This document shows, in pieces, positions 1 to 64,000 of a stretch of 64,000 nt of DNA. Where the stretch lies: contig NZ_CP114902.1 of assembly GCF_027497235.1 (NCBI RefSeq), forward strand, positions 5,172,001 to 5,236,000. Direction: 5' to 3'. Both the position numbers and the translations under genes were made by a program. Every line of letters starts with the position of its first letter. The first letter of the stretch is position 1. The notes beneath the pieces are model-generated. The model did not search any database. It had not been told where the DNA came from and saw only the letters and a list, made by a program, of their open reading frames with translations. The stretch is from Micromonospora sp. WMMD1128 (GTDB taxonomy: Bacteria; Actinomycetota; Actinomycetes; Mycobacteriales; Micromonosporaceae).

Positions 1-338
1 CCGACCGCGCGGACGAGGGCACCCGCAGGGCGTACCGGAATTCGATCGTCTACTCACTGCGTACCCTGGTCTCCTACGTGGAGCGGTACGGCGACGACGA
101 CCTGGTGCTGGTCTTCCTCGGCGACCACCAGCCGGCCCGGGCGATCACCGGCGAGGGTGCCGGCAAGGACGTGCCGATCACCATCGTGGCGAAGGATCCG
201 GCCGTGCTCGACCAGATCTCCGGCTGGCGCTGGCAGGACGGCCTCAACCCCGGCCCGGACGCCCCGGTGTGGCCGATGGAGGCGTTCCGCGACCGGTTCC
301 TGCGGGCCTTCGGACCGCAGTCCAGGACTCACAGTTAG
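1..338 (+). CDS. C-terminal part of a sulfatase / alkaline-phosphatase-like protein (partial)
   Basis: The reading frame enters from before the window (first full codon at base 3) and stops with TAG at 336-338, leaving about 111 residues. The segment reads LVLVFLGDHQPA, then DVPITIVAKD and a conserved tryptophan-rich tail. GDHQ following a run of hydrophobic residues is what one sees near the last metal-ligand region of alkaline-phosphatase-superfamily proteins (sulfatase and phosphoglycerol-transferase types). The methyltransferase that follows starts only 8 bases later, so the two are probably co-transcribed and may act on the same surface glycan or lipid; that role is inference. The catalytic N-terminus is outside the window, so the substrate cannot be judged. 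Confidence 0.6.
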   Translation, partial: DRADEGTRRAYRNSIVYSLRTLVSYVERYGDDDLVLVFLGDHQPARAITGEGAGKDVPITIVAKDPAVLDQISGWRWQDGLNPGPDAPVWPMEAFRDRFLRAFGPQSRTHS

Positions 339-345
339 GAACGCC

Positions 346-1107
346 GTGACGGTGCTCGCACGGGCCTGGGGGATCACCAGGTCCCTGGCCATCTACCACG
401 GTCAGCCGGCCAAACACCGGCGCGCCCGGGCCCTCTACGGCCGGTTCCTCTCCCCCGGCGACCTCGGCTTCGACATCGGCGCCCACGTCGGCGGGCGGGT
501 ACGCACCTGGCGGCGGCTGGGCGCGCGGGTGGTCGCGGTCGAGCCGCAGCCGGACTGCCTGCGGGTGCTGCGCCTGGCCTTCGGGCGGGACGCCCGGGTC
601 GTGATCGAACCGACCGCGGTCGGCGCCCGGCCCGGGCAGGCCCGGCTGGAGCTGTCGTCGGCGACGCCGACGGTGTCCACCATGTCGTCGTCCTGGATCG
701 ACTCGGTCACCGCCGATCCGAGCTTCGCCGGGGTGCGGTGGGACCGGTCGGTCGAGGTGCCGGTGGTGACGCTCGACGACCTGATCGCCCGGCACGGCGT
801 ACCGGCGTTCTGCAAGGTCGACGTGGAGGGCTTCGAGGTCGACGTGCTGGCCGGGCTGAGCCGGCCGGTGCGCGGGCTCTCCTTCGAGTACCTGCCACCG
901 GCGCACGACGCCGCGCTCACCGCGCTCGATCTGGTGGAGCGGCTGGGCGCGCGGGCGGGCGGCTACCGCTACAACTACTCGCCGGTGGAGACGATGCGCT
1001 TCGCCGCCGACGAGTGGCTGGACGCCGCCGGCCTGGTGCGGCTGCTGGAGACGTACCGGCCGGCCGGCCGCTCCGGCGACGTCTACGCCCGGTTGGCGTC
1101 GGCCTGA
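346..1107 (+). CDS. FkbM family SAM-dependent methyltransferase
   Basis: A 253-residue protein. The start is GTG 346, chosen because AGGA lies five bases upstream and the previous gene stops at 338. The N-terminal half holds the SAM-binding glycine motif FDIGAHVGG followed by an acidic strand end VAVEPQP. The C-terminal half has the FkbM-type segment FCKVDVEGFEVDVLAGL, where the Asp-Val-Glu-Gly stretch is characteristic. FkbM enzymes O-methylate sugars or polyketides. The substrate is unknown; location directly behind a sulfatase-like gene suggests cell-surface saccharide modification, as inference. Confidence 0.8.
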   Translation: MTVLARAWGITRSLAIYHGQPAKHRRARALYGRFLSPGDLGFDIGAHVGGRVRTWRRLGARVVAVEPQPDCLRVLRLAFGRDARVVIEPTAVGARPGQARLELSSATPTVSTMSSSWIDSVTADPSFAGVRWDRSVEVPVVTLDDLIARHGVPAFCKVDVEGFEVDVLAGLSRPVRGLSFEYLPPAHDAALTALDLVERLGARAGGYRYNYSPVETMRFAADEWLDAAGLVRLLETYRPAGRSGDVYARLASA

Positions 1108-1122
1108 TCTAGGCTGGCGGCC

Positions 1123-1662
1123 ATGGCTCGCTACGCCGCCCTGCTGCGGGGCGTCAACGTCGGCAGCACCCGGCTGGCGATGGCGGACCTGCGCCGCGTC
1201 GTCACCGACCTCGGGCACACCGACGTCAAGACCTACCTCCAGAGCGGCAACGTGGTCTTCACGAGCCCGCCGGCCCGCGCCGAGACCCTGGCCGAGGGCA
1301 TCGCGAAGCGGCTCGCCGACGAGTTGGGCCTGCGGGTGCCGGTCCTGGTCCGCGACGGCGGGGAGCTGGCCGCCGTGGTCGCTGCCAGCCCGTACGCCGG
1401 GCGTCAGGACGACCCGACCCGGGTGCTCGTGGCGTTCCTGTCCGCCGCGCCCGAGCCGGCGCGGGTCGGCGAGCTGGCGGTGCCGGCCGGCGAGGACCTG
1501 GAGTACGCGGTGACCGGCCGGGAGGTGCACCTGCACTACCCGGCCGGCAACTACGGGCGGACGAAGTTCACCACCGCGTACCTGGAGAAGAGGTTGGGCG
1601 TGGTGGCGACGGCGCGCAACTGGAAGTCGGTGCTTGCCCTGCGCGACCTGACCGCCGACTGA
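1123..1662 (+). CDS. DUF1697 family protein
   Basis: A 179-residue soluble protein that opens with the DUF1697 signature YAALLRGVNVG, continues with LGHTDVKTYLQSGNVVF and ends with the conserved NYGRTKFTTAYLEKRLG and ATARNWKSV segments. Length and order match the whole family, so it is complete. The function of DUF1697 is not established. It lies 15 bases after the methyltransferase and converges on the next gene. Confidence 0.9.
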   Translation: MARYAALLRGVNVGSTRLAMADLRRVVTDLGHTDVKTYLQSGNVVFTSPPARAETLAEGIAKRLADELGLRVPVLVRDGGELAAVVAASPYAGRQDDPTRVLVAFLSAAPEPARVGELAVPAGEDLEYAVTGREVHLHYPAGNYGRTKFTTAYLEKRLGVVATARNWKSVLALRDLTAD

Positions 1663-1669
1663 GCGCGGC

Positions 1670-2665
1670 TCAGAACCGGTATGCGGTGTGGTATTCGGGT
1701 ACCAGCACGCGGCTGCGCGGTGAGACCCGGCGCACCTCGGCGATCAGGGCGTCGAGGCGGGCGCGGTCGGTGGCGGCGACAGTCGGCGGGTTGACCAGCT
1801 CGGTCTCGAAGTTGTCCCAGTGCACCGGCACCACGGTCTTCGGGTGGTCGAGCGCGGCCATCAGCCGGGGCACGTAGTCGGCGACGGACGTGGTGGCGGC
1901 GGAGGCGATCATCGCGACGTCCGGCGCGAGCCCGGTCAGCTTGCGTTCGTCGAGGTCGCTGGCGCCCATGAAGAACACGGCCGGCCCGCCGTCGACCCGG
2001 ATCTGGTAGGCGAGCGTGTCCCCCTCCGGCAGGTCGGAGATCGTCTGCGGAAGGGGCGGCTGGCTGACCCGGACGCCGGGGAAGGCCATCGACCAGGTGG
2101 GGTTGCGGCTGTGCAGCGAGCCGACCACCTCGACCGTGTAGCCGTCGAAGTCGAGCACCTCGCCGCCCTTGACCGGGGCGAGCTGCCCGGACGGCACCCC
2201 GTACGCCAGCCCCAGGTGGTAGGCGGTGAGCGTGCCGAAGACCCGGGCGCCGGTGCGGGTGGCGATGTGCGGCACGTCGTTGAAGTGGTCCCAGTGGGTG
2301 TGGGTGACCAGGATGTTCTCGGCCCGGTCGGCGAGCCGGTCGACCACGTCGGCGGCCACGGTCAGCCGGGTGTTCGGGCGGAAGCCGCTGCCGAACAGGC
2401 CGGTGTCGTAGCGGCTCAGGTACGGGTCGACGAGCACGGTCCGGTTGCCGATGTCGATCCGCCAGCCGGCCGTACCCCACCAGCGGAAGCTCACCGCGCC
2501 GGGGCGGGGTCGGCCGGCGGGCCCGGTGGCGGGGGCGGTCGTGGTGGTGGCGGCCCGGGCCGGGGCGCCGGCGACGAGGCCGGCGGTGGTGACGGCGGCG
2601 GCGCCGACGGCGGTGTCGCGCAGGAGGCGGCGGCGGGCGTAGCCGGGCTTGTGGTTCTCGGGCAT
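1670..2665 (-). CDS. Tat-exported metallo-beta-lactamase-fold hydrolase (UlaG/YtnP-like)
   Basis: A 331-residue protein starting at ATG 2665, with GGGGAGG about eight bases upstream. The N-terminus is a Tat signal: an RRRLLRD twin-arginine patch, a hydrophobic alanine-rich stretch and an AxA-type cleavage site near residue 33. The mature part has the metal-binding motif VTHTHWDH (HxHxDH variant) after a VLVDPYLSR strand, a later SLHSRNP histidine, and PVHWDNFE near the C-terminus. This order is typical of UlaG-like members of the metallo-beta-lactamase superfamily. It probably hydrolyses a small ester, lactone or phosphodiester outside the membrane; the substrate is not known. Confidence 0.85.
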   Translation of the reverse strand: MPENHKPGYARRRLLRDTAVGAAAVTTAGLVAGAPARAATTTTAPATGPAGRPRPGAVSFRWWGTAGWRIDIGNRTVLVDPYLSRYDTGLFGSGFRPNTRLTVAADVVDRLADRAENILVTHTHWDHFNDVPHIATRTGARVFGTLTAYHLGLAYGVPSGQLAPVKGGEVLDFDGYTVEVVGSLHSRNPTWSMAFPGVRVSQPPLPQTISDLPEGDTLAYQIRVDGGPAVFFMGASDLDERKLTGLAPDVAMIASAATTSVADYVPRLMAALDHPKTVVPVHWDNFETELVNPPTVAATDRARLDALIAEVRRVSPRSRVLVPEYHTAYRF

Positions 2666-2819
2666 GGATCGTCCTCCCCGTTCGGGATCGGTGGTGCGGT
2701 AGGCCCACCCCACCACCCGACCGCCGCCGCCGTCCAAGATCAAGCGGCGCAAGGATCGATATCTGGTGCGATATCACCGCAGCTCAGAGGCGGTTGAACC
2801 GGGACCGCCCGGCCAGCAA

Positions 2820-3698
2820 TCAGCGCAGCGACTCGACCGCCGCGAGGGCGGTCTCCCCCATCGCCAGGTCCGCGTCGATGCGGCGGGTGCTCAGCCGCTC
2901 GGTGCGCGCCAGCACCGCGATCGCATACCGGCGGCCGTCGGGATACTCCGCGACGCCGGCCTCCAGGTGCAGGCCGGGCAGGGTGCCCGTCTTGCCGGCG
3001 ACCCGGACCCCGGGCGGGAACCCGGCCGCGAGCCGGGTCCAGAAGAGCTGCCGGGCCATCAGCTCCCGCACCATCGCGCAGGCGGCGGGCGGGCCGGCCT
3101 CGTCCCGCCACACCAGCCCGAGCAGCCGGGTCAACTCCCGGGCGGTGCTGGACGAGGTGTGCTCCGGGTCGAAGACCCGCATGGTCCGGACCCGCGCCGG
3201 CGGCAGGGTGGGGAAGATCCGCGCGAAGTCCGCCTCGGTACGCGCGCCCACGTCGGCGAGCATCGTCTCGACCAGTTGCCGGGGGCCACCGACGATCCGG
3301 GTACGCGGCAGGTCCAGCTCCGCGGCGAGCATCGGCAGCACGTCCGGGCCGACCCGACGCAGCAGCAGGTCGGCGGCCGTGTTGTCGCTCACCGACATGG
3401 CGAAGTACGCGAGGTCACGCAGGGAGACCTCGACGTCGTCGGCGCATCCGGCCACCCCCCAACCGCCGAGCCGGTCGGCGGCGGTGACGAGCACCCGCTC
3501 GGTCGGGTCGAGCTGGCCGGCGGCGACCTGCCGGGCGAACTCCAGCACCAGCAGGATCTTGAAGACGGACGCGATGACGATCCGCTCGTCGGCCCGCAGC
3601 GCCACCTCGCGCGCCGGGTCGTCCACGTCGGCGACGTGCAGGCAGCCGCTCAACCCGGCCCGCTCGAAGATCTCCCCGACCCGCTCCGCCGCATCCAC
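2820..3698 (-). CDS. Class A beta-lactamase-like serine hydrolase
   Basis: A 292-residue protein with the three active-site motifs of class A beta-lactamases: SVFK (nucleophile Ser and general base Lys, near residue 44), SDN near residue 103 and KTGT near residue 236. No export signal is visible at this start, so unlike true secreted beta-lactamases it may be cytosolic, or the real start lies elsewhere. Such proteins are common in actinobacteria and many are housekeeping esterases or carboxypeptidase-like enzymes rather than resistance factors. It is divergent from the LysR gene 29 bases away, the arrangement in which LysR proteins often control the neighbour. Confidence 0.82.
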   Translation of the reverse strand: MDAAERVGEIFERAGLSGCLHVADVDDPAREVALRADERIVIASVFKILLVLEFARQVAAGQLDPTERVLVTAADRLGGWGVAGCADDVEVSLRDLAYFAMSVSDNTAADLLLRRVGPDVLPMLAAELDLPRTRIVGGPRQLVETMLADVGARTEADFARIFPTLPPARVRTMRVFDPEHTSSSTARELTRLLGLVWRDEAGPPAACAMVRELMARQLFWTRLAAGFPPGVRVAGKTGTLPGLHLEAGVAEYPDGRRYAIAVLARTERLSTRRIDADLAMGETALAAVESLR

Positions 3699-3727
3699 CC
3701 CGACACGGTAACCAGCGCGGAGCTAGG

Positions 3728-4714
3728 GTGGCGCGGGTGGACCTGCTGCGACACCTGCGGCACTTCGTGGTGGTCGCCCGCGAGCTGCACTTCGGCCGCG
3801 CCGCCGAGACGCTCGGCATGGCGCAACCGCCGCTGAGCCAGTCGATCCGGCGGCTGGAGCAGGAGTTGGGCGCCACCCTGTTCGACAGGTCGCAACGGCA
3901 GGTCCGCCTCACCACCGCCGGGCAGTTGCTGCTCGGCGAGGCCGACGACCTGCTCGCCGGCGAACGTCGGCTGCGCCACCTCGCCGACCAGGTGCGCCGG
4001 GGCACGCTCGGGGTGCTGCGCGCCGGCGTACCCCCGGAGACCCCGGCCGTGACGTTGCGTGCGCTGCTCGACGGGCTGGCCGCCCGCGCGCCCGGGCTCG
4101 ACCTGGACCTGCACGAGCTGGCGAGCGCCGAGCAGCGGCGGATGCTGGCGGAGGGGCGGCTCGACGTCGGCCTGCTGCACCATCCGGTCCAGGAGGCCGG
4201 GCTGCGGTTCGGCGAGCCGGTGGACGTGCCGGTCGGCGCATTGCTACCCCGGGTGTCGCCGCTGGTCCGGGCCCGCGAGGTGGCGCTGGCCGACCTGGCC
4301 GGGCTGGATCTGGTCACCGCGCCGCCGGCGACCGCGCCCGGCTGGCACGAGCACCTGCTGTCCGTGTGCCGGCAGCACGGCTTCGTCCCGCCCCGGGTGC
4401 GCCCGGCGCGCAACCCGGAGTTCCTGTTCGGGCTGCTCCTGGCCGGCGGTGCGGTGGCCGTCGAGCCGGCGGCGCTGGCGCGCCGGGAGCCGCGTATCGC
4501 CTGGCGACCGCTCACCGGCACGCCGCTGGTCCGGCGGATATCCGCGGCCTGGCCGAGCCGGGCGGCGCACCCGGCGGCGCCGATGTTCGGTCGACTCGCC
4601 GCCGAGGTGCTCGCCGCGCCGGAGACGCCGGTCGGGCCGGCTCTCATCGCGCCGGCGGCCCGCCCGTGGCCGGTGCTGTTCGACGCCGGTCGGGACGGAG
4701 AGTTGTCGCTCTGA
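3728..4714 (+). CDS. LysR family transcriptional regulator
   Basis: A 328-residue regulator. The N-terminal winged helix reads HFGRAAETLGMAQPPLSQSIRRLEQELGATLF, broken here only to note the standard LysR order of helices, followed by a two-lobed ligand-binding domain. Starts at GTG 3728 and GTG 3737 are both possible; the second keeps only the residues conserved in the family. It is transcribed away from the beta-lactamase-like gene across a 29-base gap, so it is the best candidate regulator of that gene (inference from the usual LysR arrangement). Confidence 0.9.
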   Translation: MARVDLLRHLRHFVVVARELHFGRAAETLGMAQPPLSQSIRRLEQELGATLFDRSQRQVRLTTAGQLLLGEADDLLAGERRLRHLADQVRRGTLGVLRAGVPPETPAVTLRALLDGLAARAPGLDLDLHELASAEQRRMLAEGRLDVGLLHHPVQEAGLRFGEPVDVPVGALLPRVSPLVRAREVALADLAGLDLVTAPPATAPGWHEHLLSVCRQHGFVPPRVRPARNPEFLFGLLLAGGAVAVEPAALARREPRIAWRPLTGTPLVRRISAAWPSRAAHPAAPMFGRLAAEVLAAPETPVGPALIAPAARPWPVLFDAGRDGELSL

Positions 4715-4753
4715 TCTCCCGGAGTTCACCCGACACCCACTATATTGCCGATC

Positions 4754-5917
4754 ATGAATATCAGGAGCATCACCCGCTCGCGACCCGGGCGGCTGATCAC
4801 GGCGGTCGTGCTGACCGTCACCGTCACCACCCCACTCGTGGTGACCAACGCGGCGTCGGCGGCGGCCACCCTGACCGTGGCGCAGGCGCTCGCCGCCCAG
4901 GACGGCCGCACCGCCACCGTCACCGGCTGGGTCATCGGCCAACCCACCGCCACGACCACGGTGATCACGTCCGGCTACACCGCGGACACCGCGATCGCGA
5001 TCGCCGACCAGGCCGGCGAGACCAGCACCGGCCGGATGCTGTACGTGCAGGTCACGGCCGCCTGGCGGAGCAACTTCGGGCTGCTGACCAACCCGTCCCT
5101 GCGGGGCCGGCAGGTGACCGCCACCGGCACCCTGACCGCCTACTTCAGTCACGGCGGCCTGAAGAACCCCTCCACGATGAGCCTGGGCGGCGGCGCCACG
5201 CCGAGCCCGACCCCGAGCGGCACCACCTCGCCGAGCGCCTACTACGCGGCAGCCGCCGGCAAGACCGGGCCCGCGCTGCGCACCGCCCTGCACAGCATCA
5301 TCAGGACGCAGACCCGGCTCACCTACGACCAGGTGTGGGAGGCGCTCAAGGACACCGACCAGGACCCGGCGAACCCGGCAAACGTCATCCTGCTCTACAG
5401 CGGACGCTCGCAGAGCAAGAACGCGAACGGTGGCGGCGCTGACGACTGGAACCGGGAACACGTCTGGGCCAAGTCGCACGGTGACTTCGGCACCGCCACC
5501 GGGCCCGGCACCGACGTGCACCACCTGCGACCGGAGGACGTGTCGGTCAACTCGGCGCGCGGCAACAAGGACTTCGACACCGGCGGCAGCGCGGTCGCCC
5601 AGGCGCCCGGCTGCTACACCGACGCCGACTCGTTCGAGCCGCGCGACGCGGTGAAGGGCGACGTCGCCCGGATGATCCTCTACATGGCGATCCGGTACGA
5701 GGGCGACGACGGCTGGCCGGACCTGGAGCCGAACGACTCGGTGGCCAACGGCAGCACGCCCCGGCTCGGGCGGCTGACGAAACTGCTGGCCTGGCACGAC
5801 CAGGACCCGCCGGACGCCTTCGAACAGCGCCGCAACCAGCGCATCTACGAGCGCTGGCAGGGCAACCGCAATCCGTTCGTCGACCACCCGGAGTGGGCGC
5901 GGGCGATCTGGGGGTGA
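4754..5917 (+). CDS. Secreted endonuclease I (EndA/NucM-type) with N-terminal OB-like domain
   Basis: A 387-residue exported nuclease. The start ATG 4754 is preferred over an in-frame TTG at 4745. Residues 1-38 form a signal peptide (RPGR, then a hydrophobic run, cleavage after an ASA-type site). Residues about 40-145 look like the OB-fold-type region with TVTGWVIGQ and GRQVTATGTL that often precedes these nucleases. After a Pro/Ser/Thr linker the catalytic part holds DDWNREHVWAKSHG, DVHHLRPED and SARGNKDF, which are the His and Asn metal-site segments of the endonuclease I family. It probably degrades extracellular DNA or RNA for nutrient recovery. A TATATT element lies at 4741-4746, eight bases before the start, but no clear -35 is seen. 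Confidence 0.9.
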   Translation: MNIRSITRSRPGRLITAVVLTVTVTTPLVVTNAASAAATLTVAQALAAQDGRTATVTGWVIGQPTATTTVITSGYTADTAIAIADQAGETSTGRMLYVQVTAAWRSNFGLLTNPSLRGRQVTATGTLTAYFSHGGLKNPSTMSLGGGATPSPTPSGTTSPSAYYAAAAGKTGPALRTALHSIIRTQTRLTYDQVWEALKDTDQDPANPANVILLYSGRSQSKNANGGGADDWNREHVWAKSHGDFGTATGPGTDVHHLRPEDVSVNSARGNKDFDTGGSAVAQAPGCYTDADSFEPRDAVKGDVARMILYMAIRYEGDDGWPDLEPNDSVANGSTPRLGRLTKLLAWHDQDPPDAFEQRRNQRIYERWQGNRNPFVDHPEWARAIWG

Positions 5918-6036
5918 CGGACGTCTCAGACGTGAGGATGCCCCCCGATCGGGTAGGTACAACGGGTGGCACGGCCCGGGAGCCGCCACGTGGAAGCGCT
6001 TCCGGGCCCCCCGAACGATCGGAGATGAGACACGAC

Positions 6037-6888
6037 ATGGGCATCAGCGTTCCGGACATCTCGCTCAACGACGGCAACTCCATCCCGCAGCTCGGCTTCG
6101 GGGTGTTCCAGATCGACCCCAAGGACACCGCCCGGGCGGTCGGCACGGCGCTGGAGATCGGCTACCGGCACATCGACACCGCGCAGATGTACGGCAACGA
6201 GGCCGAGGTGGGGCAGGCGGTGCGCGCCTCCGGGCTGGACCGGGGCGACGTCTTCGTCACCAGCAAGCTCAACAACGGTTTCCACCGCCCGGACGACGCC
6301 CGGAAGGCGTTCGAGCAGTCGCTGCGCGAGATGAAGTTCGACTACCTCGACCTGTTCCTGATCCACTGGCCGCTGCCGACGCTCTACGACGGCGACTACG
6401 TCTCCACCTGGAAGGTGTTCGAGGAGTTTCAGCGCGACGGCAGGGTGAGGTCGATCGGCGTGTCCAACTTCCAGGTGGCGCACCTGGAGCGGCTGGCCGC
6501 CGAGGCGGACGTGGTGCCGGCGGTCAACCAGGTCGAGGCGCACCCCTACTTCGGCAACGAGGAGGTGCGGTCGTACGACCTGTCGCACAACATCCTCACC
6601 GAGGCGTGGTCGCCGATCGCGCAGGGCAAGGTGCTCGACGATCCGACCGTGGTCGACCTCGCCGAGCAGGTCGGTCGAACCCCGGCCCAGGTGGTGCTGC
6701 GGTGGCACGTGCAGCGCGGCGACATCGTCTTTCCGAAGTCGACCACCCCGAAGCGGATCGAGGAGAACACCGGCATCTTCGACTTCACGCTCGACGACGC
6801 CGCGATGGAGCGGCTCACCGCGCTGGACAAGGGCGAAGCCGGTCGGCAGGGCCCGAACCCGGACACGTTCGACTACGTGCCGAGCTGA
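6037..6888 (+). CDS. Aldo/keto reductase (2,5-diketo-gluconate reductase type)
   Basis: A 283-residue TIM-barrel NADPH oxidoreductase. The catalytic tetrad is visible: Asp in YRHIDTAQMYGNE with its Tyr, Lys in VTSKLNN and His in LIHWPLP. The C-terminal NADPH-binding segment IVFPKSTTPKRIEEN is intact. ATG 6037 is chosen over ATG 6025, which would sit directly on the GGAG ribosome-binding site. It likely reduces small aldehydes or ketones in the cytosol. A strong hairpin terminator follows within eight bases of the stop. Confidence 0.92.
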   Translation: MGISVPDISLNDGNSIPQLGFGVFQIDPKDTARAVGTALEIGYRHIDTAQMYGNEAEVGQAVRASGLDRGDVFVTSKLNNGFHRPDDARKAFEQSLREMKFDYLDLFLIHWPLPTLYDGDYVSTWKVFEEFQRDGRVRSIGVSNFQVAHLERLAAEADVVPAVNQVEAHPYFGNEEVRSYDLSHNILTEAWSPIAQGKVLDDPTVVDLAEQVGRTPAQVVLRWHVQRGDIVFPKSTTPKRIEENTGIFDFTLDDAAMERLTALDKGEAGRQGPNPDTFDYVPS

Positions 6889-6895
6889 GCAGTGC

Positions 6896-6926
6896 CGGAG
6901 GAGGGGCCGACGCGGCCCCTCCTCCG
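6896..6926 (+). terminator. Rho-independent-type hairpin after the aldo/keto reductase
   Basis: A 14-base-pair perfect stem, beginning CGGAGGAGGGG, encloses a three-base ACG loop and lies eight bases after the stop at 6888. There is no T-run, which is normal for actinobacterial terminators. Confidence 0.75.
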
Positions 6927-7100
6927 CGCCCCGCGGCGGGCCGGCCCCCGTCAGATCCGACCCGCCGAGTCCCGGTCCTCCTCGAACGACCGGCCGGCGT
7001 GCGCCCTGCCATTGCAGCCGACACCTCCATCGAGGGGTACTGATTCGATCCTGCTCGAACGGCGCCCCCGCGCCGGCCGGCTCCCCGGTACGCTGCGAGC

Positions 7101-8075
7101 GTGATGGTCGCGCGGTTGGACGGCCTCAGCCTGTCCCGGCTCCGGCTGGCCGCCTCGCCGGTCGCCGAGGCGACGCACTGGATGCGGGTCGCCCTGACCC
7201 GGTCCGGGCACCCGGTCCACGGCGACCCGGGCCCGGTCGCCCGCGCCGCGCTGCGCCACCCGGACACGGCGCTGGTGGCGCAGTTGCTCACCCCGGTCGG
7301 CCAGCCCGGCTACATGCCGGATCTGCTCACTCCGAAACCGGAGTCGGGCCCCTCGGCGACCGTCCTGGAAAGACAGTTCGCGGCGATCGCGGCCACTCCG
7401 GCCGAGCAGGTGTCCGCGCAGGTCGCGGCCCGGTACGGCCGCCGTCCGGTGCCGCCGACGGTGCGGGCCGCGGTGGCCGACGGCGCACTCGCCACGCGGG
7501 TGGCGGCGGGCCTGCGCCGGTTCTGGCAGGAGGCCCTGGCCGAGCGGTGGCCGCAGGTGCGCACGCTGCTGGACGCCGAGTTGGCCGAGCGGGCCACCCG
7601 GATGGCCGCCGGCGGAGTCGGTAGCCTGCTCGACGACCTGCATCCGACGATCCACTGGACGGCCGGGACGCTGACGGTCGAGAGCCGGTTCCGCACCGAG
7701 ACGACGCTGTCCGACACCGAGGTCGTGGTAACCCCCTCGGTGTTGGCCTGGCCGCAGGTCACCGTGCAGCTCTGCGACGCCCGGGACGCCGTGCTGACCT
7801 ACCCGGCTGCCGGTCCGCCGCCGTCCGGCCGCCGGGGACGCCTCGGCGACCTGGTCGGTGTGAGCCGGGCCGACATCCTCGCCGACCTGGACGTGCCGCG
7901 CTCCACGGGTGAGCTGAGCCGGCGGCACCACCTGGCGCCGGCCACCGTCTCCTACCACCTGGGCGTGCTGCTCCGCTCCGGCCTCGTGCGCCGCCGGCGG
8001 GACCGGCACCTGGTGCTCTACCAGCGCTCGACCTCCGGCGACTCTCTGGTCGACCGGCCGTTGGTCGGGGTTTGA
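7101..8075 (+). CDS. ArsR-type winged-helix regulator with DUF5937-like N-terminal domain
   Basis: A 324-residue protein. The N-terminal two thirds (LSLSRLRLAASPVAEA, then an all-helical region) resembles the DUF5937 domain found in actinobacterial ArsR-like regulators. The C-terminal winged helix is at about residues 255-310: VGVSRADILADL, STGELSRRHHLAPATVSYHL and LVRRRRDRHLVLYQ. It lacks the metal-binding cysteine pair of classical ArsR. It is 58 bases upstream of an aldo/keto reductase on the same strand and may regulate it (inference). Confidence 0.82.
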   Translation: MMVARLDGLSLSRLRLAASPVAEATHWMRVALTRSGHPVHGDPGPVARAALRHPDTALVAQLLTPVGQPGYMPDLLTPKPESGPSATVLERQFAAIAATPAEQVSAQVAARYGRRPVPPTVRAAVADGALATRVAAGLRRFWQEALAERWPQVRTLLDAELAERATRMAAGGVGSLLDDLHPTIHWTAGTLTVESRFRTETTLSDTEVVVTPSVLAWPQVTVQLCDARDAVLTYPAAGPPPSGRRGRLGDLVGVSRADILADLDVPRSTGELSRRHHLAPATVSYHLGVLLRSGLVRRRRDRHLVLYQRSTSGDSLVDRPLVGV

Positions 8076-8133
8076 CTTCGCGCGCGCTCGAAGGGGCAGG
8101 GTGGCGGAAACGCTCCGACGGGGAGGAACTTCC

Positions 8134-9117
8134 ATGCGTTACCGCACCATCGGCACCGACCCGGCCACCCGCCGCCAGGTGAGCGTGCTCAGTCTCGGCG
8201 CGATGCTGTTCGGCACCGCTACCGACGAGGCCACCTCGTACGCCATCCTCGACCGCTACGTCGCCGCCGGCGGCACGTTCGTCGACACCTCCGACAACTA
8301 CGCCTTCTGGCACAACGGCGGGCAGGGCGGGGAGAGCGAGGAACTGCTCGGCCGTTGGCGGCGCAGCCGTGGGATCGGCGACGAGATCGTGTTCGCCACC
8401 AAGCTCGGCGCCCGTCCGCTCGCCCCCGGCACCAGCTACCTGGACAACCCGGAGGGGCTGTCGGCGAAGGTGATCCGCGAGTCCGCCGAGCGCAGCCGGG
8501 AACGGCTCGGCGTCGACCGGATCGACCTGCTCTACGCGCACATCGAGGACCGGACCGTCCCGCTGCGGGAGACCGTCGAGGGTTTCGCCGGGTTGGTCGC
8601 CGAGGGCACGGTCGGGCTGCTCGGCGCGAGCAACCACCGCGCCTGGCGGGTCGAACGGGCCCGGGCCCTCGCCGCCGCGTCCGGCCTGCCCGGATACGAG
8701 GTGCTGCAACATCACCGCAGCTACCTGCCGCCGCGGGTGGACCTGCCGAGCGACCTCGACCCGGACGGCGACGTCGGCTGGGTCGGCCCCGACCTGGCCA
8801 GCTATCTGCGGGCCGAGCCGCAACTCACCCTGGTCGCGTACTCACCGCTGCTCAAGGGCGCGTACGCGAAGCCGGAGCGGCTCAGCGAGGCGTACGCGCT
8901 ACCAGGCACCCCGGCCCGGTTGGCGGCGCTGCGCGCGGTGGCCGCCGAGACCGGCGCCACGGTCAACCAGGTCGTGCTGGCCTGGCTGATGGGCGGCGAG
9001 TTGCCGGCGATCCCGCTCGTCGGCTTCTCCTCGGTGGCCCAACTGGACGAGGCCCTGGGCGCGGTGGACCTGGAACTGACCGCCGAGCAGCGCACCCGGC
9101 TGGACGGGGCGCACTGA
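8134..9117 (+). CDS. Aldo/keto reductase
   Basis: A 327-residue enzyme of the AKR superfamily starting at ATG 8134 with a GGGAGGA ribosome-binding site six bases upstream. VDTSDNYAFW holds the catalytic Asp and Tyr, FATKLG the Lys, and the position of the active-site His is YAHIEDR. The end has the cofactor-binding IPLVGFSSVAQLDEAL. The family oxidises or reduces sugars and aldehydes with NADP(H). It is distinct in sequence from the reductase at 6037-6888. Confidence 0.9.
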   Translation: MRYRTIGTDPATRRQVSVLSLGAMLFGTATDEATSYAILDRYVAAGGTFVDTSDNYAFWHNGGQGGESEELLGRWRRSRGIGDEIVFATKLGARPLAPGTSYLDNPEGLSAKVIRESAERSRERLGVDRIDLLYAHIEDRTVPLRETVEGFAGLVAEGTVGLLGASNHRAWRVERARALAAASGLPGYEVLQHHRSYLPPRVDLPSDLDPDGDVGWVGPDLASYLRAEPQLTLVAYSPLLKGAYAKPERLSEAYALPGTPARLAALRAVAAETGATVNQVVLAWLMGGELPAIPLVGFSSVAQLDEALGAVDLELTAEQRTRLDGAH

Positions 9118-9121
9118 CCGG

Positions 9122-9375
9122 TCAGCGCGTCAGATCGGTCCTTACGGCAGACCGCGTTCGACGCCGGGTTGTCCACCGACGGGTAGGCGTGCGCGTGGCG
9201 GCGATCGCCAACCGCCGAGGCGGCCTCGACCACCGCGCGCACCGCGGCGGTGGCCAACCCTCGACCCTGGTGCCCGGGGAGCACCGCCGGTGTGCGCCCG
9301 CACCTCGGGGCTGTTCAGCGCCCGCAGCAGCGCCAGGTCGTCGGCGCTCCATCGGACGATGCGTACCTCGCTCAT
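9122..9375 (-). pseudogene. Broken GNAT acetyltransferase
   Basis: From ATG 9375 the frame reads MSEVRIVRWSADDLALLRAL, a typical GNAT N-terminus, for about 30 codons. The acetyl-CoA loop GHQGRGLATAAVRAVVEAA and the C-terminal SVDNPASNAVCRK segment then continue in a different frame down to the stop near 9126. The central strands between them are missing, so an internal deletion with frame loss is the simplest reading. The remnant converges on the aldo/keto reductase and is probably not functional. Confidence 0.7.
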
Positions 9376-9404
9376 GCCGCCGATCGAACCAGCCACCCCT
9401 GACC

Positions 9405-9437
9405 GAAGGCCCGCCAGATCGCATCTGGCGGGCCTTC
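9405..9437. repeat. 15-bp perfect inverted repeat between a GNAT remnant and flavin reductase gene
   Basis: GAAGGCCCGCCAGAT (9405-9419), a CGC loop, then its exact reverse complement to 9437. It lies between two divergent 5' ends, where a terminator is not expected. It could be a leftover terminator, an attenuator in the flavin reductase leader (41 bases before its start) or a protein-binding palindrome. Confidence 0.7.
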
Positions 9438-9477
9438 TGGCGCCTCGTGGGTGAGGCCGGCAACCAGGGAGGGCGGC

Positions 9478-10032
9478 ATGACAGCGTTGCGGCTCGCCGT
9501 GATCATCGGCAGCACCCGGGAGGGGCGGGTCGGCGACCGGATCGGTCGCTGGTTCGTCGCCGAGGCCCGCCGCCGCGTCGGGCTGGCCGTGCACGAGCTG
9601 GACCTGGCCGGGTACGCCTTCCCGGCCGCACTGCCCGCCGCGCGCACGCCGGCGATGCGGGAGTTCGCCGGGGAGGTGGCGCGGGCGGAGGCGTTCGTCG
9701 TGGTCACCCCGGAGTACAACCACAGCTTCCCGGCCTCGTTGAAACAGGCGATCGACGTCGCGTACGACGAGTGGCAGGCCAAGCCGGTCGGCTTCGTGTC
9801 GTACGGCTGCCGGTCCGTCGGCGTGCACGCGGTCGACCAGCTCCGGACGGTCTTCACCGCGCTGCACGCGATGACCGTGCGGGACACCGTCGGCCTCGAC
9901 CTGCTCGACGGCGAGCCCACCGGGCACGCCGAGGAACGGCTCCGGCAGGACGTCCGGCTGCTCCTCGACGAGCTGAGCTGGTGGGGGCTGGCGTTGCGCG
10001 AGGGTCGCGCGGCACGCCCGTACGCCTGCTGA
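9478..10032 (+). CDS. NADPH-dependent FMN reductase (flavodoxin fold)
   Basis: A 184-residue protein. The FMN phosphate-binding loop IIGSTREGRVG follows the first strand, and VVTPEYNHSFPASLKQAID is the second family signature. GGGAGGGC precedes ATG 9478. These enzymes reduce FMN, quinones or azo compounds with NADPH in the cytosol. It is followed 28 bases later by an ABC exporter operon, so co-transcription is possible. Confidence 0.92.
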   Translation: MTALRLAVIIGSTREGRVGDRIGRWFVAEARRRVGLAVHELDLAGYAFPAALPAARTPAMREFAGEVARAEAFVVVTPEYNHSFPASLKQAIDVAYDEWQAKPVGFVSYGCRSVGVHAVDQLRTVFTALHAMTVRDTVGLDLLDGEPTGHAEERLRQDVRLLLDELSWWGLALREGRAARPYAC

Positions 10033-10060
10033 GAACCACCCACGGAGAGAGGTATAGATC

Positions 10061-11074
10061 ATGAGTAACCGGAACACCGGCCTGGCCGTCGAGGCCGACG
10101 GCCTGGTCCGGTCGTTCGGCTCGACCCGGGCGCTCGACGGGCTGGACCTGCGGGTCCCCGCCGGCACCGTGTACGGGATGCTCGGGCCCAACGGCGCCGG
10201 CAAGACCACCGCGGTGCGCGTGCTGGCGACGCTGCTGCGCCCCGACGGCGGCACGGCCCGGGTCTTCGGCCACGACGTCGTCGCCGAGGCCGACGCGGTC
10301 CGCGCCCGGATGAGCCTGACCGGCCAGTACGCCTCGCTCGACGAGGACCTGACCGGCGCGGAGAACCTGGTCCTGTTGGGCCGGCTGCTCGGGCTGAGCC
10401 GTCCGGCCGCACGGGCGCGGGCCGAGGCGTTGCTCGCCGCGTTCGGGCTGACCGAGGCGGCGGGCCGGCAGGTGAAGAAGTATTCCGGCGGGATGCGGCG
10501 GCGGATCGACATCGCGGCGAGCATCCTGAACACGCCGGACCTGCTGTTCCTCGACGAGCCGACCACCGGGCTGGACCCGCGCAGCCGCAACCAGGTGTGG
10601 GAGATCGTCCGGGCGGTGGTCGCACACGGCACCACCGTGCTGCTGACCACGCAGTACCTGGACGAGGCCGACCAGCTCGCCGGCCGGATCGCGGTGGTCG
10701 ACCACGGCCGGGTGATCGCGGAGGGCACCCCGGGCGAGTTGAAGTCGTCGGTCGGCTCCGGCACCGTCCACGTGCGGCTGCGGGACGCCGGGCAGCGGTC
10801 CCGGGCCGAGCAGGTGCTGCGGACGGTGTTGAACGTGCCGGTGCAGCTCGCGGCCGACCCGGTGGCGCTCACCGCCCGGGTCGGCGAGGACGGCACCGAC
10901 CTGGAGGCCGGCGAGCAGGCTTCCCGCGCGCTGGGCGAGCTGGCCCGGGCCGGGATCGTGGTGGACGACTTCTCCCTCGGCCAGCCGAGCCTGGACGAGG
11001 TGTTCCTGGCCCTGACCGACCACCCGGCCGTCGAGGCGGACGAGCGGGACGACGAGCTGGAGGCAGCCCGATGA
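10061..11074 (+). CDS. DrrA-like ABC transporter ATP-binding protein
   Basis: A 337-residue ATPase with Walker [13 protein letters not shown] signature YSGGMRRR, Walker [14 protein letters not shown] and switch His in [12 protein letters not shown]. The C-terminal extension ([29 protein letters not shown]) is the regulatory region of daunorubicin-resistance-type (DrrA) ATPases. It overlaps the permease by ATGA at 11071-11074, so the pair forms one exporter. The substrate is unknown but this class exports drugs and lipophilic metabolites. Confidence 0.94.
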
Positions 11075-11925
11075 GCGACACCGTGACCACCACCGGGCCG
11101 GCGCCCTCCGTCTACGTGCCCTCCACCGAGGCGCTGGCCACCGTGCTCGCGCCCGCCGAACGACCGGCCCGGCCGAGCGCGCTCGCCGCGTCGCTGACGT
11201 TCGGTTGGCGGGCCGTACTGAAGATCAAGCACGTGCCGGAGCAGCTGTTCGACGTGACCGCGTTCCCGATCATCATGGTGCTGATGTTCACGTACCTGTT
11301 CGGCGGCGCGCTCGCCGACAACCCGCGGGCGTACCTCCAGTTCTTCCTGCCCGGCATCATGGTCACGAGCGTCGTGATGATCACCATGTACACCGGGGTG
11401 GGGTTGAACAACGACATCGAGAAGGGCGTCTTCGACCGCATCCGTACCCTGCCGGTGTGGCGGCCGGCGGCGCTCGTCGGCATGATCTTCGGCGACGTGC
11501 TGCGCTACATCCTGGCCGCCGTCGTCATCCTCGGGGTGGGGCTGGTGCTCGGGTTCCGTCCCGACGGCGGCCTGCTCGGGGTGCTGGCCGGGATCGGCCT
11601 GTTGGTGATCTTCTCGTTCGCGTTCTCCTGGGTGTGGACGTTCTTCGGCCTGGTGCTGCGCAGCGAGAAGTCGGTGATGGGGGTCAGCATGATGGTGCTG
11701 TTCCCGCTGACGTTCCTGAGCAACGTGTTCGTCGAGCCGGCCACCATGCCGGGCTGGTTGCAGGCGTTCGTCAAGGTCAATCCGATCACCCATCTGGTCG
11801 CCTCGGTCCGGGCCGTGATGGCCGGCTCCACGGACGCCACGAACACGATGTGGCTCCTGCTGTGGAGTGCCGGTTTCGTGGTGGTGTTCGGCACGCTTAC
11901 CATGCGCCGCTACAACCGCCGCTGA
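11071..11925 (+). CDS. DrrB-like ABC transporter permease
   Basis: A 284-residue ABC-2 type permease with six predicted membrane segments, for example [50 protein letters not shown] and the last helix before RRYNRR. The ABC-2 signature region [21 protein letters not shown] sits between helices 5 and 6. Translation is coupled to the ATPase by the 4-base overlap. A strong terminator follows ten bases after the stop. Confidence 0.93.
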
Positions 11926-11934
11926 CCTATTTAC

Positions 11935-11969
11935 GGTGGCGGGGTCCGCCGGGCGCGGACCCCGCCACC
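11935..11969 (+). terminator. Strong hairpin terminator of the ABC exporter operon
   Basis: GGTGGCGGGGTCCGC (11935-11949), loop CGGGC, and the exact complement to 11969 give a 15-base-pair perfect stem directly after the permease stop. Confidence 0.85.
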
Positions 11970-12072
11970 TCGGCGTAACGCCGCGGAGGCGGGGCGACCA
12001 GGGTTTGTTGTCCGGCCAGATCTTCAGTCGTCCAAGCGGCAGGAACATGCTCCCGACAGGCGGGAACCCGCG

Positions 12073-12153
12073 CTTGATCGACCCCATTTCGCCGAGGTGG
12101 CGGGGTCGAGCGGGCTTGGTTACCGCCACCTCGCCGAGATGGTGTCGATCAAG
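12073..12153. repeat. Long imperfect inverted repeat (about 32-bp arms)
   Basis: The left arm starts CTTGATCGACCCCATTTCGC and the reverse complement of the right arm starts CTTGATCGACACCATCTCGG; both continue into GAGGTGGCGG, with about five mismatches over 32 bases. The GAGGTGGCGGGGTC core also resembles the terminator stem at 11935-11969. It looks like a dispersed intergenic palindrome (REP-like) in the otherwise gene-free stretch 11970-12214, between two convergent genes. Confidence 0.7.
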
Positions 12154-12214
12154 ACGCCGGCCACCCCTTCGCTGCGGGCACGGGCGGGCGCGGTGCGTGG
12201 GTGGGGGTTGGCGG

Positions 12215-15200
12215 TCAGAGTTGCCAGGGGACCGGCTCGGCCGGCAGGTAGCGGCAGGTGCCACCGGTGGTAACCGACTCGCGCAGGTGGGCGGCGAGCG
12301 CCGGGTGCCGCTGCTCGATCCGCCGCAGCGTGTCCCGGATCCGGCCGGTCACCGCCTTACGCGCCCGTTCGGCCTGGTCGCCCAGTCGACGGGTGCGCCC
12401 GGCCAGCCCGGCGGCGGCACGCAGCTCGTCGAGCAGGGCCGCGCGTTCGGCGTCCAGGGCCGCCAGCCGCCGCGTGTCGTCGCGCGCCGCAGCCCGGTCG
12501 ATCTCGTCGTCGAGCCGCCGCAGGTGCTGCCGGTAGCGCGCCTTCGCCTCGTCGTCGAGCACCGGGTCGGCGCCGAGCCGGCGGGCGGCGACCAACTCCA
12601 CGCCGGCCGCAGGGTCGAGCAGCTCGACCGCGGGCACGTCCACACCCGGTCGACTCAGCAGCAGCCGCAGGTCATGCAGGCCCTTCGCGTCGGGGAGGTG
12701 CACCACCGCGCCCGCGTAGGCGAGCCGCCACACCGACCCGTCGAGGCAGAACTCCGGCCCACCCGCACCCGCCTGCCCACCCGTCCCGTCGTGGACCTGG
12801 TGCCCGGCCGCAGCCAGCCGGTCCTGCGTCGTCGCCGCAACCAGCCGCTCCACCGGCGCCGCGGCCAGCCGCTCCACCCGAACCACGCCCGGCGCGGACG
12901 CCTCGACCAGCCGCTCCACCACCTGGGCCATGCCCGGCGCGGACGCCTCGACCAGTCGCTCGACGACCTGGGCCATGCCCAGCGCCCGCGCCTGCGCCAC
13001 CGTCTCGGCCCGCAGCCGGGCCGCCTCCACCGTGTCGCCCGGCCCGCCCCGCCCAATCAACGCCCGGACCAGACCGGCCCGGCTCAGCACCGACCAGGGC
13101 CGGGCGCCGAGCCGGTCGGCGGCGTCCCGGGCCGCCGCGTAGCCGGCGACCGCGTCGTCCCACCGCCGTTCCGCCGCGTCCACGGTGGCCAGCCAGAGGT
13201 CGACCGGGCCGCCGATGTCGCAGCCGAACAACGCCACCAGCCACCGCCCGCGGTGCGGCGCCAGGGCCGTCCGCGCCTCGGCGCATCGGCGGGGGTCGCC
13301 GTCCACCGCCGCCGCCTGGGCCCGCAACCGAAGCCACAGCGTCGACACCGGGCGGGGGTACGCGGTCCCGGCGGCCTCGATCCCGCCGATGATCCGGCGT
13401 ACGGTCGCCGCGTCGCCACGTTCGGCGGCGGTGATCCCCCGGAGCAACTCCACCTGCGGGTGGTTGGCCGGGCCGGGCCGGTCGAGCAGAGCCTCAGCCT
13501 CGGCGAGCCGCCCCCGCAGCACCAGCAGCGACCAGCGCAGGTGGTGTGCCATGAAGGCGTGTTCGGAGTGCTCCCACTCGCCGTAGCCGTCCAGCTCGGC
13601 ATAGCTTGCCTCGGCGGCGGCGAAGTCACCCTGGAACGCGGCGATGATGCCGCTGTCGACGGCCGCCGCCATCCGCTGCCGGGCCACGTCGCCCGCGCGG
13701 CACCCGGTGACGAAGGCGCTCAACTCGTGCCGGTAGCCCGGATCGCCCAGCTCAAGCAGCGCCACCCAGCGCAGCGAGGTGGCCCACAGCTCGGTCTCCC
13801 GGTCGCCGCCGCGGCGGGCCACCTCCCGGATCTCCGCAGTGACCACCGCCCGCTCCGGCGCGGTGCCGAGCCCCCAGGTGGTGTCGTGGCGGGCCCACAG
13901 GCTGAAGGTGAGCGCCTCGTCGTCGCGGCCGTGCCGGGCCAGCGTCTCGGTGGCGGTGATCAGGTCGGTGACCAGGGCCGGCGTCGACCGCTCCGGGTCG
14001 GGCGGGCCGATCAACCCCGCGTACGCCTCCCGGACCAGCGCGTCGGCGTCGAGCCGGCGGCGGGTGGCCGCGTGCTGGCCGTGGACGGTGAGCGCCACCC
14101 GGGCCAGCAGGACCGGCTCGTCGAGCCCTCGGGCCAGCGTGGCGGCGTCGACGAGCAGCGGCTCGGCCTCCCCCGGTGTCCCGGAGTGATGCAGCAGCCC
14201 GGCCAGTTCCAGCAGCACCCGGACCCGCCGGACCGGCTCGTCGGTGACGTCGAGCGCCCGCCGGAAGTGCCGCACCGACTCCGCCACGGCGAGCCGGCCG
14301 CTCGCGTCCCGCGCGGCGGCCACCAGCAGGTCACCGGCGCGTGCCGGGTCCAGCTCCGCGCCGGCGAGCCAGGCGTGGCGGGCCAGGTCGGCCGGGATGA
14401 GCCGGCCCACGAGCGGGTCGGAGTCGACGGCCCGGACCACGGCGGCGTGCCGGGTGCGCCGTTCGTCCTCGGACAGCCCGTCGTAGAGCGTCTCCCGGAC
14501 CAGGTCGTGCACGAAGGCGAACCGGCCGCCGCCTCGGGCCAGCACCAGCCGAGCGGCGGCGGCCCGGTCGAGCAGCCGGTCCACCTGCGCGGCCGGACCG
14601 GGTACGCAGGCGGCGAGCGTCTGCCGGTGGAACTCGCGGCCGAGCACGGCGGCCACGGTCAGCGTTTCGACCACCGGGGCGGGCAGTTGGTCGAGCCGGC
14701 GGCGCACCGCCTCCCGTACGCCGGGCGCGATGGTGTCGGCGAGACCACCTGTGTGCCAGAGCCGCGCGGTCTGCTCGACGAAGAACGGGTTGCCGCCGGT
14801 GCGTCGGTGCACCTCGTCGACGAGGCCCGCGCCGGGTTCCCGGCCGGCGGTGCGGCTGATCAGCGCGGCCACCTCGTCGCGGCGCAAACCGGCGAGCGTG
14901 ACGGTGGTGGCCTTGGCGGTCAACGGCAGCAACAGTGGCCGCAGCGGGTGGTCGCCGGCTTCGACCTCGGCGTCGCGGTAGGTGCCGATCAGCAGCAGCC
15001 GCTCGAACCAGGTGTGCTGGGTGGCGAACTGGAGCAGCCGCAGCGACGCCGGGTCGGCCCAGTGCAGGTCATCGAGGACCACCACGACCGGTCGGTGCTG
15101 GGCGACGGTGACGAGCGCGCTTGTCACCGCGTCGTGCCGGACGAACTCGGCCCGCTCACCGTCCTCGGGCGGGCCGCCGCGGTCGACGATCGCGTCGTCC

Positions 15201-15544
15201 GCGGCGGTTCCGTGCTCGCCGAGCAGGGCCGCCAGCCCGGCCGCCGCGGCCTCCCGCGCGGCCGGCGGATCGTCGGTGGACCGGGCCAACCGGCGCAGCA
15301 CCTGCAACCAGGGCCAGTAGTCGGGGGCGGTGTCGGAATCCCAGCACGCGGCGCCGAACACCAACGCCCCACGCCCGCGGGCCTCGCCGGCTGCGGCCGA
15401 GACCAGGGTGGTCTTGCCGATGCCCGGCTCGCCCGTGACCAGGACCAGGCCGCCGTGGCTGTCGATCACCCGGGTCACCTCGGCGCGCAGCAGCCCCGCC
15501 GGGTGTTCCCGGCCGATCATCTCCTCGCGCGACCGCGGCTCCAT
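12215..15544 (-). CDS. Large AAA/STAND-type signalling ATPase (LuxR/cyclase-associated type without HTH)
   Basis: A 1109-residue protein. The N-terminal ATPase (residues about 10-330) has Walker A GEPGIGKTT, Walker B VVVVLDDLHWADP and later RLDQLPAPVVETL, the arrangement of the predicted AAA module found in LuxR-type and adenylate-cyclase-linked regulators. The middle is a long helical-repeat (TPR-like) region. The C-terminal part has a segment LAYAGAVVHLPDAKGLHDLRLLLSRPG, known from this family, and ends in a charged coiled region instead of a LuxR helix-turn-helix. It is therefore probably a signal-sensing scaffold rather than a DNA binder. Two tandem 15-residue repeats (MAQVVERLVEASAPG) occur near residue 870. 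Confidence 0.8.
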   Translation of the reverse strand: MEPRSREEMIGREHPAGLLRAEVTRVIDSHGGLVLVTGEPGIGKTTLVSAAAGEARGRGALVFGAACWDSDTAPDYWPWLQVLRRLARSTDDPPAAREAAAAGLAALLGEHGTAADDAIVDRGGPPEDGERAEFVRHDAVTSALVTVAQHRPVVVVLDDLHWADPASLRLLQFATQHTWFERLLLIGTYRDAEVEAGDHPLRPLLLPLTAKATTVTLAGLRRDEVAALISRTAGREPGAGLVDEVHRRTGGNPFFVEQTARLWHTGGLADTIAPGVREAVRRRLDQLPAPVVETLTVAAVLGREFHRQTLAACVPGPAAQVDRLLDRAAAARLVLARGGGRFAFVHDLVRETLYDGLSEDERRTRHAAVVRAVDSDPLVGRLIPADLARHAWLAGAELDPARAGDLLVAAARDASGRLAVAESVRHFRRALDVTDEPVRRVRVLLELAGLLHHSGTPGEAEPLLVDAATLARGLDEPVLLARVALTVHGQHAATRRRLDADALVREAYAGLIGPPDPERSTPALVTDLITATETLARHGRDDEALTFSLWARHDTTWGLGTAPERAVVTAEIREVARRGGDRETELWATSLRWVALLELGDPGYRHELSAFVTGCRAGDVARQRMAAAVDSGIIAAFQGDFAAAEASYAELDGYGEWEHSEHAFMAHHLRWSLLVLRGRLAEAEALLDRPGPANHPQVELLRGITAAERGDAATVRRIIGGIEAAGTAYPRPVSTLWLRLRAQAAAVDGDPRRCAEARTALAPHRGRWLVALFGCDIGGPVDLWLATVDAAERRWDDAVAGYAAARDAADRLGARPWSVLSRAGLVRALIGRGGPGDTVEAARLRAETVAQARALGMAQVVERLVEASAPGMAQVVERLVEASAPGVVRVERLAAAPVERLVAATTQDRLAAAGHQVHDGTGGQAGAGGPEFCLDGSVWRLAYAGAVVHLPDAKGLHDLRLLLSRPGVDVPAVELLDPAAGVELVAARRLGADPVLDDEAKARYRQHLRRLDDEIDRAAARDDTRRLAALDAERAALLDELRAAAGLAGRTRRLGDQAERARKAVTGRIRDTLRRIEQRHPALAAHLRESVTTGGTCRYLPAEPVPWQL
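12888..12977 (-). repeat. Tandem 45-bp coding repeat (two units)
   Basis: Units 12888-12932 and 12933-12977 differ at three positions and encode two copies of MAQVVERLVEASAPG in frame within the large ATPase, followed by a degenerate third unit VVRVERLAAAP. This is recent in-frame duplication inside a helical region. Confidence 0.85.
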
Positions 15545-15604
15545 GGCCTCCCGACGCTAGCCGACGGGTCCGACACCCGAGGGCCGCCGACACCGCGGTG
15601 GGCG

Positions 15605-15808
15605 TCAGAGGCTGCCGCCTCCGGTGCTGCGCAGGTTGCTGCCGTCGGTCGGGTTGCGGTGGTCGTCGAGCCGGCGGCGCGCCTCGGCCGACGCCGCCAG
15701 GTCGCGGACCCGGCCGGCCGGGTCCGCCGCACTGCGTCGCAGTCGGCGCCAGATCGCCAGGGCTACCAGGACTACCACGACGACGAGAATGACGATGAGC
15801 CAGCGCAT
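15605..15808 (-). CDS. Small single-span membrane protein
   Basis: A 67-residue protein starting at ATG 15808, chosen because GGAGG lies five bases upstream. One N-terminal hydrophobic helix (LIVILVVVVVLVALAIW) is followed by an Arg-rich stretch and a polar cytoplasmic tail. Function is unknown. It lies between the large ATPase and the Cys-rich protein gene, all on the minus strand. Confidence 0.65.
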   Translation of the reverse strand: MRWLIVILVVVVVLVALAIWRRLRRSAADPAGRVRDLAASAEARRRLDDHRNPTDGSNLRSTGGGSL

Positions 15809-15859
15809 GACGTCCTCCATCCGTCCGTGACGGGAGTTGTGTCCAGTGTGAACGGCCGG

Positions 15860-16270
15860 TCAAGGGAGGCGGGCGTCGGTGACCACGTGCGAGCAGGCCG
15901 GGCAGGCCGCCGGCCCCTGCTCGGCGAACCACCGGCAGGTACGCCGGATCGCGCACCTCGGCAGCGTCTCCTCGGCGGGCGGCGCGGTCTCGGCGTACGA
16001 GGCGGCCATCCGGGCGCCCAGACCACAGTGCGAGCCGGTCCAGAAACCGCAGGACGAGGTGACGCAGGGGCCGGCGAGCCGCACCCGCGACTCGATCGGC
16101 CCGGCGGAGTCGTCGACACCGGCGAGCGCCACCTCGGCCGGCACCGCGGGCGTCACGTAGGCCACCCGGCCCGCCGGAGTGATCATGCCGAGGAACACGG
16201 TGGCGTTGGACGCCGGGGTGCTCGGGCACATCCGCTCCGGTGGGCCGGCGGGCGGGGCGACGTCGGTCAC
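15860..16270 (-). CDS. Small cysteine-rich protein, unknown function
   Basis: A 136-residue protein starting at GTG 16270, which overlaps the stop of the preceding gene as GTGA. Nine or so cysteines are concentrated in the C-terminal half: GPCVTSSCGFW, GSHCGLG, PRCAIRRTCRWF and ACPACSH. The paired CxxC and CxxxC spacing suggests a metal site or Fe-S cluster, but I recognise no family. It is the last gene of a three-gene operon with an 86-residue protein and a Tat-exported protein. Confidence 0.6.
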   Translation of the reverse strand: MTDVAPPAGPPERMCPSTPASNATVFLGMITPAGRVAYVTPAVPAEVALAGVDDSAGPIESRVRLAGPCVTSSCGFWTGSHCGLGARMAASYAETAPPAEETLPRCAIRRTCRWFAEQGPAACPACSHVVTDARLP

Positions 16271-16527
16271 CGCTGGATCCAGAACCCGATGTCGTTGATC
16301 TTCTGGCCGAGATCCTGCGCGAGCACGCCGTCGAGCACCCAGAGCCCGTACCACTCGGGGCGCAGCTTCAGGTTGCCGTGGCCGAGGGTGAGCGGGTTGA
16401 CGAGCTTGGCGTTTGCGGTACGCAGGGCGGCCAGGCCGGCCTTCTGGATCTCGCCGGCGATCAGGGTCTGCTGGTCTGCGGTCAGGTCGACGCCGTCGAC
16501 CACGAAGCGGAACTCGTTGCGGGCCAT
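16267..16527 (-). CDS. Small conserved-looking protein of unknown function (86 aa)
   Basis: An 86-residue protein with GGAGGTAA seven bases before ATG 16527. It reads FRFVVDGVDLTADQQTLIAGEIQKAG in its N-terminal half (a strand then an amphipathic helix) and ends VLAQDLGQKINDIGFWIQR. The overall look is that of the small leader-like or carrier-like proteins sometimes paired with maturation enzymes, but no cleavage motif is evident. It is coupled to the Cys-rich gene by GTGA and follows the Tat-exported protein by 14 bases. Confidence 0.65.
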   Translation of the reverse strand: MARNEFRFVVDGVDLTADQQTLIAGEIQKAGLAALRTANAKLVNPLTLGHGNLKLRPEWYGLWVLDGVLAQDLGQKINDIGFWIQR

Positions 16528-16541
16528 CGTGTTACCTCCGG

Positions 16542-17255
16542 TCACTCGTACGATTCGGTGCCCAGCCCGCGACGCAGGCTGGTCCGGGTGAAGGCCGCCC
16601 AGCCGGCGTGCGAGGCGGCGTCGGCGGGCTGGCCGGCGCGGGCGAGGACCCGGCCGGCGTGCTCCGGCCAGCGCCCGGCGGTGGCCGCCGCGTCGCCCCA
16701 GAGCTCGCGGCAGGCGGCGACCGCGAAGGCGATCTGCTCCGACGCGCCGGTGAACCCGGCCGGGCCGTCGCCGACCCGGATCGTGCCGTCCGGCCGGACC
16801 CGCACGCTCGGGAAGTGGTGGTGCAGGCTGGCGAGCGTGGCCAGGTGCGCGGCGTCGCGCCGGGCGGCGGCGAACCCGGCGTACGTCTCGTCGTCGCGTC
16901 GGTAGCGGATCGCGTGCAGGACCAGCGCGTCGCCGGCCGGCTCGATCCGGGCGACCACCTGCGTGGGCGCGCTCCACGAGCGGGGGGAGTTCGCCGACCA
17001 GAACGCCAGCCACACGGCGAGCCGGGCGTGGAAGTCGGCCTGCACGCCGACCGCCGACGCGGAGCCGCCGGGTGAGTGCAGCACGGCGGCGGCGATCCGG
17101 TCCCGGGTGAGCAACGGCGTTCCGGTGCGGGCCGGAGCCGCCGCCGCGGTGCCGGTGGTGGAGGCGACGGTCAGGCCGGTCAGGGTGACCGCCGAGGCCG
17201 CCGCGGCGCCGGCGAGGAGTCGCCGGCGATCGAACGGGTGTCCGTTGTCGTTCAT
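16542..17255 (-). CDS. Tat-exported protein of unknown function
   Basis: A 237-residue protein whose N-terminus FDRRRLLAGAAAASAVTLTG is a twin-arginine signal, with likely cleavage after AAAA near residue 40. The mature domain is rich in Trp, His and Arg (LHHHFPSVRVRPDG, SAPTQVVARIEP) and I do not recognise a family. It is the first gene of the operon with the 86-residue and Cys-rich proteins. The 219-base gap upstream (17256-17474) probably carries the promoter. Confidence 0.65.
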   Translation of the reverse strand: MNDNGHPFDRRRLLAGAAAASAVTLTGLTVASTTGTAAAAPARTGTPLLTRDRIAAAVLHSPGGSASAVGVQADFHARLAVWLAFWSANSPRSWSAPTQVVARIEPAGDALVLHAIRYRRDDETYAGFAAARRDAAHLATLASLHHHFPSVRVRPDGTIRVGDGPAGFTGASEQIAFAVAACRELWGDAAATAGRWPEHAGRVLARAGQPADAASHAGWAAFTRTSLRRGLGTESYE

Positions 17256-17416
17256 GGTCGGCCCTTCGTCGACGCCCAGTGGGTCGACGCTATCGACCGG
17301 AAAAGATCAGTTGAACACCAGGCGTGACGGGAGGTTGACAGCAAAATCGGGGATTCCCGGCGGCGTGAATAGCGTTCCTGTGCCCGGGTCGCGGCATGGG
17401 ACGCCCCGGGGCGTGG

Positions 17417-17456
17417 CACGCACGGCCGGGTTACCGCACGCACGCCCGGGTCACCG
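17417..17456. repeat. Two tandem 20-bp direct repeats
   Basis: CACGCACGGCCGGGTTACCG (17417-17436) is followed directly by a copy with two substitutions (17437-17456). They lie just past the stop of the MmyB regulator gene and upstream of the Tat-protein operon, so they could be a regulator-binding site for that operon. Confidence 0.6.
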
Positions 17457-17474
17457 CACGGGACGTCGCACCGC

Positions 17475-18314
17475 TCAGGCGGGGAAGCGTTCGTGCCCGA
17501 GCACGGCCAACAACCGGAGCTTCTCCGCGCCCTCGCTGCGCGGCGGCGCGGTCAGCACGAGCAGCGCCTGCGACTGGTCCTCGGTGAAGAGCACCTGGCA
17601 GTCCAGCTCGATCGGGCCGAGTTCCGGGTGGATGAGCGTCTTGTGGTCGGCGAAGCGCTGGGCCACCTCGTGCCGCTCCCACAGCTCGGCGAACTCCGCG
17701 CTGGCCGCGCGCAGCACCCGTACCAGTTCACCGGCGCGTGACCGCGGACCCATCGACCCGTACGCGGCGCGGAGGTTGGCGACCTGGGCGCGGCTCTGCC
17801 GGTCGTGGTCCTCGGCCGGGTAGCGCCGCCGCTCCCCCGGGTCGGTGAACCACCGGTAGATCCCGCTGCGGGCCGGCCCGGTGTGGCCGGAGTTGTCCCC
17901 GAGCAGCGCGGCGGCAAGCGGGTTCTGCACGAGCGTCTCACCCAGATTGGACAGGATCAGCGCCGGCGTGTCGGCCAGCCGGTCCAGCACCCGCAGCAGC
18001 GCCGGGGCGACGTGGGTGGCGGTGGCGACGGCTTCGGGCGGGCTGTGCCCGGCGACCCGGAACAGGTAGTCGCGCTCGTGGCCGGTCAGCCGCAGCGCCC
18101 GGGCCAGCCCGGCGAGCAGGTTCGGGCTCGGCTGTGGGCCGCGCCGCTGCTCCAGCCGGCTGTAGTAGTCGGTGGACATCACGGCGAGCGCGGCGACCTC
18201 CTCCCGCCGCAGCCCGGGCGCCCGCCGTCGGGCACCCTCCGGCAGCCCCACGTCGCCGGGGCGCAGCGCCTCTCGGCGGCGACGGAGAAAGTCGGCCAGG
18301 GCAACGCGGTCCAT
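17475..18314 (-). CDS. MmyB-type helix-turn-helix transcriptional regulator
   Basis: A 279-residue protein. The N-terminal XRE helix-turn-helix contains the family signature APGLRREEVAALAVMSTDYYSRLEQ, followed by a MmyB ligand-binding (PAS-like) domain: ILSNLGETLVQNPLAAALL, IYRWFTDPGERRRYP and the C-terminal HPELGPIELDCQVLF. These regulators are often divergent from a short-chain dehydrogenase that they control. That is the arrangement here, with a 99-base gap to the SDR. Confidence 0.93.
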   Translation of the reverse strand: MDRVALADFLRRRREALRPGDVGLPEGARRRAPGLRREEVAALAVMSTDYYSRLEQRRGPQPSPNLLAGLARALRLTGHERDYLFRVAGHSPPEAVATATHVAPALLRVLDRLADTPALILSNLGETLVQNPLAAALLGDNSGHTGPARSGIYRWFTDPGERRRYPAEDHDRQSRAQVANLRAAYGSMGPRSRAGELVRVLRAASAEFAELWERHEVAQRFADHKTLIHPELGPIELDCQVLFTEDQSQALLVLTAPPRSEGAEKLRLLAVLGHERFPA

Positions 18315-18413
18315 GGTCCGAGTATCCGCCGTCCGGCCGCGTCATCCAGGGATCCGCGATCCCTCGATCGCTGATCTCTGCACCGACCACGGCGGCTGGG
18401 CCATGCTGATCAC

Positions 18414-19181
18414 ATGGACATCTCCGGAAACACGATCTTCATCCCGGGCGCCACGAGCGGGATCGGCCTGGCCCTGGCGCTCGCCCTGCGCGACCGGGGC
18501 AACACGGTGATCGTCGGCGGCCGGCGTACCGAACTGCTCGACGAGATCGCCGCGGCCCACCCCGACCTGGACACGGTGCCGATCGACACCACCGACCCGG
18601 CGAGCATCGCCACGGCGGCGGAGGCGGTGCTGGCCCGGCACCCGGACCTCAACGTTCTGGTGGCGATGGCCGGCGTCATGCGGGTCGAGGACTGGCGCTC
18701 GCCCGAGACGTTCCTCGCCTCGGCCGAGGAGGTGGTGACCACGAACGTGCTCGGTCCGATCCGGCTGATCGGCGCGTTCGTCGAGCACCTGCGGCAACGC
18801 GGGGACGCCACCATCGTCACCGTCTCGTCCGGCCTGGGGTTCGTGCCGCTGCGGGTCACCCCGAGCTACAACGCTTCCAAGGCCGCGATCCACATGCTCA
18901 GCGAGTCGGTCCGGCTCCAGCTCGCCGAAACCGGCGTACGGGTGGTCGAGCTGGTGCCGCCGGCGGTGCGCACCGGGCTGCTGCCCGGCCAGGAGAGCAG
19001 CGAGTTCGCCATGCCACTGGACGAGTTCGTGACCGAGGTGGTGGCGCTGCTGGAGGCGCAGCCGGACGCCACCGAGATCCACGTCGAGCGGGTGAAGTTC
19101 CTCCGCCACGCGGAGGCGCGCGGCGACTACGACCAGGTCGTCGCCACCCTGAACGCGGCCGACCCGCACGCCGCCACCTGA
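18414..19181 (+). CDS. Short-chain dehydrogenase/reductase (DltE-like)
   Basis: A 255-residue SDR. The cofactor loop is PGATSGIGLALA, the NNAG-equivalent is AMAGVM, the catalytic Ser lies in VTVSSGLGF and Tyr/Lys in PSYNASKAA. The C-terminus (AEARGDYDQVVATLN) is the tail typical of DltE-like SDRs. It is divergent from the MmyB regulator, the likely repressor of this gene by family precedent. Confidence 0.92.
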   Translation: MDISGNTIFIPGATSGIGLALALALRDRGNTVIVGGRRTELLDEIAAAHPDLDTVPIDTTDPASIATAAEAVLARHPDLNVLVAMAGVMRVEDWRSPETFLASAEEVVTTNVLGPIRLIGAFVEHLRQRGDATIVTVSSGLGFVPLRVTPSYNASKAAIHMLSESVRLQLAETGVRVVELVPPAVRTGLLPGQESSEFAMPLDEFVTEVVALLEAQPDATEIHVERVKFLRHAEARGDYDQVVATLNAADPHAAT

Positions 19182-19183
19182 GG

Positions 19184-19240
19184 TGTTAAGCGGGGCCCCC
19201 GCCTATACCGGAGACGTTAAGCGGGGGCCCCTCCTTGTAA
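19184..19240 (+). repeat. Dispersed intergenic repeat, copy A
   Basis: Two half-units begin GTTAAG and run into a GGGGCCCC-type palindrome, joined by CCTATACCG. It starts three bases after the SDR stop. The same 55-60-base unit occurs in the opposite orientation at 24158-24212. Confidence 0.8.
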
Positions 19241-19243
19241 CAC

Positions 19244-19271
19244 TTGATATCGACGGATCCCTATCTATAGG
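19244..19271 (+). promoter_or_regulatory. Candidate promoter of the snapalysin-type protease gene
   Basis: TTGATA (19244-19249) and TATAGG (19266-19271) are spaced by 16 bases and lie about 45 bases upstream of ATG 19317. The CCTAT/ATAGG inverted repeat at 19259-19270 overlaps the -10. This is one of few AT-rich spots in the region. Confidence 0.5.
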
Positions 19272-19316
19272 CTGTCGGCGTTCCCGCACACCCCCCATCC
19301 CCCAGGAGTGTGAACC

Positions 19317-19883
19317 ATGCGTACGCCGAAGCTGTCCCGGATCCTCGCCACCCTCGCGGCCGTGACGCTGACGGCGCTGGGCGCGGTCGCCGTCAACCCG
19401 GCACCGGCCTCCGCCGCGGTCCGCAACGTCTGCTACAACACCAGCCAGGCTGGCCCGTTCGCCAGCTACGCGGTGCAGGCGGCATCGATCTGGAACAACT
19501 ACACCAACAACATCAACATGGCCCAGTGCGGGTCGAACCTGATGATCTACTACACCTACGGCGGCGGGTCGTACGCCCAGCGCACCAGCCTGGGCAACGG
19601 CCGCGTGGTCATCGACTACTACCAGGCCCAGCAGTACTCCCCACTGCGCATCATGACGCACGAGATCGGCCACATCCTCGGCCTGCCGGACAACTACAAC
19701 GGCAACTGCGCCATCCTGATGTCCGGCGGCAGCGCCGGCACCGGCTGCACCAACCCGTACCCCAGCTCCGCCGAGGCCGCCCGGGTCGACTCGCTGTTCG
19801 GCTTCGCGGCCCGCAGCGCGACGTCCGCCCAGGTCTTCAGCGACAGCTGGCCGGCCGCCACGGTGGTCGGCGCCGGTCGCTGA
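19317..19883 (+). CDS. Snapalysin-family secreted zinc metalloprotease
   Basis: A 188-residue protein with a 34-residue signal peptide ending in PASAA. The extended zinc motif HEIGHILGLPD gives two His ligands, catalytic Glu and the third ligand Asp that defines snapalysins (M7). Mature cysteines (NVCYN, AQCGS, GNCAI, TGCTN) can form two disulfides. The mature enzyme starts soon after the signal, so there is little or no propeptide. It would be a small extracellular neutral protease. Confidence 0.93.
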   Translation: MRTPKLSRILATLAAVTLTALGAVAVNPAPASAAVRNVCYNTSQAGPFASYAVQAASIWNNYTNNINMAQCGSNLMIYYTYGGGSYAQRTSLGNGRVVIDYYQAQQYSPLRIMTHEIGHILGLPDNYNGNCAILMSGGSAGTGCTNPYPSSAEAARVDSLFGFAARSATSAQVFSDSWPAATVVGAGR

Positions 19884-19910
19884 CGACGCACCGGTGACGG
19901 GGTCGGCGGG

Positions 19911-20864
19911 TCACCGCCGGCCCCGTTCGCGTGTCTTCGCCACCGTCCGGCCGGTCCGCTGGCGCGGCGCTCGCGCGGCCGGTGGCTCGGCGGCGAGGTC
20001 GGCGGCCCGCCGGCTCAACGTCTCGACCCGCTCGCGCAGCCGGCCCACGGCGTCGCCGTCGGGCTCGGACACCTCGTCGAGCAGCCCGACGTAGTCGCCG
20101 GCCAGCCGCCGGTACGCCCGACCGCCCGGCCCGCCGGCCCGGTCGAGGTCGATGATCTGCTGGGCCAGGACGGCGGTGGCGGCACTCAGCGCGGCCCGCT
20201 CGTCGGCACGCGCGTCCCGCCCGGCCCGCCGCGCGTCGGCCAGCCGACCGGCTCGCCGGCCACCCAACCAGAGCACCGCCGCGCCGGCCACCACGCCACC
20301 GATCGCGCCGCCGGCCAGCAGGTAGCGGGGCAGCGACGGGCTGATGGTCCGCCCGCCGTCGGGCATCAGGCCCGTGCGGACCAGCCGGTCGTAGTTGAGC
20401 ACGATCACCTTGAGCGCCTCGACCGGCCGGTCCACGAACGCGTCCGCCCCCTGGCTGATCACGGTCTCCGCCACCATCGAGCGGCCGATGTCACGCGGGC
20501 CGTCGCCGCCGACGCGGGAGCAGCCGTACGTGTCCCAGTCGTCGTCGTCGCGGCTCATCGCCAGCACCAGCGTGCCCCCGGTGGCGCGCTCGGTGTCGTC
20601 GCAGACCTCGCGCAGGTCGGCCCCCGGCGCCATCATCAGCACCACCAGCCGCCGGTTGCCGATGACCCGTTCGGCGGCGGCCCGGTCCACGTCGACGCCG
20701 GGCGCCGCGTAGACCGACGAGGCGCGCACCTGCCGGGCGACCGGCCCGTCGAAGAGGCCACCGGACCAGAGCGCCCAACCGGCCAGCACCAGGCAGGCGA
20801 GCACCGCCCGACCGAACGCGCTGCCGACCAGCCGGCCGAGCAGCCGGCGCGCGACCGCGGTCAT
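19911..20864 (-). CDS. Membrane protein with extracytoplasmic TPM-like domain
   Basis: A 317-residue protein starting at ATG 20864, which overlaps the upstream gene's stop as ATGA. One membrane helix lies near residues 17-33 (GRAVLACLVLAGWALW), followed by an extracytoplasmic domain with RLVVLMMAPGADLREVC and a second helix YLLAGGAIGGVVAGAAVLWL at about residue 190. The C-terminal cytoplasmic part is helical and very Arg-rich. Function is unknown; the domain order recalls TPM-type proteins. It is the last gene of a three-gene operon. Confidence 0.65.
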   Translation of the reverse strand: MTAVARRLLGRLVGSAFGRAVLACLVLAGWALWSGGLFDGPVARQVRASSVYAAPGVDVDRAAAERVIGNRRLVVLMMAPGADLREVCDDTERATGGTLVLAMSRDDDDWDTYGCSRVGGDGPRDIGRSMVAETVISQGADAFVDRPVEALKVIVLNYDRLVRTGLMPDGGRTISPSLPRYLLAGGAIGGVVAGAAVLWLGGRRAGRLADARRAGRDARADERAALSAATAVLAQQIIDLDRAGGPGGRAYRRLAGDYVGLLDEVSEPDGDAVGRLRERVETLSRRAADLAAEPPAARAPRQRTGRTVAKTRERGRR

Positions 20865-22207
20865 GACAGCCTCCCCCGCAGGTAGACGTCCGGCCGGTAG
20901 CCGGGCATCCGCACGTCCCGGGCCACCTGGTCCAGTTCGGCCTCCGCGCCGGCGAGCAGCCCGCGTACGTGCTTGTCGGGCAGCCCGTCGTCGAACGCGG
21001 ACCGGGCGGACCGCAGCCGGCCGACGCCCCGCACCAGCGCCGGGTCGGTACGCGCGTCGGTGAGCAGGGACAACTCCACGGCCAGCGCGGAGAGCCCGGC
21101 CAGTCGGGCCGGGGTGCCGCCCGGCCCGACATCGCCCGGTCGGCCCCGGCCGGCACCGCGCACGGTGCGGATCGACAGCACCACGAACCCGGCCACGCAG
21201 CCGGCGAAGAGCCACGGCAGCGCCGGCAGCGCCACCCGCAGCGGATCCAACGGCCGGTACGGCAGCGGCCTGTCGAACAGCCCCGCGTACCGCACGTCGG
21301 TGACCCGGGCCAGGTACGCGCCGAGCACATTGAGCTGCGGATAGTCGTATCGGCTGAGCCGGCCGGCGTACTGCGCGTAGAAACTCGCGCCGGCCACCTC
21401 GGCGAACTCCGCCGCGCCCGGGCCGTGGTATTCGATCCAGCCGCCGTACATCACCACGAGCGGCCGGTCCGGGGCGAGCCGGTGCAGCGCCGGCCCGTAC
21501 GCGGGCAACGGCGCCCCGTACGGCTGGATCGGGAGCGCCACGAACCAGGCGTCGCCGGGGAAGGCTTCCTTCGCGGTCTTCTCCGGCAGCCGGGGCAGCG
21601 TCGCGCCGGGAGCGGCGTACCGGCCGGTGGCGCGCAGCGCGGCGGTCACCGGGGCCAACTCGGCGGCGGTGGGGTCCCGCCAGCGCAGGTCGTCGCGGTC
21701 CGGCGGGGTCGGCTGCTTGTGCAACGCGGCGAGCAGCGTGACTATCTGGCTGGTGACGTCGCCGGTGGCGAACTGTGACCGCCAGCTCGGCAGGTCGTCC
21801 GACGTGGCCAGGTAGAGACCGCCGCTGACCTCGGTGCCGACGATCCGGATCTCGGCGTTCTCCACGTCCTTCACCCGCCGGCGTTCCGCCTCGTCCAGCC
21901 CCGGCGGGGCGACCAGGATCCGGGTGTCGCCGACCGCCGCCCGGACCCGCGCCTCGTCCCAGCGCGCGACCGCGCCGGGCAGGCGGACCACCGGATCGGC
22001 GGCCACCATCGCGGTCATCTCCGCCACCGACGGCACGGTGGCGTCGCTCAACTCCCCGGCGGAACCCTCCGCGGGCAGCGAGGCGGTCGACGGCGACTGC
22101 CCGTAGCTGACCTCGACGCTCTGCCGCTGCGCCACCAGGAACACCACGAGCACGACCGCCGCGACGACGAGCAGCGACCAGCGCAGCACCTCCAGGCGTA
22201 CCCTCAC
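20861..22207 (-). CDS. Two-span membrane protein with large extracytoplasmic domain, unknown function
   Basis: A 448-residue protein starting at GTG 22207, overlapping the preceding gene as GTGA. An N-terminal helix (LLVVAAVVLVVFLVA) anchors a roughly 300-residue extracytoplasmic domain, and a second helix (LPWLFAGCVAGFVVLSI) leads to a short cytoplasmic helical tail. The exposed domain contains TRILVAPPGLDEAERRRV and PLVVMYGGWIEYHGPGA. Its overall plan mirrors that of the next gene product, so the two may be partners. No family was recognised. Confidence 0.65.
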   Translation of the reverse strand: MRVRLEVLRWSLLVVAAVVLVVFLVAQRQSVEVSYGQSPSTASLPAEGSAGELSDATVPSVAEMTAMVAADPVVRLPGAVARWDEARVRAAVGDTRILVAPPGLDEAERRRVKDVENAEIRIVGTEVSGGLYLATSDDLPSWRSQFATGDVTSQIVTLLAALHKQPTPPDRDDLRWRDPTAAELAPVTAALRATGRYAAPGATLPRLPEKTAKEAFPGDAWFVALPIQPYGAPLPAYGPALHRLAPDRPLVVMYGGWIEYHGPGAAEFAEVAGASFYAQYAGRLSRYDYPQLNVLGAYLARVTDVRYAGLFDRPLPYRPLDPLRVALPALPWLFAGCVAGFVVLSIRTVRGAGRGRPGDVGPGGTPARLAGLSALAVELSLLTDARTDPALVRGVGRLRSARSAFDDGLPDKHVRGLLAGAEAELDQVARDVRMPGYRPDVYLRGRLS

Positions 22208-22512
22208 CGGCCGGCCCGCCACAGGTCGTCGGCGCGGCGGGCGTGCTCGGCCGCCTCCCGCGCCGCGTCCGCGCCGCCGCCACGCGCGGCGGCGAGCATC
22301 TCGGCGCGGGCCAGCAGCCGCTCCGCCTCGGGCACCGGCGCGGTCGCCGCGTCCCGGCTGACGGCGGCGTCGTCGATCGCCGCCCGCGCCGACGACCAGG
22401 CGACCCGCCGGCCCCGGTCCCGGGCCCGGCGCCGAGGCAGCAGCGTGGCGAGGAACCCGGCGGCCACCGCCACCACGGCCCCACCCAGCCAGGTCAGCAC
22501 ACTCGCGGTCAT
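22204..22512 (-). CDS. Small membrane-anchored protein
   Basis: A 102-residue protein with an N-terminal helix VLTWLGGAVVAVAAGFLATLL followed by an Arg-rich patch and an alanine-rich helical tail. It is first in the operon with the two larger membrane proteins and is coupled to the second by GTGA. Function is unknown. Confidence 0.65.
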   Translation of the reverse strand: MTASVLTWLGGAVVAVAAGFLATLLPRRRARDRGRRVAWSSARAAIDDAAVSRDAATAPVPEAERLLARAEMLAAARGGGADAAREAAEHARRADDLWRAGR

Positions 22513-22568
22513 GATCCCTGTCTAACGCACCGCCGCCAGCCGCGCCCGTCGGGGTGCGACCCGCCGGC

Positions 22569-22775
22569 CTACGACGACGAGTAGCCCTCCTGGAAGCCCT
22601 CCATGAACCCCCCGGCGAACCCGGAGACCACGCACCCGGCACAGCACAGGATCACCAGCAGCGCCGGCACCGCGACCCAGAGGACCGTCGACCAGTTGAT
22701 CCCGTCCTCCTCTGGCTGCGGCGGGTAGTACGCGGCATACGGCGGCTGCTGTTGGTACGGGTCGTAAGGATGCAC
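22569..22775 (-). CDS. Small Pro/Tyr-rich membrane protein
   Basis: A 68-residue protein. The N-terminus is a PYDPYQQQPPYAAYYPPQP tail of the kind seen on small actinobacterial membrane proteins, followed by one helix VLWVAVPALLVILCCAGCVV and a short GFMEGFQEGY end. Function is unknown. Confidence 0.7.
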   Translation of the reverse strand: MHPYDPYQQQPPYAAYYPPQPEEDGINWSTVLWVAVPALLVILCCAGCVVSGFAGGFMEGFQEGYSSS

Positions 22776-22879
22776 CCGGCCATCCTGCCCACCGCCCGCC
22801 CCCGCCGGAAGATCCGAACGGACCGCCCGGCCGGCCCGCCCGTCGCTTCCGACCCGTGCGCGTACCCAGGTGTGCGTAC

Positions 22880-24154
22880 TCAGGCCCGGTGCGCGTCCAG
22901 GTGGGTGAGCACCGTCTGGTTGGCCTCCCAGCCGTCCGGGAACTTCACCGGCACGTCCAGGTGCACCCGCTCGGTCGACGGGTAGGCGTCGAGCAGCTCA
23001 CCGATGCCGGCCCGGGCCACCACCACGCAGGCGTGCCGGTGCCGGGACGCCAACACGCACAGCCGCCCCGACTCCAGGTGGAACGCGGTCGCGTCGCGCC
23101 GCCCGGAGAGCGGGTGCAGCACGATCGTCACGTCGTACTCCCGGCCCTGGAGGCGGTTGGCGGTGTCCACGGTGATGCCCGCGCCGGCCGCGCCCAGCCG
23201 GGACCGGATGGCCGCGACCTGGTCGCGGTGCGCGGCCCCGACGGCGATCCGGTCCGCGGTCACCGGCGCGCCGCCGGGCGCAGCCTCGCTGACCGCTACC
23301 GCGCCGCGCCGCAACACCCGCAACGCCAGCTCCGCGCAGGCCGCGGCGGCTTCCGCGTCGGTACGCACGGTGTGCCGGGCGGGCAGCTCGTGCAACGCCC
23401 AGCCGGTGGCGGCGGCCAGCTCGACCGAGGCGTCGTAGCCGTCACCCGGGCCGGTCTCGGTGAACGTCAACGCCCGGTCGGCCGGCCCGGTGCCGGCGCG
23501 GAACCCGGTGAACGGGTAGAACGCGGCGGAGACCACCGGGGCGGCGGAGGCGGGCAGCCGCCACGACACCGGCAGCCGGTGCACCGGCAACTCCGGGTTG
23601 TGCCGCAGCAGCGTGGCCACCGCCGACTGCATCGGATCCCAGGTCAGGCCGGTCCAGCGGGCGGTCTCGACGGTGGAGAACGGATCGAGCTGCCCCGGGT
23701 CGCCGACGAACAGCGCCCGCTCGAACCGCCCGGCCACGCGCAGCAGCGCGTCCGCGCGCATCTGGTACGCCTCGTCCACGATCGCCCACGGCCAGCTCCC
23801 CTCGGTGACCGTGGCCCACTTCGCCGCCGTACCGATGGTGACCGCCGGCCCGCCCAGGTCGGCGACCTTCGCCGCGACCCGGACCGCCGGGTGGTTCCGC
23901 ACCCGCCCGGTGGGCTGGTAGTCGGTCGCGGAGAGCCGGCCGACGCGCAGCTCCGGCGCCTTCCGGCCGAGCCGGTCGATCAGGTCGTCCACCTGCTCGT
24001 TGGTCTGCGCCACGATCATCAGCGGCGCACCGGTGGCGGCGGTCTCCACGGCGGCGCGCACCACGAGGGTGCTCTTGCCGGCGCCGGGCGGCGAGTCGAC
24101 CACCACCCCCCGGTGCGCACCCTCACGCACATCGCGCAGCACACTCTCCACCAC
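22880..24154 (-). CDS. Superfamily 1 helicase-like AAA ATPase
   Basis: About 424 residues. Walker A is SPPGAGKST, Walker B WAIVDEAYQM, motif III FVGDPGQLDPF, motif V region TANRLQGREYDVTIVLHP and motif VI ASRHRHACVVV. This is the UPF1/DNA2-like order, compact and without extra domains. GTG 24154 is used as start because the in-frame TTG 24160 lies inside the dispersed repeat; GTG 24151 is equally possible, and no clear ribosome-binding site is seen. Probable RNA or DNA unwinding; the cellular role is not known. Confidence 0.8.
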   Translation of the reverse strand: MVESVLRDVREGAHRGVVVDSPPGAGKSTLVVRAAVETAATGAPLMIVAQTNEQVDDLIDRLGRKAPELRVGRLSATDYQPTGRVRNHPAVRVAAKVADLGGPAVTIGTAAKWATVTEGSWPWAIVDEAYQMRADALLRVAGRFERALFVGDPGQLDPFSTVETARWTGLTWDPMQSAVATLLRHNPELPVHRLPVSWRLPASAAPVVSAAFYPFTGFRAGTGPADRALTFTETGPGDGYDASVELAAATGWALHELPARHTVRTDAEAAAACAELALRVLRRGAVAVSEAAPGGAPVTADRIAVGAAHRDQVAAIRSRLGAAGAGITVDTANRLQGREYDVTIVLHPLSGRRDATAFHLESGRLCVLASRHRHACVVVARAGIGELLDAYPSTERVHLDVPVKFPDGWEANQTVLTHLDAHRA

Positions 24155-24157
24155 GTG

Positions 24158-24212
24158 CAAGGCGGGGGCCCTTCTTAACGCATTCGGTATAGGCGGGGCC
24201 CCTTCTTAACAC
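24158..24212 (-). repeat. Dispersed intergenic repeat, copy B
   Basis: Reverse complement of copy A at 19184-19240: GTTAAG followed by GGGGCCCC-type palindromes, with the spacer GCCTATACCG conserved between half-units. It lies in the gap between the helicase-like gene and the divergent flavoprotein gene. Confidence 0.8.
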
Positions 24213-24233
24213 GCGCCGGGTAAGACTGCGGGC

Positions 24234-24761
24234 ATGAGTGAAGCGCCGGTGCTCTACCTCATCGTCTGTGCCGCTCCCCCGGCCCAGCGGATCGGCGAAC
24301 TCGCCGAGCTGCTGGCGGCCGACGGCTGGCGGGTCTGCCTGATCGCCACCCCGACCGCCGCGAGCTGGCTCGACCGCGACGCGCTCGCCGACCAGACCGG
24401 TCATCAGGTACGGGTCGAGTGGCGTCGCCCCGGCGACCCCGAGCCACACCCGCCGGCCGACGCCGCGGTGGTCGTGCCGGCCACCTTCAACACGCTCAAC
24501 AAGTGGGCCGCGGGGGCGAGCGACACGTTGGCCCTGGGCATCCTCAACGAGCTGCTCGGCACCGGGCTGCCGGTCCACGTGTTTCCCCGGGTCAAGGCCG
24601 CGCTGGCCGCGCATCCCGCCTATGCGCCGAACCTGCGGTTGTTGCGGGAGGCGGGGGTGGTGGTGCACGACGGGGAGGTGCTGCGGGCGCCGGACGAGAT
24701 GACGCCGAGCCGGTGGGCGGCGGTGGTCGACGCGCTGCGCGCGGCGCGACCGCCGATGTAA
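24234..24761 (+). CDS. Flavoprotein of the HFCD / phosphopantothenoylcysteine decarboxylase-like family
   Basis: A 175-residue Rossmann-like protein: YLIVCAAPPAQRIGEL at the N-terminus, then DAAVVVPATFNTLNKWAAGASDTLALGIL, where PATFNTxNKxAxG is the FMN-binding and active-site segment of this family. It is shorter than CoaBC and lacks the CoaB half, so it is a stand-alone flavoprotein. It is the last chromosomal-type gene before the Dpd island. Confidence 0.85.
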   Translation: MSEAPVLYLIVCAAPPAQRIGELAELLAADGWRVCLIATPTAASWLDRDALADQTGHQVRVEWRRPGDPEPHPPADAAVVVPATFNTLNKWAAGASDTLALGILNELLGTGLPVHVFPRVKAALAAHPAYAPNLRLLREAGVVVHDGEVLRAPDEMTPSRWAAVVDALRAARPPM

Positions 24762-24920
24762 CCGACGCGTCGTCGCCAAGCCAGCGGAACACGCCCTGCT
24801 CATCTTTTAACAACGCGCAGTACTCGGGTAACGTGACGCAACCTGTGAGCAGTAACTACGCATCACTGGCGGAGCAAGCTACCGCAGTTTCTCGACCATC
24901 GACGAAGCGAGGAGCCTCAG
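24762..24920 (+). promoter_or_regulatory. Leader of the Dpd modification operon (no clear promoter)
   Basis: The 159-base gap is visibly more AT-rich than the preceding DNA and must carry the promoter of the queC-dpdB2 operon. TTTTAACAACG near 24806 is the most AT-rich spot, but I cannot assign a -35/-10 pair. AGGAG at 24911-24915 is the queC ribosome-binding site. I see no preQ1-riboswitch-like pseudoknot. Confidence 0.4.
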
Positions 24921-25622
24921 ATGTCGGCAGCCAAGCCCCAAGCGGTAGTACTGCTAAGCGGCGGTCTGGACTCGGCCACAGCCCTTGCAGTGGCCGTCAA
25001 GGAGGGGTTCGAAGCCAACGCCCTCAGCTTCCGCTACGGCCAGCGGCACACTGTAGAACTCGAAGCCGCTGCCCGGGTCGCTAAGGCCCTGGCGGCGACG
25101 CGACATGTTGTTGCGGACATCGACCTTAGGGTGTTTGGTGGATCCGCCCTGACCGACGACGAACTTGCTGTGCCCCACCATGAGCGCGCCGAGGAGATTG
25201 GGAGCGAGATCCCCGTCACCTACGTGCCTGCTCGAAACACCATCTTTTTGTCGTTCGCGCTTGCTTGGGCAGAGACCTTGGGGGCGTCGGATGTCTTCAT
25301 CGGTGTAAGCGCTCTTGACTACAGCGGCTACCCGGACTGCCGACCTGAGTACATCGCGGCATACGAGCGGATGGCCAACCTCGCCACCAAGGCAGGCGTC
25401 GAGGGCACGCAGCGCATGAAGATTCACACACCGCTCATCGACCTAACGAAGGCAGACACCATCCGGCTAGGTCTCAGCCTTGGCGTCGACTACTCGCTCA
25501 CCCACAGTTGCTACGACCCGGTCGGAGGCCGCGCCTGTGGCACCTGCGACTCCTGCCTGCTCCGCACCCGAGGCTTCGCCGAACTCGGTATGTCAGACCC
25601 CGCCGTCGGCAGCACGGCATGA
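24921..25622 (+). CDS. queC: 7-cyano-7-deazaguanine (preQ0) synthase QueC
   Basis: A 233-residue enzyme that converts 7-carboxy-7-deazaguanine to preQ0 with ATP and ammonia. The PP-loop SGGLDS is at residues 13-18, and the zinc site C197, C206, C209, C212 ([16 protein letters not shown]) is complete. FRYGQRH and [18 protein letters not shown] are QueC signatures. It begins a seven-gene operon and overlaps queE as ATGA. Third-position GC is lower than in the genes before it, consistent with a transferred island. In this setting it supplies preQ0 for DNA rather than, or as well as, tRNA. Confidence 0.96.
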
Positions 25623-26266
25623 GATCCGCGTACCGCATTAAAGAGATCTTCTACACGCTGCAGGGCGAAGGTACTCATGCCGGGCGGCCCGCGGTTTTCT
25701 GCCGGTTCACAAGCTGCAACCTCTGGACAGGCCGCGAGACCGACCGTCATCGCGCCATCTGCCAGTTCTGCGACACAGACTTCGTAGGTACTGATGGGCC
25801 AGGAGGGGGCCACTTCCGGTCGGCTCAGGATCTGGCGGCAGCGGTGGCAAAGGCGTGGGCTGGTGCAGCCCACCCGAGGAGCAGACCATACGTTGTTTGC
25901 ACTGGCGGAGAGCCGCTTCTGCAACTCGATGCTGCTGCTGTCGACGCTCTTCATGACGAAGGCTTCGAGGTGGCTATCGAGACGAACGGGACGCGGCGCG
26001 CACCCGCTGGCATCGATTGGATCTGCGTAAGCCCCAAGGCCGGCAGCGAGCTGGTCCTCACCGACGGTCATGATCTCAAGCTTGTCTACCCCCAGCCGGG
26101 GGCGGAGCCTGAACGATTCGAAGGTCTGAACTTCGCTAACTTTCTCCTTCAGCCGATGGACGGGCCCGACCAAGCGGCGAACACCCGGGCCGCCATCAGT
26201 TATTGCCTCGCCCATCCTCAATGGTCGTTGAGCCTGCAGACACACAAGTACATCGGGATTGCTTGA
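25619..26266 (+). CDS. queE: 7-carboxy-7-deazaguanine synthase QueE (radical SAM)
   Basis: A 215-residue radical SAM enzyme that contracts 6-carboxytetrahydropterin to 7-carboxy-7-deazaguanine. The cluster ligands are C33, C48 and C51, spaced CX14CX2C, the expanded motif known in some QueE enzymes in place of CX3CX2[22 protein letters not shown] at the N-terminus (broken by the Arg-Phe before the first Cys) and [11 protein letters not shown], the SAM-binding GGE, confirm the family. The start ATG 25619 overlaps the queC stop, and its stop overlaps queD as TGATG. Confidence 0.95.
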
Positions 26267-26625
26267 TGGAAATCTTCCGTGAGTTCACCTTCGAAGCTGC
26301 TCATCGCTTGCCGCATGTGCCCGAGGGGCACAAGTGCGCTCGCCTCCATGGGCACTCCTATCGCGTTGAGGTACACGTGCGCGGCGAGGTCGGAGCGTCG
26401 TCCGGATGGGTGATGGACTTCGGCGACATCAAGACAGCATTTCGACCCCTCCTGGATCAACTGGACCACTACTACCTAAACGAGGTGCCGGGCCTCGAGA
26501 ACCCGACCAGCGAAATGCTGGCGCAATGGATCTGGGCGAGACTTGTCGATCAATTGCCGCTGTCGGCCATCGTGGTCAGGGAGACCTGCACCTCGGGTGC
26601 GGTCTACCGGGGCGATGCCTCGTGA
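26266..26625 (+). CDS. queD: 6-carboxytetrahydropterin synthase QueD
   Basis: A 119-residue tunnelling-fold enzyme that makes 6-carboxy-5,6,7,8-tetrahydropterin from dihydroneopterin triphosphate. Zinc ligands are H13 (EAAHRLPH), H28 and H30 in CARLHGHSY, with C24 as the catalytic Cys of the CxxxHGH motif. [17 protein letters not shown] and [12 protein letters not shown] are all standard. GTP cyclohydrolase I (FolE), the step before, is not in the island and must come from the host chromosome. Confidence 0.96.
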
Positions 26626-27626
26626 CGGAGGCGACGGCCGACGAAAGTTCGCCGGGTGTCCCTGCAGACAGCAACAGCCCGTCGCAGGCGCCAGCCCGCG
26701 TTCATATCGTCGTCACCTGCGCGAACCGCAAGAACCTGGCAGTGCCTGCGGCGCTGCGGGTCAGGGCGCTGTCGAACTACGCCCCTAGGCAGAAGCTCGC
26801 AGAGTGGACCCGACGACTGTCCGAACCTAGCCAGCCTTCCATTGCCGCAACGTCGCTCTATGCTGGCGAGCACTGGGCCGTCGCACGTCAGCTGGTCAAT
26901 CCGAGAAGCGTGGAGACGCAGCTCTGGATCTGCTCCGCGGGGTACGGGCTGGTCCCCGCCACCGCGCAGCTTCGCCCCTACGCCGCGACCTTCGCGTTGC
27001 GCGAAGCAGACTCGGTCGGACAAGGTTCGACCGAGAACCGCGACTGGTGGCGGGGACTAAGCGAGTGGGTTGGCCCGGAACCCGGTACGCCCCGATCGTT
27101 CTACCATCTAGCCCGAATGAATCCCGACGAAACGATCATCGCCGTCCTATCGGATACCTACCTTCGGGCGTGCAGTGATGATCTCCTGAGGGCGGCGGGG
27201 CGGCTACGGGACCCGCAACGGCTGACAATCGTTGGGCCGGCTCAGGCGGACCGCGACTTGGACGAACTGGTCGTCGGCGTGACCGCTCGCATGAGACCGG
27301 CAGTCGGCGGCAGTCTGCTCGCCCTTAACGTGCGCGTTGCGCAGCGCCTCCTGGGCCGAGTCACCGCGGAGCCTCGCACCCACCGCCGCTCGTACTTCCG
27401 GGCGTTGGCCCACGAACTGGCAGCCGTCGCGCCCCCGCAGCCGCCTCCGCCTCACCGTGAGCGCATGACCGACGACGAGGTTAAGGCCTTCATCCGGCCA
27501 CTGGCGGAGGCCGGGCCAACCTCGGCGACGCGCCTGCTCAGACAACTACGGAACTCCGGCAAGTCATGTGAGCAGGCACGTTTTAAGCAACTGTTCGACG
27601 AGATCTCGCTGGAAGTGCATTGCTGA
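26622..27626 (+). CDS. dpdC: DpdC-like protein (candidate preQ0-to-amide hydrolase), YaaA/DUF6884-like core
   Basis: A 334-residue protein starting at GTG 26622, which overlaps the queD stop as GTGA. After a 25-residue disordered lead, the core reads [11 protein letters not shown], then [13 protein letters not shown] and [25 protein letters not shown]. This is the pattern of the DUF6884/YaaA-like fold (CxxxK, LYxG, SAxYGL). A C-terminal region near residue 270 ([13 protein letters not shown] to [17 protein letters not shown]) looks like a small winged helix. In Salmonella, DpdC is needed to convert preQ0 in DNA to the amide form dADG. Position between queD and dpdB/dpdA supports that role. 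The equation with DpdC rests mainly on context. Confidence 0.65.
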
Positions 27627-28768
27627 TGGCGCCCTCACATGACTCGAAGAACATCGCACGCCGTGCGCTGCGAATCGCTCAGCCGGGCACTCCAGCGCTC
27701 TACCTCTTCGCACTGCAGGCGGAAGAGGTACTCCAAATCGCAGACATTTCCCGCGTCAGCCGAGACGACGCCGGGAAGTTGATCGGCTACCAACGCCCGC
27801 AGGTACGGAAGCACATACAAGAGATCGTCGAGTACCTCGACACCGAGGCTGCCGTCTTCCCCAACCCCATCATCTTGGCCCTGTCGTCCAGCGTCCGGTT
27901 TCAGTCGAGCAGAGGGCCGGGTGCCGCAGATGGACTCGCGACCTCCGGGCTACTTAGCATCCCCCTGCCGCAATCCGGCAAGCCGAAGCCCGCATGGATC
28001 GTCGACGGACAGCAGCGAGCCCTGGCGCTGTCCCGTACCCAACGGCAGCAGTTTCCGGTACCAGTGACGGCGTTCGTGGCGGACAGCGTCGGTTTCCAGC
28101 GCGACCAGTTCCTACGCATCAACAACACCCGCCCACTGCCACGCGGCCTGGTGACCGAACTCCTGCCGGAGGTCGACAGCCCGCTACCACCTCGACTCGC
28201 AATCCGGAAGGCACCCTCGGCACTGTGCGACGTACTGAATGCCGACAAGGCGTCGCCGTTCTGCGGGCTGATTAAGCGGGCGTCGACCAGTCGGCAGCAG
28301 GCACCGAACGCTGTCATCACAGACACCGTCGTTGTCGAGATGATCCAAGAGAGCCTCACCTCGCCGGCGGGCTGCCTCTTCCCCTACCGCGACGTCACCC
28401 GCAACGAGACAGACTTCGACGGGATCCTCCAGGCGCTCTGCACCTATTGGTCAGTAGTGCGTGACACGTTCCCCGAGGCATGGGGCAAGCCGCCCGCCAA
28501 GAGCCGCCTCATGCATGGGGCCGGCATACGAGCTATGGGACGGCTGATGGACCGCGTGCTGGGCACGGTTGATCCACGCCTCCCCGAAGCACCCGAGTTG
28601 ATCAGCAAACACCTCGCCGTGATCGCGCCGCATTGCCAATGGACGGGAGGAAGGTGGGACGAACTCAACCTTCGCTGGAACGAGATTGAGCACGTGTCCC
28701 GCCATGTGCAGGAATTGTCCAATTACCTCATCCGCGTCTACCTGAACGAACGGGCGGGAATTCGATGA
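27626..28768 (+). CDS. dpdB: DpdB-type DGQHR-domain protein, copy 1
   Basis: A 380-residue protein. ATG 27626 overlaps the previous stop as TGATG; an in-frame TTG at 27620 is less likely. The DndB/DGQHR-type motif is DGQQR at residues 127-131, preceded by KPKPAWIVD and followed by the conserved DQFLRINNTRPLPRGLVTELLP. The segment AWGKPPAKSRLMHGAGIRAMG is shared almost exactly with the second copy at 29990-31189. In Salmonella, DpdB works with DpdA to insert preQ0 into DNA and has ATPase activity. It overlaps dpdA as ATGA. Confidence 0.85.
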   Translation: MAPSHDSKNIARRALRIAQPGTPALYLFALQAEEVLQIADISRVSRDDAGKLIGYQRPQVRKHIQEIVEYLDTEAAVFPNPIILALSSSVRFQSSRGPGAADGLATSGLLSIPLPQSGKPKPAWIVDGQQRALALSRTQRQQFPVPVTAFVADSVGFQRDQFLRINNTRPLPRGLVTELLPEVDSPLPPRLAIRKAPSALCDVLNADKASPFCGLIKRASTSRQQAPNAVITDTVVVEMIQESLTSPAGCLFPYRDVTRNETDFDGILQALCTYWSVVRDTFPEAWGKPPAKSRLMHGAGIRAMGRLMDRVLGTVDPRLPEAPELISKHLAVIAPHCQWTGGRWDELNLRWNEIEHVSRHVQELSNYLIRVYLNERAGIR

Positions 28769-30006
28769 AGTTCTTCTTCCCCGACAGCCAGGACCAGGTA
28801 GACCCCACGTTCGACTTTCAAACCGAGGAACGCGACCCGTTCCGAGTGCGCCAACGCGATGACCTGTACGCCCACGAAGTGCTAAAGCCACCGCCGTTCA
28901 ACGGCCTCTTGGTCTCCAAGGCAATCGTAGATGGGACTGCCGGCACCAGCACCGGCAAGTACACCCTGCCCCAGCGCCACAGGCTTTACCGGCAAGGGGC
29001 GCGTGAGTTCTTCCGCCTCGATAATGGCAGCGCGCCGTTAAAGATCATGGGTGACTGCGGAGCTTTCTCGTACGTTGGTGAGGATTATCCTCCCTACACT
29101 GTCGAAGAGGTCGTCAGCTTTTACGAGGGGTGCGGGTTCGACTACGGCATCTCCGTCGACCACGTCATCTTCCAGTACGAGCCGAAGGCCCTTCGCACCG
29201 ACGAGGCAGCCAAGGAGTGGGTCCGACGGCAACAGATCACCCTCGATCTCGCCGCAGAATTCTGGCAACGTTGTTCAGCCAGCGACGTTCACTTCACGCC
29301 CCTTGGAGTGACTCAGGGTTGGAGCCCGGAGTCATATGCCGATGCAGTGGTGGAGCTGCAACGGATCGGGTACCGACGGATCGCGGTCGGGGGCATGGTG
29401 CCGCTGAAGACGAAGGAAATCCTCGCCTGCCTCCGCGCCATCGACGATGTACGCCTGCCCGACACCGAGTTGCATCTCCTGGGCATCAGCCGCGTCGGCG
29501 ATATTCCAACGTTCGCTGACCACGGCGTGACGAGCTTCGATAGCACGTCGCCCTTCCGCCAGGCGTTCAAGGATGACCGGGACAACTACTACGCGCTCGA
29601 CCGGACGTACGTGGCGCTTCGCGTCCCTCAGGTCGACGGGAACGCGAAGCTCAAGGCGCGGATTCGCTCCGGTGAGATCAGCCAGGGGCGGGCCATGCAG
29701 TTGGAGCGGGCCGCGCTGGCCCGCCTTCGCGAATTCGATAGGGGCGAGATCGCCATCGAGGCCGCCTTGGAGGCGTTGGACGCCTACAGCGCAGTGTGGG
29801 ACGGTAAGGCAAACAGGAGCAGCCAGTACCGCGACACGCTCGAAAATCGGCCGTGGCAGGCATGCGACTGCTCGATCTGCAAGAAGGTCGGCATCGAGAC
29901 AATCATCTTCCGTGGGGCGGAGCGCAATAAGCGCCGCGGCTTCCACAACCTACACGTATTCGGGCAGCGACTGCGCCGGCAGCTTGGAGATGACGATCGT
30001 GACTAA
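28765..30006 (+). CDS. dpdA: DpdA, DNA-guanine transglycosylase (TGT paralogue)
   Basis: A 413-residue TIM-barrel enzyme that exchanges guanine in DNA for preQ0. It keeps the TGT active-site plan: D97 in IMGDCGAFSYVG, D132 in SVDHVIFQ, and DSTSPFRQAF later. The zinc site C367, C369, C372 (ACDCSIC) with H397 (FHNLHVF) is complete, as in tRNA TGT. The tRNA-specific PUA domain is absent, and the insert between barrel strands (YTLPQRHRLYRQGAREFFRL) differs, which fits DpdA. It is in the centre of the operon, flanked by two DpdB-type proteins. Confidence 0.93.
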   Translation: MKFFFPDSQDQVDPTFDFQTEERDPFRVRQRDDLYAHEVLKPPPFNGLLVSKAIVDGTAGTSTGKYTLPQRHRLYRQGAREFFRLDNGSAPLKIMGDCGAFSYVGEDYPPYTVEEVVSFYEGCGFDYGISVDHVIFQYEPKALRTDEAAKEWVRRQQITLDLAAEFWQRCSASDVHFTPLGVTQGWSPESYADAVVELQRIGYRRIAVGGMVPLKTKEILACLRAIDDVRLPDTELHLLGISRVGDIPTFADHGVTSFDSTSPFRQAFKDDRDNYYALDRTYVALRVPQVDGNAKLKARIRSGEISQGRAMQLERAALARLREFDRGEIAIEAALEALDAYSAVWDGKANRSSQYRDTLENRPWQACDCSICKKVGIETIIFRGAERNKRRGFHNLHVFGQRLRRQLGDDDRD

Positions 30007-31189
30007 GCAGGCAGACAAGAGCGCCATGGCCGCGAACTCTGGGGACGTCCTACATCTTCCGGCTCTTGAGATCAGGCAGGGACCCAACCGCCGTCTGTAC
30101 ACGTTCGCGGTGGACGGCAAGCAAGTCCCGTCGTTCGCCGCCGTCTCGCGCGTCCGACGCGACAGTCAGCAGCAACTGCACGGCTACCAACGGCCTGAGG
30201 TCCTGGCACACGTGGCGGCGATCCGCCGCTACGTAGAGTCCGACGACAGCCCTCTACTGCCGAACGCAATCGTCGTGGCTTTCGACGACCGGGTTCGCTT
30301 CATCCCTGCGGACACCGCCAGCGACGGACCTGGCTACGTCCGGATGGGAACCCTCGTGGTACCCGTGAGTGAGGACTGGGAGGACGCCGACAAGCCTGGG
30401 TTCATCGTGGACGGCCAGCAGCGTTGCGCGGCCATCCGGGATGCGGAGGTCTCGGACTTCCCTATCTGCGTCACCGCCTTCATCACTGCCGACCAGGCCG
30501 ACCACCGGTCGCAGTTCATCCTCGTCAACTCCACCAAGCCACTGCCCAAGGGCCTGATCCACGAGTTGCTCCCGGCCGCGTCTGGGCCGCTGCCGAACCA
30601 GCTACGGGTGCGGCAGCTCCCCGCGACGGTCCTTGAACGACTGAACTTCGAAGAGCGTTCGCCACTACGTCACATGATCCAGACGCCAACCAATCCCACG
30701 GGCGTCATCAAGGACAACTCCATGCTGCGCATGCTGGAGAACAGCATCTCGGATGGTGTTCTGTACCGGTTCCGGGGAAGCGACGGGTCGCTGCCGAACA
30801 TTGGACTGATGGTGACCGTACTGAGCGACTTCTGGACGGCCGTGCGAGAGGTATTCGGTGAGGACGCCTGGGGCAAACCCCCTCGCAAGTCGCGTCTGAT
30901 GCATGGCGCCGGGATCATCAGCATGGGCTACCTGATGGACGCCATCGCCGACACAAACGGCAGCGGCGAGGACGTGCCGGACGCTCAGGCATTCGCTGCC
31001 GGGCTGAAGACCGTCAAGGATTACTGTCGCTGGACCGAGGGCACGTGGGATCTGGGCGACGGAATTCCGCGCCGCTGGAACGATATTCAGAACACTCCGC
31101 GGGATATTCAGCGGATCACGGATTTCCTGGTGTCCACATATTATGCCAAGCAGGGAAAGCGACACGATCGGTCGAATCGTCTCTTTTAG
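29990..31189 (+). CDS. dpdB: DpdB-type DGQHR-domain protein, copy 2
   Basis: A 399-residue paralogue of the protein at 27626-28768. ATG 29990 overlaps the dpdA end by 17 bases; GTG 29999 has a better-placed GGAG and is an alternative. DGQQR is at residues 141-145, followed by SQFILVNSTKPLPKGLIHELLP and AWGKPPRKSRLMHGAGIISMG. The paralogues share these segments but differ widely elsewhere, so the duplication is not recent. It ends the modification operon; the next gene converges from the other strand after 110 bases with no clear terminator. Confidence 0.83.
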   Translation: MTIVTKQADKSAMAANSGDVLHLPALEIRQGPNRRLYTFAVDGKQVPSFAAVSRVRRDSQQQLHGYQRPEVLAHVAAIRRYVESDDSPLLPNAIVVAFDDRVRFIPADTASDGPGYVRMGTLVVPVSEDWEDADKPGFIVDGQQRCAAIRDAEVSDFPICVTAFITADQADHRSQFILVNSTKPLPKGLIHELLPAASGPLPNQLRVRQLPATVLERLNFEERSPLRHMIQTPTNPTGVIKDNSMLRMLENSISDGVLYRFRGSDGSLPNIGLMVTVLSDFWTAVREVFGEDAWGKPPRKSRLMHGAGIISMGYLMDAIADTNGSGEDVPDAQAFAAGLKTVKDYCRWTEGTWDLGDGIPRRWNDIQNTPRDIQRITDFLVSTYYAKQGKRHDRSNRLF

Positions 31190-31299
31190 CCTGCACTCCC
31201 GGAGGTATATCCCACCCCGCAGCCGGTGTCGATAATCTAAAGCCGTTTGGGCCCAGAGCGTCGGCACCTGCTGCCTCTTATGCCGGCTGCCACCACAAA

Positions 31300-33327
31300 T
31301 CAAGATGAGACGGATGCCGCAATCGCTCCACTCTCGCTAAGCGCGGCAGTGACAGCACGCAGCAACGACGCAGATCCGGCACCCTCGGCCTCACGGATCC
31401 TGGCATCAGGACGCGCAGTCGACCGGATGAAGCCTGTGGCGGCGTGCGTGGCGCACCGGGTAGCCATGACGATGATGTCGGCCCGCTGGACCCACTGCTT
31501 CAACTGCCGGCTTCCAACGTGATCGTTACTGAGTTGCACGTTCAACGCCGGCGCGAATCTTTCTAGAACGCTGCTCGCACGTCGCAGTGCTCCTTCGTCC
31601 AGGGAGTACAGGAGGACCTGGCCCGCTGAGGTGGGCGTCGAATTGAGGCTGGGCGATTGGGTTGTCGGGGATGTCCAGACAAGCCCAAGATCGAATTCGT
31701 CGTTGATGAGGCGAGCCAGCGCAAGCTGGTCGGCCTCCAGCCTGCCACGCTGAAGGGCCAACGGCGCCAGGAGCAACTGAAAGAGCCGCAGGCGTGCTTC
31801 GTTGTCAGGGCTGGGAGCGCGAGCGACCACGTCACAGATGTCCAAGACGACCGAGGCCTGGCTAACGCTGATCCAGCGGTCGCTCTCTGCTCCAAGGTCG
31901 TCCAGCAGACTTCTGTACCCGGCCGCCGGCAGGCCACCACGCAGGGTGATCTCCAACAGAGCGACGATGCCGGCCATGTCATTGGACCGGAACCGATTAT
32001 GGGTCAGCGCGTTGGTTAGGAATGCCTGTGCTGTGTGGCTGGCCGGCTGCCCGTAGCCATCGCTGTCGACGAAAGCTCCGACAATCATCCAGGCGCGTTC
32101 GGCGCCGTCGTTGTCGAGGCCGTCTAGCAGTTGGGCGAGGGCCGAATCGGAAGCGGCTGCGGGCGGCCAGGAGCGCCAAGCCTCCTCGGCGATCAGCGCA
32201 CCAATATCCTGGGAGTTGGCGATGGCCCGCACCAGTTCGAGCCAGGATCCTACGCGAGCCGCACTGGGCCGTATGACGGGTGGCGTGTTGTCTTCCAGGC
32301 CCTCGGCGGGGGCCTCCTCGGTGGTCGTGGGGGAAAGAGGCGGGAGCGTAGCTGGGCGCTCGGCGACCGAGGCTGGATAACCGGCGGAATTTAGCAGGTC
32401 GGGCCAGGCCGCGCCGAGGCGCTGCCACGCGTCGCCTTCGTGTCGCAGCCGATCCCATAGTGCGCGATCGGCTGTGGCGGAGGCCGCGAGCGCGATCACA
32501 GCAAGTGCCTCGACACCGAAACCGGCCAGCGGGCCATCGGCGAGTGCTGGCACCACTTCACCGTGCAGGACCACTGCCTGCCGTGCCGCCTCGGTGTTAC
32601 CGTCGGCCAGCGGGCCGGCGAGCGCCGTGGAGTGGATCGCATCCAGGATCGCCTCGCGGACCGGGGCCGGTGGACGGGTGGCGACCACGTCGCGCAGTGC
32701 AGGCAGGCGCAGCAGCTCGCCGTGGCTGCCCAGCCGGGCTAGTCGCTTGATCGCGAGATAGGTGAGGTTCATCCCGCTGAGGCCGGTGCCCTCGAGTCGG
32801 GCCAGCAGTTCGGCGGTGGCCCGGTGGTCGCCGGCGGCCATTGCCAGGTCGAACTCGGCCAGCAGTCGCCCCACTGGCACCGGCTCACTCCAGTAGGTGG
32901 CTGGCCGCTGTTTGATGGTCCGACGCATTCGGGCGAGTGCCGCCCACACGTCGCGGGAACTCTCCTGCGGATGCTCTAGGACGTACACCCGCCGGTGGCC
33001 GACGAATGCAGCCACCGCGTCGTCAACCAGATCGCCAGCCCGCAGAGCCTCGGGCCGGCTGACGAAGGCGGCGTGGCTAGGCACTACGAATGCGGTGAGC
33101 CACTCCCGCACCGCTGTTGCCTGGCGCCTGAGCCGGGGGATGACGTAGACGTACTTGCGCGGGTTCCCGGGTTCGTTGCGTGGCAGGATGTACGGCACGT
33201 CGGACTGGTCGGTCAGCAGGGCGAGGTAGTCGGCGAGGAACCCGGCGGCCGGCGAGCGGGGATCCCGCATCGGCCACGCCGCATTTCCGGGGCCGAAGAA
33301 GTGGTCCAGAAAGGTGTCGACGTCCAT
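31300..33327 (-). CDS. dpdD: DpdD-like protein of the Dpd restriction operon
   Basis: A 675-residue protein starting at ATG 33327, chosen because AGGTGAGG lies seven bases upstream and the previous gene stops at 33335. The N-terminus VDTFLDHFFGPGNAAWPM fits my recollection of DpdD proteins. The middle is a long helical region with many Leu/Ala repeats, and the C-terminal 120 residues form a compact alpha/beta domain (VLLYSLDEGALRRASSVLERF, WVQRADIIVMATRCATHAATGFI) that could bind nucleic acid or a partner. No enzymatic motif is visible. DpdD contributes to the restriction phenotype in Salmonella. It is the last gene of the minus-strand operon. Confidence 0.72.
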   Translation of the reverse strand: MDVDTFLDHFFGPGNAAWPMRDPRSPAAGFLADYLALLTDQSDVPYILPRNEPGNPRKYVYVIPRLRRQATAVREWLTAFVVPSHAAFVSRPEALRAGDLVDDAVAAFVGHRRVYVLEHPQESSRDVWAALARMRRTIKQRPATYWSEPVPVGRLLAEFDLAMAAGDHRATAELLARLEGTGLSGMNLTYLAIKRLARLGSHGELLRLPALRDVVATRPPAPVREAILDAIHSTALAGPLADGNTEAARQAVVLHGEVVPALADGPLAGFGVEALAVIALAASATADRALWDRLRHEGDAWQRLGAAWPDLLNSAGYPASVAERPATLPPLSPTTTEEAPAEGLEDNTPPVIRPSAARVGSWLELVRAIANSQDIGALIAEEAWRSWPPAAASDSALAQLLDGLDNDGAERAWMIVGAFVDSDGYGQPASHTAQAFLTNALTHNRFRSNDMAGIVALLEITLRGGLPAAGYRSLLDDLGAESDRWISVSQASVVLDICDVVARAPSPDNEARLRLFQLLLAPLALQRGRLEADQLALARLINDEFDLGLVWTSPTTQSPSLNSTPTSAGQVLLYSLDEGALRRASSVLERFAPALNVQLSNDHVGSRQLKQWVQRADIIVMATRCATHAATGFIRSTARPDARIREAEGAGSASLLRAVTAALSESGAIAASVSS

Positions 33328-33334
33328 CACGGCC

Positions 33335-33853
33335 TCACCTGGCGGTGCCGAAGCGGCGAGTGAAGTCGATCCGGGCGGTGCTGGCGATCGCCGGATCGAC
33401 CCGGTAGCTGACGATCTCGTCATTGACACTCATGCCGCGGTAGGTGAAGTTCATCGAGCCGGTCATCAACCAGTCGTCGCCGCAGAGCGTCTTCTCGTGC
33501 ACGTCTTCGGCGCGCATCGCCTGTGCCCGTCCCGGCGCCGTCTGCCTGAGCAACCGGTCGACGAAAACGTCGTTGAACGGGTCGGGTCGCGTCACCACCG
33601 ACAGTCGTCCACCGCCGTGGGTGATCGCTGCCAGTACGTCAGAGAAGGTGTAAATGCGGCTGGACGGGTCGGCGAACACGCTGTCGTAGGCGCCACCACG
33701 GTTGTCAATGATATCGACGTCGCCGACCCACGGCGATACGAGCCACAGGTGGCGGCTGGGCGTCATCAACTCGGCCAACAGCACAGTCGCCAGGACTCCG
33801 TCGATCCGAACCCCGGTACGCCCGCTGGTTCGGACCACCCGCTCCTCGCTCAT
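33335..33853 (-). CDS. dpdK: DpdK, phospholipase D-like nuclease
   Basis: A 172-residue protein starting at ATG 33853, overlapping the dpdJ stop as ATGA. It has one HKD motif, H119-E-K121-(x4)-D126, followed by GSMN at 132-135; single-HKD proteins of this size act as dimers. The N-terminal strand VLLAELMTPSRHLWLVSPWVGD is the standard PLD opening. In the Dpd system it is the best candidate for the DNA-cleaving subunit acting on DNA that lacks the 7-deazaguanine mark. Confidence 0.9.
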   Translation of the reverse strand: MSEERVVRTSGRTGVRIDGVLATVLLAELMTPSRHLWLVSPWVGDVDIIDNRGGAYDSVFADPSSRIYTFSDVLAAITHGGGRLSVVTRPDPFNDVFVDRLLRQTAPGRAQAMRAEDVHEKTLCGDDWLMTGSMNFTYRGMSVNDEIVSYRVDPAIASTARIDFTRRFGTAR

Positions 33854-36800
33854 TGAGCGAACTCCCGGATCTCGACCACGCACCGCACCTTTCCGGCCTC
33901 CCGATCGACGGCGCGGACTTCGCCGTACACCCGCAGCGCCCCGTGGTCCACTGCGATGATGACTACCGTACGCATGGCGGCGGTGAAGTCCGTTATCCGT
34001 TCGACCGGCGCGATCAACTGCACCGCCCCGCAGGCCGTGATCTCATCGATGTACCGTTCGCGCCACCGTGGCTCGGTGACGTTCACTCGGCTCAGGCGCT
34101 CGTCGTGGGCTGCCTGCACGAGCAGGCGGTCGGTCAGTGCGGGCGGCGCGTACGGCTGGTAGTGGACCAGGCGCTGCGACCGTGCCTCAGCGCCGCGTGG
34201 CCACAGTAGGCTGTACACCTGGTCGGCTCCGAAGCGGCGCGGGTCCAGACCGGCAATCCTGATGCTGCCCGTTCCGACCAGGTACGCGAAGACGGCCGCC
34301 TCCATCTCGAACCCGAGGCGATCCTGGGTGCTGTCCCAGGCGTGCATCAACTCGAACACCAGTCGGTCAGTTCCCGCGTCGGTGCCATGTCGCAGCAGTC
34401 GGGTGGACAGGGCTGCCACCGCCTGCTGGCGCGGATGCCCGTCGATGGCCGCCCAGGCTTGGCGTAGCGTGACGAGTGCCTGCTCGGCCTCCGCGGCGGA
34501 GGCCGGGTCGCGCAGCGTGGACACTGCCTGCGCGGCCGTGGACTGGGAGTCGGCCACCACGTGCCGCAACAGGTGAGTCAGTGTGTCGTGCAGGTATTCG
34601 TAATCGCTGGGCGCCAGCGCGCTGTCGACGAGCGCCCAGAACCGGCGAGGATCCTCCTGGTAATAGGGAACCAGTTGGGTGATGACGCCGAGACCGCCGA
34701 TGGCTGTCTCACTCAGCCAAATCGTTGTGGGGCTGTCGGGGTTGTCCGGCGGCAGGACATCAACGATAAGGTCACCGTCCTGGGCATCCGGGCATGCCCG
34801 CTGCGCGGCGGCCAGGATCCCCGCCGCGACCGTGTCTCGATAGGCGCGCTGGGCCAGGTCGGCGGTCAGCGTAACGACGTCGTCGCACCACAGCAGTCGG
34901 CTGTGCCGGTCCACGGCGGCGATGACCGCAGGCCGGCGCGCCAGGTCGCTCAGGTCGTTGACCAGGCGGCTGGGGGTGGTGCTGCCGTCACTGCGGTAGA
35001 TGGCGTTGAGCACCTGATCAATGTGGGCCGCCCACCGGCCGCCGGCCAGCGCCCGATGCGCCTGCTGCGCGTCGGTATCGCTGTCGCTGGTGAGCCGCAG
35101 CGCGTAGGCGGTGGTGTAGACCAGGGCCAGCCAGCGGCGCTGGAAGGCGTTGGCGTCGTCGTCCAGTTCCGGGTCTACGGCCAGGGCGGCCTTGAACACG
35201 ATGGACCGCCACTGGGGTGAGCGCAGGTGCGCAGCGACCGCCTCGTCGCGGGGATCCAAAGGCGCCACAGTGAATCGAATCGCGTCGACGTCCAGGCTGA
35301 AGCCCAGCGCGGCCGGCTCACCGCGGTGCTGGTACCGCACCGTGCTGGTCACCGTTGTTGTCCGTCCGTTGCCTGTGACCGTGGTACAGGCAGCAGCGGT
35401 GGTCATCCGGCGGATCTGAACCGGATTACCGGCGGCGCCGGTGGCGAATCCCACCGACAGCACCCGGTCCTGCCAACGCGAGGGCCGGGGGATGGCGCCC
35501 TCGTAGAGGTGATCGGGGACGAACTGAGACGCCCAAACCGGAACACCCTGTGACTGGTCGCCCACCTCCGGCGGCGGTTCCGCCAAGGTAATCAGATGCG
35601 GACGCAGCACCCGTACCGCGGGCTTGCCCGCCGGCTCCCACCAGCCTTCGTCGTCGTACTGCGCGGTGAACGAGGAGATTTCCAGAACTCCCGCAGCCTG
35701 CGGGTCGGGCAGTGGCAACCAGGTGCGGTCGTGGGCGCTGCGGTACCCGTAGCGGCGACTCACCCGGCCCGGCACCGCCTCGCGTAGCGCCCGCTCGATT
35801 GGCATTGACTCGTCGTCGGCGTTGAACGGCAGGCGGAAGTGCACCTCGGGCACGTTGAGCGGATCGAACAGGGTGCGGGTTACGAATTCCGGCAGCAGGG
35901 ATCCGGGCCGCGCTCCTGGCTCGGGCGCGTACGCGCGCCAGCGCGACTCTAGGCGTCGCAGGATCGTCGGAACGACGCTGAGCAGCAGCGAGCGTGGCGG
36001 TTCCCACAGTAGCGCGGTCACCTCGTCGGCGGAGATGTCCAATGCCCGCCGCAGCCAGCCAGCCAGGTCGGCCTGAACGTTCGCGTCCTCCAGCAGTACC
36101 TGCAACTGCTTGAGGACCGCCTCCGTACCAGGGTGCGCGTCCGGCGACTTGCGATCCGGCGCCCGCAGCAGGCGCCGGGAGTCACACTGAGTGCGCCGGC
36201 CGACCCAGTCCAGCATCGCCTGGGTTGCCTGGATTTTGAGCACGAATCGGTTGCCTACCGGCAATCGCCTGGGGGGCAATTCTGGGGCGAACAGTTGGTC
36301 GTAAGCCTGATAGGTAAGCCGGTCGCGCCCGAAGTCCGACAGCGTCACCACTGTCCAGGGCCGGGTAAGGCGCCGCCGACCGGCCCGGCCGCGCCGCTGT
36401 AGAAACGACGCGGCGTCACGCGGTGCCTTGTGCTGTATGACAAGTCCGACACGGTCGTCGTCCACGCCGACCTCCAGCGACGCGGTGGCCACCACTAGGT
36501 CGGCGTCCTGGTCCACTCCGCTATCCTGCGAGGAGGTGCGGGTGACCCGTAGGCCGTGGGTCAACGCCTGCGGGTCGAGATGCCGGCCGATGCGGTGCAC
36601 CAACTCCCAAGACTGGCCGTCGATGTACTGGTCGTGGGTGGCGCCATTGGCCGAGCGGAGCCCGGCCAACACTTGGGGCCTCCGGCGTGGCCCCGCCGTC
36701 CGGCCCCCCTCGGCGTCGGTGAGGTCGTTGAACAGGCGGTTGGTCACGTCCAGGTCGTCAGTGAACACAAACCCCCGCGACCCGTACAGCAGTTCGGCCC

Positions 36801-38271
36801 CGCGCACGTCTAGGGTGCGGGCATGCAACATAGCCGCCTGGATCGTGGTCGACAGCGGACTGACCCGGGATACCGGATCTACCCGTAGCGCCATCGCATA
36901 CTCCCGGCCCTCCTCCTCAAAGTCCGACGGGCGGGGAGTGAGGTAGTCGACCTCGTGGCGGTCGATGCCGGTGAGCTCACTGAAAAAGTCGGCGGCGTCG
37001 CGCAGCGTCGCGCTCAGGCCCACCACGGTGGCCTGGCGGCCCAAGCCGCTGCGCCACCGTCTAAGCAGCAACGCGACCTGGGCACCGTGCATCACGCCGT
37101 AGGTATGCGCCTCGTCCAACAGGACCAGCTTGGGTACCTTCCGGCCGGTCCAGCCCAGCAATGGAGCCTGACGCGGGTCAGTGCTGCTGATATTGAGCAT
37201 CTCGGTGGTGGTGAACAACAGGTCCGGCGGGTCGCGGTGCAGGCCGTCCCGGGTGAGGACCAGGTGTACGATCACCGATTGGACGCAACGCTGATCGGTG
37301 CAGCGTAGGTGCTCCCGTGGCGGCACGGCCGTTCGGTCGGCTGCGGCCCACACGAGGTCGCCTCGGCAGGTCGGGCACTTGAGGTAAGGGCAAACGGCAT
37401 CGCCGCCGTGTCGACGCCAGGCCCCATCATGACCGTGGCCCAGCCGCCGATCGTCGGCCTGGTACACGGTGTCACCGTAGAGGACGCCGATGCGCAGCGG
37501 CCGGCTACCGTATGCCCGCTGCGACTCGTTCACGGCGGCGACGTTGGCTACCGCCTCGCGGAGTTGGTCGCGCAGCAGTTCGTTGCGCGGGTAAAGCGCC
37601 AGGGTATGCACTCCGCTGCCGCCGGCGTGGGCGTGGTCGGCGATCGCCATCAGCGCCGGCAGGTAAAAGGCCAACGTCTTGCCGCTACCGGTGCCCGCGC
37701 CGACGATCGCCGCACGACCGACCCCGGCGGCGAGGTGGCGGCGGATCGCGGTGCTGGCCTCTACCTGGAACCGGGCCAGCTCACGCCCGGCGAGAAGCGC
37801 CCGCACTACCGCACTCTGACGCTCGTCCAGACCGTCCTCATCCGATGATGACAGCGTCGCCAGCACCGACTCGGCCGGGATGTCCCGCTTCGGGTATCGA
37901 CGCCGGGCCACGTGCAGACGGTAATCAGCGACCAATTTCGGTGATTGGTCCCACCAGCGGCCAGTGCGGTTGGCGGCCGGGAACATCTGACGCAGCGTGG
38001 CTGTGAGCCGCACGGTCTCGGCCAACCTGGTCCGGTAACTACGTGGGGAGGATCGAGGAACTTCGAGTAACAGGCCGAGTCGCTCCAACTCCTCCAGCAC
38101 CTCGTCGGCGAGCAGGTCAGGGGCATCGGGACCAAGCAGGCGCTCCTCAATTACGGCCAGCACCTCGTCGCGGGCGACAACGCCACTGGTCACTCCCCAG
38201 CTGAGCAGCGGCAGTTCCAAATCTTCCAGGTCGTCGAGGACCCCGGACAGGAACCGCCGGCTGTCGATCAT
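33850..38271 (-). CDS. dpdJ: DpdJ, large superfamily 2 helicase
   Basis: A 1473-residue helicase. Walker A is GAGTGSGKT (191-199), motif II LLDEAHTYG, motif III GLSATLRD, motif V ATASLEVGVDDDRVG and motif VI QRRGRAGRRR. Between motifs I and II is a four-Cys zinc element, CPYLKCPTC and LRCTDQRC. The last 700 residues contain further strands and helices without a known enzyme signature. This layout is that of the Dpd-specific DEAH-type helicase. It overlaps both neighbours by four bases, so translation is coupled. Expected role is translocation on DNA in the restriction complex. Confidence 0.9.
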   Translation of the reverse strand: MIDSRRFLSGVLDDLEDLELPLLSWGVTSGVVARDEVLAVIEERLLGPDAPDLLADEVLEELERLGLLLEVPRSSPRSYRTRLAETVRLTATLRQMFPAANRTGRWWDQSPKLVADYRLHVARRRYPKRDIPAESVLATLSSSDEDGLDERQSAVVRALLAGRELARFQVEASTAIRRHLAAGVGRAAIVGAGTGSGKTLAFYLPALMAIADHAHAGGSGVHTLALYPRNELLRDQLREAVANVAAVNESQRAYGSRPLRIGVLYGDTVYQADDRRLGHGHDGAWRRHGGDAVCPYLKCPTCRGDLVWAAADRTAVPPREHLRCTDQRCVQSVIVHLVLTRDGLHRDPPDLLFTTTEMLNISSTDPRQAPLLGWTGRKVPKLVLLDEAHTYGVMHGAQVALLLRRWRSGLGRQATVVGLSATLRDAADFFSELTGIDRHEVDYLTPRPSDFEEEGREYAMALRVDPVSRVSPLSTTIQAAMLHARTLDVRGAELLYGSRGFVFTDDLDVTNRLFNDLTDAEGGRTAGPRRRPQVLAGLRSANGATHDQYIDGQSWELVHRIGRHLDPQALTHGLRVTRTSSQDSGVDQDADLVVATASLEVGVDDDRVGLVIQHKAPRDAASFLQRRGRAGRRRLTRPWTVVTLSDFGRDRLTYQAYDQLFAPELPPRRLPVGNRFVLKIQATQAMLDWVGRRTQCDSRRLLRAPDRKSPDAHPGTEAVLKQLQVLLEDANVQADLAGWLRRALDISADEVTALLWEPPRSLLLSVVPTILRRLESRWRAYAPEPGARPGSLLPEFVTRTLFDPLNVPEVHFRLPFNADDESMPIERALREAVPGRVSRRYGYRSAHDRTWLPLPDPQAAGVLEISSFTAQYDDEGWWEPAGKPAVRVLRPHLITLAEPPPEVGDQSQGVPVWASQFVPDHLYEGAIPRPSRWQDRVLSVGFATGAAGNPVQIRRMTTAAACTTVTGNGRTTTVTSTVRYQHRGEPAALGFSLDVDAIRFTVAPLDPRDEAVAAHLRSPQWRSIVFKAALAVDPELDDDANAFQRRWLALVYTTAYALRLTSDSDTDAQQAHRALAGGRWAAHIDQVLNAIYRSDGSTTPSRLVNDLSDLARRPAVIAAVDRHSRLLWCDDVVTLTADLAQRAYRDTVAAGILAAAQRACPDAQDGDLIVDVLPPDNPDSPTTIWLSETAIGGLGVITQLVPYYQEDPRRFWALVDSALAPSDYEYLHDTLTHLLRHVVADSQSTAAQAVSTLRDPASAAEAEQALVTLRQAWAAIDGHPRQQAVAALSTRLLRHGTDAGTDRLVFELMHAWDSTQDRLGFEMEAAVFAYLVGTGSIRIAGLDPRRFGADQVYSLLWPRGAEARSQRLVHYQPYAPPALTDRLLVQAAHDERLSRVNVTEPRWRERYIDEITACGAVQLIAPVERITDFTAAMRTVVIIAVDHGALRVYGEVRAVDREAGKVRCVVEIREFAQ

Positions 38272-38939
38272 GTGGCCCTCCGCCGGACCTCGACGGTGCC
38301 GGCGAGCTGCCGGTCGTACAGCAACTGCAGGTCGGTCGGTGTCAGTTTGTCCAGCGTTGTCCCGACCTGCAGACGGCGTAGCAGCTCGAGCACCTCGGGA
38401 TCGGGATCAGGGGCGTTGTCGAGTTGTGCGCGCAGTTCGCGGTGACTGATTACGAACTGCTGAATAGCTGCCGCCCGGGGGTCGCCGCGGCGCAGCTTCT
38501 CCAGGTCGTTCAGGGCGTCCTCGGCGGCGACGGCCTCCCCGCCGGGGAGCATCACCAGCCGGTCCCGGCGCAGCTCTGCCAGGCGCTGCTCGCACCAGGT
38601 CCGCCATGTCTCCCGCAACGCCTGCCGCACCTGATTTTCCACCCGCTCCACCGTGCGGGCCGCGCCGTCGAGAGCCACCTTGGAGGGCAGCCCGTCGCCG
38701 GCGCGCTGACGGAACCGGTCTAGGCCGTCGTCGACGCTAGTCAGCGGAATGTCCGCGCCGTAGGCGTTCAAGCGACGCGCCGCCTGCAGCGTGGTGCGCA
38801 GTCCGTCCAGCTTGTCGCGCAGTCTGCTGATCCGGCTGCTCACGGCGACCGCGGTAGCCTCCTCCTGCTGGCCCAGGCCGATCCGGCGAGCCTCGGAGGC
38901 CAGCATCAGGGCCTTGTCCCGCACCGACTGGTTACTCAT
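38268..38939 (-). CDS. dpdI: DpdI-like coiled-coil protein
   Basis: A 223-residue, mostly helical protein rich in Arg, Glu and Leu. Two long heptad-type stretches occur, about residues 25-70 (ISRLRDKLDGLRTTLQAARRL) and 85-125 (VERVENQVRQALRETWRTW). No catalytic motif is seen. Its size and place between the large ATPase and dpdJ match dpdI. Probably a scaffold linking the ATPase to the helicase. It overlaps dpdH by eight bases and dpdJ as ATGA. Confidence 0.7.
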   Translation of the reverse strand: MSNQSVRDKALMLASEARRIGLGQQEEATAVAVSSRISRLRDKLDGLRTTLQAARRLNAYGADIPLTSVDDGLDRFRQRAGDGLPSKVALDGAARTVERVENQVRQALRETWRTWCEQRLAELRRDRLVMLPGGEAVAAEDALNDLEKLRRGDPRAAAIQQFVISHRELRAQLDNAPDPDPEVLELLRRLQVGTTLDKLTPTDLQLLYDRQLAGTVEVRRRAT

Positions 38940-41900
38940 GGGATTCCTCTCCGGGGTGCGGATTCGCCACGATCTGCTCCCATTCGGTGCGGACCTGGCG
39001 CACCTGCTCGGCTAGGTCCTCTCCCAGCCCGCCGGTGCGCATGTGGGCCGCCTGCAGGCCGGCGGTCAGCCAGTCGTCGCCGGAGCGCAGGAACTCCATC
39101 AAGGCTCCCAGGTCGGCGCCGCGGTCGCGGCTGGCCGCGGTGATGCACGCTCTCCGCCACTGGGCATCCTCGGCCGACTCGACCCGCTCCAGGTCGCGGC
39201 GCAATTGCTCGACGATCCGCCAGTCGCGGGTCCTCATCACGGTCAGTTGCGCCGGGAAGGTCTGCCGCATTTCGCCACCGGGGAGCAGCCCAACCTTCGT
39301 AGCCTCCTGGAACGCCTGATCGACAGCGTCGAGCGTCTCACCGACGCTCACGCCGATCGGCAGCCACTCGGCGAGCTGGCGACGGTGCTCCTGCAGCATG
39401 GCCAACTGGCTCTTCACCAGCGTCTCGAAATGGCGCAACGAGGAGGCAGCGTCCTTGTACCAGGGCGCCGCGGCCGTGCCAGGCTCCCAGGCCCAGTGTG
39501 CGGCAGCCTTTCGCACCAGCGACAACGCCCGGCCGCTGTCGAGGATGCGGACGGCACCGGAGGAGCCCTGCGCAACTCCCAGCAGTTGCCGCAACTCTGC
39601 CACCAACGCGCGGCGGTGGATCCGATGTTTCTCATAGGCGTCGACCCAGCGGGCAGTGCGCAGTGCGGCGTCGGCCAGACTCCACGAAGCGCCGTCATCG
39701 AAGGCCACGGCCATCAATTCGGCGTCGCTCATGCCGGGCCATGCCCGCCCGGCCAGCGACGCGCCGACCAGCGACGCCGTCAGACCCGCCGTCAGGTGCT
39801 CATCATCCGCAGACCGTACCCGCTGCACCGCCCGGATGAGGTCGCCCTGGTACCGGTCAGCGAGCCGGGCCAGTCGCGGCAGTGCGGCGGCGTTGCCAGG
39901 GTCCTCCGCCCCTTGGTCCAAGGTGAGCAGATGGCGAAAGAACATAGCGTTGCGCGCGTTGCGTGTGAAGCGGATCGGCGCGCCTGCGTTCTGGGCCTCA
40001 GCCTCAGCATCCTGAATGGACACGACACTGGATTTGGCCGGCCAGGCCGCGCGCTTCGCGTCGGCACTCGGCTCGGCCATCAGCGGTGTGCTCCAGTCAC
40101 ACCGGTTGACTACCGCGGTACTGATGATGCGCCGGACGGCTGCTGCGGTGTTTTGGAGCAGCGGGCGGCGGCCTGCCTCCCACTCGGCGACGTCCTCAAC
40201 CATAGTCCGCAGCGAGCGCGACCACTTGTCCCGTAGGTCGGCAGGCGCCTGTTGCGACACCTGCAATGTGGTGCGGCCCGGCGTGGCGGTACTGGACGCG
40301 TCGGTTGCGCGTCTGCCCGGCGGCGGGGTGGTGGGGGCAGTCGACGCGGTGGAAAGGGTGCTGATCGCGAACGCCTCGTGGATGCCGGGCTCCAGGTTGC
40401 GCAGCTCCGGTGGCGCATCGCCCCAGAACTCCAGCAGCAGCGCCCGCCGTTCGTTGTCGACCGGATCGAGGTCGGCGATGTTCACCTTCACCTCCGGCGA
40501 CAGCGCCAACTCATCGCGGGCCAGCGGAAACTGCTCGCGAAATCGGGAGCTGGGGAACTGCCCGTTGGCCAGTGACTCGGCGTCCTCCAGTACCGGCCGG
40601 ATGACCCGTCCGATGATCCGGCGTGGGTTGAAGGTCTCGTCCTCGCCGGCGGTGCTCTTGATGGCCCGACGGAGGGCCGGCCAGTTGAACGGGAACAGGC
40701 CGTACCCGCTCTCCGACGCGCCGAAAGCCTCGTGGCAGGAGGTGCGGAACCTGCATTCACCGCCGCCCACACCCCTGCGGGGGTCGTTTTCGCATGCGTT
40801 AGGCACCGGGGCGTTGTCGGCCACGCCAGCGGCCTCCAAGTTCTCCGCGCCGAGCCGGGCGGCGTTGAGGTATCGGCCGATGAAGTCCATCGTGTAATCC
40901 GGACCGTCGCTGTCGGGATCGAACGCGGCGTCGAGGTCGTAGACGTACGGGGTGGCCGCCTCAACCCGCGTCACGACTGTCTCGGCGAGGTTGCGGTAGT
41001 AGCCGGTGGTCACCGCCATCAGCGTGCGAACCGGGGCCAACACCTGCCGGCCGTCTCGCACGCCGGCCTCGATCAGCGCCTCCAGCAGGTCACGCTGCAG
41101 CCCCTGGATGACCGCGAAGTCCTCGATCAGCAGGACGATCTCCTTGCCCTGCTTGTGGTACTCCTCGCGGATGGTCAGCATGGCGTCCTGCAGTCGCCCG
41201 CCGAGCTTGAACACCTGCTGTACCGCGGTGGAGAGATTCTCGGTGATCAGGGCGGCGGCGGCCATCTGCAGCCGCGGCCGATCCATCATCAGCGCGAGCA
41301 ACGACCGCACGTTGCTGGCGGCCGCGTCGATGTCGGCGATGTGCGGCAGGTCCTCCGGGGTGAACTGCGTTGGTCGGTCCGACTCGCCTTCACCCCGATC
41401 GTGTAGCAGGCTGGCCGCCAGGCGGGGAATCAGCGCACCGTCCTGGGTCAGGTAACTACCGACGTGGACGTCGCGCAGCACCATGGCCAGCCTCGTGGGG
41501 CCGACCAATGCTCGGCGACTCTTGTCGGTACCGGGGTCGGCCGCGGCGACCGCCTCGGCAAGGGCGAACAGCAGGTGCCGCTGGAGAGCCTGCTCATCCA
41601 TGCCGCTGGCCAAGTCGTCGACCTGCCGGCGCAGTTGGGTCAGCTTTTCGCTGACGATGTCCTCGCGGTCGAGCAGGATCCGGACCAGGGCGCGCAGGCT
41701 GGTGCTGGCCTTGGGAACGTGGATCACTACGAGGTTGTCGGCAGACCGCCGTCTCGTGCGTTCGTACACCCAGCGCACCAGGTGCGACTTGCCGGTGCCG
41801 GACTGGCCGATGACGGGCATAAGCAGCACGCCATTGCCCAGGGGGCGGTTTAGGAAGTCGTCAAGGACGTCCTCCTCGGTGACCGCTATGCCACCCACAT

Positions 41901-42048
41901 CGGCTCGTAGTTGCGGGTCGCGTCGGCTGATCCGCAACGGCACGTGGGTGGCCAGGAACACCGAGGTGGACGGGCTGACTGCTTCGGTGCTCAGCGTGGC
42001 GATCGCCGTAGAGGCCTTCCAGCAGACTCGTTCCCGCAGGTCAGCCAT
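38932..42048 (-). CDS. dpdH: DpdH-like P-loop ATPase
   Basis: A 1038-residue protein starting at ATG 42048, which overlaps the dpdG stop by eight bases; a longer in-frame start at 42093 would run deep into dpdG. Walker A is IGQSGTGKSHL near residue 80 and Walker B IVLLIEDFAVIQGL. Cysteines in NACENDPRRGVGGGECRFRTSC may form a zinc site. The rest is long and helical. It resembles AAA/ORC-like motor proteins (compare DndH/PglY-type ATPases). Expected to power the restriction complex; not directly shown for this protein. Confidence 0.8.
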   Translation of the reverse strand: MADLRERVCWKASTAIATLSTEAVSPSTSVFLATHVPLRISRRDPQLRADVGGIAVTEEDVLDDFLNRPLGNGVLLMPVIGQSGTGKSHLVRWVYERTRRRSADNLVVIHVPKASTSLRALVRILLDREDIVSEKLTQLRRQVDDLASGMDEQALQRHLLFALAEAVAAADPGTDKSRRALVGPTRLAMVLRDVHVGSYLTQDGALIPRLAASLLHDRGEGESDRPTQFTPEDLPHIADIDAAASNVRSLLALMMDRPRLQMAAAALITENLSTAVQQVFKLGGRLQDAMLTIREEYHKQGKEIVLLIEDFAVIQGLQRDLLEALIEAGVRDGRQVLAPVRTLMAVTTGYYRNLAETVVTRVEAATPYVYDLDAAFDPDSDGPDYTMDFIGRYLNAARLGAENLEAAGVADNAPVPNACENDPRRGVGGGECRFRTSCHEAFGASESGYGLFPFNWPALRRAIKSTAGEDETFNPRRIIGRVIRPVLEDAESLANGQFPSSRFREQFPLARDELALSPEVKVNIADLDPVDNERRALLLEFWGDAPPELRNLEPGIHEAFAISTLSTASTAPTTPPPGRRATDASSTATPGRTTLQVSQQAPADLRDKWSRSLRTMVEDVAEWEAGRRPLLQNTAAAVRRIISTAVVNRCDWSTPLMAEPSADAKRAAWPAKSSVVSIQDAEAEAQNAGAPIRFTRNARNAMFFRHLLTLDQGAEDPGNAAALPRLARLADRYQGDLIRAVQRVRSADDEHLTAGLTASLVGASLAGRAWPGMSDAELMAVAFDDGASWSLADAALRTARWVDAYEKHRIHRRALVAELRQLLGVAQGSSGAVRILDSGRALSLVRKAAAHWAWEPGTAAAPWYKDAASSLRHFETLVKSQLAMLQEHRRQLAEWLPIGVSVGETLDAVDQAFQEATKVGLLPGGEMRQTFPAQLTVMRTRDWRIVEQLRRDLERVESAEDAQWRRACITAASRDRGADLGALMEFLRSGDDWLTAGLQAAHMRTGGLGEDLAEQVRQVRTEWEQIVANPHPGEESHE

Positions 42049-42943
42049 TGTCGTCGGCTCCAATCTCGACGTCGGTGAACCGGCCGACTCCACCGGCGGC
42101 GCGAGGGTCGCTGAATTGGACGCCGCCGATGGCGTCCGAGGGCGCGCTCAATATCAACCAGCCTTCTTCGCGGCCCCGTTGCAGCGCGAACGACAGCACG
42201 GCCGCCACGTCGAGCGGGCCTGGCTTGAGGCCCAGCGCCCGGCTGAACCGCCCACCGGGCAGCACAGGCAGCACCTCGAGCAGCCCATCGACAAACTCGC
42301 GTGCGCGCAAGTGCGTGCCCGACCGCCACTGCTCCCGCACCGTGCGCCGCACCGCCCGGGTGCAATCGGGCACGAGCGCCCGTGCCCCGCCCGCCTGCAG
42401 CAGCGGCGCGTCGGCGAAGCCCAGCGCGGGCGCCCAGTAGGTGAAGCCGTTCCACCGCTCTTTGTTCCGCAGCGGATTACCGAGGTCATCGGCCAGTGCC
42501 TTGTGCTGTTCGACGCCGAAGGTGTTCACCGTTACCCGGGTCAGCTGGCTGTCCAGGGTCAGGAACCAGCACAGTGAGCGCAGCAGATCCTTGCCCTGGG
42601 TCTGCGACGGGTCGGTGGCCAGTGTCTCGGTGCTGACTCGGGTGAGAACGCGCTGGCGCAGCAGGTCGTAGAAGGCTTCGAGGTCCTCGCCGTCGACCGC
42701 CTGCGCCTCGGCGGATAGCGCGAGAACATCCTCGGCCCGCTCGACCAGGCCGAACTCCTCGGCGGTGCGTGTGGCTCGCTCGAAGGTCCGCTGCTTGTCA
42801 CCCTCAGGGACCAGGCTCGGAGGGCTGAGAATAGCCTCGGCGTCGGCCAGCCGCTGCCGCTTCCGGGGCTGGCCTGCGAGGTGGCGGACCAGGGCCCACA
42901 GCGGTCGCGGCAGCGACGATTCGACGTTGATCAGCGCTACCAC
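42041..42943 (-). CDS. dpdG: DpdG-like protein
   Basis: A 300-residue protein starting at GTG 42943 and overlapping the dpdF stop by seven bases. It is mainly helical, with two winged-helix-like stretches (TFERATRTAEEFGLVERAEDVLALS near residue 55 and the FALQRGREEGWLIL region near 265). No enzyme motif is seen. Place and length match dpdG, a gene implicated in the restriction phenotype. Likely a DNA-binding or bridging subunit. Confidence 0.72.
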   Translation of the reverse strand: MVALINVESSLPRPLWALVRHLAGQPRKRQRLADAEAILSPPSLVPEGDKQRTFERATRTAEEFGLVERAEDVLALSAEAQAVDGEDLEAFYDLLRQRVLTRVSTETLATDPSQTQGKDLLRSLCWFLTLDSQLTRVTVNTFGVEQHKALADDLGNPLRNKERWNGFTYWAPALGFADAPLLQAGGARALVPDCTRAVRRTVREQWRSGTHLRAREFVDGLLEVLPVLPGGRFSRALGLKPGPLDVAAVLSFALQRGREEGWLILSAPSDAIGGVQFSDPRAAGGVGRFTDVEIGADDNG

Positions 42944-45486
42944 GCGGAGTCCCTTACCAGGATGTCGAGTGAGATGGATCTATTCATGTACCGCAACGGC
43001 GTATCCGGCCGGTGCGGATCGGGCAGATCAGCCGGATGGACCAGGTAGGTCGGGTCGGGTCCGGTCAAGCGTTCGGCCAATGCCGCCGACAGCGGCGCCC
43101 GCGCGTCGTCCAGCAACCAGACCAGCGGGCCGTCGTAGGCGCCGAGCATGCTGTGGTCGCCGTCCACGATGATTGGGTGCGGCGCGGCCCGGCGCTGCGC
43201 CCGGCGTACCACCGCCGCGGCCAAGGCGGGTCCACCAACGACGACGTAGCCACGGCGAGCGAGCGCCTCGATCAGATCCGGTACCAGGTCGAGGAAGTGG
43301 GATCGCTGGGACCAGGCGATGCTCAGCAACGGGCTGCCGCCCCGGTACCCAGCCAGTGGATCGGGCGGGTGAGGCCAGCGGGCGCTGTCGGGCCATGGCT
43401 CGGAGCCGCGGCGGCGCAGGCCGCTCGAGTCGGCAGCCCGGGCGGTACGGCGGCAATAGGGGCAACTGCGGCAGAAGCGCGCAGTCGGCAGCACCCCGCC
43501 GTCCCAGGGCACCCGGTAGTGCTCGGCCAGTACGTCTGCGACGCAGCGGTCCCCTTTCAATAGAGCGGACAGTTGGCGCAGCGCGGCTCGCTGTTGCTCC
43601 TTTACCTGGTGCCGCTGGGCGCTGAACGTCTCCTCGAAGTAGGCGCGATCGTTGAGCCGGCCATCCAGTTCGGTGACCACCCGCAGCACCGGGTGGCTAC
43701 CTGCCGGCGAAAAGTCGTCATTCTGGCCCCACCGCTGGGCAGGCGCTTCCTGGCGGATCAGGTGGGCCCGCTCCATCAGGTTGAGAAGTTTGACGTTCCA
43801 CTGCATGTTTCGGGCGGACTCGTCGTGCAGGTGAGGGGGCAGCTGGATCAGATCGATCTCCAACCTGCTGTCCGGCAGCCACCGGGCTTTGTCTCGCATG
43901 GCTTGCCACCGCAGCCAGCCGCGGTCGTCACCTATGAGGATCATCCGATTAACCCGCTCGGCCAGGTTCAGATCGCCGGGAGCCGTCGCCAGGTACGCGA
44001 CGCAGGGGCGGCCGTCTCGGCCTCCGCGCCCCACCTCCTGGTAGTAGCGGTCGATGGTCTCGGGTAGGCACGCGTGAACGACCGCGCGGACATTGGGCAT
44101 GTCCACGCCCAGACCGAACGCCGAGGTGCCGACGACGACGTCGAACCGGGTCTCGGCCGGCGTGCCGGTGGCGTCCTCGCCGCGCCATCCCGCAAGCACC
44201 GCGCGTCGCTCCGCCTCGGTGGACTCACCAGTCAGCCGAGTGATCCGGCCGAAGCCGGCCCGGTCCAGTCGGTCGCACCAGAGTTCGGCGTCCTCCCGGG
44301 TGGTGGTGTAGAGGATCAGCGGTCGGGGCAAGGCGCCGACCGCCTCTAGCACCGCCGCATCACGCACGTTCCGATCGCCGAACTCGTCGACAAAATAGAT
44401 CGGCTCCGGTCGGGTATGCGATGCCCAGACCACCTCCACGGGTCCCGGGCCGCCGAAGGTACTGGTCAGCGTCTGAACCTGTGTGGCGGTGAGTGTGGCG
44501 CTCATCGCGACGGTTACCACCTGCCGGCCAGACGGAGCGTGGTCCAGCCAGGAGCGACGTTTGGCGGAAATCGCCTGGAACTCTGGCCGGAAGTCGTTGC
44601 CCCACTGCTCGACGATGTGCGCCTCGTCGATGACCAGATGTGTCAGGTGCCCGGCTGCCGCAGCGGCGTCCAGCGCGCTATTCAGGCCGGTCATCAGCGC
44701 CTCGGGAGCGGCGATCACGACCCGCTGTTGGCCTGAGCGGATGTCCCGGCGAATCGCCTCCTTCGTCGCCTGGTCCTGGCCGCCAGTATAGGCGTACGTG
44801 CGCGCTGCCCCCGCAGCGTCACCGCACTCATGCAGGTGCTGGCGGAGGCGCCGCTCCATGTCCAGGGCGAGGACCACGGTCGGCACCACCATCACCGCCA
44901 CGCCACCGTGTCGCGTCGCCAGTAACACGCTGGCCCACGCCACCTCGGTCTTACCCTGTCCCGTCGGCAGACAGGCGATGACGGTGGCGCCGGGCGGCGC
45001 CGTAGCTACAGTACGGGCGGCCTGTCGCTGCCCCTGAGAGGTGTAATGCGTAAACCGTGGCCCCAGCGCCTCAGTCCAGAAGGGGTCCGCCGGCACAGTC
45101 AGTGCACGGCCAGCAGCGCCGGCGTAAACCTGGCGCAGGTCAGTCATGCCGGTCTCATCACTGGGAGGAGCCCATGGCTCAGCGCTGATTCTCAGCCCGT
45201 CCCGGACGGCCATTGTCGCGCAGAGCGCCGACTCCCATTGTCGGGCATGCGGCAGCGCAGGATCCAGGGGTACCACCAGCGACAACTGGGCTCCGGTGCG
45301 GGCGTGGTGTTCCAGCAGCACCTGACGGGTCAGGGCGGTGACGTCCCGCCACCGGACGGCGCCGCGGGCGACCCCGGTCAACGCATCGCGTAGTCGCAGA
45401 CACGTGCCAGCAGCGGGAATGTCGGCGTGGCCGCCTGGCCACGCCCGCCAAATCGACTGCGCGGTGGCCCAATCATCGAGGGGCAC
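42937..45486 (-). CDS. dpdF: DpdF, RecQ-like helicase
   Basis: An 849-residue helicase starting at GTG 45486; GGGGAG lies seven bases upstream and the start overlaps the dpdE stop by 14 bases. Motif I is CLPTGQGKT (172-180), motif II VIDEAHIVEQWGNDFRPEF (the RecQ-type DEAH and aromatic-rich loop), then SATLTATQ, TSAFGLGVDMPNVRAVVH and QEVGRGGRDG. Near the C-terminus FCRSCPYCRRT supplies a Cys cluster, and the last domain HPIIVDGDHSMLGAYDGPLVWLLDDA could hold a partner-binding fold. It is expected to unwind DNA for the Dpd restriction complex. Confidence 0.9.
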   Translation of the reverse strand: MPLDDWATAQSIWRAWPGGHADIPAAGTCLRLRDALTGVARGAVRWRDVTALTRQVLLEHHARTGAQLSLVVPLDPALPHARQWESALCATMAVRDGLRISAEPWAPPSDETGMTDLRQVYAGAAGRALTVPADPFWTEALGPRFTHYTSQGQRQAARTVATAPPGATVIACLPTGQGKTEVAWASVLLATRHGGVAVMVVPTVVLALDMERRLRQHLHECGDAAGAARTYAYTGGQDQATKEAIRRDIRSGQQRVVIAAPEALMTGLNSALDAAAAAGHLTHLVIDEAHIVEQWGNDFRPEFQAISAKRRSWLDHAPSGRQVVTVAMSATLTATQVQTLTSTFGGPGPVEVVWASHTRPEPIYFVDEFGDRNVRDAAVLEAVGALPRPLILYTTTREDAELWCDRLDRAGFGRITRLTGESTEAERRAVLAGWRGEDATGTPAETRFDVVVGTSAFGLGVDMPNVRAVVHACLPETIDRYYQEVGRGGRDGRPCVAYLATAPGDLNLAERVNRMILIGDDRGWLRWQAMRDKARWLPDSRLEIDLIQLPPHLHDESARNMQWNVKLLNLMERAHLIRQEAPAQRWGQNDDFSPAGSHPVLRVVTELDGRLNDRAYFEETFSAQRHQVKEQQRAALRQLSALLKGDRCVADVLAEHYRVPWDGGVLPTARFCRSCPYCRRTARAADSSGLRRRGSEPWPDSARWPHPPDPLAGYRGGSPLLSIAWSQRSHFLDLVPDLIEALARRGYVVVGGPALAAAVVRRAQRRAAPHPIIVDGDHSMLGAYDGPLVWLLDDARAPLSAALAERLTGPDPTYLVHPADLPDPHRPDTPLRYMNRSISLDILVRDSAW

Positions 45487-48400
45487 GGCCGGCTCCCCAC
45501 AGGTCGCCGCCAGCGACACAAATCGCGGCCATAACCCGCAGCTTCGGCGTGTGCAAGCCATCGATGAGAAGGTCGCTCAGCACGACGTCGGTGAGGTAGC
45601 TTTCGGTGTCTGACAGCAGCCGGCCGGCGGCCTGCCGGGCCAGCGCCTGCGCCCGTTGGACAGCCAGTGTCCTCTTGCCTTCCTCGTAGGCTGCGGCAGT
45701 CCGGTCACGTACGCGGTCGCCCTGGGCGACTAGATGCCGGGCGGTGGCCTCGGCACGGCGAGCGGCGGTGGCGAAGCGGTCAGCACCGCCGAAACTGTCC
45801 AACAGCGGAATGATTCGATCAGAGTTGAGGTTGACGTCTCGCTGGTGCGGATACGGGGCGTTCAACCAGCGCAGCAGGGCCTCGTCGGTGACCTGCACAC
45901 CCGCGGCGTCCAACCAGATGCGGTCCATGAAAGGCGGCAGCAGCAGGTCGGCCTGACGCCGGATGGCATGTCGGGCTTCCGCACCCGCCGCCGGGTGGCA
46001 CAGCGCGGCGTCCAAGTCAGCTTCCGCCATGACGTCGAAACCAAAGTGAACTGATTCCTGCGACCGTCCCGGGCGCCAGAGCGCGGAGGCCTGTCCCCGA
46101 TCGTCGATACCCACGACGGCGGCGAGCAGTTCGATGAGGGGGTTGCCGATGCGGAACAGTCGCACTCCGGGCTGGCGCATGCTGACGTTGCGGTTGAACG
46201 CCCCGGTCATGCTGTCGGCCGGCAAACGACTGCCTTCATGGGCCAGGATCAGCGGTGAGATGAGTGGTGGATTCCGGTGGTCGACTCCGATCGTGACTAC
46301 CGGCCCGCTTTCTGGCTCGGCCGTCAGCCGCAGGCCGCCGCTGGCGCCGTGGACCAATGCGCGCAGGGCGCGTTCGTGCTGCGGCCAGCTTTGTTCCATC
46401 CGGTCGATCCGCTTAGCCAGGCGCACCCCCAGCGTGGCGTGATGGACGGACTCCAGCGCGTCCATCGCCTCAATTTCCCGGCGCTCGCGCACGAGCGCAG
46501 AAGTGATCTTATCGGCGAGTGCCGTCATTGCTGTCGGTCCCTCGCGCAGGGCCATCTCCCAGGCTTGGACCTGCAACTCGTCCAACATGTCTTGCAGGGC
46601 CGACAACGAACCGTCGAATGCGCCGAATGCCCGTGTCAGCAACTCACGCCAGGCCGCGACGAACGATTCGTCCGCGTTGCCGCCCGCCTCGCAGTACTGG
46701 GCGGCGGGCTCGCCGTTTGCGCCGAAGCAACCGGCGAACCGGTCCACCCGGCCCAGTCGCTGCTCCAGCCGATTAGGCGACCAAGGGAGCCGCAAGTGAA
46801 CGACGACATCGGCGTCCTGCAGGTTGAGCCCGTCCTCGCCGCTGCCGTCAACAAGCAGGAGTGCCCCGCCAGCGCGCCAACGGTCCAGGTCACCGGCAAC
46901 CTCGGCGGCAGTACGGGTGCGGCTATGCCGCAGTACCGTCCACCTGGTACGTCTAGCCAACACCGCCCCGAGGTTGTCGGCTAACTGGCCCGCGCCGCAG
47001 AATACAACCGGCCGTTGTCGGCCTTTGACTGCCTGGGCCAGGCCGTTGAGGCGCGGCGCGGCGCTGGCTGCGGCGTCGGCCAACTCGGTCAGGGTCTGAC
47101 GTTCGAACGGTAGCGGCCGCGCTTGCCGCAACAATGCCCGCTCGGTCGCCGACAGGCCGGCTCGGTCGGCGGCGGCCGCCTCGCCGTCGAGCCGCCACCG
47201 AAGCGCGTCAGCAAGGTCGTCGGACAGTTCGTCGGCCCGGCTAGCGAGCACCGCCAACACCTGGCCATACTCGCGTGCGCGTTGGTCCTCATCATGGTCC
47301 AGCAGCCACTGGGCCACCCGCTGCTGCCAGCCCAGCAGTGCCTGATAGACGAGGTCCGCCCGCTGGCCGCCCAATGTCAGGCCGTCAGGGCGGCGACGAC
47401 CGCTGACCTCAAACGGCAAGAGATCGTCGTCGGTCTTGCGCAGCACCTGCGTCCGACGGTGCCGAATCATCCGCCGGTGAAGCCGGTAGGTCTCGCTGAT
47501 GTGTGCGCGCAGCACCTCCAGGGCGCCGGCCAGCCGCGGCCGGTCGGCCTCGTCGCGCAACTCGTCGTCCTCCGTGAGGAACTGGCGGACGCCTCCGGCG
47601 AGGCGAGCGAAGGTGGCATCGTCGGGGATCAGGTCCGCGATCTCCAACAGCACATCCGGCAACAGGATCTCGAGATCCGCGTTGAGCCCGTGGACGGCGT
47701 TAGCAAGTCGCCGCCGATCGGCGAAGCGCTGTCGGAACTGTTCGAGATCCGCCCACCGGTACAAGTGGGGGTCAAGCAGGTGCAGCAGGCTCAGATGCAA
47801 CTCCGGGCGAGCGGTCGCTGGCGTCGCCGACAGCAGGATCAACCGGGGAACCGCATGGGCCAGGGTCGCCAGTTGCGGATACGGCTCGTCATCTGGGTTG
47901 CCGGCCCGGGTGAGGTTGTGCACTTCGTCGATGACGACCAAGTCGAATCGGTGATACTCGTTCCAACGATCCGGTGTTTCATGCTGGCCGATCCGGATCT
48001 CCGCCTGAGGGAAGTCCTCGGTGAAGAATTTGGTGCGCAGTTCGCTACTCCACTGCCGACGCAGGATGTCGGGGGCGAGAACAGCGATTCGGGCGGTCGG
48101 ATGATCGATGAGGTGCTGCCGGATGACCAGCCCGGCCTCGATGGTCTTGCCGAGGCCCACCTCGTCAGCCAGCAAGTAGCGCTGCACGGGATCGGTGAGC
48201 ACGGTAAGCGCCGCGTCGATCTGGTGCGGGTAGATTTCGATGGCGGAAGATACCAGCGCTGAGAAGTTCGCGGAGGCCGCGCGCTGGCTGACGAGGCTGT
48301 GCAGCATGGGTAGACGCGCTCGACGATAGTACGGGGATTCGTTCGCCCCTACGGCCAGCACTTCGATTGGAGAGCGGACGGGGCGGTGCCAGCGCACCCG

Positions 48401-48703
48401 TAAGTCGGCACCCGACACCCGAACGTCGAACTCGCTGTTGGGAAGTCGGATGGCGTAGTCGTCCGGCCCACCGGCAACCACTCGGCCGGCGCGCCACATG
48501 CCGGTCCCGACGTCCCGCCAGAACACCCGCGTCTCAGCAGGCAGGATGACCGGTCGACATTCACCGGCGGGTAGCGACCAGGTGGCGACTACGGGCTCGG
48601 CAATCGATTCGAATGCCTCAACCTCCACGGCGGCGCCAACTTGTGCTCTGACCCTGGCAATCCCAGGGATGCGCGGATGTTGCACAAACTGCCCAGGTGT
48701 CAT
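45473..48703 (-). CDS. dpdE: DpdE, SNF2-like helicase
   Basis: A 1076-residue SNF2-type ATPase starting at ATG 48703. Motif I is LADEVGLGKT (178-187), motif II VVIDEVHNLTR, motif III LLSATPA, and the second RecA domain ends with LPWSPNRLEQRLGRVDRFAG. This is the HepA/RapA-like branch. A longer frame runs up to 49072, but its first 123 codons show no family features and ATG 48703 gives the normal N-terminus (GQFVQHPRIPGIARV). It is the first gene of the restriction operon. Confidence 0.9.
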   Translation of the reverse strand: MTPGQFVQHPRIPGIARVRAQVGAAVEVEAFESIAEPVVATWSLPAGECRPVILPAETRVFWRDVGTGMWRAGRVVAGGPDDYAIRLPNSEFDVRVSGADLRVRWHRPVRSPIEVLAVGANESPYYRRARLPMLHSLVSQRAASANFSALVSSAIEIYPHQIDAALTVLTDPVQRYLLADEVGLGKTIEAGLVIRQHLIDHPTARIAVLAPDILRRQWSSELRTKFFTEDFPQAEIRIGQHETPDRWNEYHRFDLVVIDEVHNLTRAGNPDDEPYPQLATLAHAVPRLILLSATPATARPELHLSLLHLLDPHLYRWADLEQFRQRFADRRRLANAVHGLNADLEILLPDVLLEIADLIPDDATFARLAGGVRQFLTEDDELRDEADRPRLAGALEVLRAHISETYRLHRRMIRHRRTQVLRKTDDDLLPFEVSGRRRPDGLTLGGQRADLVYQALLGWQQRVAQWLLDHDEDQRAREYGQVLAVLASRADELSDDLADALRWRLDGEAAAADRAGLSATERALLRQARPLPFERQTLTELADAAASAAPRLNGLAQAVKGRQRPVVFCGAGQLADNLGAVLARRTRWTVLRHSRTRTAAEVAGDLDRWRAGGALLLVDGSGEDGLNLQDADVVVHLRLPWSPNRLEQRLGRVDRFAGCFGANGEPAAQYCEAGGNADESFVAAWRELLTRAFGAFDGSLSALQDMLDELQVQAWEMALREGPTAMTALADKITSALVRERREIEAMDALESVHHATLGVRLAKRIDRMEQSWPQHERALRALVHGASGGLRLTAEPESGPVVTIGVDHRNPPLISPLILAHEGSRLPADSMTGAFNRNVSMRQPGVRLFRIGNPLIELLAAVVGIDDRGQASALWRPGRSQESVHFGFDVMAEADLDAALCHPAAGAEARHAIRRQADLLLPPFMDRIWLDAAGVQVTDEALLRWLNAPYPHQRDVNLNSDRIIPLLDSFGGADRFATAARRAEATARHLVAQGDRVRDRTAAAYEEGKRTLAVQRAQALARQAAGRLLSDTESYLTDVVLSDLLIDGLHTPKLRVMAAICVAGGDLWGAGRAPR

Positions 48704-49362
48704 GATCGGGTAGCGTGCCGACGGTATATGAGCGGAGGCATGTAAGGGCCTCTCAGTGTCACCAAGCATTAAGGACCTTCTGGACCGGCACGTGCGAGTT
48801 TGAGCGCAAACGGGGAAATCAAGACCGAGATCTGAGGTACCGCTGTCGTCATGGAGGGCGCCTCGGAAGATCGAGGCAGCAGCGCCGCGAGCGTGAGCTG
48901 ACCCCGACGTGCCGAGGCGGCTAGTAGGCCCGACCCCCCACTTGCCGACACCCAGCGGCCCGTCGAACTTGCCTCGGTAGCTCCCGGAGCGCAAGTCTGC
49001 GAGGAAAGCGCTAACGACGAGTTCCACTTCGACTGCCGGTGACACTTCCAGCCCAGCGAACATCGACCTCACCTCCCCACAAGGCGTTCCTGGACCCTAC
49101 CGGCGGGAGTCCTCCCAGCGGGACCCCCAGGCAGTCAGCCGATTGGCCTGCCTGAGCTGGCCTTCCTGCGTTGTCAATAACCTCCGCAGTTGATATCGCT
49201 ACGCGACAAGTATCGCCGGACAGTCTGCCCGATCGGCAGGTCACTGCCCCTCGCTGTGCCCGGCGGTCCACGAGGGCATGCGGTGCGGGAGGCCACCGGG
49301 CCATGAAACTCGTTCCATCGGTAGATGTGATCTTGTCCAACATCCGACATGTGCTACTACTA
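48704..49362. other. Gene-free stretch upstream of dpdE
   Basis: 659 bases between dpdE and the outer IS element. The dpdE frame stays open upstream to 49072 and reads SAFLADLRSGSYRGKFDGPLG among low-complexity segments; I do not recognise it and suspect remnant DNA. The promoter of the restriction operon must lie here. CATATACC about 20 bases before ATG 48703 could be part of a -10 element, but no matching -35 is seen. Confidence 0.5.
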
Positions 49363-49575
49363 GGCCGTGTTTGGTAAGGGTCATAGCCACTGGTTGATGG
49401 CGGCGATGGTGACGGTGGCCTCGTAGCGGACGGCGAGTTTGTCGTATCGGGTGGCCATGGCGCGGTGTTGTTTGAGAGGGTGGTTCGGTAGCTTTCGTCC
49501 ATTGTGGGTTCGGCCCGGCATGTGAAGGTGAGCCGTGGTCGTAACCGGTGACGTGGTGGCCGCGTTGGGCTGATC

Positions 49576-50418
49576 ATGGGTGAGCGTGCGGCGTATCCGA
49601 GTGACCTGACCGATGAGCAGTGGGCGGTGGTCGGGCCGTTCCTGCAGGCGTGGAAGGACCGGCACCCGTCGGTGTCGGGGCATCAGGGCCGTTACGAGTT
49701 GCGGGAGATCGTGAACGCGATCTTCTACCAGAACCGGACCGGGTGCCAGTGGGCGTACCTGCCGCACGACCTGCCGCCGAAGTCGGCCACCTACTACTAC
49801 TTCGCCCTGTGGCGTGATGACGGCACCGACCAGGTGATTCACGATCTGCTGCGCTGCCAGGCACGGGAGAAGGCCGGCCGCCGGGAGGATCCGACCGCGG
49901 TGGTGCTGGACACTCAGTCGATTCGGGCGGCCAACCACGTCCCGGCCGCCACGACCGGCAAGGACGCCGCGAAGAAGGTGCCGGGCCGTAAGCGGGGCCT
50001 CGCGGTCGACGCCCTCGGGTTGATCATCGCGGTGGTGGTCACCGCCGCGTCGGTCACCGACAACGCGATCGGCGTGAAGCTGCTGGACAACGTCCTCGCG
50101 CACACGCCGACGGTGACCAAGGCATGGGTCGACGCCGGGTTCAAAGACGACGTGCAGATCCACGGCGCGGTCCGAGGTGTCGACGTGGAGCAGGTCCTGC
50201 GGTCCGACACGACCGCCGGGTTCGTGCCGATCAAGCGGCGGTGGGTGGTCGAGCAGACCAACGGCACGCTGATGCTGCACCGCCGCCTGGTCCGCGAGTA
50301 CGAAAGCCGACCCGCCTCCGCGGTGTCCCACACCTGGTGGGCCTCGACAGCGAACCTCATCCGCCGGCTGACCGGCACCGCCACCACGTCCTGGCGCGAC
50401 CCAGGCCACCAGCGGTGA
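49576..50418 (+). CDS. IS5-family transposase, copy 1
   Basis: A 280-residue DDE transposase. The N-terminal DUF4096-like region reads YPSDLTDEQWAVVGPFL and NAIFYQNRTGCQWAYLPHDLPP. The catalytic Asp is in VVLDTQSIRAANH, the second in AWVDAGFKDD and the Glu in RRWVVEQTNGTL. It overlaps the next gene as GTGA at 50415-50418, so translation of the two is probably coupled. Confidence 0.95.
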   Translation: MGERAAYPSDLTDEQWAVVGPFLQAWKDRHPSVSGHQGRYELREIVNAIFYQNRTGCQWAYLPHDLPPKSATYYYFALWRDDGTDQVIHDLLRCQAREKAGRREDPTAVVLDTQSIRAANHVPAATTGKDAAKKVPGRKRGLAVDALGLIIAVVVTAASVTDNAIGVKLLDNVLAHTPTVTKAWVDAGFKDDVQIHGAVRGVDVEQVLRSDTTAGFVPIKRRWVVEQTNGTLMLHRRLVREYESRPASAVSHTWWASTANLIRRLTGTATTSWRDPGHQR

Positions 50419-50834
50419 CCCAGCCGTCGCTGCTGACCCTGCTCACTGAACGCGAAACCGCCGCCGGCCTCGCCGTCGAACGGCTCCGCGCCCAGATCGC
50501 CTCCCTCGACGAGCAGCTCACCGCCGCCGAGACCGAGGTGGCCGAACTCGCCATCACCCGCAAGACGCTGCTGAGCCTGGGCGGCCCACTCGACGCGGTC
50601 GCACCTGCTGACCCGACCATCGCCAGCCCCGCCTACCAGCAGATCCTCGCCGTGTTCCACGCCGGGACCGCACCGATGCGCGCCAAGGACATCTGCAAAG
50701 CGCTGGGCGCCGGGACCACCGCGAAGGACACCGAGAATCTCCGCGCCAAGCTCAAACGCCTCGTCGCCCGCCAGATCCTCACCGAACCCGACGCCGGACT
50801 GTTCACCCTGGCTCCACCGACGACGTCCGCGTAA
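50415..50834 (+). CDS. IS-borne accessory protein, copy 1 (winged-helix-like)
   Basis: A 139-residue protein starting at GTG 50415 inside the transposase stop. The first half is a coiled coil (LAVERLRAQIASLDEQLTAA). The second half (AYQQILAVFHAGTAPMRAKDICKALG, then AKLKRLVARQILTEPDAGLFTL) has the layout of a winged helix. It lies inside the IS ends in both copies, so it travels with the transposase; it may regulate transposition or bind the IS ends (inference). Confidence 0.75.
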   Translation: MTQPSLLTLLTERETAAGLAVERLRAQIASLDEQLTAAETEVAELAITRKTLLSLGGPLDAVAPADPTIASPAYQQILAVFHAGTAPMRAKDICKALGAGTTAKDTENLRAKLKRLVARQILTEPDAGLFTLAPPTTSA

Positions 50835-51818
50835 CCCCACCAACCAGGGCCGCTAACGAACCACCAAGTCCGCATCGGACATAGCCTCCCGAACCACCCT
50901 CTGAGCAGGTTGATGCCGCATTCCACGGCGTGCCGCTGTCGGTAGGCCATCGGGTCGAAGGCGGGTGGCCGTCCGCCTTTGGAGCCTTTGGCCTTACGGT
51001 GGGCGTCCTGATCGGCCTTGCTCGGGATGCACGCCCTGATCCCGCGGGCGCGCAGGTGCCCGCGGTTGCCTTTGCTGGTGTACGCCTTGTCGGCCAGCAC
51101 CAGGTCGGGACGGGTGCGGGGACGGCCACCACCGAGCCGCTTCACGCGGATCTTGCGCAGGACCGGGATGAACTGCGGGCTGTCCCCGCGCTGCCCGCCG
51201 GTGATCACCATTGCCAGGGGTTTGCGGCCCTGCTCGCAGGCCAGGTGGGTCTTGCTGGTCAGCCCGCCCCGGGATCGGCCGAGTCCGTGATCGGCGGGCT
51301 CGGTCTGCAGGCCACCGGGCGGCTCTTTCTGCAGGTGGCCGTCGCGGCGGGCGCCAGCGGCGTGCTGGTGGGCCCGGCTGACGGTCGAGTCGACGCTCAA
51401 CGCCCAGTCGATTCTGCTCGCGGCGTCGGCGTGCGCCTGCAGCCCGGCCAGAATCATCGCCCAGGTGCCGTCGCGCTGCCAGCGGCGGAACCAGTCGTAG
51501 AGGGTCTGCCAGGGCGGGTACGCCTCGGGCACGTCCCGCCACGGCGTTCCGGTACGCACCCGCCACCGGATCCCGTCGATGATCTGTCGCTTGCTCCACT
51601 TGGGCGGTCGTCCCTTGCCCGACCTGGCAGGCAGGGCAGGCTCCAGCGCCGCCCACTGCGCGTCGGTCAGATTGTGCCGCCTCGTCGCCGCTACGCTGGG
51701 CACGAGGTCTCCGGTCGGTCTTCGGTTTGCTTGGTCGCTAACCGATCTACCGGAGACCTCAACCCTTATCGATCACGCCACGCCGAAGCCCGGGACAATC
51801 CCCTTACCAAACACGGCC

Positions 51819-52054
51819 TAGATCCCGGCTACATCGGGCAAAAGGCCCGCCGAGCCGCGCTCGTGACGGCGCCACGGCCTGCACAAGCCGCGCTCGGGAG
51901 TGTCCGGAGCGGACTTGCCCGCGTGGAATTCCCCAGCAGGCTGCTCTGAAGCACCAGCCACGTCAGCGGAATCAGAGGGCCTGCCAGTCGAAGCGGGGAA
52001 CGCAATACCTCTTTCATACCCCCGGGGCTCATGTCCGCCATGGCCGTTCGAGCG
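51819..52054. other. Intergenic remnant downstream of the IS427-like element
   Basis: 236 bases between the IS right end and the S-4TM gene stop. No ORF with family features, repeat or hairpin was recognised. Confidence 0.5.
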
Positions 52055-52990
52055 TTATGAAGTGCTCACCCAGCGAGCCGCGCCGCCTGGGGCGGGTCGG
52101 TTCAGCAGGTGACCGAGGCCGGTCATGGTGGACTGGAAGTCGACCCGGTCGGCGGCGTGGAACCGGCGGAAGAAACAGTTCGGCACACGGGCCTGAGTGC
52201 AGCGGGTGCGAAAGAGCAGGTCCTGCACCTGCCGGGCCACCCCGAGCAGGTCGGCTGCGGCCGACGCGTCACGGACGGCGGAGGTGATCCGTTCGTTGAC
52301 GACGGCGCTGGCCCGGTCACGTTCGACGGCGACGTCGCGCTGCCCCCGGTAGATCTCGACGCCAAGCAGCAGCGCGCCGAGCGACGGCACGAACCAGGCG
52401 AGCAGCAGGTGTGCCACGGTCAGGTCGGCCAGCACCCCGTAGACGACGCCGGTTGCCGCCCAGGCCGCCACGACGGCGAGCACGGTGTGGGCGTAGCGGC
52501 GGCGCAGCCGGGCACCCCAGCCGAGGCTCTGCTGCTGGCAGGCGAGCACGTCGTAGGGCGCGGGCAGGTCGGGGATCTCGTAGTAGTCACGTAGGTAGCG
52601 CTCGGTGCCCCGGAACGCGCGGTCGAGCCGGCTGATCTCGGGGGCGGTGACCCGTTCCCCGGCTGCCACCTCGTTCCACGGCAGGCCGAAGAGATCAACG
52701 TCGAACATCTCCTGGATGGTGGCGGCCCGTCGGAGCTGTCCACGTGACCAGGAGGCGAGCCCGAGCGCGTTGGTCACGGCCCACAGCGCGCCGAGCGCGG
52801 TGACGACTGTGGTCGACACGCCGGTGAAGGCGACTGTCGCGCCGGCGCCGGCGATTCCGGCGGAGGCCGACGTGCGCAGCCCGTCGAGGCGTTGGGCGCG
52901 GGAGTAACAGACCGACATGGCCCGGAGCATCGACATCATGCCCGGCTCGGTCTGACGTCGCCTGAGCAGGGAATCAGTCCGGTCCGTCAC
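52055..52990 (-). CDS. S-4TM family predicted pore-forming effector
   Basis: A 311-residue protein starting at GTG 52990 with GGGAGAG upstream. Four membrane helices are visible as two hairpins: about residues 42-78 (AGATVAFTGVSTTVVTALGAL and on) and 165-212 (AHTVLAVVAAWAATGVVYGVL then LLLAWFVPSLGALLLGVEIY). The segment between them carries IQEMFDVDLFGLPWNEV, the conserved FD-x-LF-x-LPWN motif of the S-4TM family, which is predicted from comparative genomics to act as a nucleotide-triggered pore in CBASS-like systems. No cyclase gene is adjacent. It is divergent from the kinase-like membrane protein across 150 bases. Confidence 0.82.
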   Translation of the reverse strand: MTDRTDSLLRRRQTEPGMMSMLRAMSVCYSRAQRLDGLRTSASAGIAGAGATVAFTGVSTTVVTALGALWAVTNALGLASWSRGQLRRAATIQEMFDVDLFGLPWNEVAAGERVTAPEISRLDRAFRGTERYLRDYYEIPDLPAPYDVLACQQQSLGWGARLRRRYAHTVLAVVAAWAATGVVYGVLADLTVAHLLLAWFVPSLGALLLGVEIYRGQRDVAVERDRASAVVNERITSAVRDASAAADLLGVARQVQDLLFRTRCTQARVPNCFFRRFHAADRVDFQSTMTGLGHLLNRPAPGGAARWVSTS

Positions 52991-53141
52991 GTCACTCTCC
53001 CGACCCAGGTCACCCCTCGGCAGTCGTTACCCTACCGATGATAGTCATTTGTGCCAATGAACCAGTTAGCAGCCGCTTCGCGGGACTTAGTGTAGTTTGA
53101 GCCGACACTCAACCCTCATCTCAGAAGGCTCAACGACCACG
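52991..53141. promoter_or_regulatory. Divergent promoter region between S-4TM effector and kinase-like gene
   Basis: 150 bases, clearly more AT-rich than either gene (ATAGTCATTTGTGCCAATGA near 53040). TTAGCA and TAGTGT spaced by 16 bases (53066-53093) are a weak candidate promoter toward the kinase-like gene. Shared control of both genes is likely from geometry. Confidence 0.4.
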
Positions 53142-55349
53142 ATGGACGAAGGTCTCGACGTCGCGCCGACATCATTGCCGCAGGACCCGCGCGTGCGGGC
53201 GGCGCTACGGGAACTGGCGGCGGACGAAGGCGGCGTCGCCGCTGTGCTGCCGCACGCGGCGCCCCTGCGCGGCTACACCGACGCCTACCTGTTTCCGATC
53301 AGCCTGGCGAGGCCGACCGGCCAGGGACGCACCGGAGATCACAAGAAAATGGTCAAGGTGCACCCGGCGGACGCGGATGGTCCGCCGGAGTCGGACCGGC
53401 ACGCCCTGGCGAAGCGGGAAGGCGGCGGCTTCGCCGAACGGCACATGGTCGGGCGGCACGTCGGATGGCATCCGGTCGGCGACGGTCGTCACCTCTCCTT
53501 CCAGGACGTCGCCAACGGCGGTGACCGGGCGACCCCGATGGACCGGATCGAGGACGACGATGTCCTCGTCGAGGCCCTCGGCAAGGTGGTCAGCGCCCTG
53601 CACCTGGACTGGAACCGTCCCGCGGGAGACCACGGACCGTCCACCGACGTCACCACCGTGCGGGCGTACGTCCGTCGGGAGTTGACGGCGGCGAAGGCGC
53701 TGGGGGCGGTCCGGTCGGCCGTGGACCGGCTCGGGTTCGGCGACCTGGACCGGGACTGGCTGGAGATCGACGGCGAGATGCTGCCGAATCCGTTGCGGCT
53801 GGCCGAGCCGGGCGGGCTCTTCGGCGACCTGTCCATCCGCTACCTCCGGGGTTTCGCCCACGGCGACCTGCATGGTGGCAACGTGCTGATCCCGGAGTCC
53901 GTCGACGGTGGGCTCCACCCGGGCCGGTTCGTCCTCGTCGACCTGGAGTCGTACGAGAGCCGCGCCTCGCTGACCCGCGACCCGGTCGTCCTGCTCCTGT
54001 CGCTGCTTCTTCCCGCGGTGGCGCCCCGGCGCGACCCGGACGGACAGTGGCCGTCCGGTCTGCCACGTAAGCAGGCGGACGCTCTCCTGCGATATCTGGT
54101 CCGGCCGGATCAGCGCACGCCGAGCCAACTGCCGGGGGCACTGGCCGATCTCGTACGGCTCACCTACGAGGCCGGGACGGCGTACGCCGAGCGGAGCTGC
54201 TGGCGAGCGGAGTGGCGCACGCAGTACCGGCTGTCGCTGGCCGTCCACGCACTCGTCGCCATCACGTACGACAACCTGGGGCCGGCGGGCCCGTCGTGGT
54301 GCCTGCGGCTGGCCGCGTCCGCGTTGGACGCCCACCGCGCGGAGCATCACCCGACGCTGACGCCGCCGGCCGCAAATGTCGACGCGCCCCGGCCGCCGGC
54401 CGCAGGTGTCGGCGCGCCCCGGCCGCCGGACGTGGCCTGGCCGCGGGTCGACGGGCCGGACTATCACCTGCCTCCGGGCCCGGGACACACGCCGGGTACG
54501 CGGGCACGGCACCGGGCCAGGATCGGTGGCAGGCGTCGGATCATGGTCTACGTCGCGCTGGTCGTGCTCGGCGGTTGCCTCGTGCCGTACGTGGCGGCGG
54601 AGGGCTCGTCGGACCGGAACGTCACCCCGCCGGCGCTCCCGTCCGTTCGGACCGAGACACCGCCGACGAGCCGTGGCGACGAGCGTGTCCCGCCGTCGTT
54701 CGCGCCGGTGAGCCCGGGCCGGTTCGCCTTCACCTGCCTGCGGGTGTGGTCCCCGGACGACCTGAGGCCCCATTCGGACGGGCTGGACCGGTTTCGGGAG
54801 GAGCGGCTCTGGTGGACCCGGGAGAGGACCGGCCGGCGTACCGTCCAGGTCGTCGACCACGGCCGTCGGTCACGGCCGAAGGTCTCCACGCTCGGCCGCG
54901 GCGAGCTGACCGGAGCGCCACCGGCGCCGTCGGAGCACCTGGCCAGGCTGCGTGCGCAGGTCGCCGAACTGTTGGAGCGGAAGCCGCCGGAGCTGCGCAA
55001 CGCGGCCGGCACGCTGGAACTGGTCGCCGAGATGCACCAGTTCTGGCCCCTGTCCCGGGCGCAGCGGGAGGCGCTGCGGTGGCTGCTCGCCGAGACCGAG
55101 GGCATCATCGACGGTGGCAGCTACCCCGACCGGGCCGGCCGGGACGGGCACGCGCTCAGCGCCGACAACGGCGAGGGCCAGCGGGAGACGCTCCAGTTCG
55201 ACGAGCGGACCGGCCGGTTGCTCAGCCACGAGAAGATCGACGCCGGCGACGAGACGCTCGCCTACTACCTGTTCGTGGACAGCCGGTGGACCGACACCAT
55301 CGTCGACAGTCCGTGCGCCGACCCGAAGCCGGCTAACAGGGACGGTTGA
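53142..55349 (+). CDS. Kinase-like protein with TM segment and CU044_5270-like exposed domain
   Basis: A 735-residue protein starting at ATG 53142 (a TTG at 53097 is also in frame). The N-terminal 400 residues are kinase/APH-like: the catalytic loop GFAHGDLHGGNVLI is near residue 240 and the metal-binding FVLVDLESYE near 266. A glycine-rich loop is not evident, but MVKVHPAD near residue 70 may supply the Lys. A Pro/Ala linker with two copies of DAPRPPA-like repeats leads to one membrane helix (VYVALVVLGGCLVPYVAA, about 467-485). The exposed C-terminal domain contains FRREERLWW-type and ALRWLLAETEGI, then ETLQFDERTGRLLSHEKI, which recalls CU044_5270 family domains. Divergent from the S-4TM effector. 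Confidence 0.7.
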   Translation: MDEGLDVAPTSLPQDPRVRAALRELAADEGGVAAVLPHAAPLRGYTDAYLFPISLARPTGQGRTGDHKKMVKVHPADADGPPESDRHALAKREGGGFAERHMVGRHVGWHPVGDGRHLSFQDVANGGDRATPMDRIEDDDVLVEALGKVVSALHLDWNRPAGDHGPSTDVTTVRAYVRRELTAAKALGAVRSAVDRLGFGDLDRDWLEIDGEMLPNPLRLAEPGGLFGDLSIRYLRGFAHGDLHGGNVLIPESVDGGLHPGRFVLVDLESYESRASLTRDPVVLLLSLLLPAVAPRRDPDGQWPSGLPRKQADALLRYLVRPDQRTPSQLPGALADLVRLTYEAGTAYAERSCWRAEWRTQYRLSLAVHALVAITYDNLGPAGPSWCLRLAASALDAHRAEHHPTLTPPAANVDAPRPPAAGVGAPRPPDVAWPRVDGPDYHLPPGPGHTPGTRARHRARIGGRRRIMVYVALVVLGGCLVPYVAAEGSSDRNVTPPALPSVRTETPPTSRGDERVPPSFAPVSPGRFAFTCLRVWSPDDLRPHSDGLDRFREERLWWTRERTGRRTVQVVDHGRRSRPKVSTLGRGELTGAPPAPSEHLARLRAQVAELLERKPPELRNAAGTLELVAEMHQFWPLSRAQREALRWLLAETEGIIDGGSYPDRAGRDGHALSADNGEGQRETLQFDERTGRLLSHEKIDAGDETLAYYLFVDSRWTDTIVDSPCADPKPANRDG

Positions 55350-55827
55350 CGTAGTTGGCCCAGTCCCGGTCGGGCCCGGCGTCGGCGAGCACCCGGCTGC
55401 GGGCACTGACCGTGAACAACGCGGTCTGGTTGTAGAAGAACGTGACCGATCCGCTGGGAAGGTTGTAGTGCGCGGACGCCACCCGGAACTGCCACTGCCA
55501 GGTGGCGAGGTTCTGCCGGCCGCAGTCGGAGAGCTTGCCCCGGGGATAGCCGAAGTCCGGCCGGTCGTAGAAGCAGTACCAGCCCAGCGGGCAGTCGGCC
55601 GTCGCGTAGGTGCCCGCGGGTGCGCGCAGCGTGACCAGGAGCGCGCCGTCGCCGTAGCTGATCTCGTTGGCGCCGACCGGCACGCCGCCCGGGTGGGCCG
55701 CGAGGTAGTCGGTCATCTCGCGGTTCGCGGCGGCGACCCCCGGCGCGGGAAAGCCACCGAGGGGAGCGATCAGGACACCGCCGAGGACGGCGGCCAACAC
55801 CATTCGGTACGCGGAAAGAAAAGCCAT
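55333..55827 (-). CDS. Secreted peptidase inhibitor I36 / beta-gamma-crystallin-like protein
   Basis: A 164-residue exported protein. A signal peptide (residues 1-34, cleaved near GVAAA) precedes a domain with DCPLGWYCFYDRPDFGYPRGKLSDCG, the Greek-key strand pattern of I36 inhibitors (as in SMI of Streptomyces), and ends DWANYVNRPC. Four cysteines can form two disulfides. It converges on the kinase-like gene with overlapping 3' ends (55333-55349). Likely an extracellular protease inhibitor. Confidence 0.82.
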   Translation of the reverse strand: MAFLSAYRMVLAAVLGGVLIAPLGGFPAPGVAAANREMTDYLAAHPGGVPVGANEISYGDGALLVTLRAPAGTYATADCPLGWYCFYDRPDFGYPRGKLSDCGRQNLATWQWQFRVASAHYNLPSGSVTFFYNQTALFTVSARSRVLADAGPDRDWANYVNRPC

Positions 55828-56029
55828 TCCACAACCCCCGCAGGAAATAGATGAATCCCTCTATCGAGCCAGAATAGGGAGGCGTCTTCCCTGATCACCA
55901 GCCCCGGGGTGGGTGCACCCTGTCGCCATGCCGATATGTGTCCCGCGCCCGCACAATCGGTGGAACTTCCAATCAGGACGCTTTCCTGGTGCAGTTGCGG
56001 AATGCATTTTCGTCGCTGCGGTCCGGCCC

Positions 56030-57076
56030 TCAGCGGCACCCGAGCGTGGGCAGGTGCAAACGGTCGGCGGGCACGCCGGCGATCGGCAACCAGCGCCGGG
56101 CGGCGGCGAGCATGGCCGGCGGCCCGCACACGTACACGTGCTGTTCGGGACGGTGGTGGTAGGCGGCCAGGTCGAGCGCGGTGCCCCGCTCCCCCGGCTC
56201 GGCCTCCGGGTCGGCGGAGAACGCCGGCACGATGGTCAGCCAGTCGTGGGCCTGTTGCAGCATGTCCAGCGCGATCGCGTCGTACAGGTCGGCGAACGTG
56301 CGCGAGCCGACGATCAGCGTGACCCGTCGGCGGTGCGCGGTGGCGGCGACCTGTTCCACCAGGGCGCGCAGCGGCGCCAACCCGGTGCCGCCGGCCACCA
56401 GCAGCACATCGTCGGCGCCGTCGACCAACTCCAGGCCGGAGTCGGTGGGCGGCCCGAGGTGGAGCAGCTCGCCGGGGCGTACCTCATGGACCAGACCGCC
56501 GGACACGGACCCGACGGCCAGCGCGCGGACGTGGAACTCGACGGTGCCGTTCGCACGCGGCGCGTTGGCCGGCGACAGCCACCGCCACCGCCCCGGCCGG
56601 CGCGGCGTGCACACCGGCACCGCCTGCCCGGCCCGGAACGGCAGGCGCCGCCACGGCCGTACCGTCAGCGCCGCGACGCCGTCGACGTCGCGGTCGTGGC
56701 CGATCACCTCGGCCGCCCACCAGGCCGGGCCGTCACCCACCCGCGCGGCGGTCCGCTCGACCAGCCGCCAGGCCCGCCGCCAGCGCACGCCGGGCGAGGC
56801 CAGCAACGCGGCGCCGATGGCCGCCGCGTGCCAGGACCGCAACCCAAAGCTGTGGTACGCGGACCCGAGCGCCCGCAGCAACGCCGAGCGCCCGGCGTGG
56901 TCGTCGCCGCCGTCGAGCAGCCGGAGCAGGGAGGCGTGCAGCAGCGGGACGTCCCGTTCCGGCAGCAGCCCCGGACAGCGCTCCTCCACCGCCGCCCGGA
57001 ACCGGTCGGCCGACGGGTCGGTCTCCTGTGGCATCTCGGTGGTCGGGGTGCGTTCGTCGGCGGGTACGGCGGACAT
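56030..57076 (-). CDS. Globin-reductase-like FAD/NAD(P)H oxidoreductase (flavohaemoprotein-like)
   Basis: A 348-residue protein starting at ATG 57076. The N-terminal 115 residues form a short helical region (LLHASLLRLLDG, YHSFGLRSWHAAAIGAALL) where flavohaemoglobins and globin-coupled reductases carry haem; the proximal His could be in YHSFG or RSWHA, but this cannot be fixed by eye. The FAD domain has PFRAGQAVPVCTP and SGGLVHEVRPGELLHLGPP, and the NAD domain VLLVAGGTGLAPLRALVEQV and VYVCGPPAMLAAA. Likely an NO dioxygenase-like or oxygen-stress enzyme. Confidence 0.78.
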   Translation of the reverse strand: MSAVPADERTPTTEMPQETDPSADRFRAAVEERCPGLLPERDVPLLHASLLRLLDGGDDHAGRSALLRALGSAYHSFGLRSWHAAAIGAALLASPGVRWRRAWRLVERTAARVGDGPAWWAAEVIGHDRDVDGVAALTVRPWRRLPFRAGQAVPVCTPRRPGRWRWLSPANAPRANGTVEFHVRALAVGSVSGGLVHEVRPGELLHLGPPTDSGLELVDGADDVLLVAGGTGLAPLRALVEQVAATAHRRRVTLIVGSRTFADLYDAIALDMLQQAHDWLTIVPAFSADPEAEPGERGTALDLAAYHHRPEQHVYVCGPPAMLAAARRWLPIAGVPADRLHLPTLGCR

Positions 57077-57255
57077 CGGTGGGCGCCTCCGGGTCGGGTG
57101 TCGTGGAGTGGCGCCGGGGCGGGCGGGGTCGGCGGGCCGCCACTGTCGGGGGACGCGGCACCACCGGAGCCCAGCACCCGCCCCGGGCCATGCGCCGACT
57201 GTCGACCTTGGTGGCCGGCGGTCGTATGTCCTCGTGATCGTCGACGGCATGCACG

Positions 57256-57304
57256 CTCGGTATGCGTACGCTTACGCTCGCGCTCGGCCTGTCTCGGTAT
57301 GCGT
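57256..57304 (+). promoter_or_regulatory. Direct repeats CTCGGTATGCGT upstream of the XRE regulator
   Basis: Two exact 12-base copies at 57256-57267 and 57293-57304, 37 bases apart, lie in the 57077-57389 divergent gap within 140 bases of the XRE start and run toward the reductase start on the other side. Candidate operator; the first copy continues TACGCTTACGCTCG. Confidence 0.5.
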
Positions 57305-57389
57305 GACATGCATAGCGGCACACCACGGAACGGTTTGAATGGTTAGGCTCGATTTCGGACACAGCCACCCGCGTGGAGCGAGGTTGCCG

Positions 57390-58824
57390 GTGACACACGC
57401 GAACTGTCCCCGCTGCGGCGGACGCCTGGCCCGCGACAACGACAGCGGCCGGTGCGCGCCCTGCCAGGCCGCCGAACGCGACCGACTCAGCGTGCCACCG
57501 GTGGTGCCGGAGTCGTTCTGGGAGCACGAGCCGGTGCGGATGGCGCTGGTCGGACGGCACCTGGGGCGAGTGATCCGGGCGTACCGGAATCACCCGTACC
57601 ACGGACGGAGCCCGCTGCCGCAGAGCGTGGTGGCGGGGTGGTTGGGGATCACGCAGGCGCAGTTGAGCCGGATCGAGAACGGGCCGGCGCTTGTGCATCT
57701 CGACCGGCTAGCGCACTGGGCGACGCTGCTGGGAATCCCGCCCACCCGGCTCTGGTTCGCTACCGGCACGCACTCTCCGGCAGACACCATCGTCACTGCG
57801 AACTCCGCGGGGCCAGATGAGGGAAGGCGTGCGCTGTTGGCCGGCATCGCCGCTGTGGCGACGGGCGCCGGACTGGTCGGGGTAGTCGGAGATGTCAAGC
57901 CTCGCAGCATCGGCAGCGCGGATGTAGCGCGGCTGAACGCCGTACTGGACCTGTACCGATCGGTGGACCGCGAGAGCGGCGGCGGCTTGCTCTGTCGAGA
58001 GATCGCCCGGTTCGCCGAGTCGGTGTACCGCATGCTCGACTGGTCACATCCGGCAGGGCTGACGCCCCACCTGGTCGCGGCAGTCGCGGCGGCTCGCCAC
58101 TTGGCCGGTTGGACCGCGCTCGACGCGGGCCGACACTCGGACGCCCAGCGGCACTTCGTCGCTGCAGAGCGGGCGGCAATCACCGTTGATGACGCCGCTG
58201 GCCGCGCTGATCCGCTACTCCCAGGCCAAGCAGTTGCAGCATCTTCGACATAATCGGGATGCCCTGGCGACTCTCCAACTGGCTCACGCCCAGCTTGGTC
58301 AGCGCGCCACGCCCGCCATGAGTGCGTTGCTCTGCGGAGCGGAAGCTGCGTCGGCTGCCGCGCTCGGGAACCATCAGGGCGCGTTGAAGATCCTCGGCCG
58401 GGCCAGCGACCATTTCGAGCGCATCGATGCCGAGCGGGAACCACCACAGATGGCGTATTACGATCGGGGTGAGCTTCTCGCCCAGTACGGTCGCGTGTAC
58501 CGGGACATCGCTCGGCACGCTGGCACGCACGCTGACCAGGCTGTGCGGAGCGTGGAAGGCGCTATCGCCGCCCTCGGGCCGGCGAACGTCCGCAGCATCG
58601 TCCTCAACGAGGTCGGGCTGTGCAGCGCTCTTTTCCTCGCCGGTGAGCCTGAGCGGGCCGTCGACGTCGGTGCACGTGTAATCGAGCGGTCGGGCGTGCT
58701 GACGTCCCGCCGGGTGATCGACCGAGTCGTCAATCTGCGTCGTGACCTCAAACGGCACCGCCGGCTTCCTGCGGTCGCGGAGTTCGAGCATGCGCTCAAG
58801 GCGCGGGCTGCGGCGACGGTATGA
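57390..58824 (+). pseudogene. XRE/TPR transcriptional regulator, frameshifted
   Basis: From GTG 57390 (GGAGCGAGG upstream) the first frame gives a small zinc-ribbon-like lead (NCPRCGGRLA and RCAPCQAAE), an XRE helix-turn-helix (SVVAGWLGITQAQLSRIENG) and helical repeats up to AAERAAITVDDA near 58195. The family then continues in another frame as PLAALIRYSQAKQLQHLRHN through TPR-like helices to 58824; the first frame ends at 58253. A single-base indel at about 58190-58198 explains it. The 3' part could still be translated from TTG 58186/ATG 58189, so partial function is possible. Confidence 0.75.
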
Positions 58825-59720
58825 GCGGCCGATTCTCCCAGGAGGTGATGACCCGGGCGATGCGCGAGATCGCAGCCGGTCTTGGCGTCCCGACCGAAGA
58901 TGCCCAGCTCCTGCGCCTGACCAACAATGCCGTGTTCGCCCTGCCGCATGCCGGGATCGTCATCCGGGTCGCCCGCACACATCGCCTGCGAGAGCGGGTC
59001 ACGAAGGTGGTCCGCCTCGCACGGTGGTTCGCCGATATAGATGCACCGACCATCCGCCTAGCACCCGAGGTCGTGCAACCCGTCGAGGTAGGTGGTCTTA
59101 CCGCATCGGTGTGGACCTACGTCCCCGAAAATGCGTCGGCTCCGACGGTGGAAGACCTGGGTTCAACCTTGCGACGTTTTCACGCACTCGGCTCTCCGCC
59201 GTTCCCAGTCGCTGCCTGGGATCCGATTGGAGACGCCCGTCGACGCCTGGCTGATGCCGACGGACTGAGCACGAAGGACCATGACTATCTCCTGGCGTGG
59301 TGCGACCGCTTGGAGCCAGAGGTCGCCGCGCTCAGCCAGCGTTCGGAGCAAACGCTTATTCATGGCGACGCCCATGTCGGCAACCTGCTCCGGAAGCCAT
59401 CTGGACGGGTCGTCTTCTGCGACTTCGACGCCACCTGCCTTGGACCGTGGCAGGTCGACCTGGCGGCGGTCGCAGTGGGCGCGGCGCGATTCGGGGCTTT
59501 CGAGGCGCGCGGCAGGCTCACTAACGCCTACGGCTACGACATCACCTCCGACCGGGACTGGACAGTCCTGCGGGAGGCGCGCGAGCTTAAGATGATCGCA
59601 GCCGCGGCCCCTCTTCTCGCTAGTTCAGCAGGGGTGGCGGCTGAGTTCGCCATCCGGTTACGCTCCGTAGAGCAAGTGGATTCCACTAGGCGCTGGACGC
59701 CGTTTGCCGATCTCCCGTAA
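58821..59720 (+). CDS. Aminoglycoside phosphotransferase (APH) family kinase
   Basis: A 299-residue enzyme whose start ATG overlaps the regulator's stop as ATGA. The catalytic Brenner motif is LIHGDAHVGNLLR and the metal-binding DFD is in VVFCDFDATCLGPWQVDLA. The N-terminal lobe is short. Pairing of an XRE/TPR regulator with an APH-type kinase is common in actinobacteria; the substrate is unknown and need not be an antibiotic. Confidence 0.88.
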   Translation: MSGRFSQEVMTRAMREIAAGLGVPTEDAQLLRLTNNAVFALPHAGIVIRVARTHRLRERVTKVVRLARWFADIDAPTIRLAPEVVQPVEVGGLTASVWTYVPENASAPTVEDLGSTLRRFHALGSPPFPVAAWDPIGDARRRLADADGLSTKDHDYLLAWCDRLEPEVAALSQRSEQTLIHGDAHVGNLLRKPSGRVVFCDFDATCLGPWQVDLAAVAVGAARFGAFEARGRLTNAYGYDITSDRDWTVLREARELKMIAAAAPLLASSAGVAAEFAIRLRSVEQVDSTRRWTPFADLP

Positions 59721-59973
59721 CTCGATATTCGAGGCGCATGCCGAACAAGCGACAAGTTGGAACGCTAGAGTTCGGCCGTTTACGATCACACCGAGTCCCG
59801 GACGGCAGCAAGACCACAGGTAGCGAGCCTCAGTGGCCAAGCGCCGAGGACGGGCTATGGGAGACGGATCTGAGAGGGTGGTTCGGTAGCTTTCGTCCAT
59901 TGTGGGTTCGGCCCGGCATGTGAAGGTGAGCCGTGGTCGTAACCGGTGACGTGGTGGCCGCGTTGGGCTGATC

Positions 59974-60816
59974 ATGGGTGAGCGTGCGGCGTATCCGAGT
60001 GACCTGACCGATGAGCAGTGGGCGGTGGTCGGGCCGTTCCTGCAGGCGTGGAAGGACCGGCACCCGTCGGTGTCGGGGCATCAGGGCCGTTACGAGTTGC
60101 GGGAGATCGTGAACGCGATCTTCTACCAGAACCGGACCGGGTGCCAGTGGGCGTACCTGCCGCACGACCTGCCGCCGAAGTCGGCCACCTACTACTACTT
60201 CGCCCTGTGGCGTGATGACGGCACCGACCAGGTGATTCACGATCTGCTGCGCTGCCAGGCACGGGAGAAGGCCGGCCGCCGGGAGGATCCGACCGCGGTG
60301 GTGCTGGACACTCAGTCGATTCGGGCGGCCAACCACGTCCCGGCCGCCACGACCGGCAAGGACGCCGCGAAGAAGGTGCCGGGCCGTAAGCGGGGCCTCG
60401 CGGTCGACGCCCTCGGGTTGATCATCGCGGTGGTGGTCACCGCCGCGTCGGTCACCGACAACGCGATCGGCGTGAAGCTGCTGGACAACGTCCTCGCGCA
60501 CACGCCGACGGTGACCAAGGCATGGGTCGACGCCGGGTTCAAAGACGACGTGCAGATCCACGGCGCGGTCCGAGGTGTCGACGTGGAGCAGGTCCTGCGG
60601 TCCGACACGACCGCCGGGTTCGTGCCGATCAAGCGGCGGTGGGTGGTCGAGCAGACCAACGGCACGCTGATGCTGCACCGCCGCCTGGTCCGCGAGTACG
60701 AAAGCCGACCCGCCTCCGCGGTGTCCCACACCTGGTGGGCCTCGACAGCGAACCTCATCCGCCGGCTGACCGGCACCGCCACCACGTCCTGGCGCGACCC
60801 AGGCCACCAGCGGTGA
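59974..60816 (+). CDS. IS5-family transposase, copy 2
   Basis: Its 280 residues match copy 1 (49576-50418) throughout, with the same DDE motifs and the same GTGA overlap with the accessory gene. Identity of two copies 10.4 kb apart indicates recent transposition or gene conversion. Confidence 0.95.
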   Translation: MGERAAYPSDLTDEQWAVVGPFLQAWKDRHPSVSGHQGRYELREIVNAIFYQNRTGCQWAYLPHDLPPKSATYYYFALWRDDGTDQVIHDLLRCQAREKAGRREDPTAVVLDTQSIRAANHVPAATTGKDAAKKVPGRKRGLAVDALGLIIAVVVTAASVTDNAIGVKLLDNVLAHTPTVTKAWVDAGFKDDVQIHGAVRGVDVEQVLRSDTTAGFVPIKRRWVVEQTNGTLMLHRRLVREYESRPASAVSHTWWASTANLIRRLTGTATTSWRDPGHQR

Positions 60817-61232
60817 CCCAGCCGTCGCTGCTGACCCTGCTCACTGAACGCGAAACCGCCGCCGGCCTCGCCGTCGAACGGCTCCGCGCCCAGATCGCCT
60901 CCCTCGACGAGCAGCTCACCGCCGCCGAGACCGAGGTGGCCGAACTCGCCATCACCCGCAAGACGCTGCTGAGCCTGGGCGGCCCACTCGACGCGGTCGC
61001 ACCTGCTGACCCGACCATCGCCAGCCCCGCCTACCAGCAGATCCTCGCCGTGTTCCACGCCGGGACCGCACCGATGCGCGCCAAGGACATCTGCAAAGCG
61101 CTGGGCGCCGGGACCACCGCGAAGGACACCGAGAATCTCCGCGCCAAGCTCAAACGCCTCGTCGCCCGCCAGATCCTCACCGAACCCGACGCCGGACTGT
61201 TCACCCTGGCTCCACCGACGACGTCCGCGTAA
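60813..61232 (+). CDS. IS-borne accessory protein, copy 2 (winged-helix-like)
   Basis: 139 residues matching copy 1 at 50415-50834, starting at GTG 60813 within the transposase stop. Its intact state in both copies suggests the gene is maintained with the element. Confidence 0.75.
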   Translation: MTQPSLLTLLTERETAAGLAVERLRAQIASLDEQLTAAETEVAELAITRKTLLSLGGPLDAVAPADPTIASPAYQQILAVFHAGTAPMRAKDICKALGAGTTAKDTENLRAKLKRLVARQILTEPDAGLFTLAPPTTSA

Positions 61233-61299
61233 CCCCACCAACCAGGGCCGCTAACGAACCACCAAGTCCGCATCGGACATAGCCTCCCGAACCACCCTC

Positions 61300-62308
61300 T
61301 GAGGACTACGACGCCAGCGGTGCGAACGCAGCGCGGCCGGAGCTTCTGGGCGGCCTACGGAGCTTCCTGACCGACTACCTCACGCCGCCGGCCCGGCCCG
61401 CGCAGTCCCTCGCGCAGCTACGACGGCCTGTTCGGCGCATCCACGATCTCTACCAGCGAGCGAGTTACTCGTCGGCCGCCCGTCTGCTGCCCGACGTGCT
61501 ACGCCAGGCAACCGAACTGACCCACAGCCCCTCGGGGCCTCACCGCAGGGACGCCTTCCGCCTGCTCGCCGCCGGCTACCTCGCGGCAGCGAAGCTCGCC
61601 GCGAAGATCGGCGACGGAGAGACCGCCCTGCTCGCTGCGGATCGGGCCGCCACCGCCGCGAAGATCGGCGACGACCAGGCTCTCGTGGCGATCGCGGCGT
61701 ACCAGGCCGCGTGCGGTCTCCTACGGATGCCGGGGCGAGCGGGGGAAGCTGCGGAGATCACGCGCAGAAGCATCGACCATCTCGCCGTCGGCAACCCGAC
61801 GGCCAATCCCGACGTGCTCTCCGCCCACGGGGCGCTGCTCCTCCTCGCCGCCGTGATGGCCGCCGGGCAGGACAACACCAAGGAGTCCGCCCAATACCTG
61901 TCGCAGGCCGAGCGGCTGGCGGCCGACCTGGGCGCGGAACGGAACCGGCTGTGGACTGCCTTCGGCCCGACGAACGTCGCCATCCACTCCGTCTCCGCCG
62001 CTGTCCGGCCCCGGAAGGCCAACCACGCTCTGGAACTGGGGGCGCGCCTCGACACCTCACGGCTTCCGTCCGTCATCGTCGGGCGGCGGGCTCAGGTGCA
62101 CATCGATCTGGCCGCAGCCGCGTTCATGTCGTCGACAGACAGGTCCACTGCGGTGCTGCATTTGTTGAAAGCCGAGCGGGTAGCCGCCGAGACGGTTCAT
62201 GCGAACGTCCAGGCGCGGGCCATCCTGCTCGACCTCATGACCAGGGAAAGGCGAGCGGCAACCCCCGGGCTGCGACCCCTCGCACAGCGGGCCGGCCTGC
62301 TGACATAG
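61300..62308 (+). pseudogene. XRE/TPR-type regulator, 3' part cut off by the IS
   Basis: The open frame starts at the IS border (DYDASGANAARPELLGGL) and continues through TPR-like helices (LYQRASYSSAARLLPDVL, AAGYLAAAKLAAKIGDGETALLAADRA) to TGA at 62306-62308, about 335 codons. Joining across the IS with one TGA gives a frame from GTG 59833 reading AKRRGRAMGDGSEDYD. The helix-turn-helix expected upstream is not recognisable in 59721-59833, so the gene was probably already damaged. Translation from an internal start (for example 61496) is possible. Confidence 0.7.
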
Positions 62309-62454
62309 CAGGTCAACCTCGCAGCTCTTGCGTGCGACCTGTCGGTCCATCGCCTGTCGATGATCTGACATCGGGTGGGCGAAGCGCCCGACATCTACCG
62401 GTTCCCCGCCTGTGGTGGCTTTCGCAGGGCCTGCCTCGCGGTTAGCTTGCCGTG

Positions 62455-64000
62455 GTGGGGGATCTTGAGCAAGGCATCTACGAGCACCTGATCACGCAGG
62501 AGCTGGCGAAGCGGATCCAGGGCGTTGACCGCTCGCTCGTCCAGGACGAGAAGCTCGACCCGGCCGACTCGCACGACGTACTCGCCCGCCACCTCGCCGC
62601 CCTCGCGCGACGTGCGCTACTCGCGGTCGGTGGCGGGGAGAGCAAGCTCGCCCGGCAGGTGGACCTGGCGAACCGCATCGCCGCGCACATCGCGCAGGCC
62701 GAGCCTCGTGCCGTCAGCACCGACGACCAGGTGGCCGACGCTCAACGCCTGCTGCACGCCATCGCCGCCCCACCCATCCCGCCGGCCGCGCCGGTCTTCC
62801 CGATCCGCCCCTCCACGCCGCTGTCCACCGGCGCGCTGCTCGTCAACGGCCGGCACCAACCGCGGATCGGGCACGAGGTCAGCCACGAGATGGCCTCGGC
62901 GGACGCGGTCGACCTGCTCTGCGCCTTCATCAAATGGCACGGGCTGCGCATCATCGAGCCGGCGATCACCGATCTCATCGCCCGGGGTGGCCGCGTCCGG
63001 GTCATCACCACCACGTACATGGGTGCCACCGACCAGCGGGCGCTCGACCGGCTCGCCGAGCTGGGCGCCGAGGTCAAGGTGTCCTACGAGACGCGGACCA
63101 CCCGCCTGCACGCCAAGGCGTGGCTGTTCCGGCGCGACAACGGCACCACCACCGCGTACGTCGGCTCGTCCAACCTGTCGAAGGCCGCGCTCGTCGACGG
63201 CGTGGAGTGGAACGTACGCATCTCGAACCTGGAGCAGCCGCACGTCATCGACACCTTCGAGGCGACGTTCGCCGACTACTGGCACGACTCGGCGTTCGAG
63301 ACGTACGACCCGGCGAGGGACGCCGAGCGGCTGCGCGTCGCGCTACGCGGGGAGCGCGCCGACAACGCACCAACCGAGATCGCGAACCTGGATGTCCGGC
63401 CGTTCCCGTACCAGCAGGAGGTCTTGAACGACCTCGACGCCGAGCGGGTGGTACACGGGCGCTGGCGGAACCTGGTGGTGATGGCGACCGGCACCGGCAA
63501 GACGGTGGTGGCGGCCCTGGACTATCGCCGGCTGCAACGGGCCGGGCACGTCGACTCGCTGCTCTTCGTCGCGCACCAGGAGCAGATCCTGCGGCAGAGC
63601 CGATCCGTGTTCCGTCAGGTCGTGGGTGACGGCAGCTTCGGCGACATGCTGGTCGGCGGCGAGCGGCCACGGCAGGCACGGCACATCTTCGCCTCGATCC
63701 AGTCGCTGCACCGGCAGGAGATCGACCCCGAGGCGTACGACATGGTGATCGTCGACGAGTTCCACCACGCCGAGGCACCCACGTACACGCGGCTGCTGGA
63801 GCGGCTTCGGCCGCGCGTACTCCTGGGATTGACGGCGACCCCCGACCGGAGCGACGGCGGCGACGTGCGCCGGTGGTTCGACGGTCGCGCGTCGGTGGAG
63901 TTGCACCTGTGGGAGGCGTTGGAGCGGCAGTTGTTGGCGCCGTTCCAATACTTCGGGCTGCACGACGAGGTGGATCTGACGCGGGTGCGATGGAAGCGCG
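62455..64000 (+). CDS. PLD-nuclease / superfamily 2 helicase fusion (DUF3427-type, partial)
   Basis: At least 515 residues from GTG 62455 (GTG 62452 is also in frame), running out of the window. The N-terminal part reads LEQGIYEHLITQELAKRIQ, then a PLD-like domain with RLHAKAWLFRRDNG and YVGSSNLSKAAL (HxK and GSxN). The helicase follows: PFPYQQEVLNDLDAER, motif I MATGTGKTVVA, motif II VIVDEFHHAEA and motif III GLTATPDRSDGG. This order is that of DUF3427-type helicases, which are frequent in defence islands. Likely a DNA-processing defence enzyme; the C-terminus is not available. Confidence 0.85.
   Translation, partial: MGDLEQGIYEHLITQELAKRIQGVDRSLVQDEKLDPADSHDVLARHLAALARRALLAVGGGESKLARQVDLANRIAAHIAQAEPRAVSTDDQVADAQRLLHAIAAPPIPPAAPVFPIRPSTPLSTGALLVNGRHQPRIGHEVSHEMASADAVDLLCAFIKWHGLRIIEPAITDLIARGGRVRVITTTYMGATDQRALDRLAELGAEVKVSYETRTTRLHAKAWLFRRDNGTTTAYVGSSNLSKAALVDGVEWNVRISNLEQPHVIDTFEATFADYWHDSAFETYDPARDAERLRVALRGERADNAPTEIANLDVRPFPYQQEVLNDLDAERVVHGRWRNLVVMATGTGKTVVAALDYRRLQRAGHVDSLLFVAHQEQILRQSRSVFRQVVGDGSFGDMLVGGERPRQARHIFASIQSLHRQEIDPEAYDMVIVDEFHHAEAPTYTRLLERLRPRVLLGLTATPDRSDGGDVRRWFDGRASVELHLWEALERQLLAPFQYFGLHDEVDLTRVRWKR

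Follow-up and report, generated by a model that had tools for sequence, protein, structure and literature searches.

Positions 24921 to 48703 of the window (that is, the whole stretch of 64,000 nucleotides of Micromonospora sp. WMMD1128 that was analysed) hold, by gene calls and family scores, a complete Dpd island, in which 7-deazaguanine modification of DNA is combined with restriction, the limits being the start of queC on one side and the start of dpdE on the other. On the + strand the order is queC, queE, queD, dpdC, dpdB1, dpdA and dpdB2 (to 31189), with slight overlaps between neighbours. Head-on with this operon, the - strand carries dpdE, F, G, H, a gene in the DpdI slot, J, K and D, from 48703 down to 31300. 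The features are as follows.

24921..25622, + strand: queC, 7-cyano-7-deazaguanine (preQ0) synthase (NCBIfam TIGR00364, 208.5 bits, cut-off 150.3)
25619..26266, + strand: queE, 7-carboxy-7-deazaguanine synthase (NCBIfam TIGR04508, 352.7 bits, cut-off 240)
26266..26625, + strand: queD, 6-carboxytetrahydropterin synthase (NCBIfam TIGR03367, 116.8 bits, cut-off 89.25)
26622..27626, + strand: dpdC, predicted preQ0-to-ADG converting enzyme (PADLOC DpdC, 227 bits; no NCBIfam match)
27626..28768, + strand: dpdB1, upstream DpdB paralogue, a DGQHR protein (NCBIfam DpdB, 422 bits, cut-off 300; B1 side of the DpdB tree)
28765..30006, + strand: dpdA, DNA-guanine transglycosylase (NCBIfam DpdA, 604 bits, cut-off 200; PDB 7ui4_A, E 7.8e-123)
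29990..31189, + strand: dpdB2, downstream DpdB, of the E. coli type by the DpdB tree (NCBIfam DpdB, 480 bits, cut-off 300)
31189..31300, no strand: junction of the two halves, where blastn similarity to swapped islands ends
31300..33327, - strand: dpdD (NCBIfam DpdD, 534 bits, cut-off 300)
33335..33883, - strand: dpdK, single-HKD PLD-type nuclease (NCBIfam DpdK, 187 bits, cut-off 100)
33850..38271, - strand: dpdJ, helicase (NCBIfam DpdJ, 1625 bits, cut-off 800)
38268..38939, - strand: DpdI-slot protein, all-helical and fast-evolving (placed by its position between J and H)
38932..42048, - strand: dpdH, P-loop ATPase (NCBIfam DpdH, 1047 bits, cut-off 450)
42041..42943, - strand: dpdG (NCBIfam DpdG, 104 bits, cut-off 80)
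42937..45561, - strand: dpdF, RecQ-like helicase, exact start uncertain (NCBIfam DpdF, 812 bits, cut-off 550)
45473..48703, - strand: dpdE, SNF2-like helicase (NCBIfam DpdE, 1068 bits, cut-off 500)
24752..52062, no strand: approximate stretch missing at the islandless site, made up of Dpd and an IS nest (blastn against the genomes G087, G143 and G132)

Family assignment and the paired DpdB proteins

Thirteen proteins (QueC, QueE, QueD, DpdA, both DpdBs and DpdD, E, F, G, H, J and K) score above the NCBIfam equivalog cut-offs, and by these scores chance family matches are excluded. The gene content and coordinates that the first-pass annotation had claimed from the sequence hold against the gene calls and HMM scores, and the check with Dpd models, set beforehand, assigned the genes to no unrelated family. 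Its proposed Dpd family set stands for the genes that the HMMs place there and falls short at the DpdI slot, where the protein (38268-38939) reaches only 13.2 bits (E 0.064) with the NCBIfam DpdI model, whose cut-off is 150; its position and size fit, and an AlphaFold2 model is all-helical (9 sequences, mean pLDDT 85.4). The island in itself is complete and unexceptional for a system that is already known, and complete Dpd islands, those of Actinomycetota included, have been described before.

Residues 1-407 of DpdA align with the solved DNA-guanine transglycosylase 7ui4, and D97, D132, D259, C367, C369, C372 and H394 are near-invariant (at least 97%) in an alignment of 60 rows, which bears out the TGT-type D97/D132 and CxCxxC site proposed at the outset. 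D97, D132, D259 and the CxCxxC...H set presumably have the catalytic roles known from TGT work. In DpdK, H129 and K131 are near-invariant in an alignment of 38 rows, and DpdJ belongs to the YprA family of helicases according to PMC12458937.

Going by the best tblastn label, 43 of the 51 named loci have dpdB1 and 49 have dpdB2, the two misses for dpdB2 falling at contig ends. The DpdB tree (51 rows, from chosen loci) separates B1 on a single branch (SH-aLRT 100) that spans Actinomycetota, Planctomycetota, Acidobacteriota, Cyanobacteriota, Myxococcota and Pseudomonadota. E. coli DpdB groups with B2, and the DGQQR motif is kept in both. B1 and B2 are read here, from this tree, as an ancient paralogous pair, and a mixed B1-B2 partner of DpdA would be a guess. 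A duplicate dpdB was rejected as a new finding, since PMC11888242 already counts 801 extra dpdB copies.

Precursor supply and insertion site

The host genome is a single contig of 6.81 Mb, and the closest named relatives of its DpdA are from Micromonospora. The preQ0 supply of a Dpd system is present, with QueC, QueE and QueD above their cut-offs in the island and FolE encoded by one copy elsewhere in the genome. QueC proper is confined to the island, the sole other PF06508 match in the genome being weak and partial (E 1.1e-4). A genome search with PF01702 listed no tRNA-guanine transglycosylase at E<=0.001, the control search being positive in 14 of 14 genomes; this search also leaves DpdA unlisted, a distant relative that matches PF01702 at E 0.00028 when searched singly. 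On that result the tRNA queuosine pathway was set aside as a reading of queC, queD and queE, and, since QueC proper occurs only in the island, the preQ0 made there looks dedicated to DNA.

Between queD and dpdC, where open reading frames were inspected at 8 loci, other islands of the genus have folE2-like genes, and the one frame tested (from G043) is folE2 (PF02649, 281 bits). A FolE query has its sole match in a Vibrio locus (L046). The group of islands to which the window belongs is without an island folE2 (as distinct from folE), having either lost it or never had it.

Computed piecewise, GC content is about 0.63-0.69 in the island, 0.70-0.77 on its left and 0.66-0.74 on its right. DpdA is matched in 16 of 160 genomes of the genus (its own included), 15 of the matches being strong; in a class-wide sample 7 of 394 genomes matched, the strong ones being the window's own and 2 others, which stand outside the comparisons below. 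The left neighbour of the island is a flavoprotein gene (24234-24761), and at this flank 8 genomes were compared (G046, G087, G143, G132, G092, G015, G101 and G059). In G087, G143 and G132, sequence like that at 52062/52099 of the window lies within 0.46-2.2 kb of the left neighbour, so that about 27 kb, IS nest included, are absent from the island site. G092, G015, G101 and G059 have no island match at the site in the stretches examined, and similarity resumes further right; G046 has its own island there. Matching sequence restarts at about 70138-70242, past the end of the window, in 4 of the 8 (G087, G092, G015 and G101). The islandless site and the patchy presence in the genus back the earlier suggestion that the island was acquired, and on these comparisons its surroundings are a hotspot.

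Inheritance of the modification and restriction halves

Fifteen strong Micromonospora islands were fetched, and correlations were calculated on 13 of them, G121 having been dropped for contig ends and G013 for genes outside the fetched stretch; a weak 36% fragment (G064) was omitted from all comparisons. The joint set with other genera omits L002-L006 and L014, which duplicate G121, G020, G119, G043, G002 and G066, and its loci were found through DpdA similarity, so that distant Dpd types are under-sampled. Between genes of one half, pairwise identities have a mean Pearson r of 0.93 for modification (minimum 0.88) and 0.98 for restriction (minimum 0.95); across the halves the mean is 0.10 (maximum 0.20). 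Mantel tests agree: three gene pairs taken from the same half give p 0.0005 each, against r 0.05 and p 0.36 for dpdA-dpdJ and p 0.16 for dpdB2-dpdD. Within the window's own group of 7 islands, r is 1.00 for dpdJ-dpdE and for dpdD-dpdE, 0.68 for dpdA-dpdB2 and 0.22 for queC-dpdB2. Because its genes correlate less here, the modification half may itself be a mosaic, with its 0.93 driven by differences between groups.

The clearest pairs are formed by the window's island (G000) with G046 and G057. DNA identity is 94.7% and 93.7%, respectively, over a segment that opens 132 bases ahead of queC and closes at about the dpdB2 stop, beyond which only short stretches match; the blastn breakpoints lie at island positions 16426 and 16436, and the dpdB2 stop ends at 16425. 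All seven modification proteins are 95-98% identical with G046 and 94-98% with G057, against 31-40% and 27-39% for the seven assigned restriction proteins. With G084 the modification half is less similar (80-94%) and yet the restriction half reaches 77-90%; for G084 and G075 together the ranges are 76-94% and 77-90%. What differs, from the dpdB stop onwards and in either orientation, is the restriction half as a single block, with a nearly unchanged modification half beside it.

From the DpdJ tree and identity, restriction halves were assigned to the coarse types R1 (that of the window), R2, R3 and R4. The modification tree (dpdC, B1, A and B2) has 31 rows, with 6 of the 37 DpdJ rows omitted (L016, L022, L027, L032, L035 and L043), and 29 of the 31 are typed, L025 and L047 having been left untyped. 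In these quick trees, made without bootstraps, the window, G046 and G057 are one clade by modification, yet carry R1, R4 and R2, respectively. AU tests, on groups chosen after the trees had been seen, let the modification data reject G000 with G084 and G075 (p 0.0065), G057 with G020, and G119 with G139 and L010; the DpdJ data reject G000 with G046 and G057, and G139 with G017 and G043. Restriction type changes 10 times over the 29 typed rows of the modification tree, no fewer than in 300 shuffles (6-10, mean 9.4), and is therefore unclustered on it; for Micromonospora alone there are 6 changes in 14 rows, with a shuffled mean of 5.7.

The same holds in other genera. Terrabacter L037 and L038 are 92-99% identical in queC, dpdC, B1, A and B2 and 31-38% in restriction F, G and H, whereas Terrabacter L034 and L037 have 46-82% in modification and 84-90% in restriction. 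Across family limits, Acrocarpospora L010 and Micromonospora G119 share 80-88% in DpdD, K and J, against 50-71% in DpdC, B1, A and B2. Two islands also retain remnants. More specifically, G046 has a piece of dpdD between dpdB2 and its resident R4 dpdD, all eight of the listed matches of this piece being R1; L038 has, directly past dpdB2, a dpdE remnant of 47 N-terminal residues whose type is that of its sister L037 (66%), and the dpdF, G and H that come next belong to another type. A full-length dpdE of either type was not found within the fetched stretch of L038, and this island may be incomplete. The remnants indicate that the restriction half was replaced in place in G046 and L038, and from them the R1 combination of the window is probably ancestral in its group, several relatives carrying replacements. 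The DpdI slot is occupied by differing proteins in the other restriction types, those of one R2 and the R4 island matching the DpdI model at E 4.4e-8 and 2.7e-6, both below the cut-off.

A similar arrangement recurs in E. coli, where dpdCAB of the plasmid island pPOL9A, used as query, matches 161 of 5,426 genomes, with 80% or more of its length covered in 159 of them. In separate counts, which may not cover exactly the same set of genomes, three dpdJ types were found in 47, 54 and 58 genomes, and three restriction types adjoin DpdC, A and B that are 91-99% identical. Isolates D2 and 162 share 97-99% in DpdC, A and B and 23-40% in restriction, their DNA similarity ending in the last dpdB codons and restarting at queD, the boundary on the far side; ATCC 8739 has a third cassette type, which is inverted. 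In pPOL9A, DpdC and DpdA are closest to D2 and isolate 162 (98-100%) and the restriction half is of the ATCC 8739 type (91-98%). Since its DpdB is closest to that of ATCC 8739 (99%), the breakpoint may lie inside dpdB. Profile comparison of the DpdI-slot proteins with hhalign is weak for the window type against the ATCC 8739 type (probability 40), with 96 for D2 against the latter. Block difference, left boundary and free orientation, as read from these islands, thus recur in a second phylum; the listed E. coli rows may represent three fixed combinations, with exchange being rare there. Across all these comparisons the modification and restriction halves are best described as two inherited blocks that reassort.

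A proposed shared DNA mark and related systems

The island is very probably a complete Dpd system composed of two cassettes, each with an inheritance of its own, that would be linked by the mark. Family knowledge suggests that host FolE with QueD, QueE and QueC would make preQ0, that DpdA with DpdB would swap guanine in DNA for it, and that DpdC would turn part of the preQ0 into ADG. The presence of three helicases (E, F and J), the ATPase DpdH and the PLD nuclease DpdK points to ATP-driven inspection of DNA and nuclease attack, by which unmarked DNA would be destroyed. Given that restriction proteins about 35% identical repeatedly stand beside modification proteins about 97% identical, it is simplest to suppose that the mark in DNA is the only point of contact between the halves, and that the restriction half would read this mark instead of partner proteins. 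The halves would then communicate neither through matched protein partners nor through a privately matched site, different restriction cassettes would read the same mark, and selection, probably by phages, would keep changing the attacking half. The stronger form of this proposal, for which the chances seem about even, is that of a common mark with exchangeable readers, where eight-gene cassettes that are 60-70% different would fit in either orientation beside one modification half, needing no matched partner or private target.

The cassettes could instead stay specific if all modification halves set one site pattern that every cassette reads, which is possible, if somewhat doubtful. Between swapped islands, identity of the modification proteins is mostly 90-100%, and, as all the modification halves compared have DpdA and DpdB, they may share a target preference that lets restriction stay sequence-specific; that one cassette type also stands beside modification halves 50-78% identical (G119 and L010) speaks against it, though not decisively. 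Movement of the modification half under resident restriction cassettes, by homologous recombination, is unlikely to be the main explanation. The 94.7% identity of modification DNA between G000 and G046, against 88% for a helicase-like gene on the left of the island (at a distance of 24 kb in G046), implies that this operon itself was exchanged or homogenised between species, but the remnants beside dpdB2 in G046 and L038 suggest that the restriction half was replaced there; movement of both halves may play a part.

Decay of the swapped islands, with restriction lost, is a good deal less plausible. Some of the non-matching cassettes may be inactive, as dpdH is broken across two frames in G057 and L038 is without a full dpdE in the fetched stretch; against this, each of the seven HMM-assigned restriction genes of G046, G020, G119 and G139 lies in one long open frame, with the DpdI slot open as well, and no gene of pPOL9A or of the three E. 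coli islands is interrupted by a stop. That the restriction proteins merely evolve much faster, so that the contrast would be one of rate and not of exchange, is barely credible: distant comparisons do mostly show them to be less conserved than the modification proteins, but the halves are similar in G000-G084 (90% vs 86%), G057-G020 (91% vs 87%) and G119-G139 (72% vs 73%), G046 and L038 hold remnants of other-type cassettes, and faster evolution in place of exchange is contradicted by pairs with the restriction half closer than the modification half, such as G119 and L010 (80-88% against 50-71%).

Returning to the common mark with exchangeable readers, restriction would not need to co-evolve with a private recognition site if readers are interchangeable, and a DNA mark could serve species and phyla alike as a common standard. 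Bacteria would be able to alter their attack on phages without re-marking the genome. Type I systems change their specificity subunit, and a Dpd system with a common mark would be the reverse. The natural swaps provide ready-made tests, particularly in E. coli strains, ATCC 8739 included, where DpdC, A and B are 91-99% identical and the restriction cassettes quite different, and the natural breakpoints suggest that the functional unit is the eight restriction genes starting at the dpdB stop. The point of interest is the replaceable restriction half, the island itself being of a known kind. No published account of block exchange in Dpd was found among the papers listed by searches of the open PMC literature; the main Dpd papers lie outside it, and an earlier mention is possible.

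The Dpd islands of Salmonella Montevideo and Kineococcus radiotolerans, reportedly the subject of work by Thiaville in 2016, have, in the accounts available, a dpdA-C synthesis operon, a dpdD-K restriction operon and preQ0 genes, like the window, which differs from them in a DpdI slot that the model does not recognise and in two DpdBs flanking dpdA (one in E. coli islands). The E. coli islands (D2, isolate 162 and ATCC 8739) match the Micromonospora islands in their restriction gene set, and their restriction halves likewise differ as a block; unlike the window, they have only one DpdB, with queD at the far end of the cassette, neither queC nor queE in the stretches examined, and an integrase or integrase remnant adjoining dpdC, with tRNA-Leu in D2 and isolate 162. 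Complete dpd islands, 333 of them unique in Actinomycetota, with variable dpdD-K content and dpdB copies, are covered in PMC11888242.

BRIGADE, as portrayed in PMC12458937, likewise combines 7-deazaguanine genes with YprA-type helicases, but is reported solely from halophilic archaea and usually has two YprA helicases, whereas the window has one DpdJ. The window was not classed as BRIGADE, being set apart by the description in that text, with one protein above the DpdJ cut-off and E and F above those of DpdE and DpdF. In the Dnd and Ssp phosphorothioate systems a modification module is also decoupled from the restriction module, according to PMC10853773; the partners described there are different nuclease systems, whereas in Dpd one homologous eight-gene cassette appears to be replaced by diverged versions of itself.

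The right edge of the island

At the right ends of the related Dpd islands in three Micromonospora genomes (G046, G084 and G119) there are partial, N-terminal copies of a helicase-like gene, which in the window lies to the left of the island. The sequence adjoining these copies is common to the window and six other islands (69-78%). The gene copies and the adjoining sequence may form part of the route of the proposed exchange of restriction cassettes. An IS nest is also present at the right edge of the island (window 49360-51821).

22880-24160: helicase-like gene, left of the island, of which the related islands carry partial copies
48940-49260: sequence adjoining the copies
49360-49380 / 51801-51821: perfect inverted repeats of 21 bases, outer bounds of the IS nest
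~49475-50905: IS5-family copy, enclosed by the 21-base inverted repeats
~59870-61303: second copy of the inner IS

Adjoining the island, window 52055-55349 encodes a SMODS-associating 4TM effector (S_4TM match, 262 bits) and has a weak TCAD9-like match, below cut-off; because of these two matches, the hotspot surrounding the island may contain more conflict genes besides Dpd.

Weak or doubtful matches

The ARAGORN call of a tRNA-Cys with anticodon aca (window 11877-11974) is probably a false positive. The weak DpdA-like match in the otherwise islandless genome G064 (C1:4202113-4202385; E 9.9e-4, 36%), which contains stops, is perhaps a chance match or a remnant.

The DpdI slot and other Dpd loci

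Among the five island regions read from the E. coli and plasmid set (L126-L130), DpdI is named as such in L127 only, the slot gene being annotated as hypothetical in the records of L126, L128, L129 and L130. In E. coli, DpdI has the lowest similarity between types of all components (22-24%). The Vibrio locus L046 carries two diverged dpdA-dpdB sets, back to back (pointing apart) and followed by restriction genes, a gene order that would possibly correspond to two marks and one reader.
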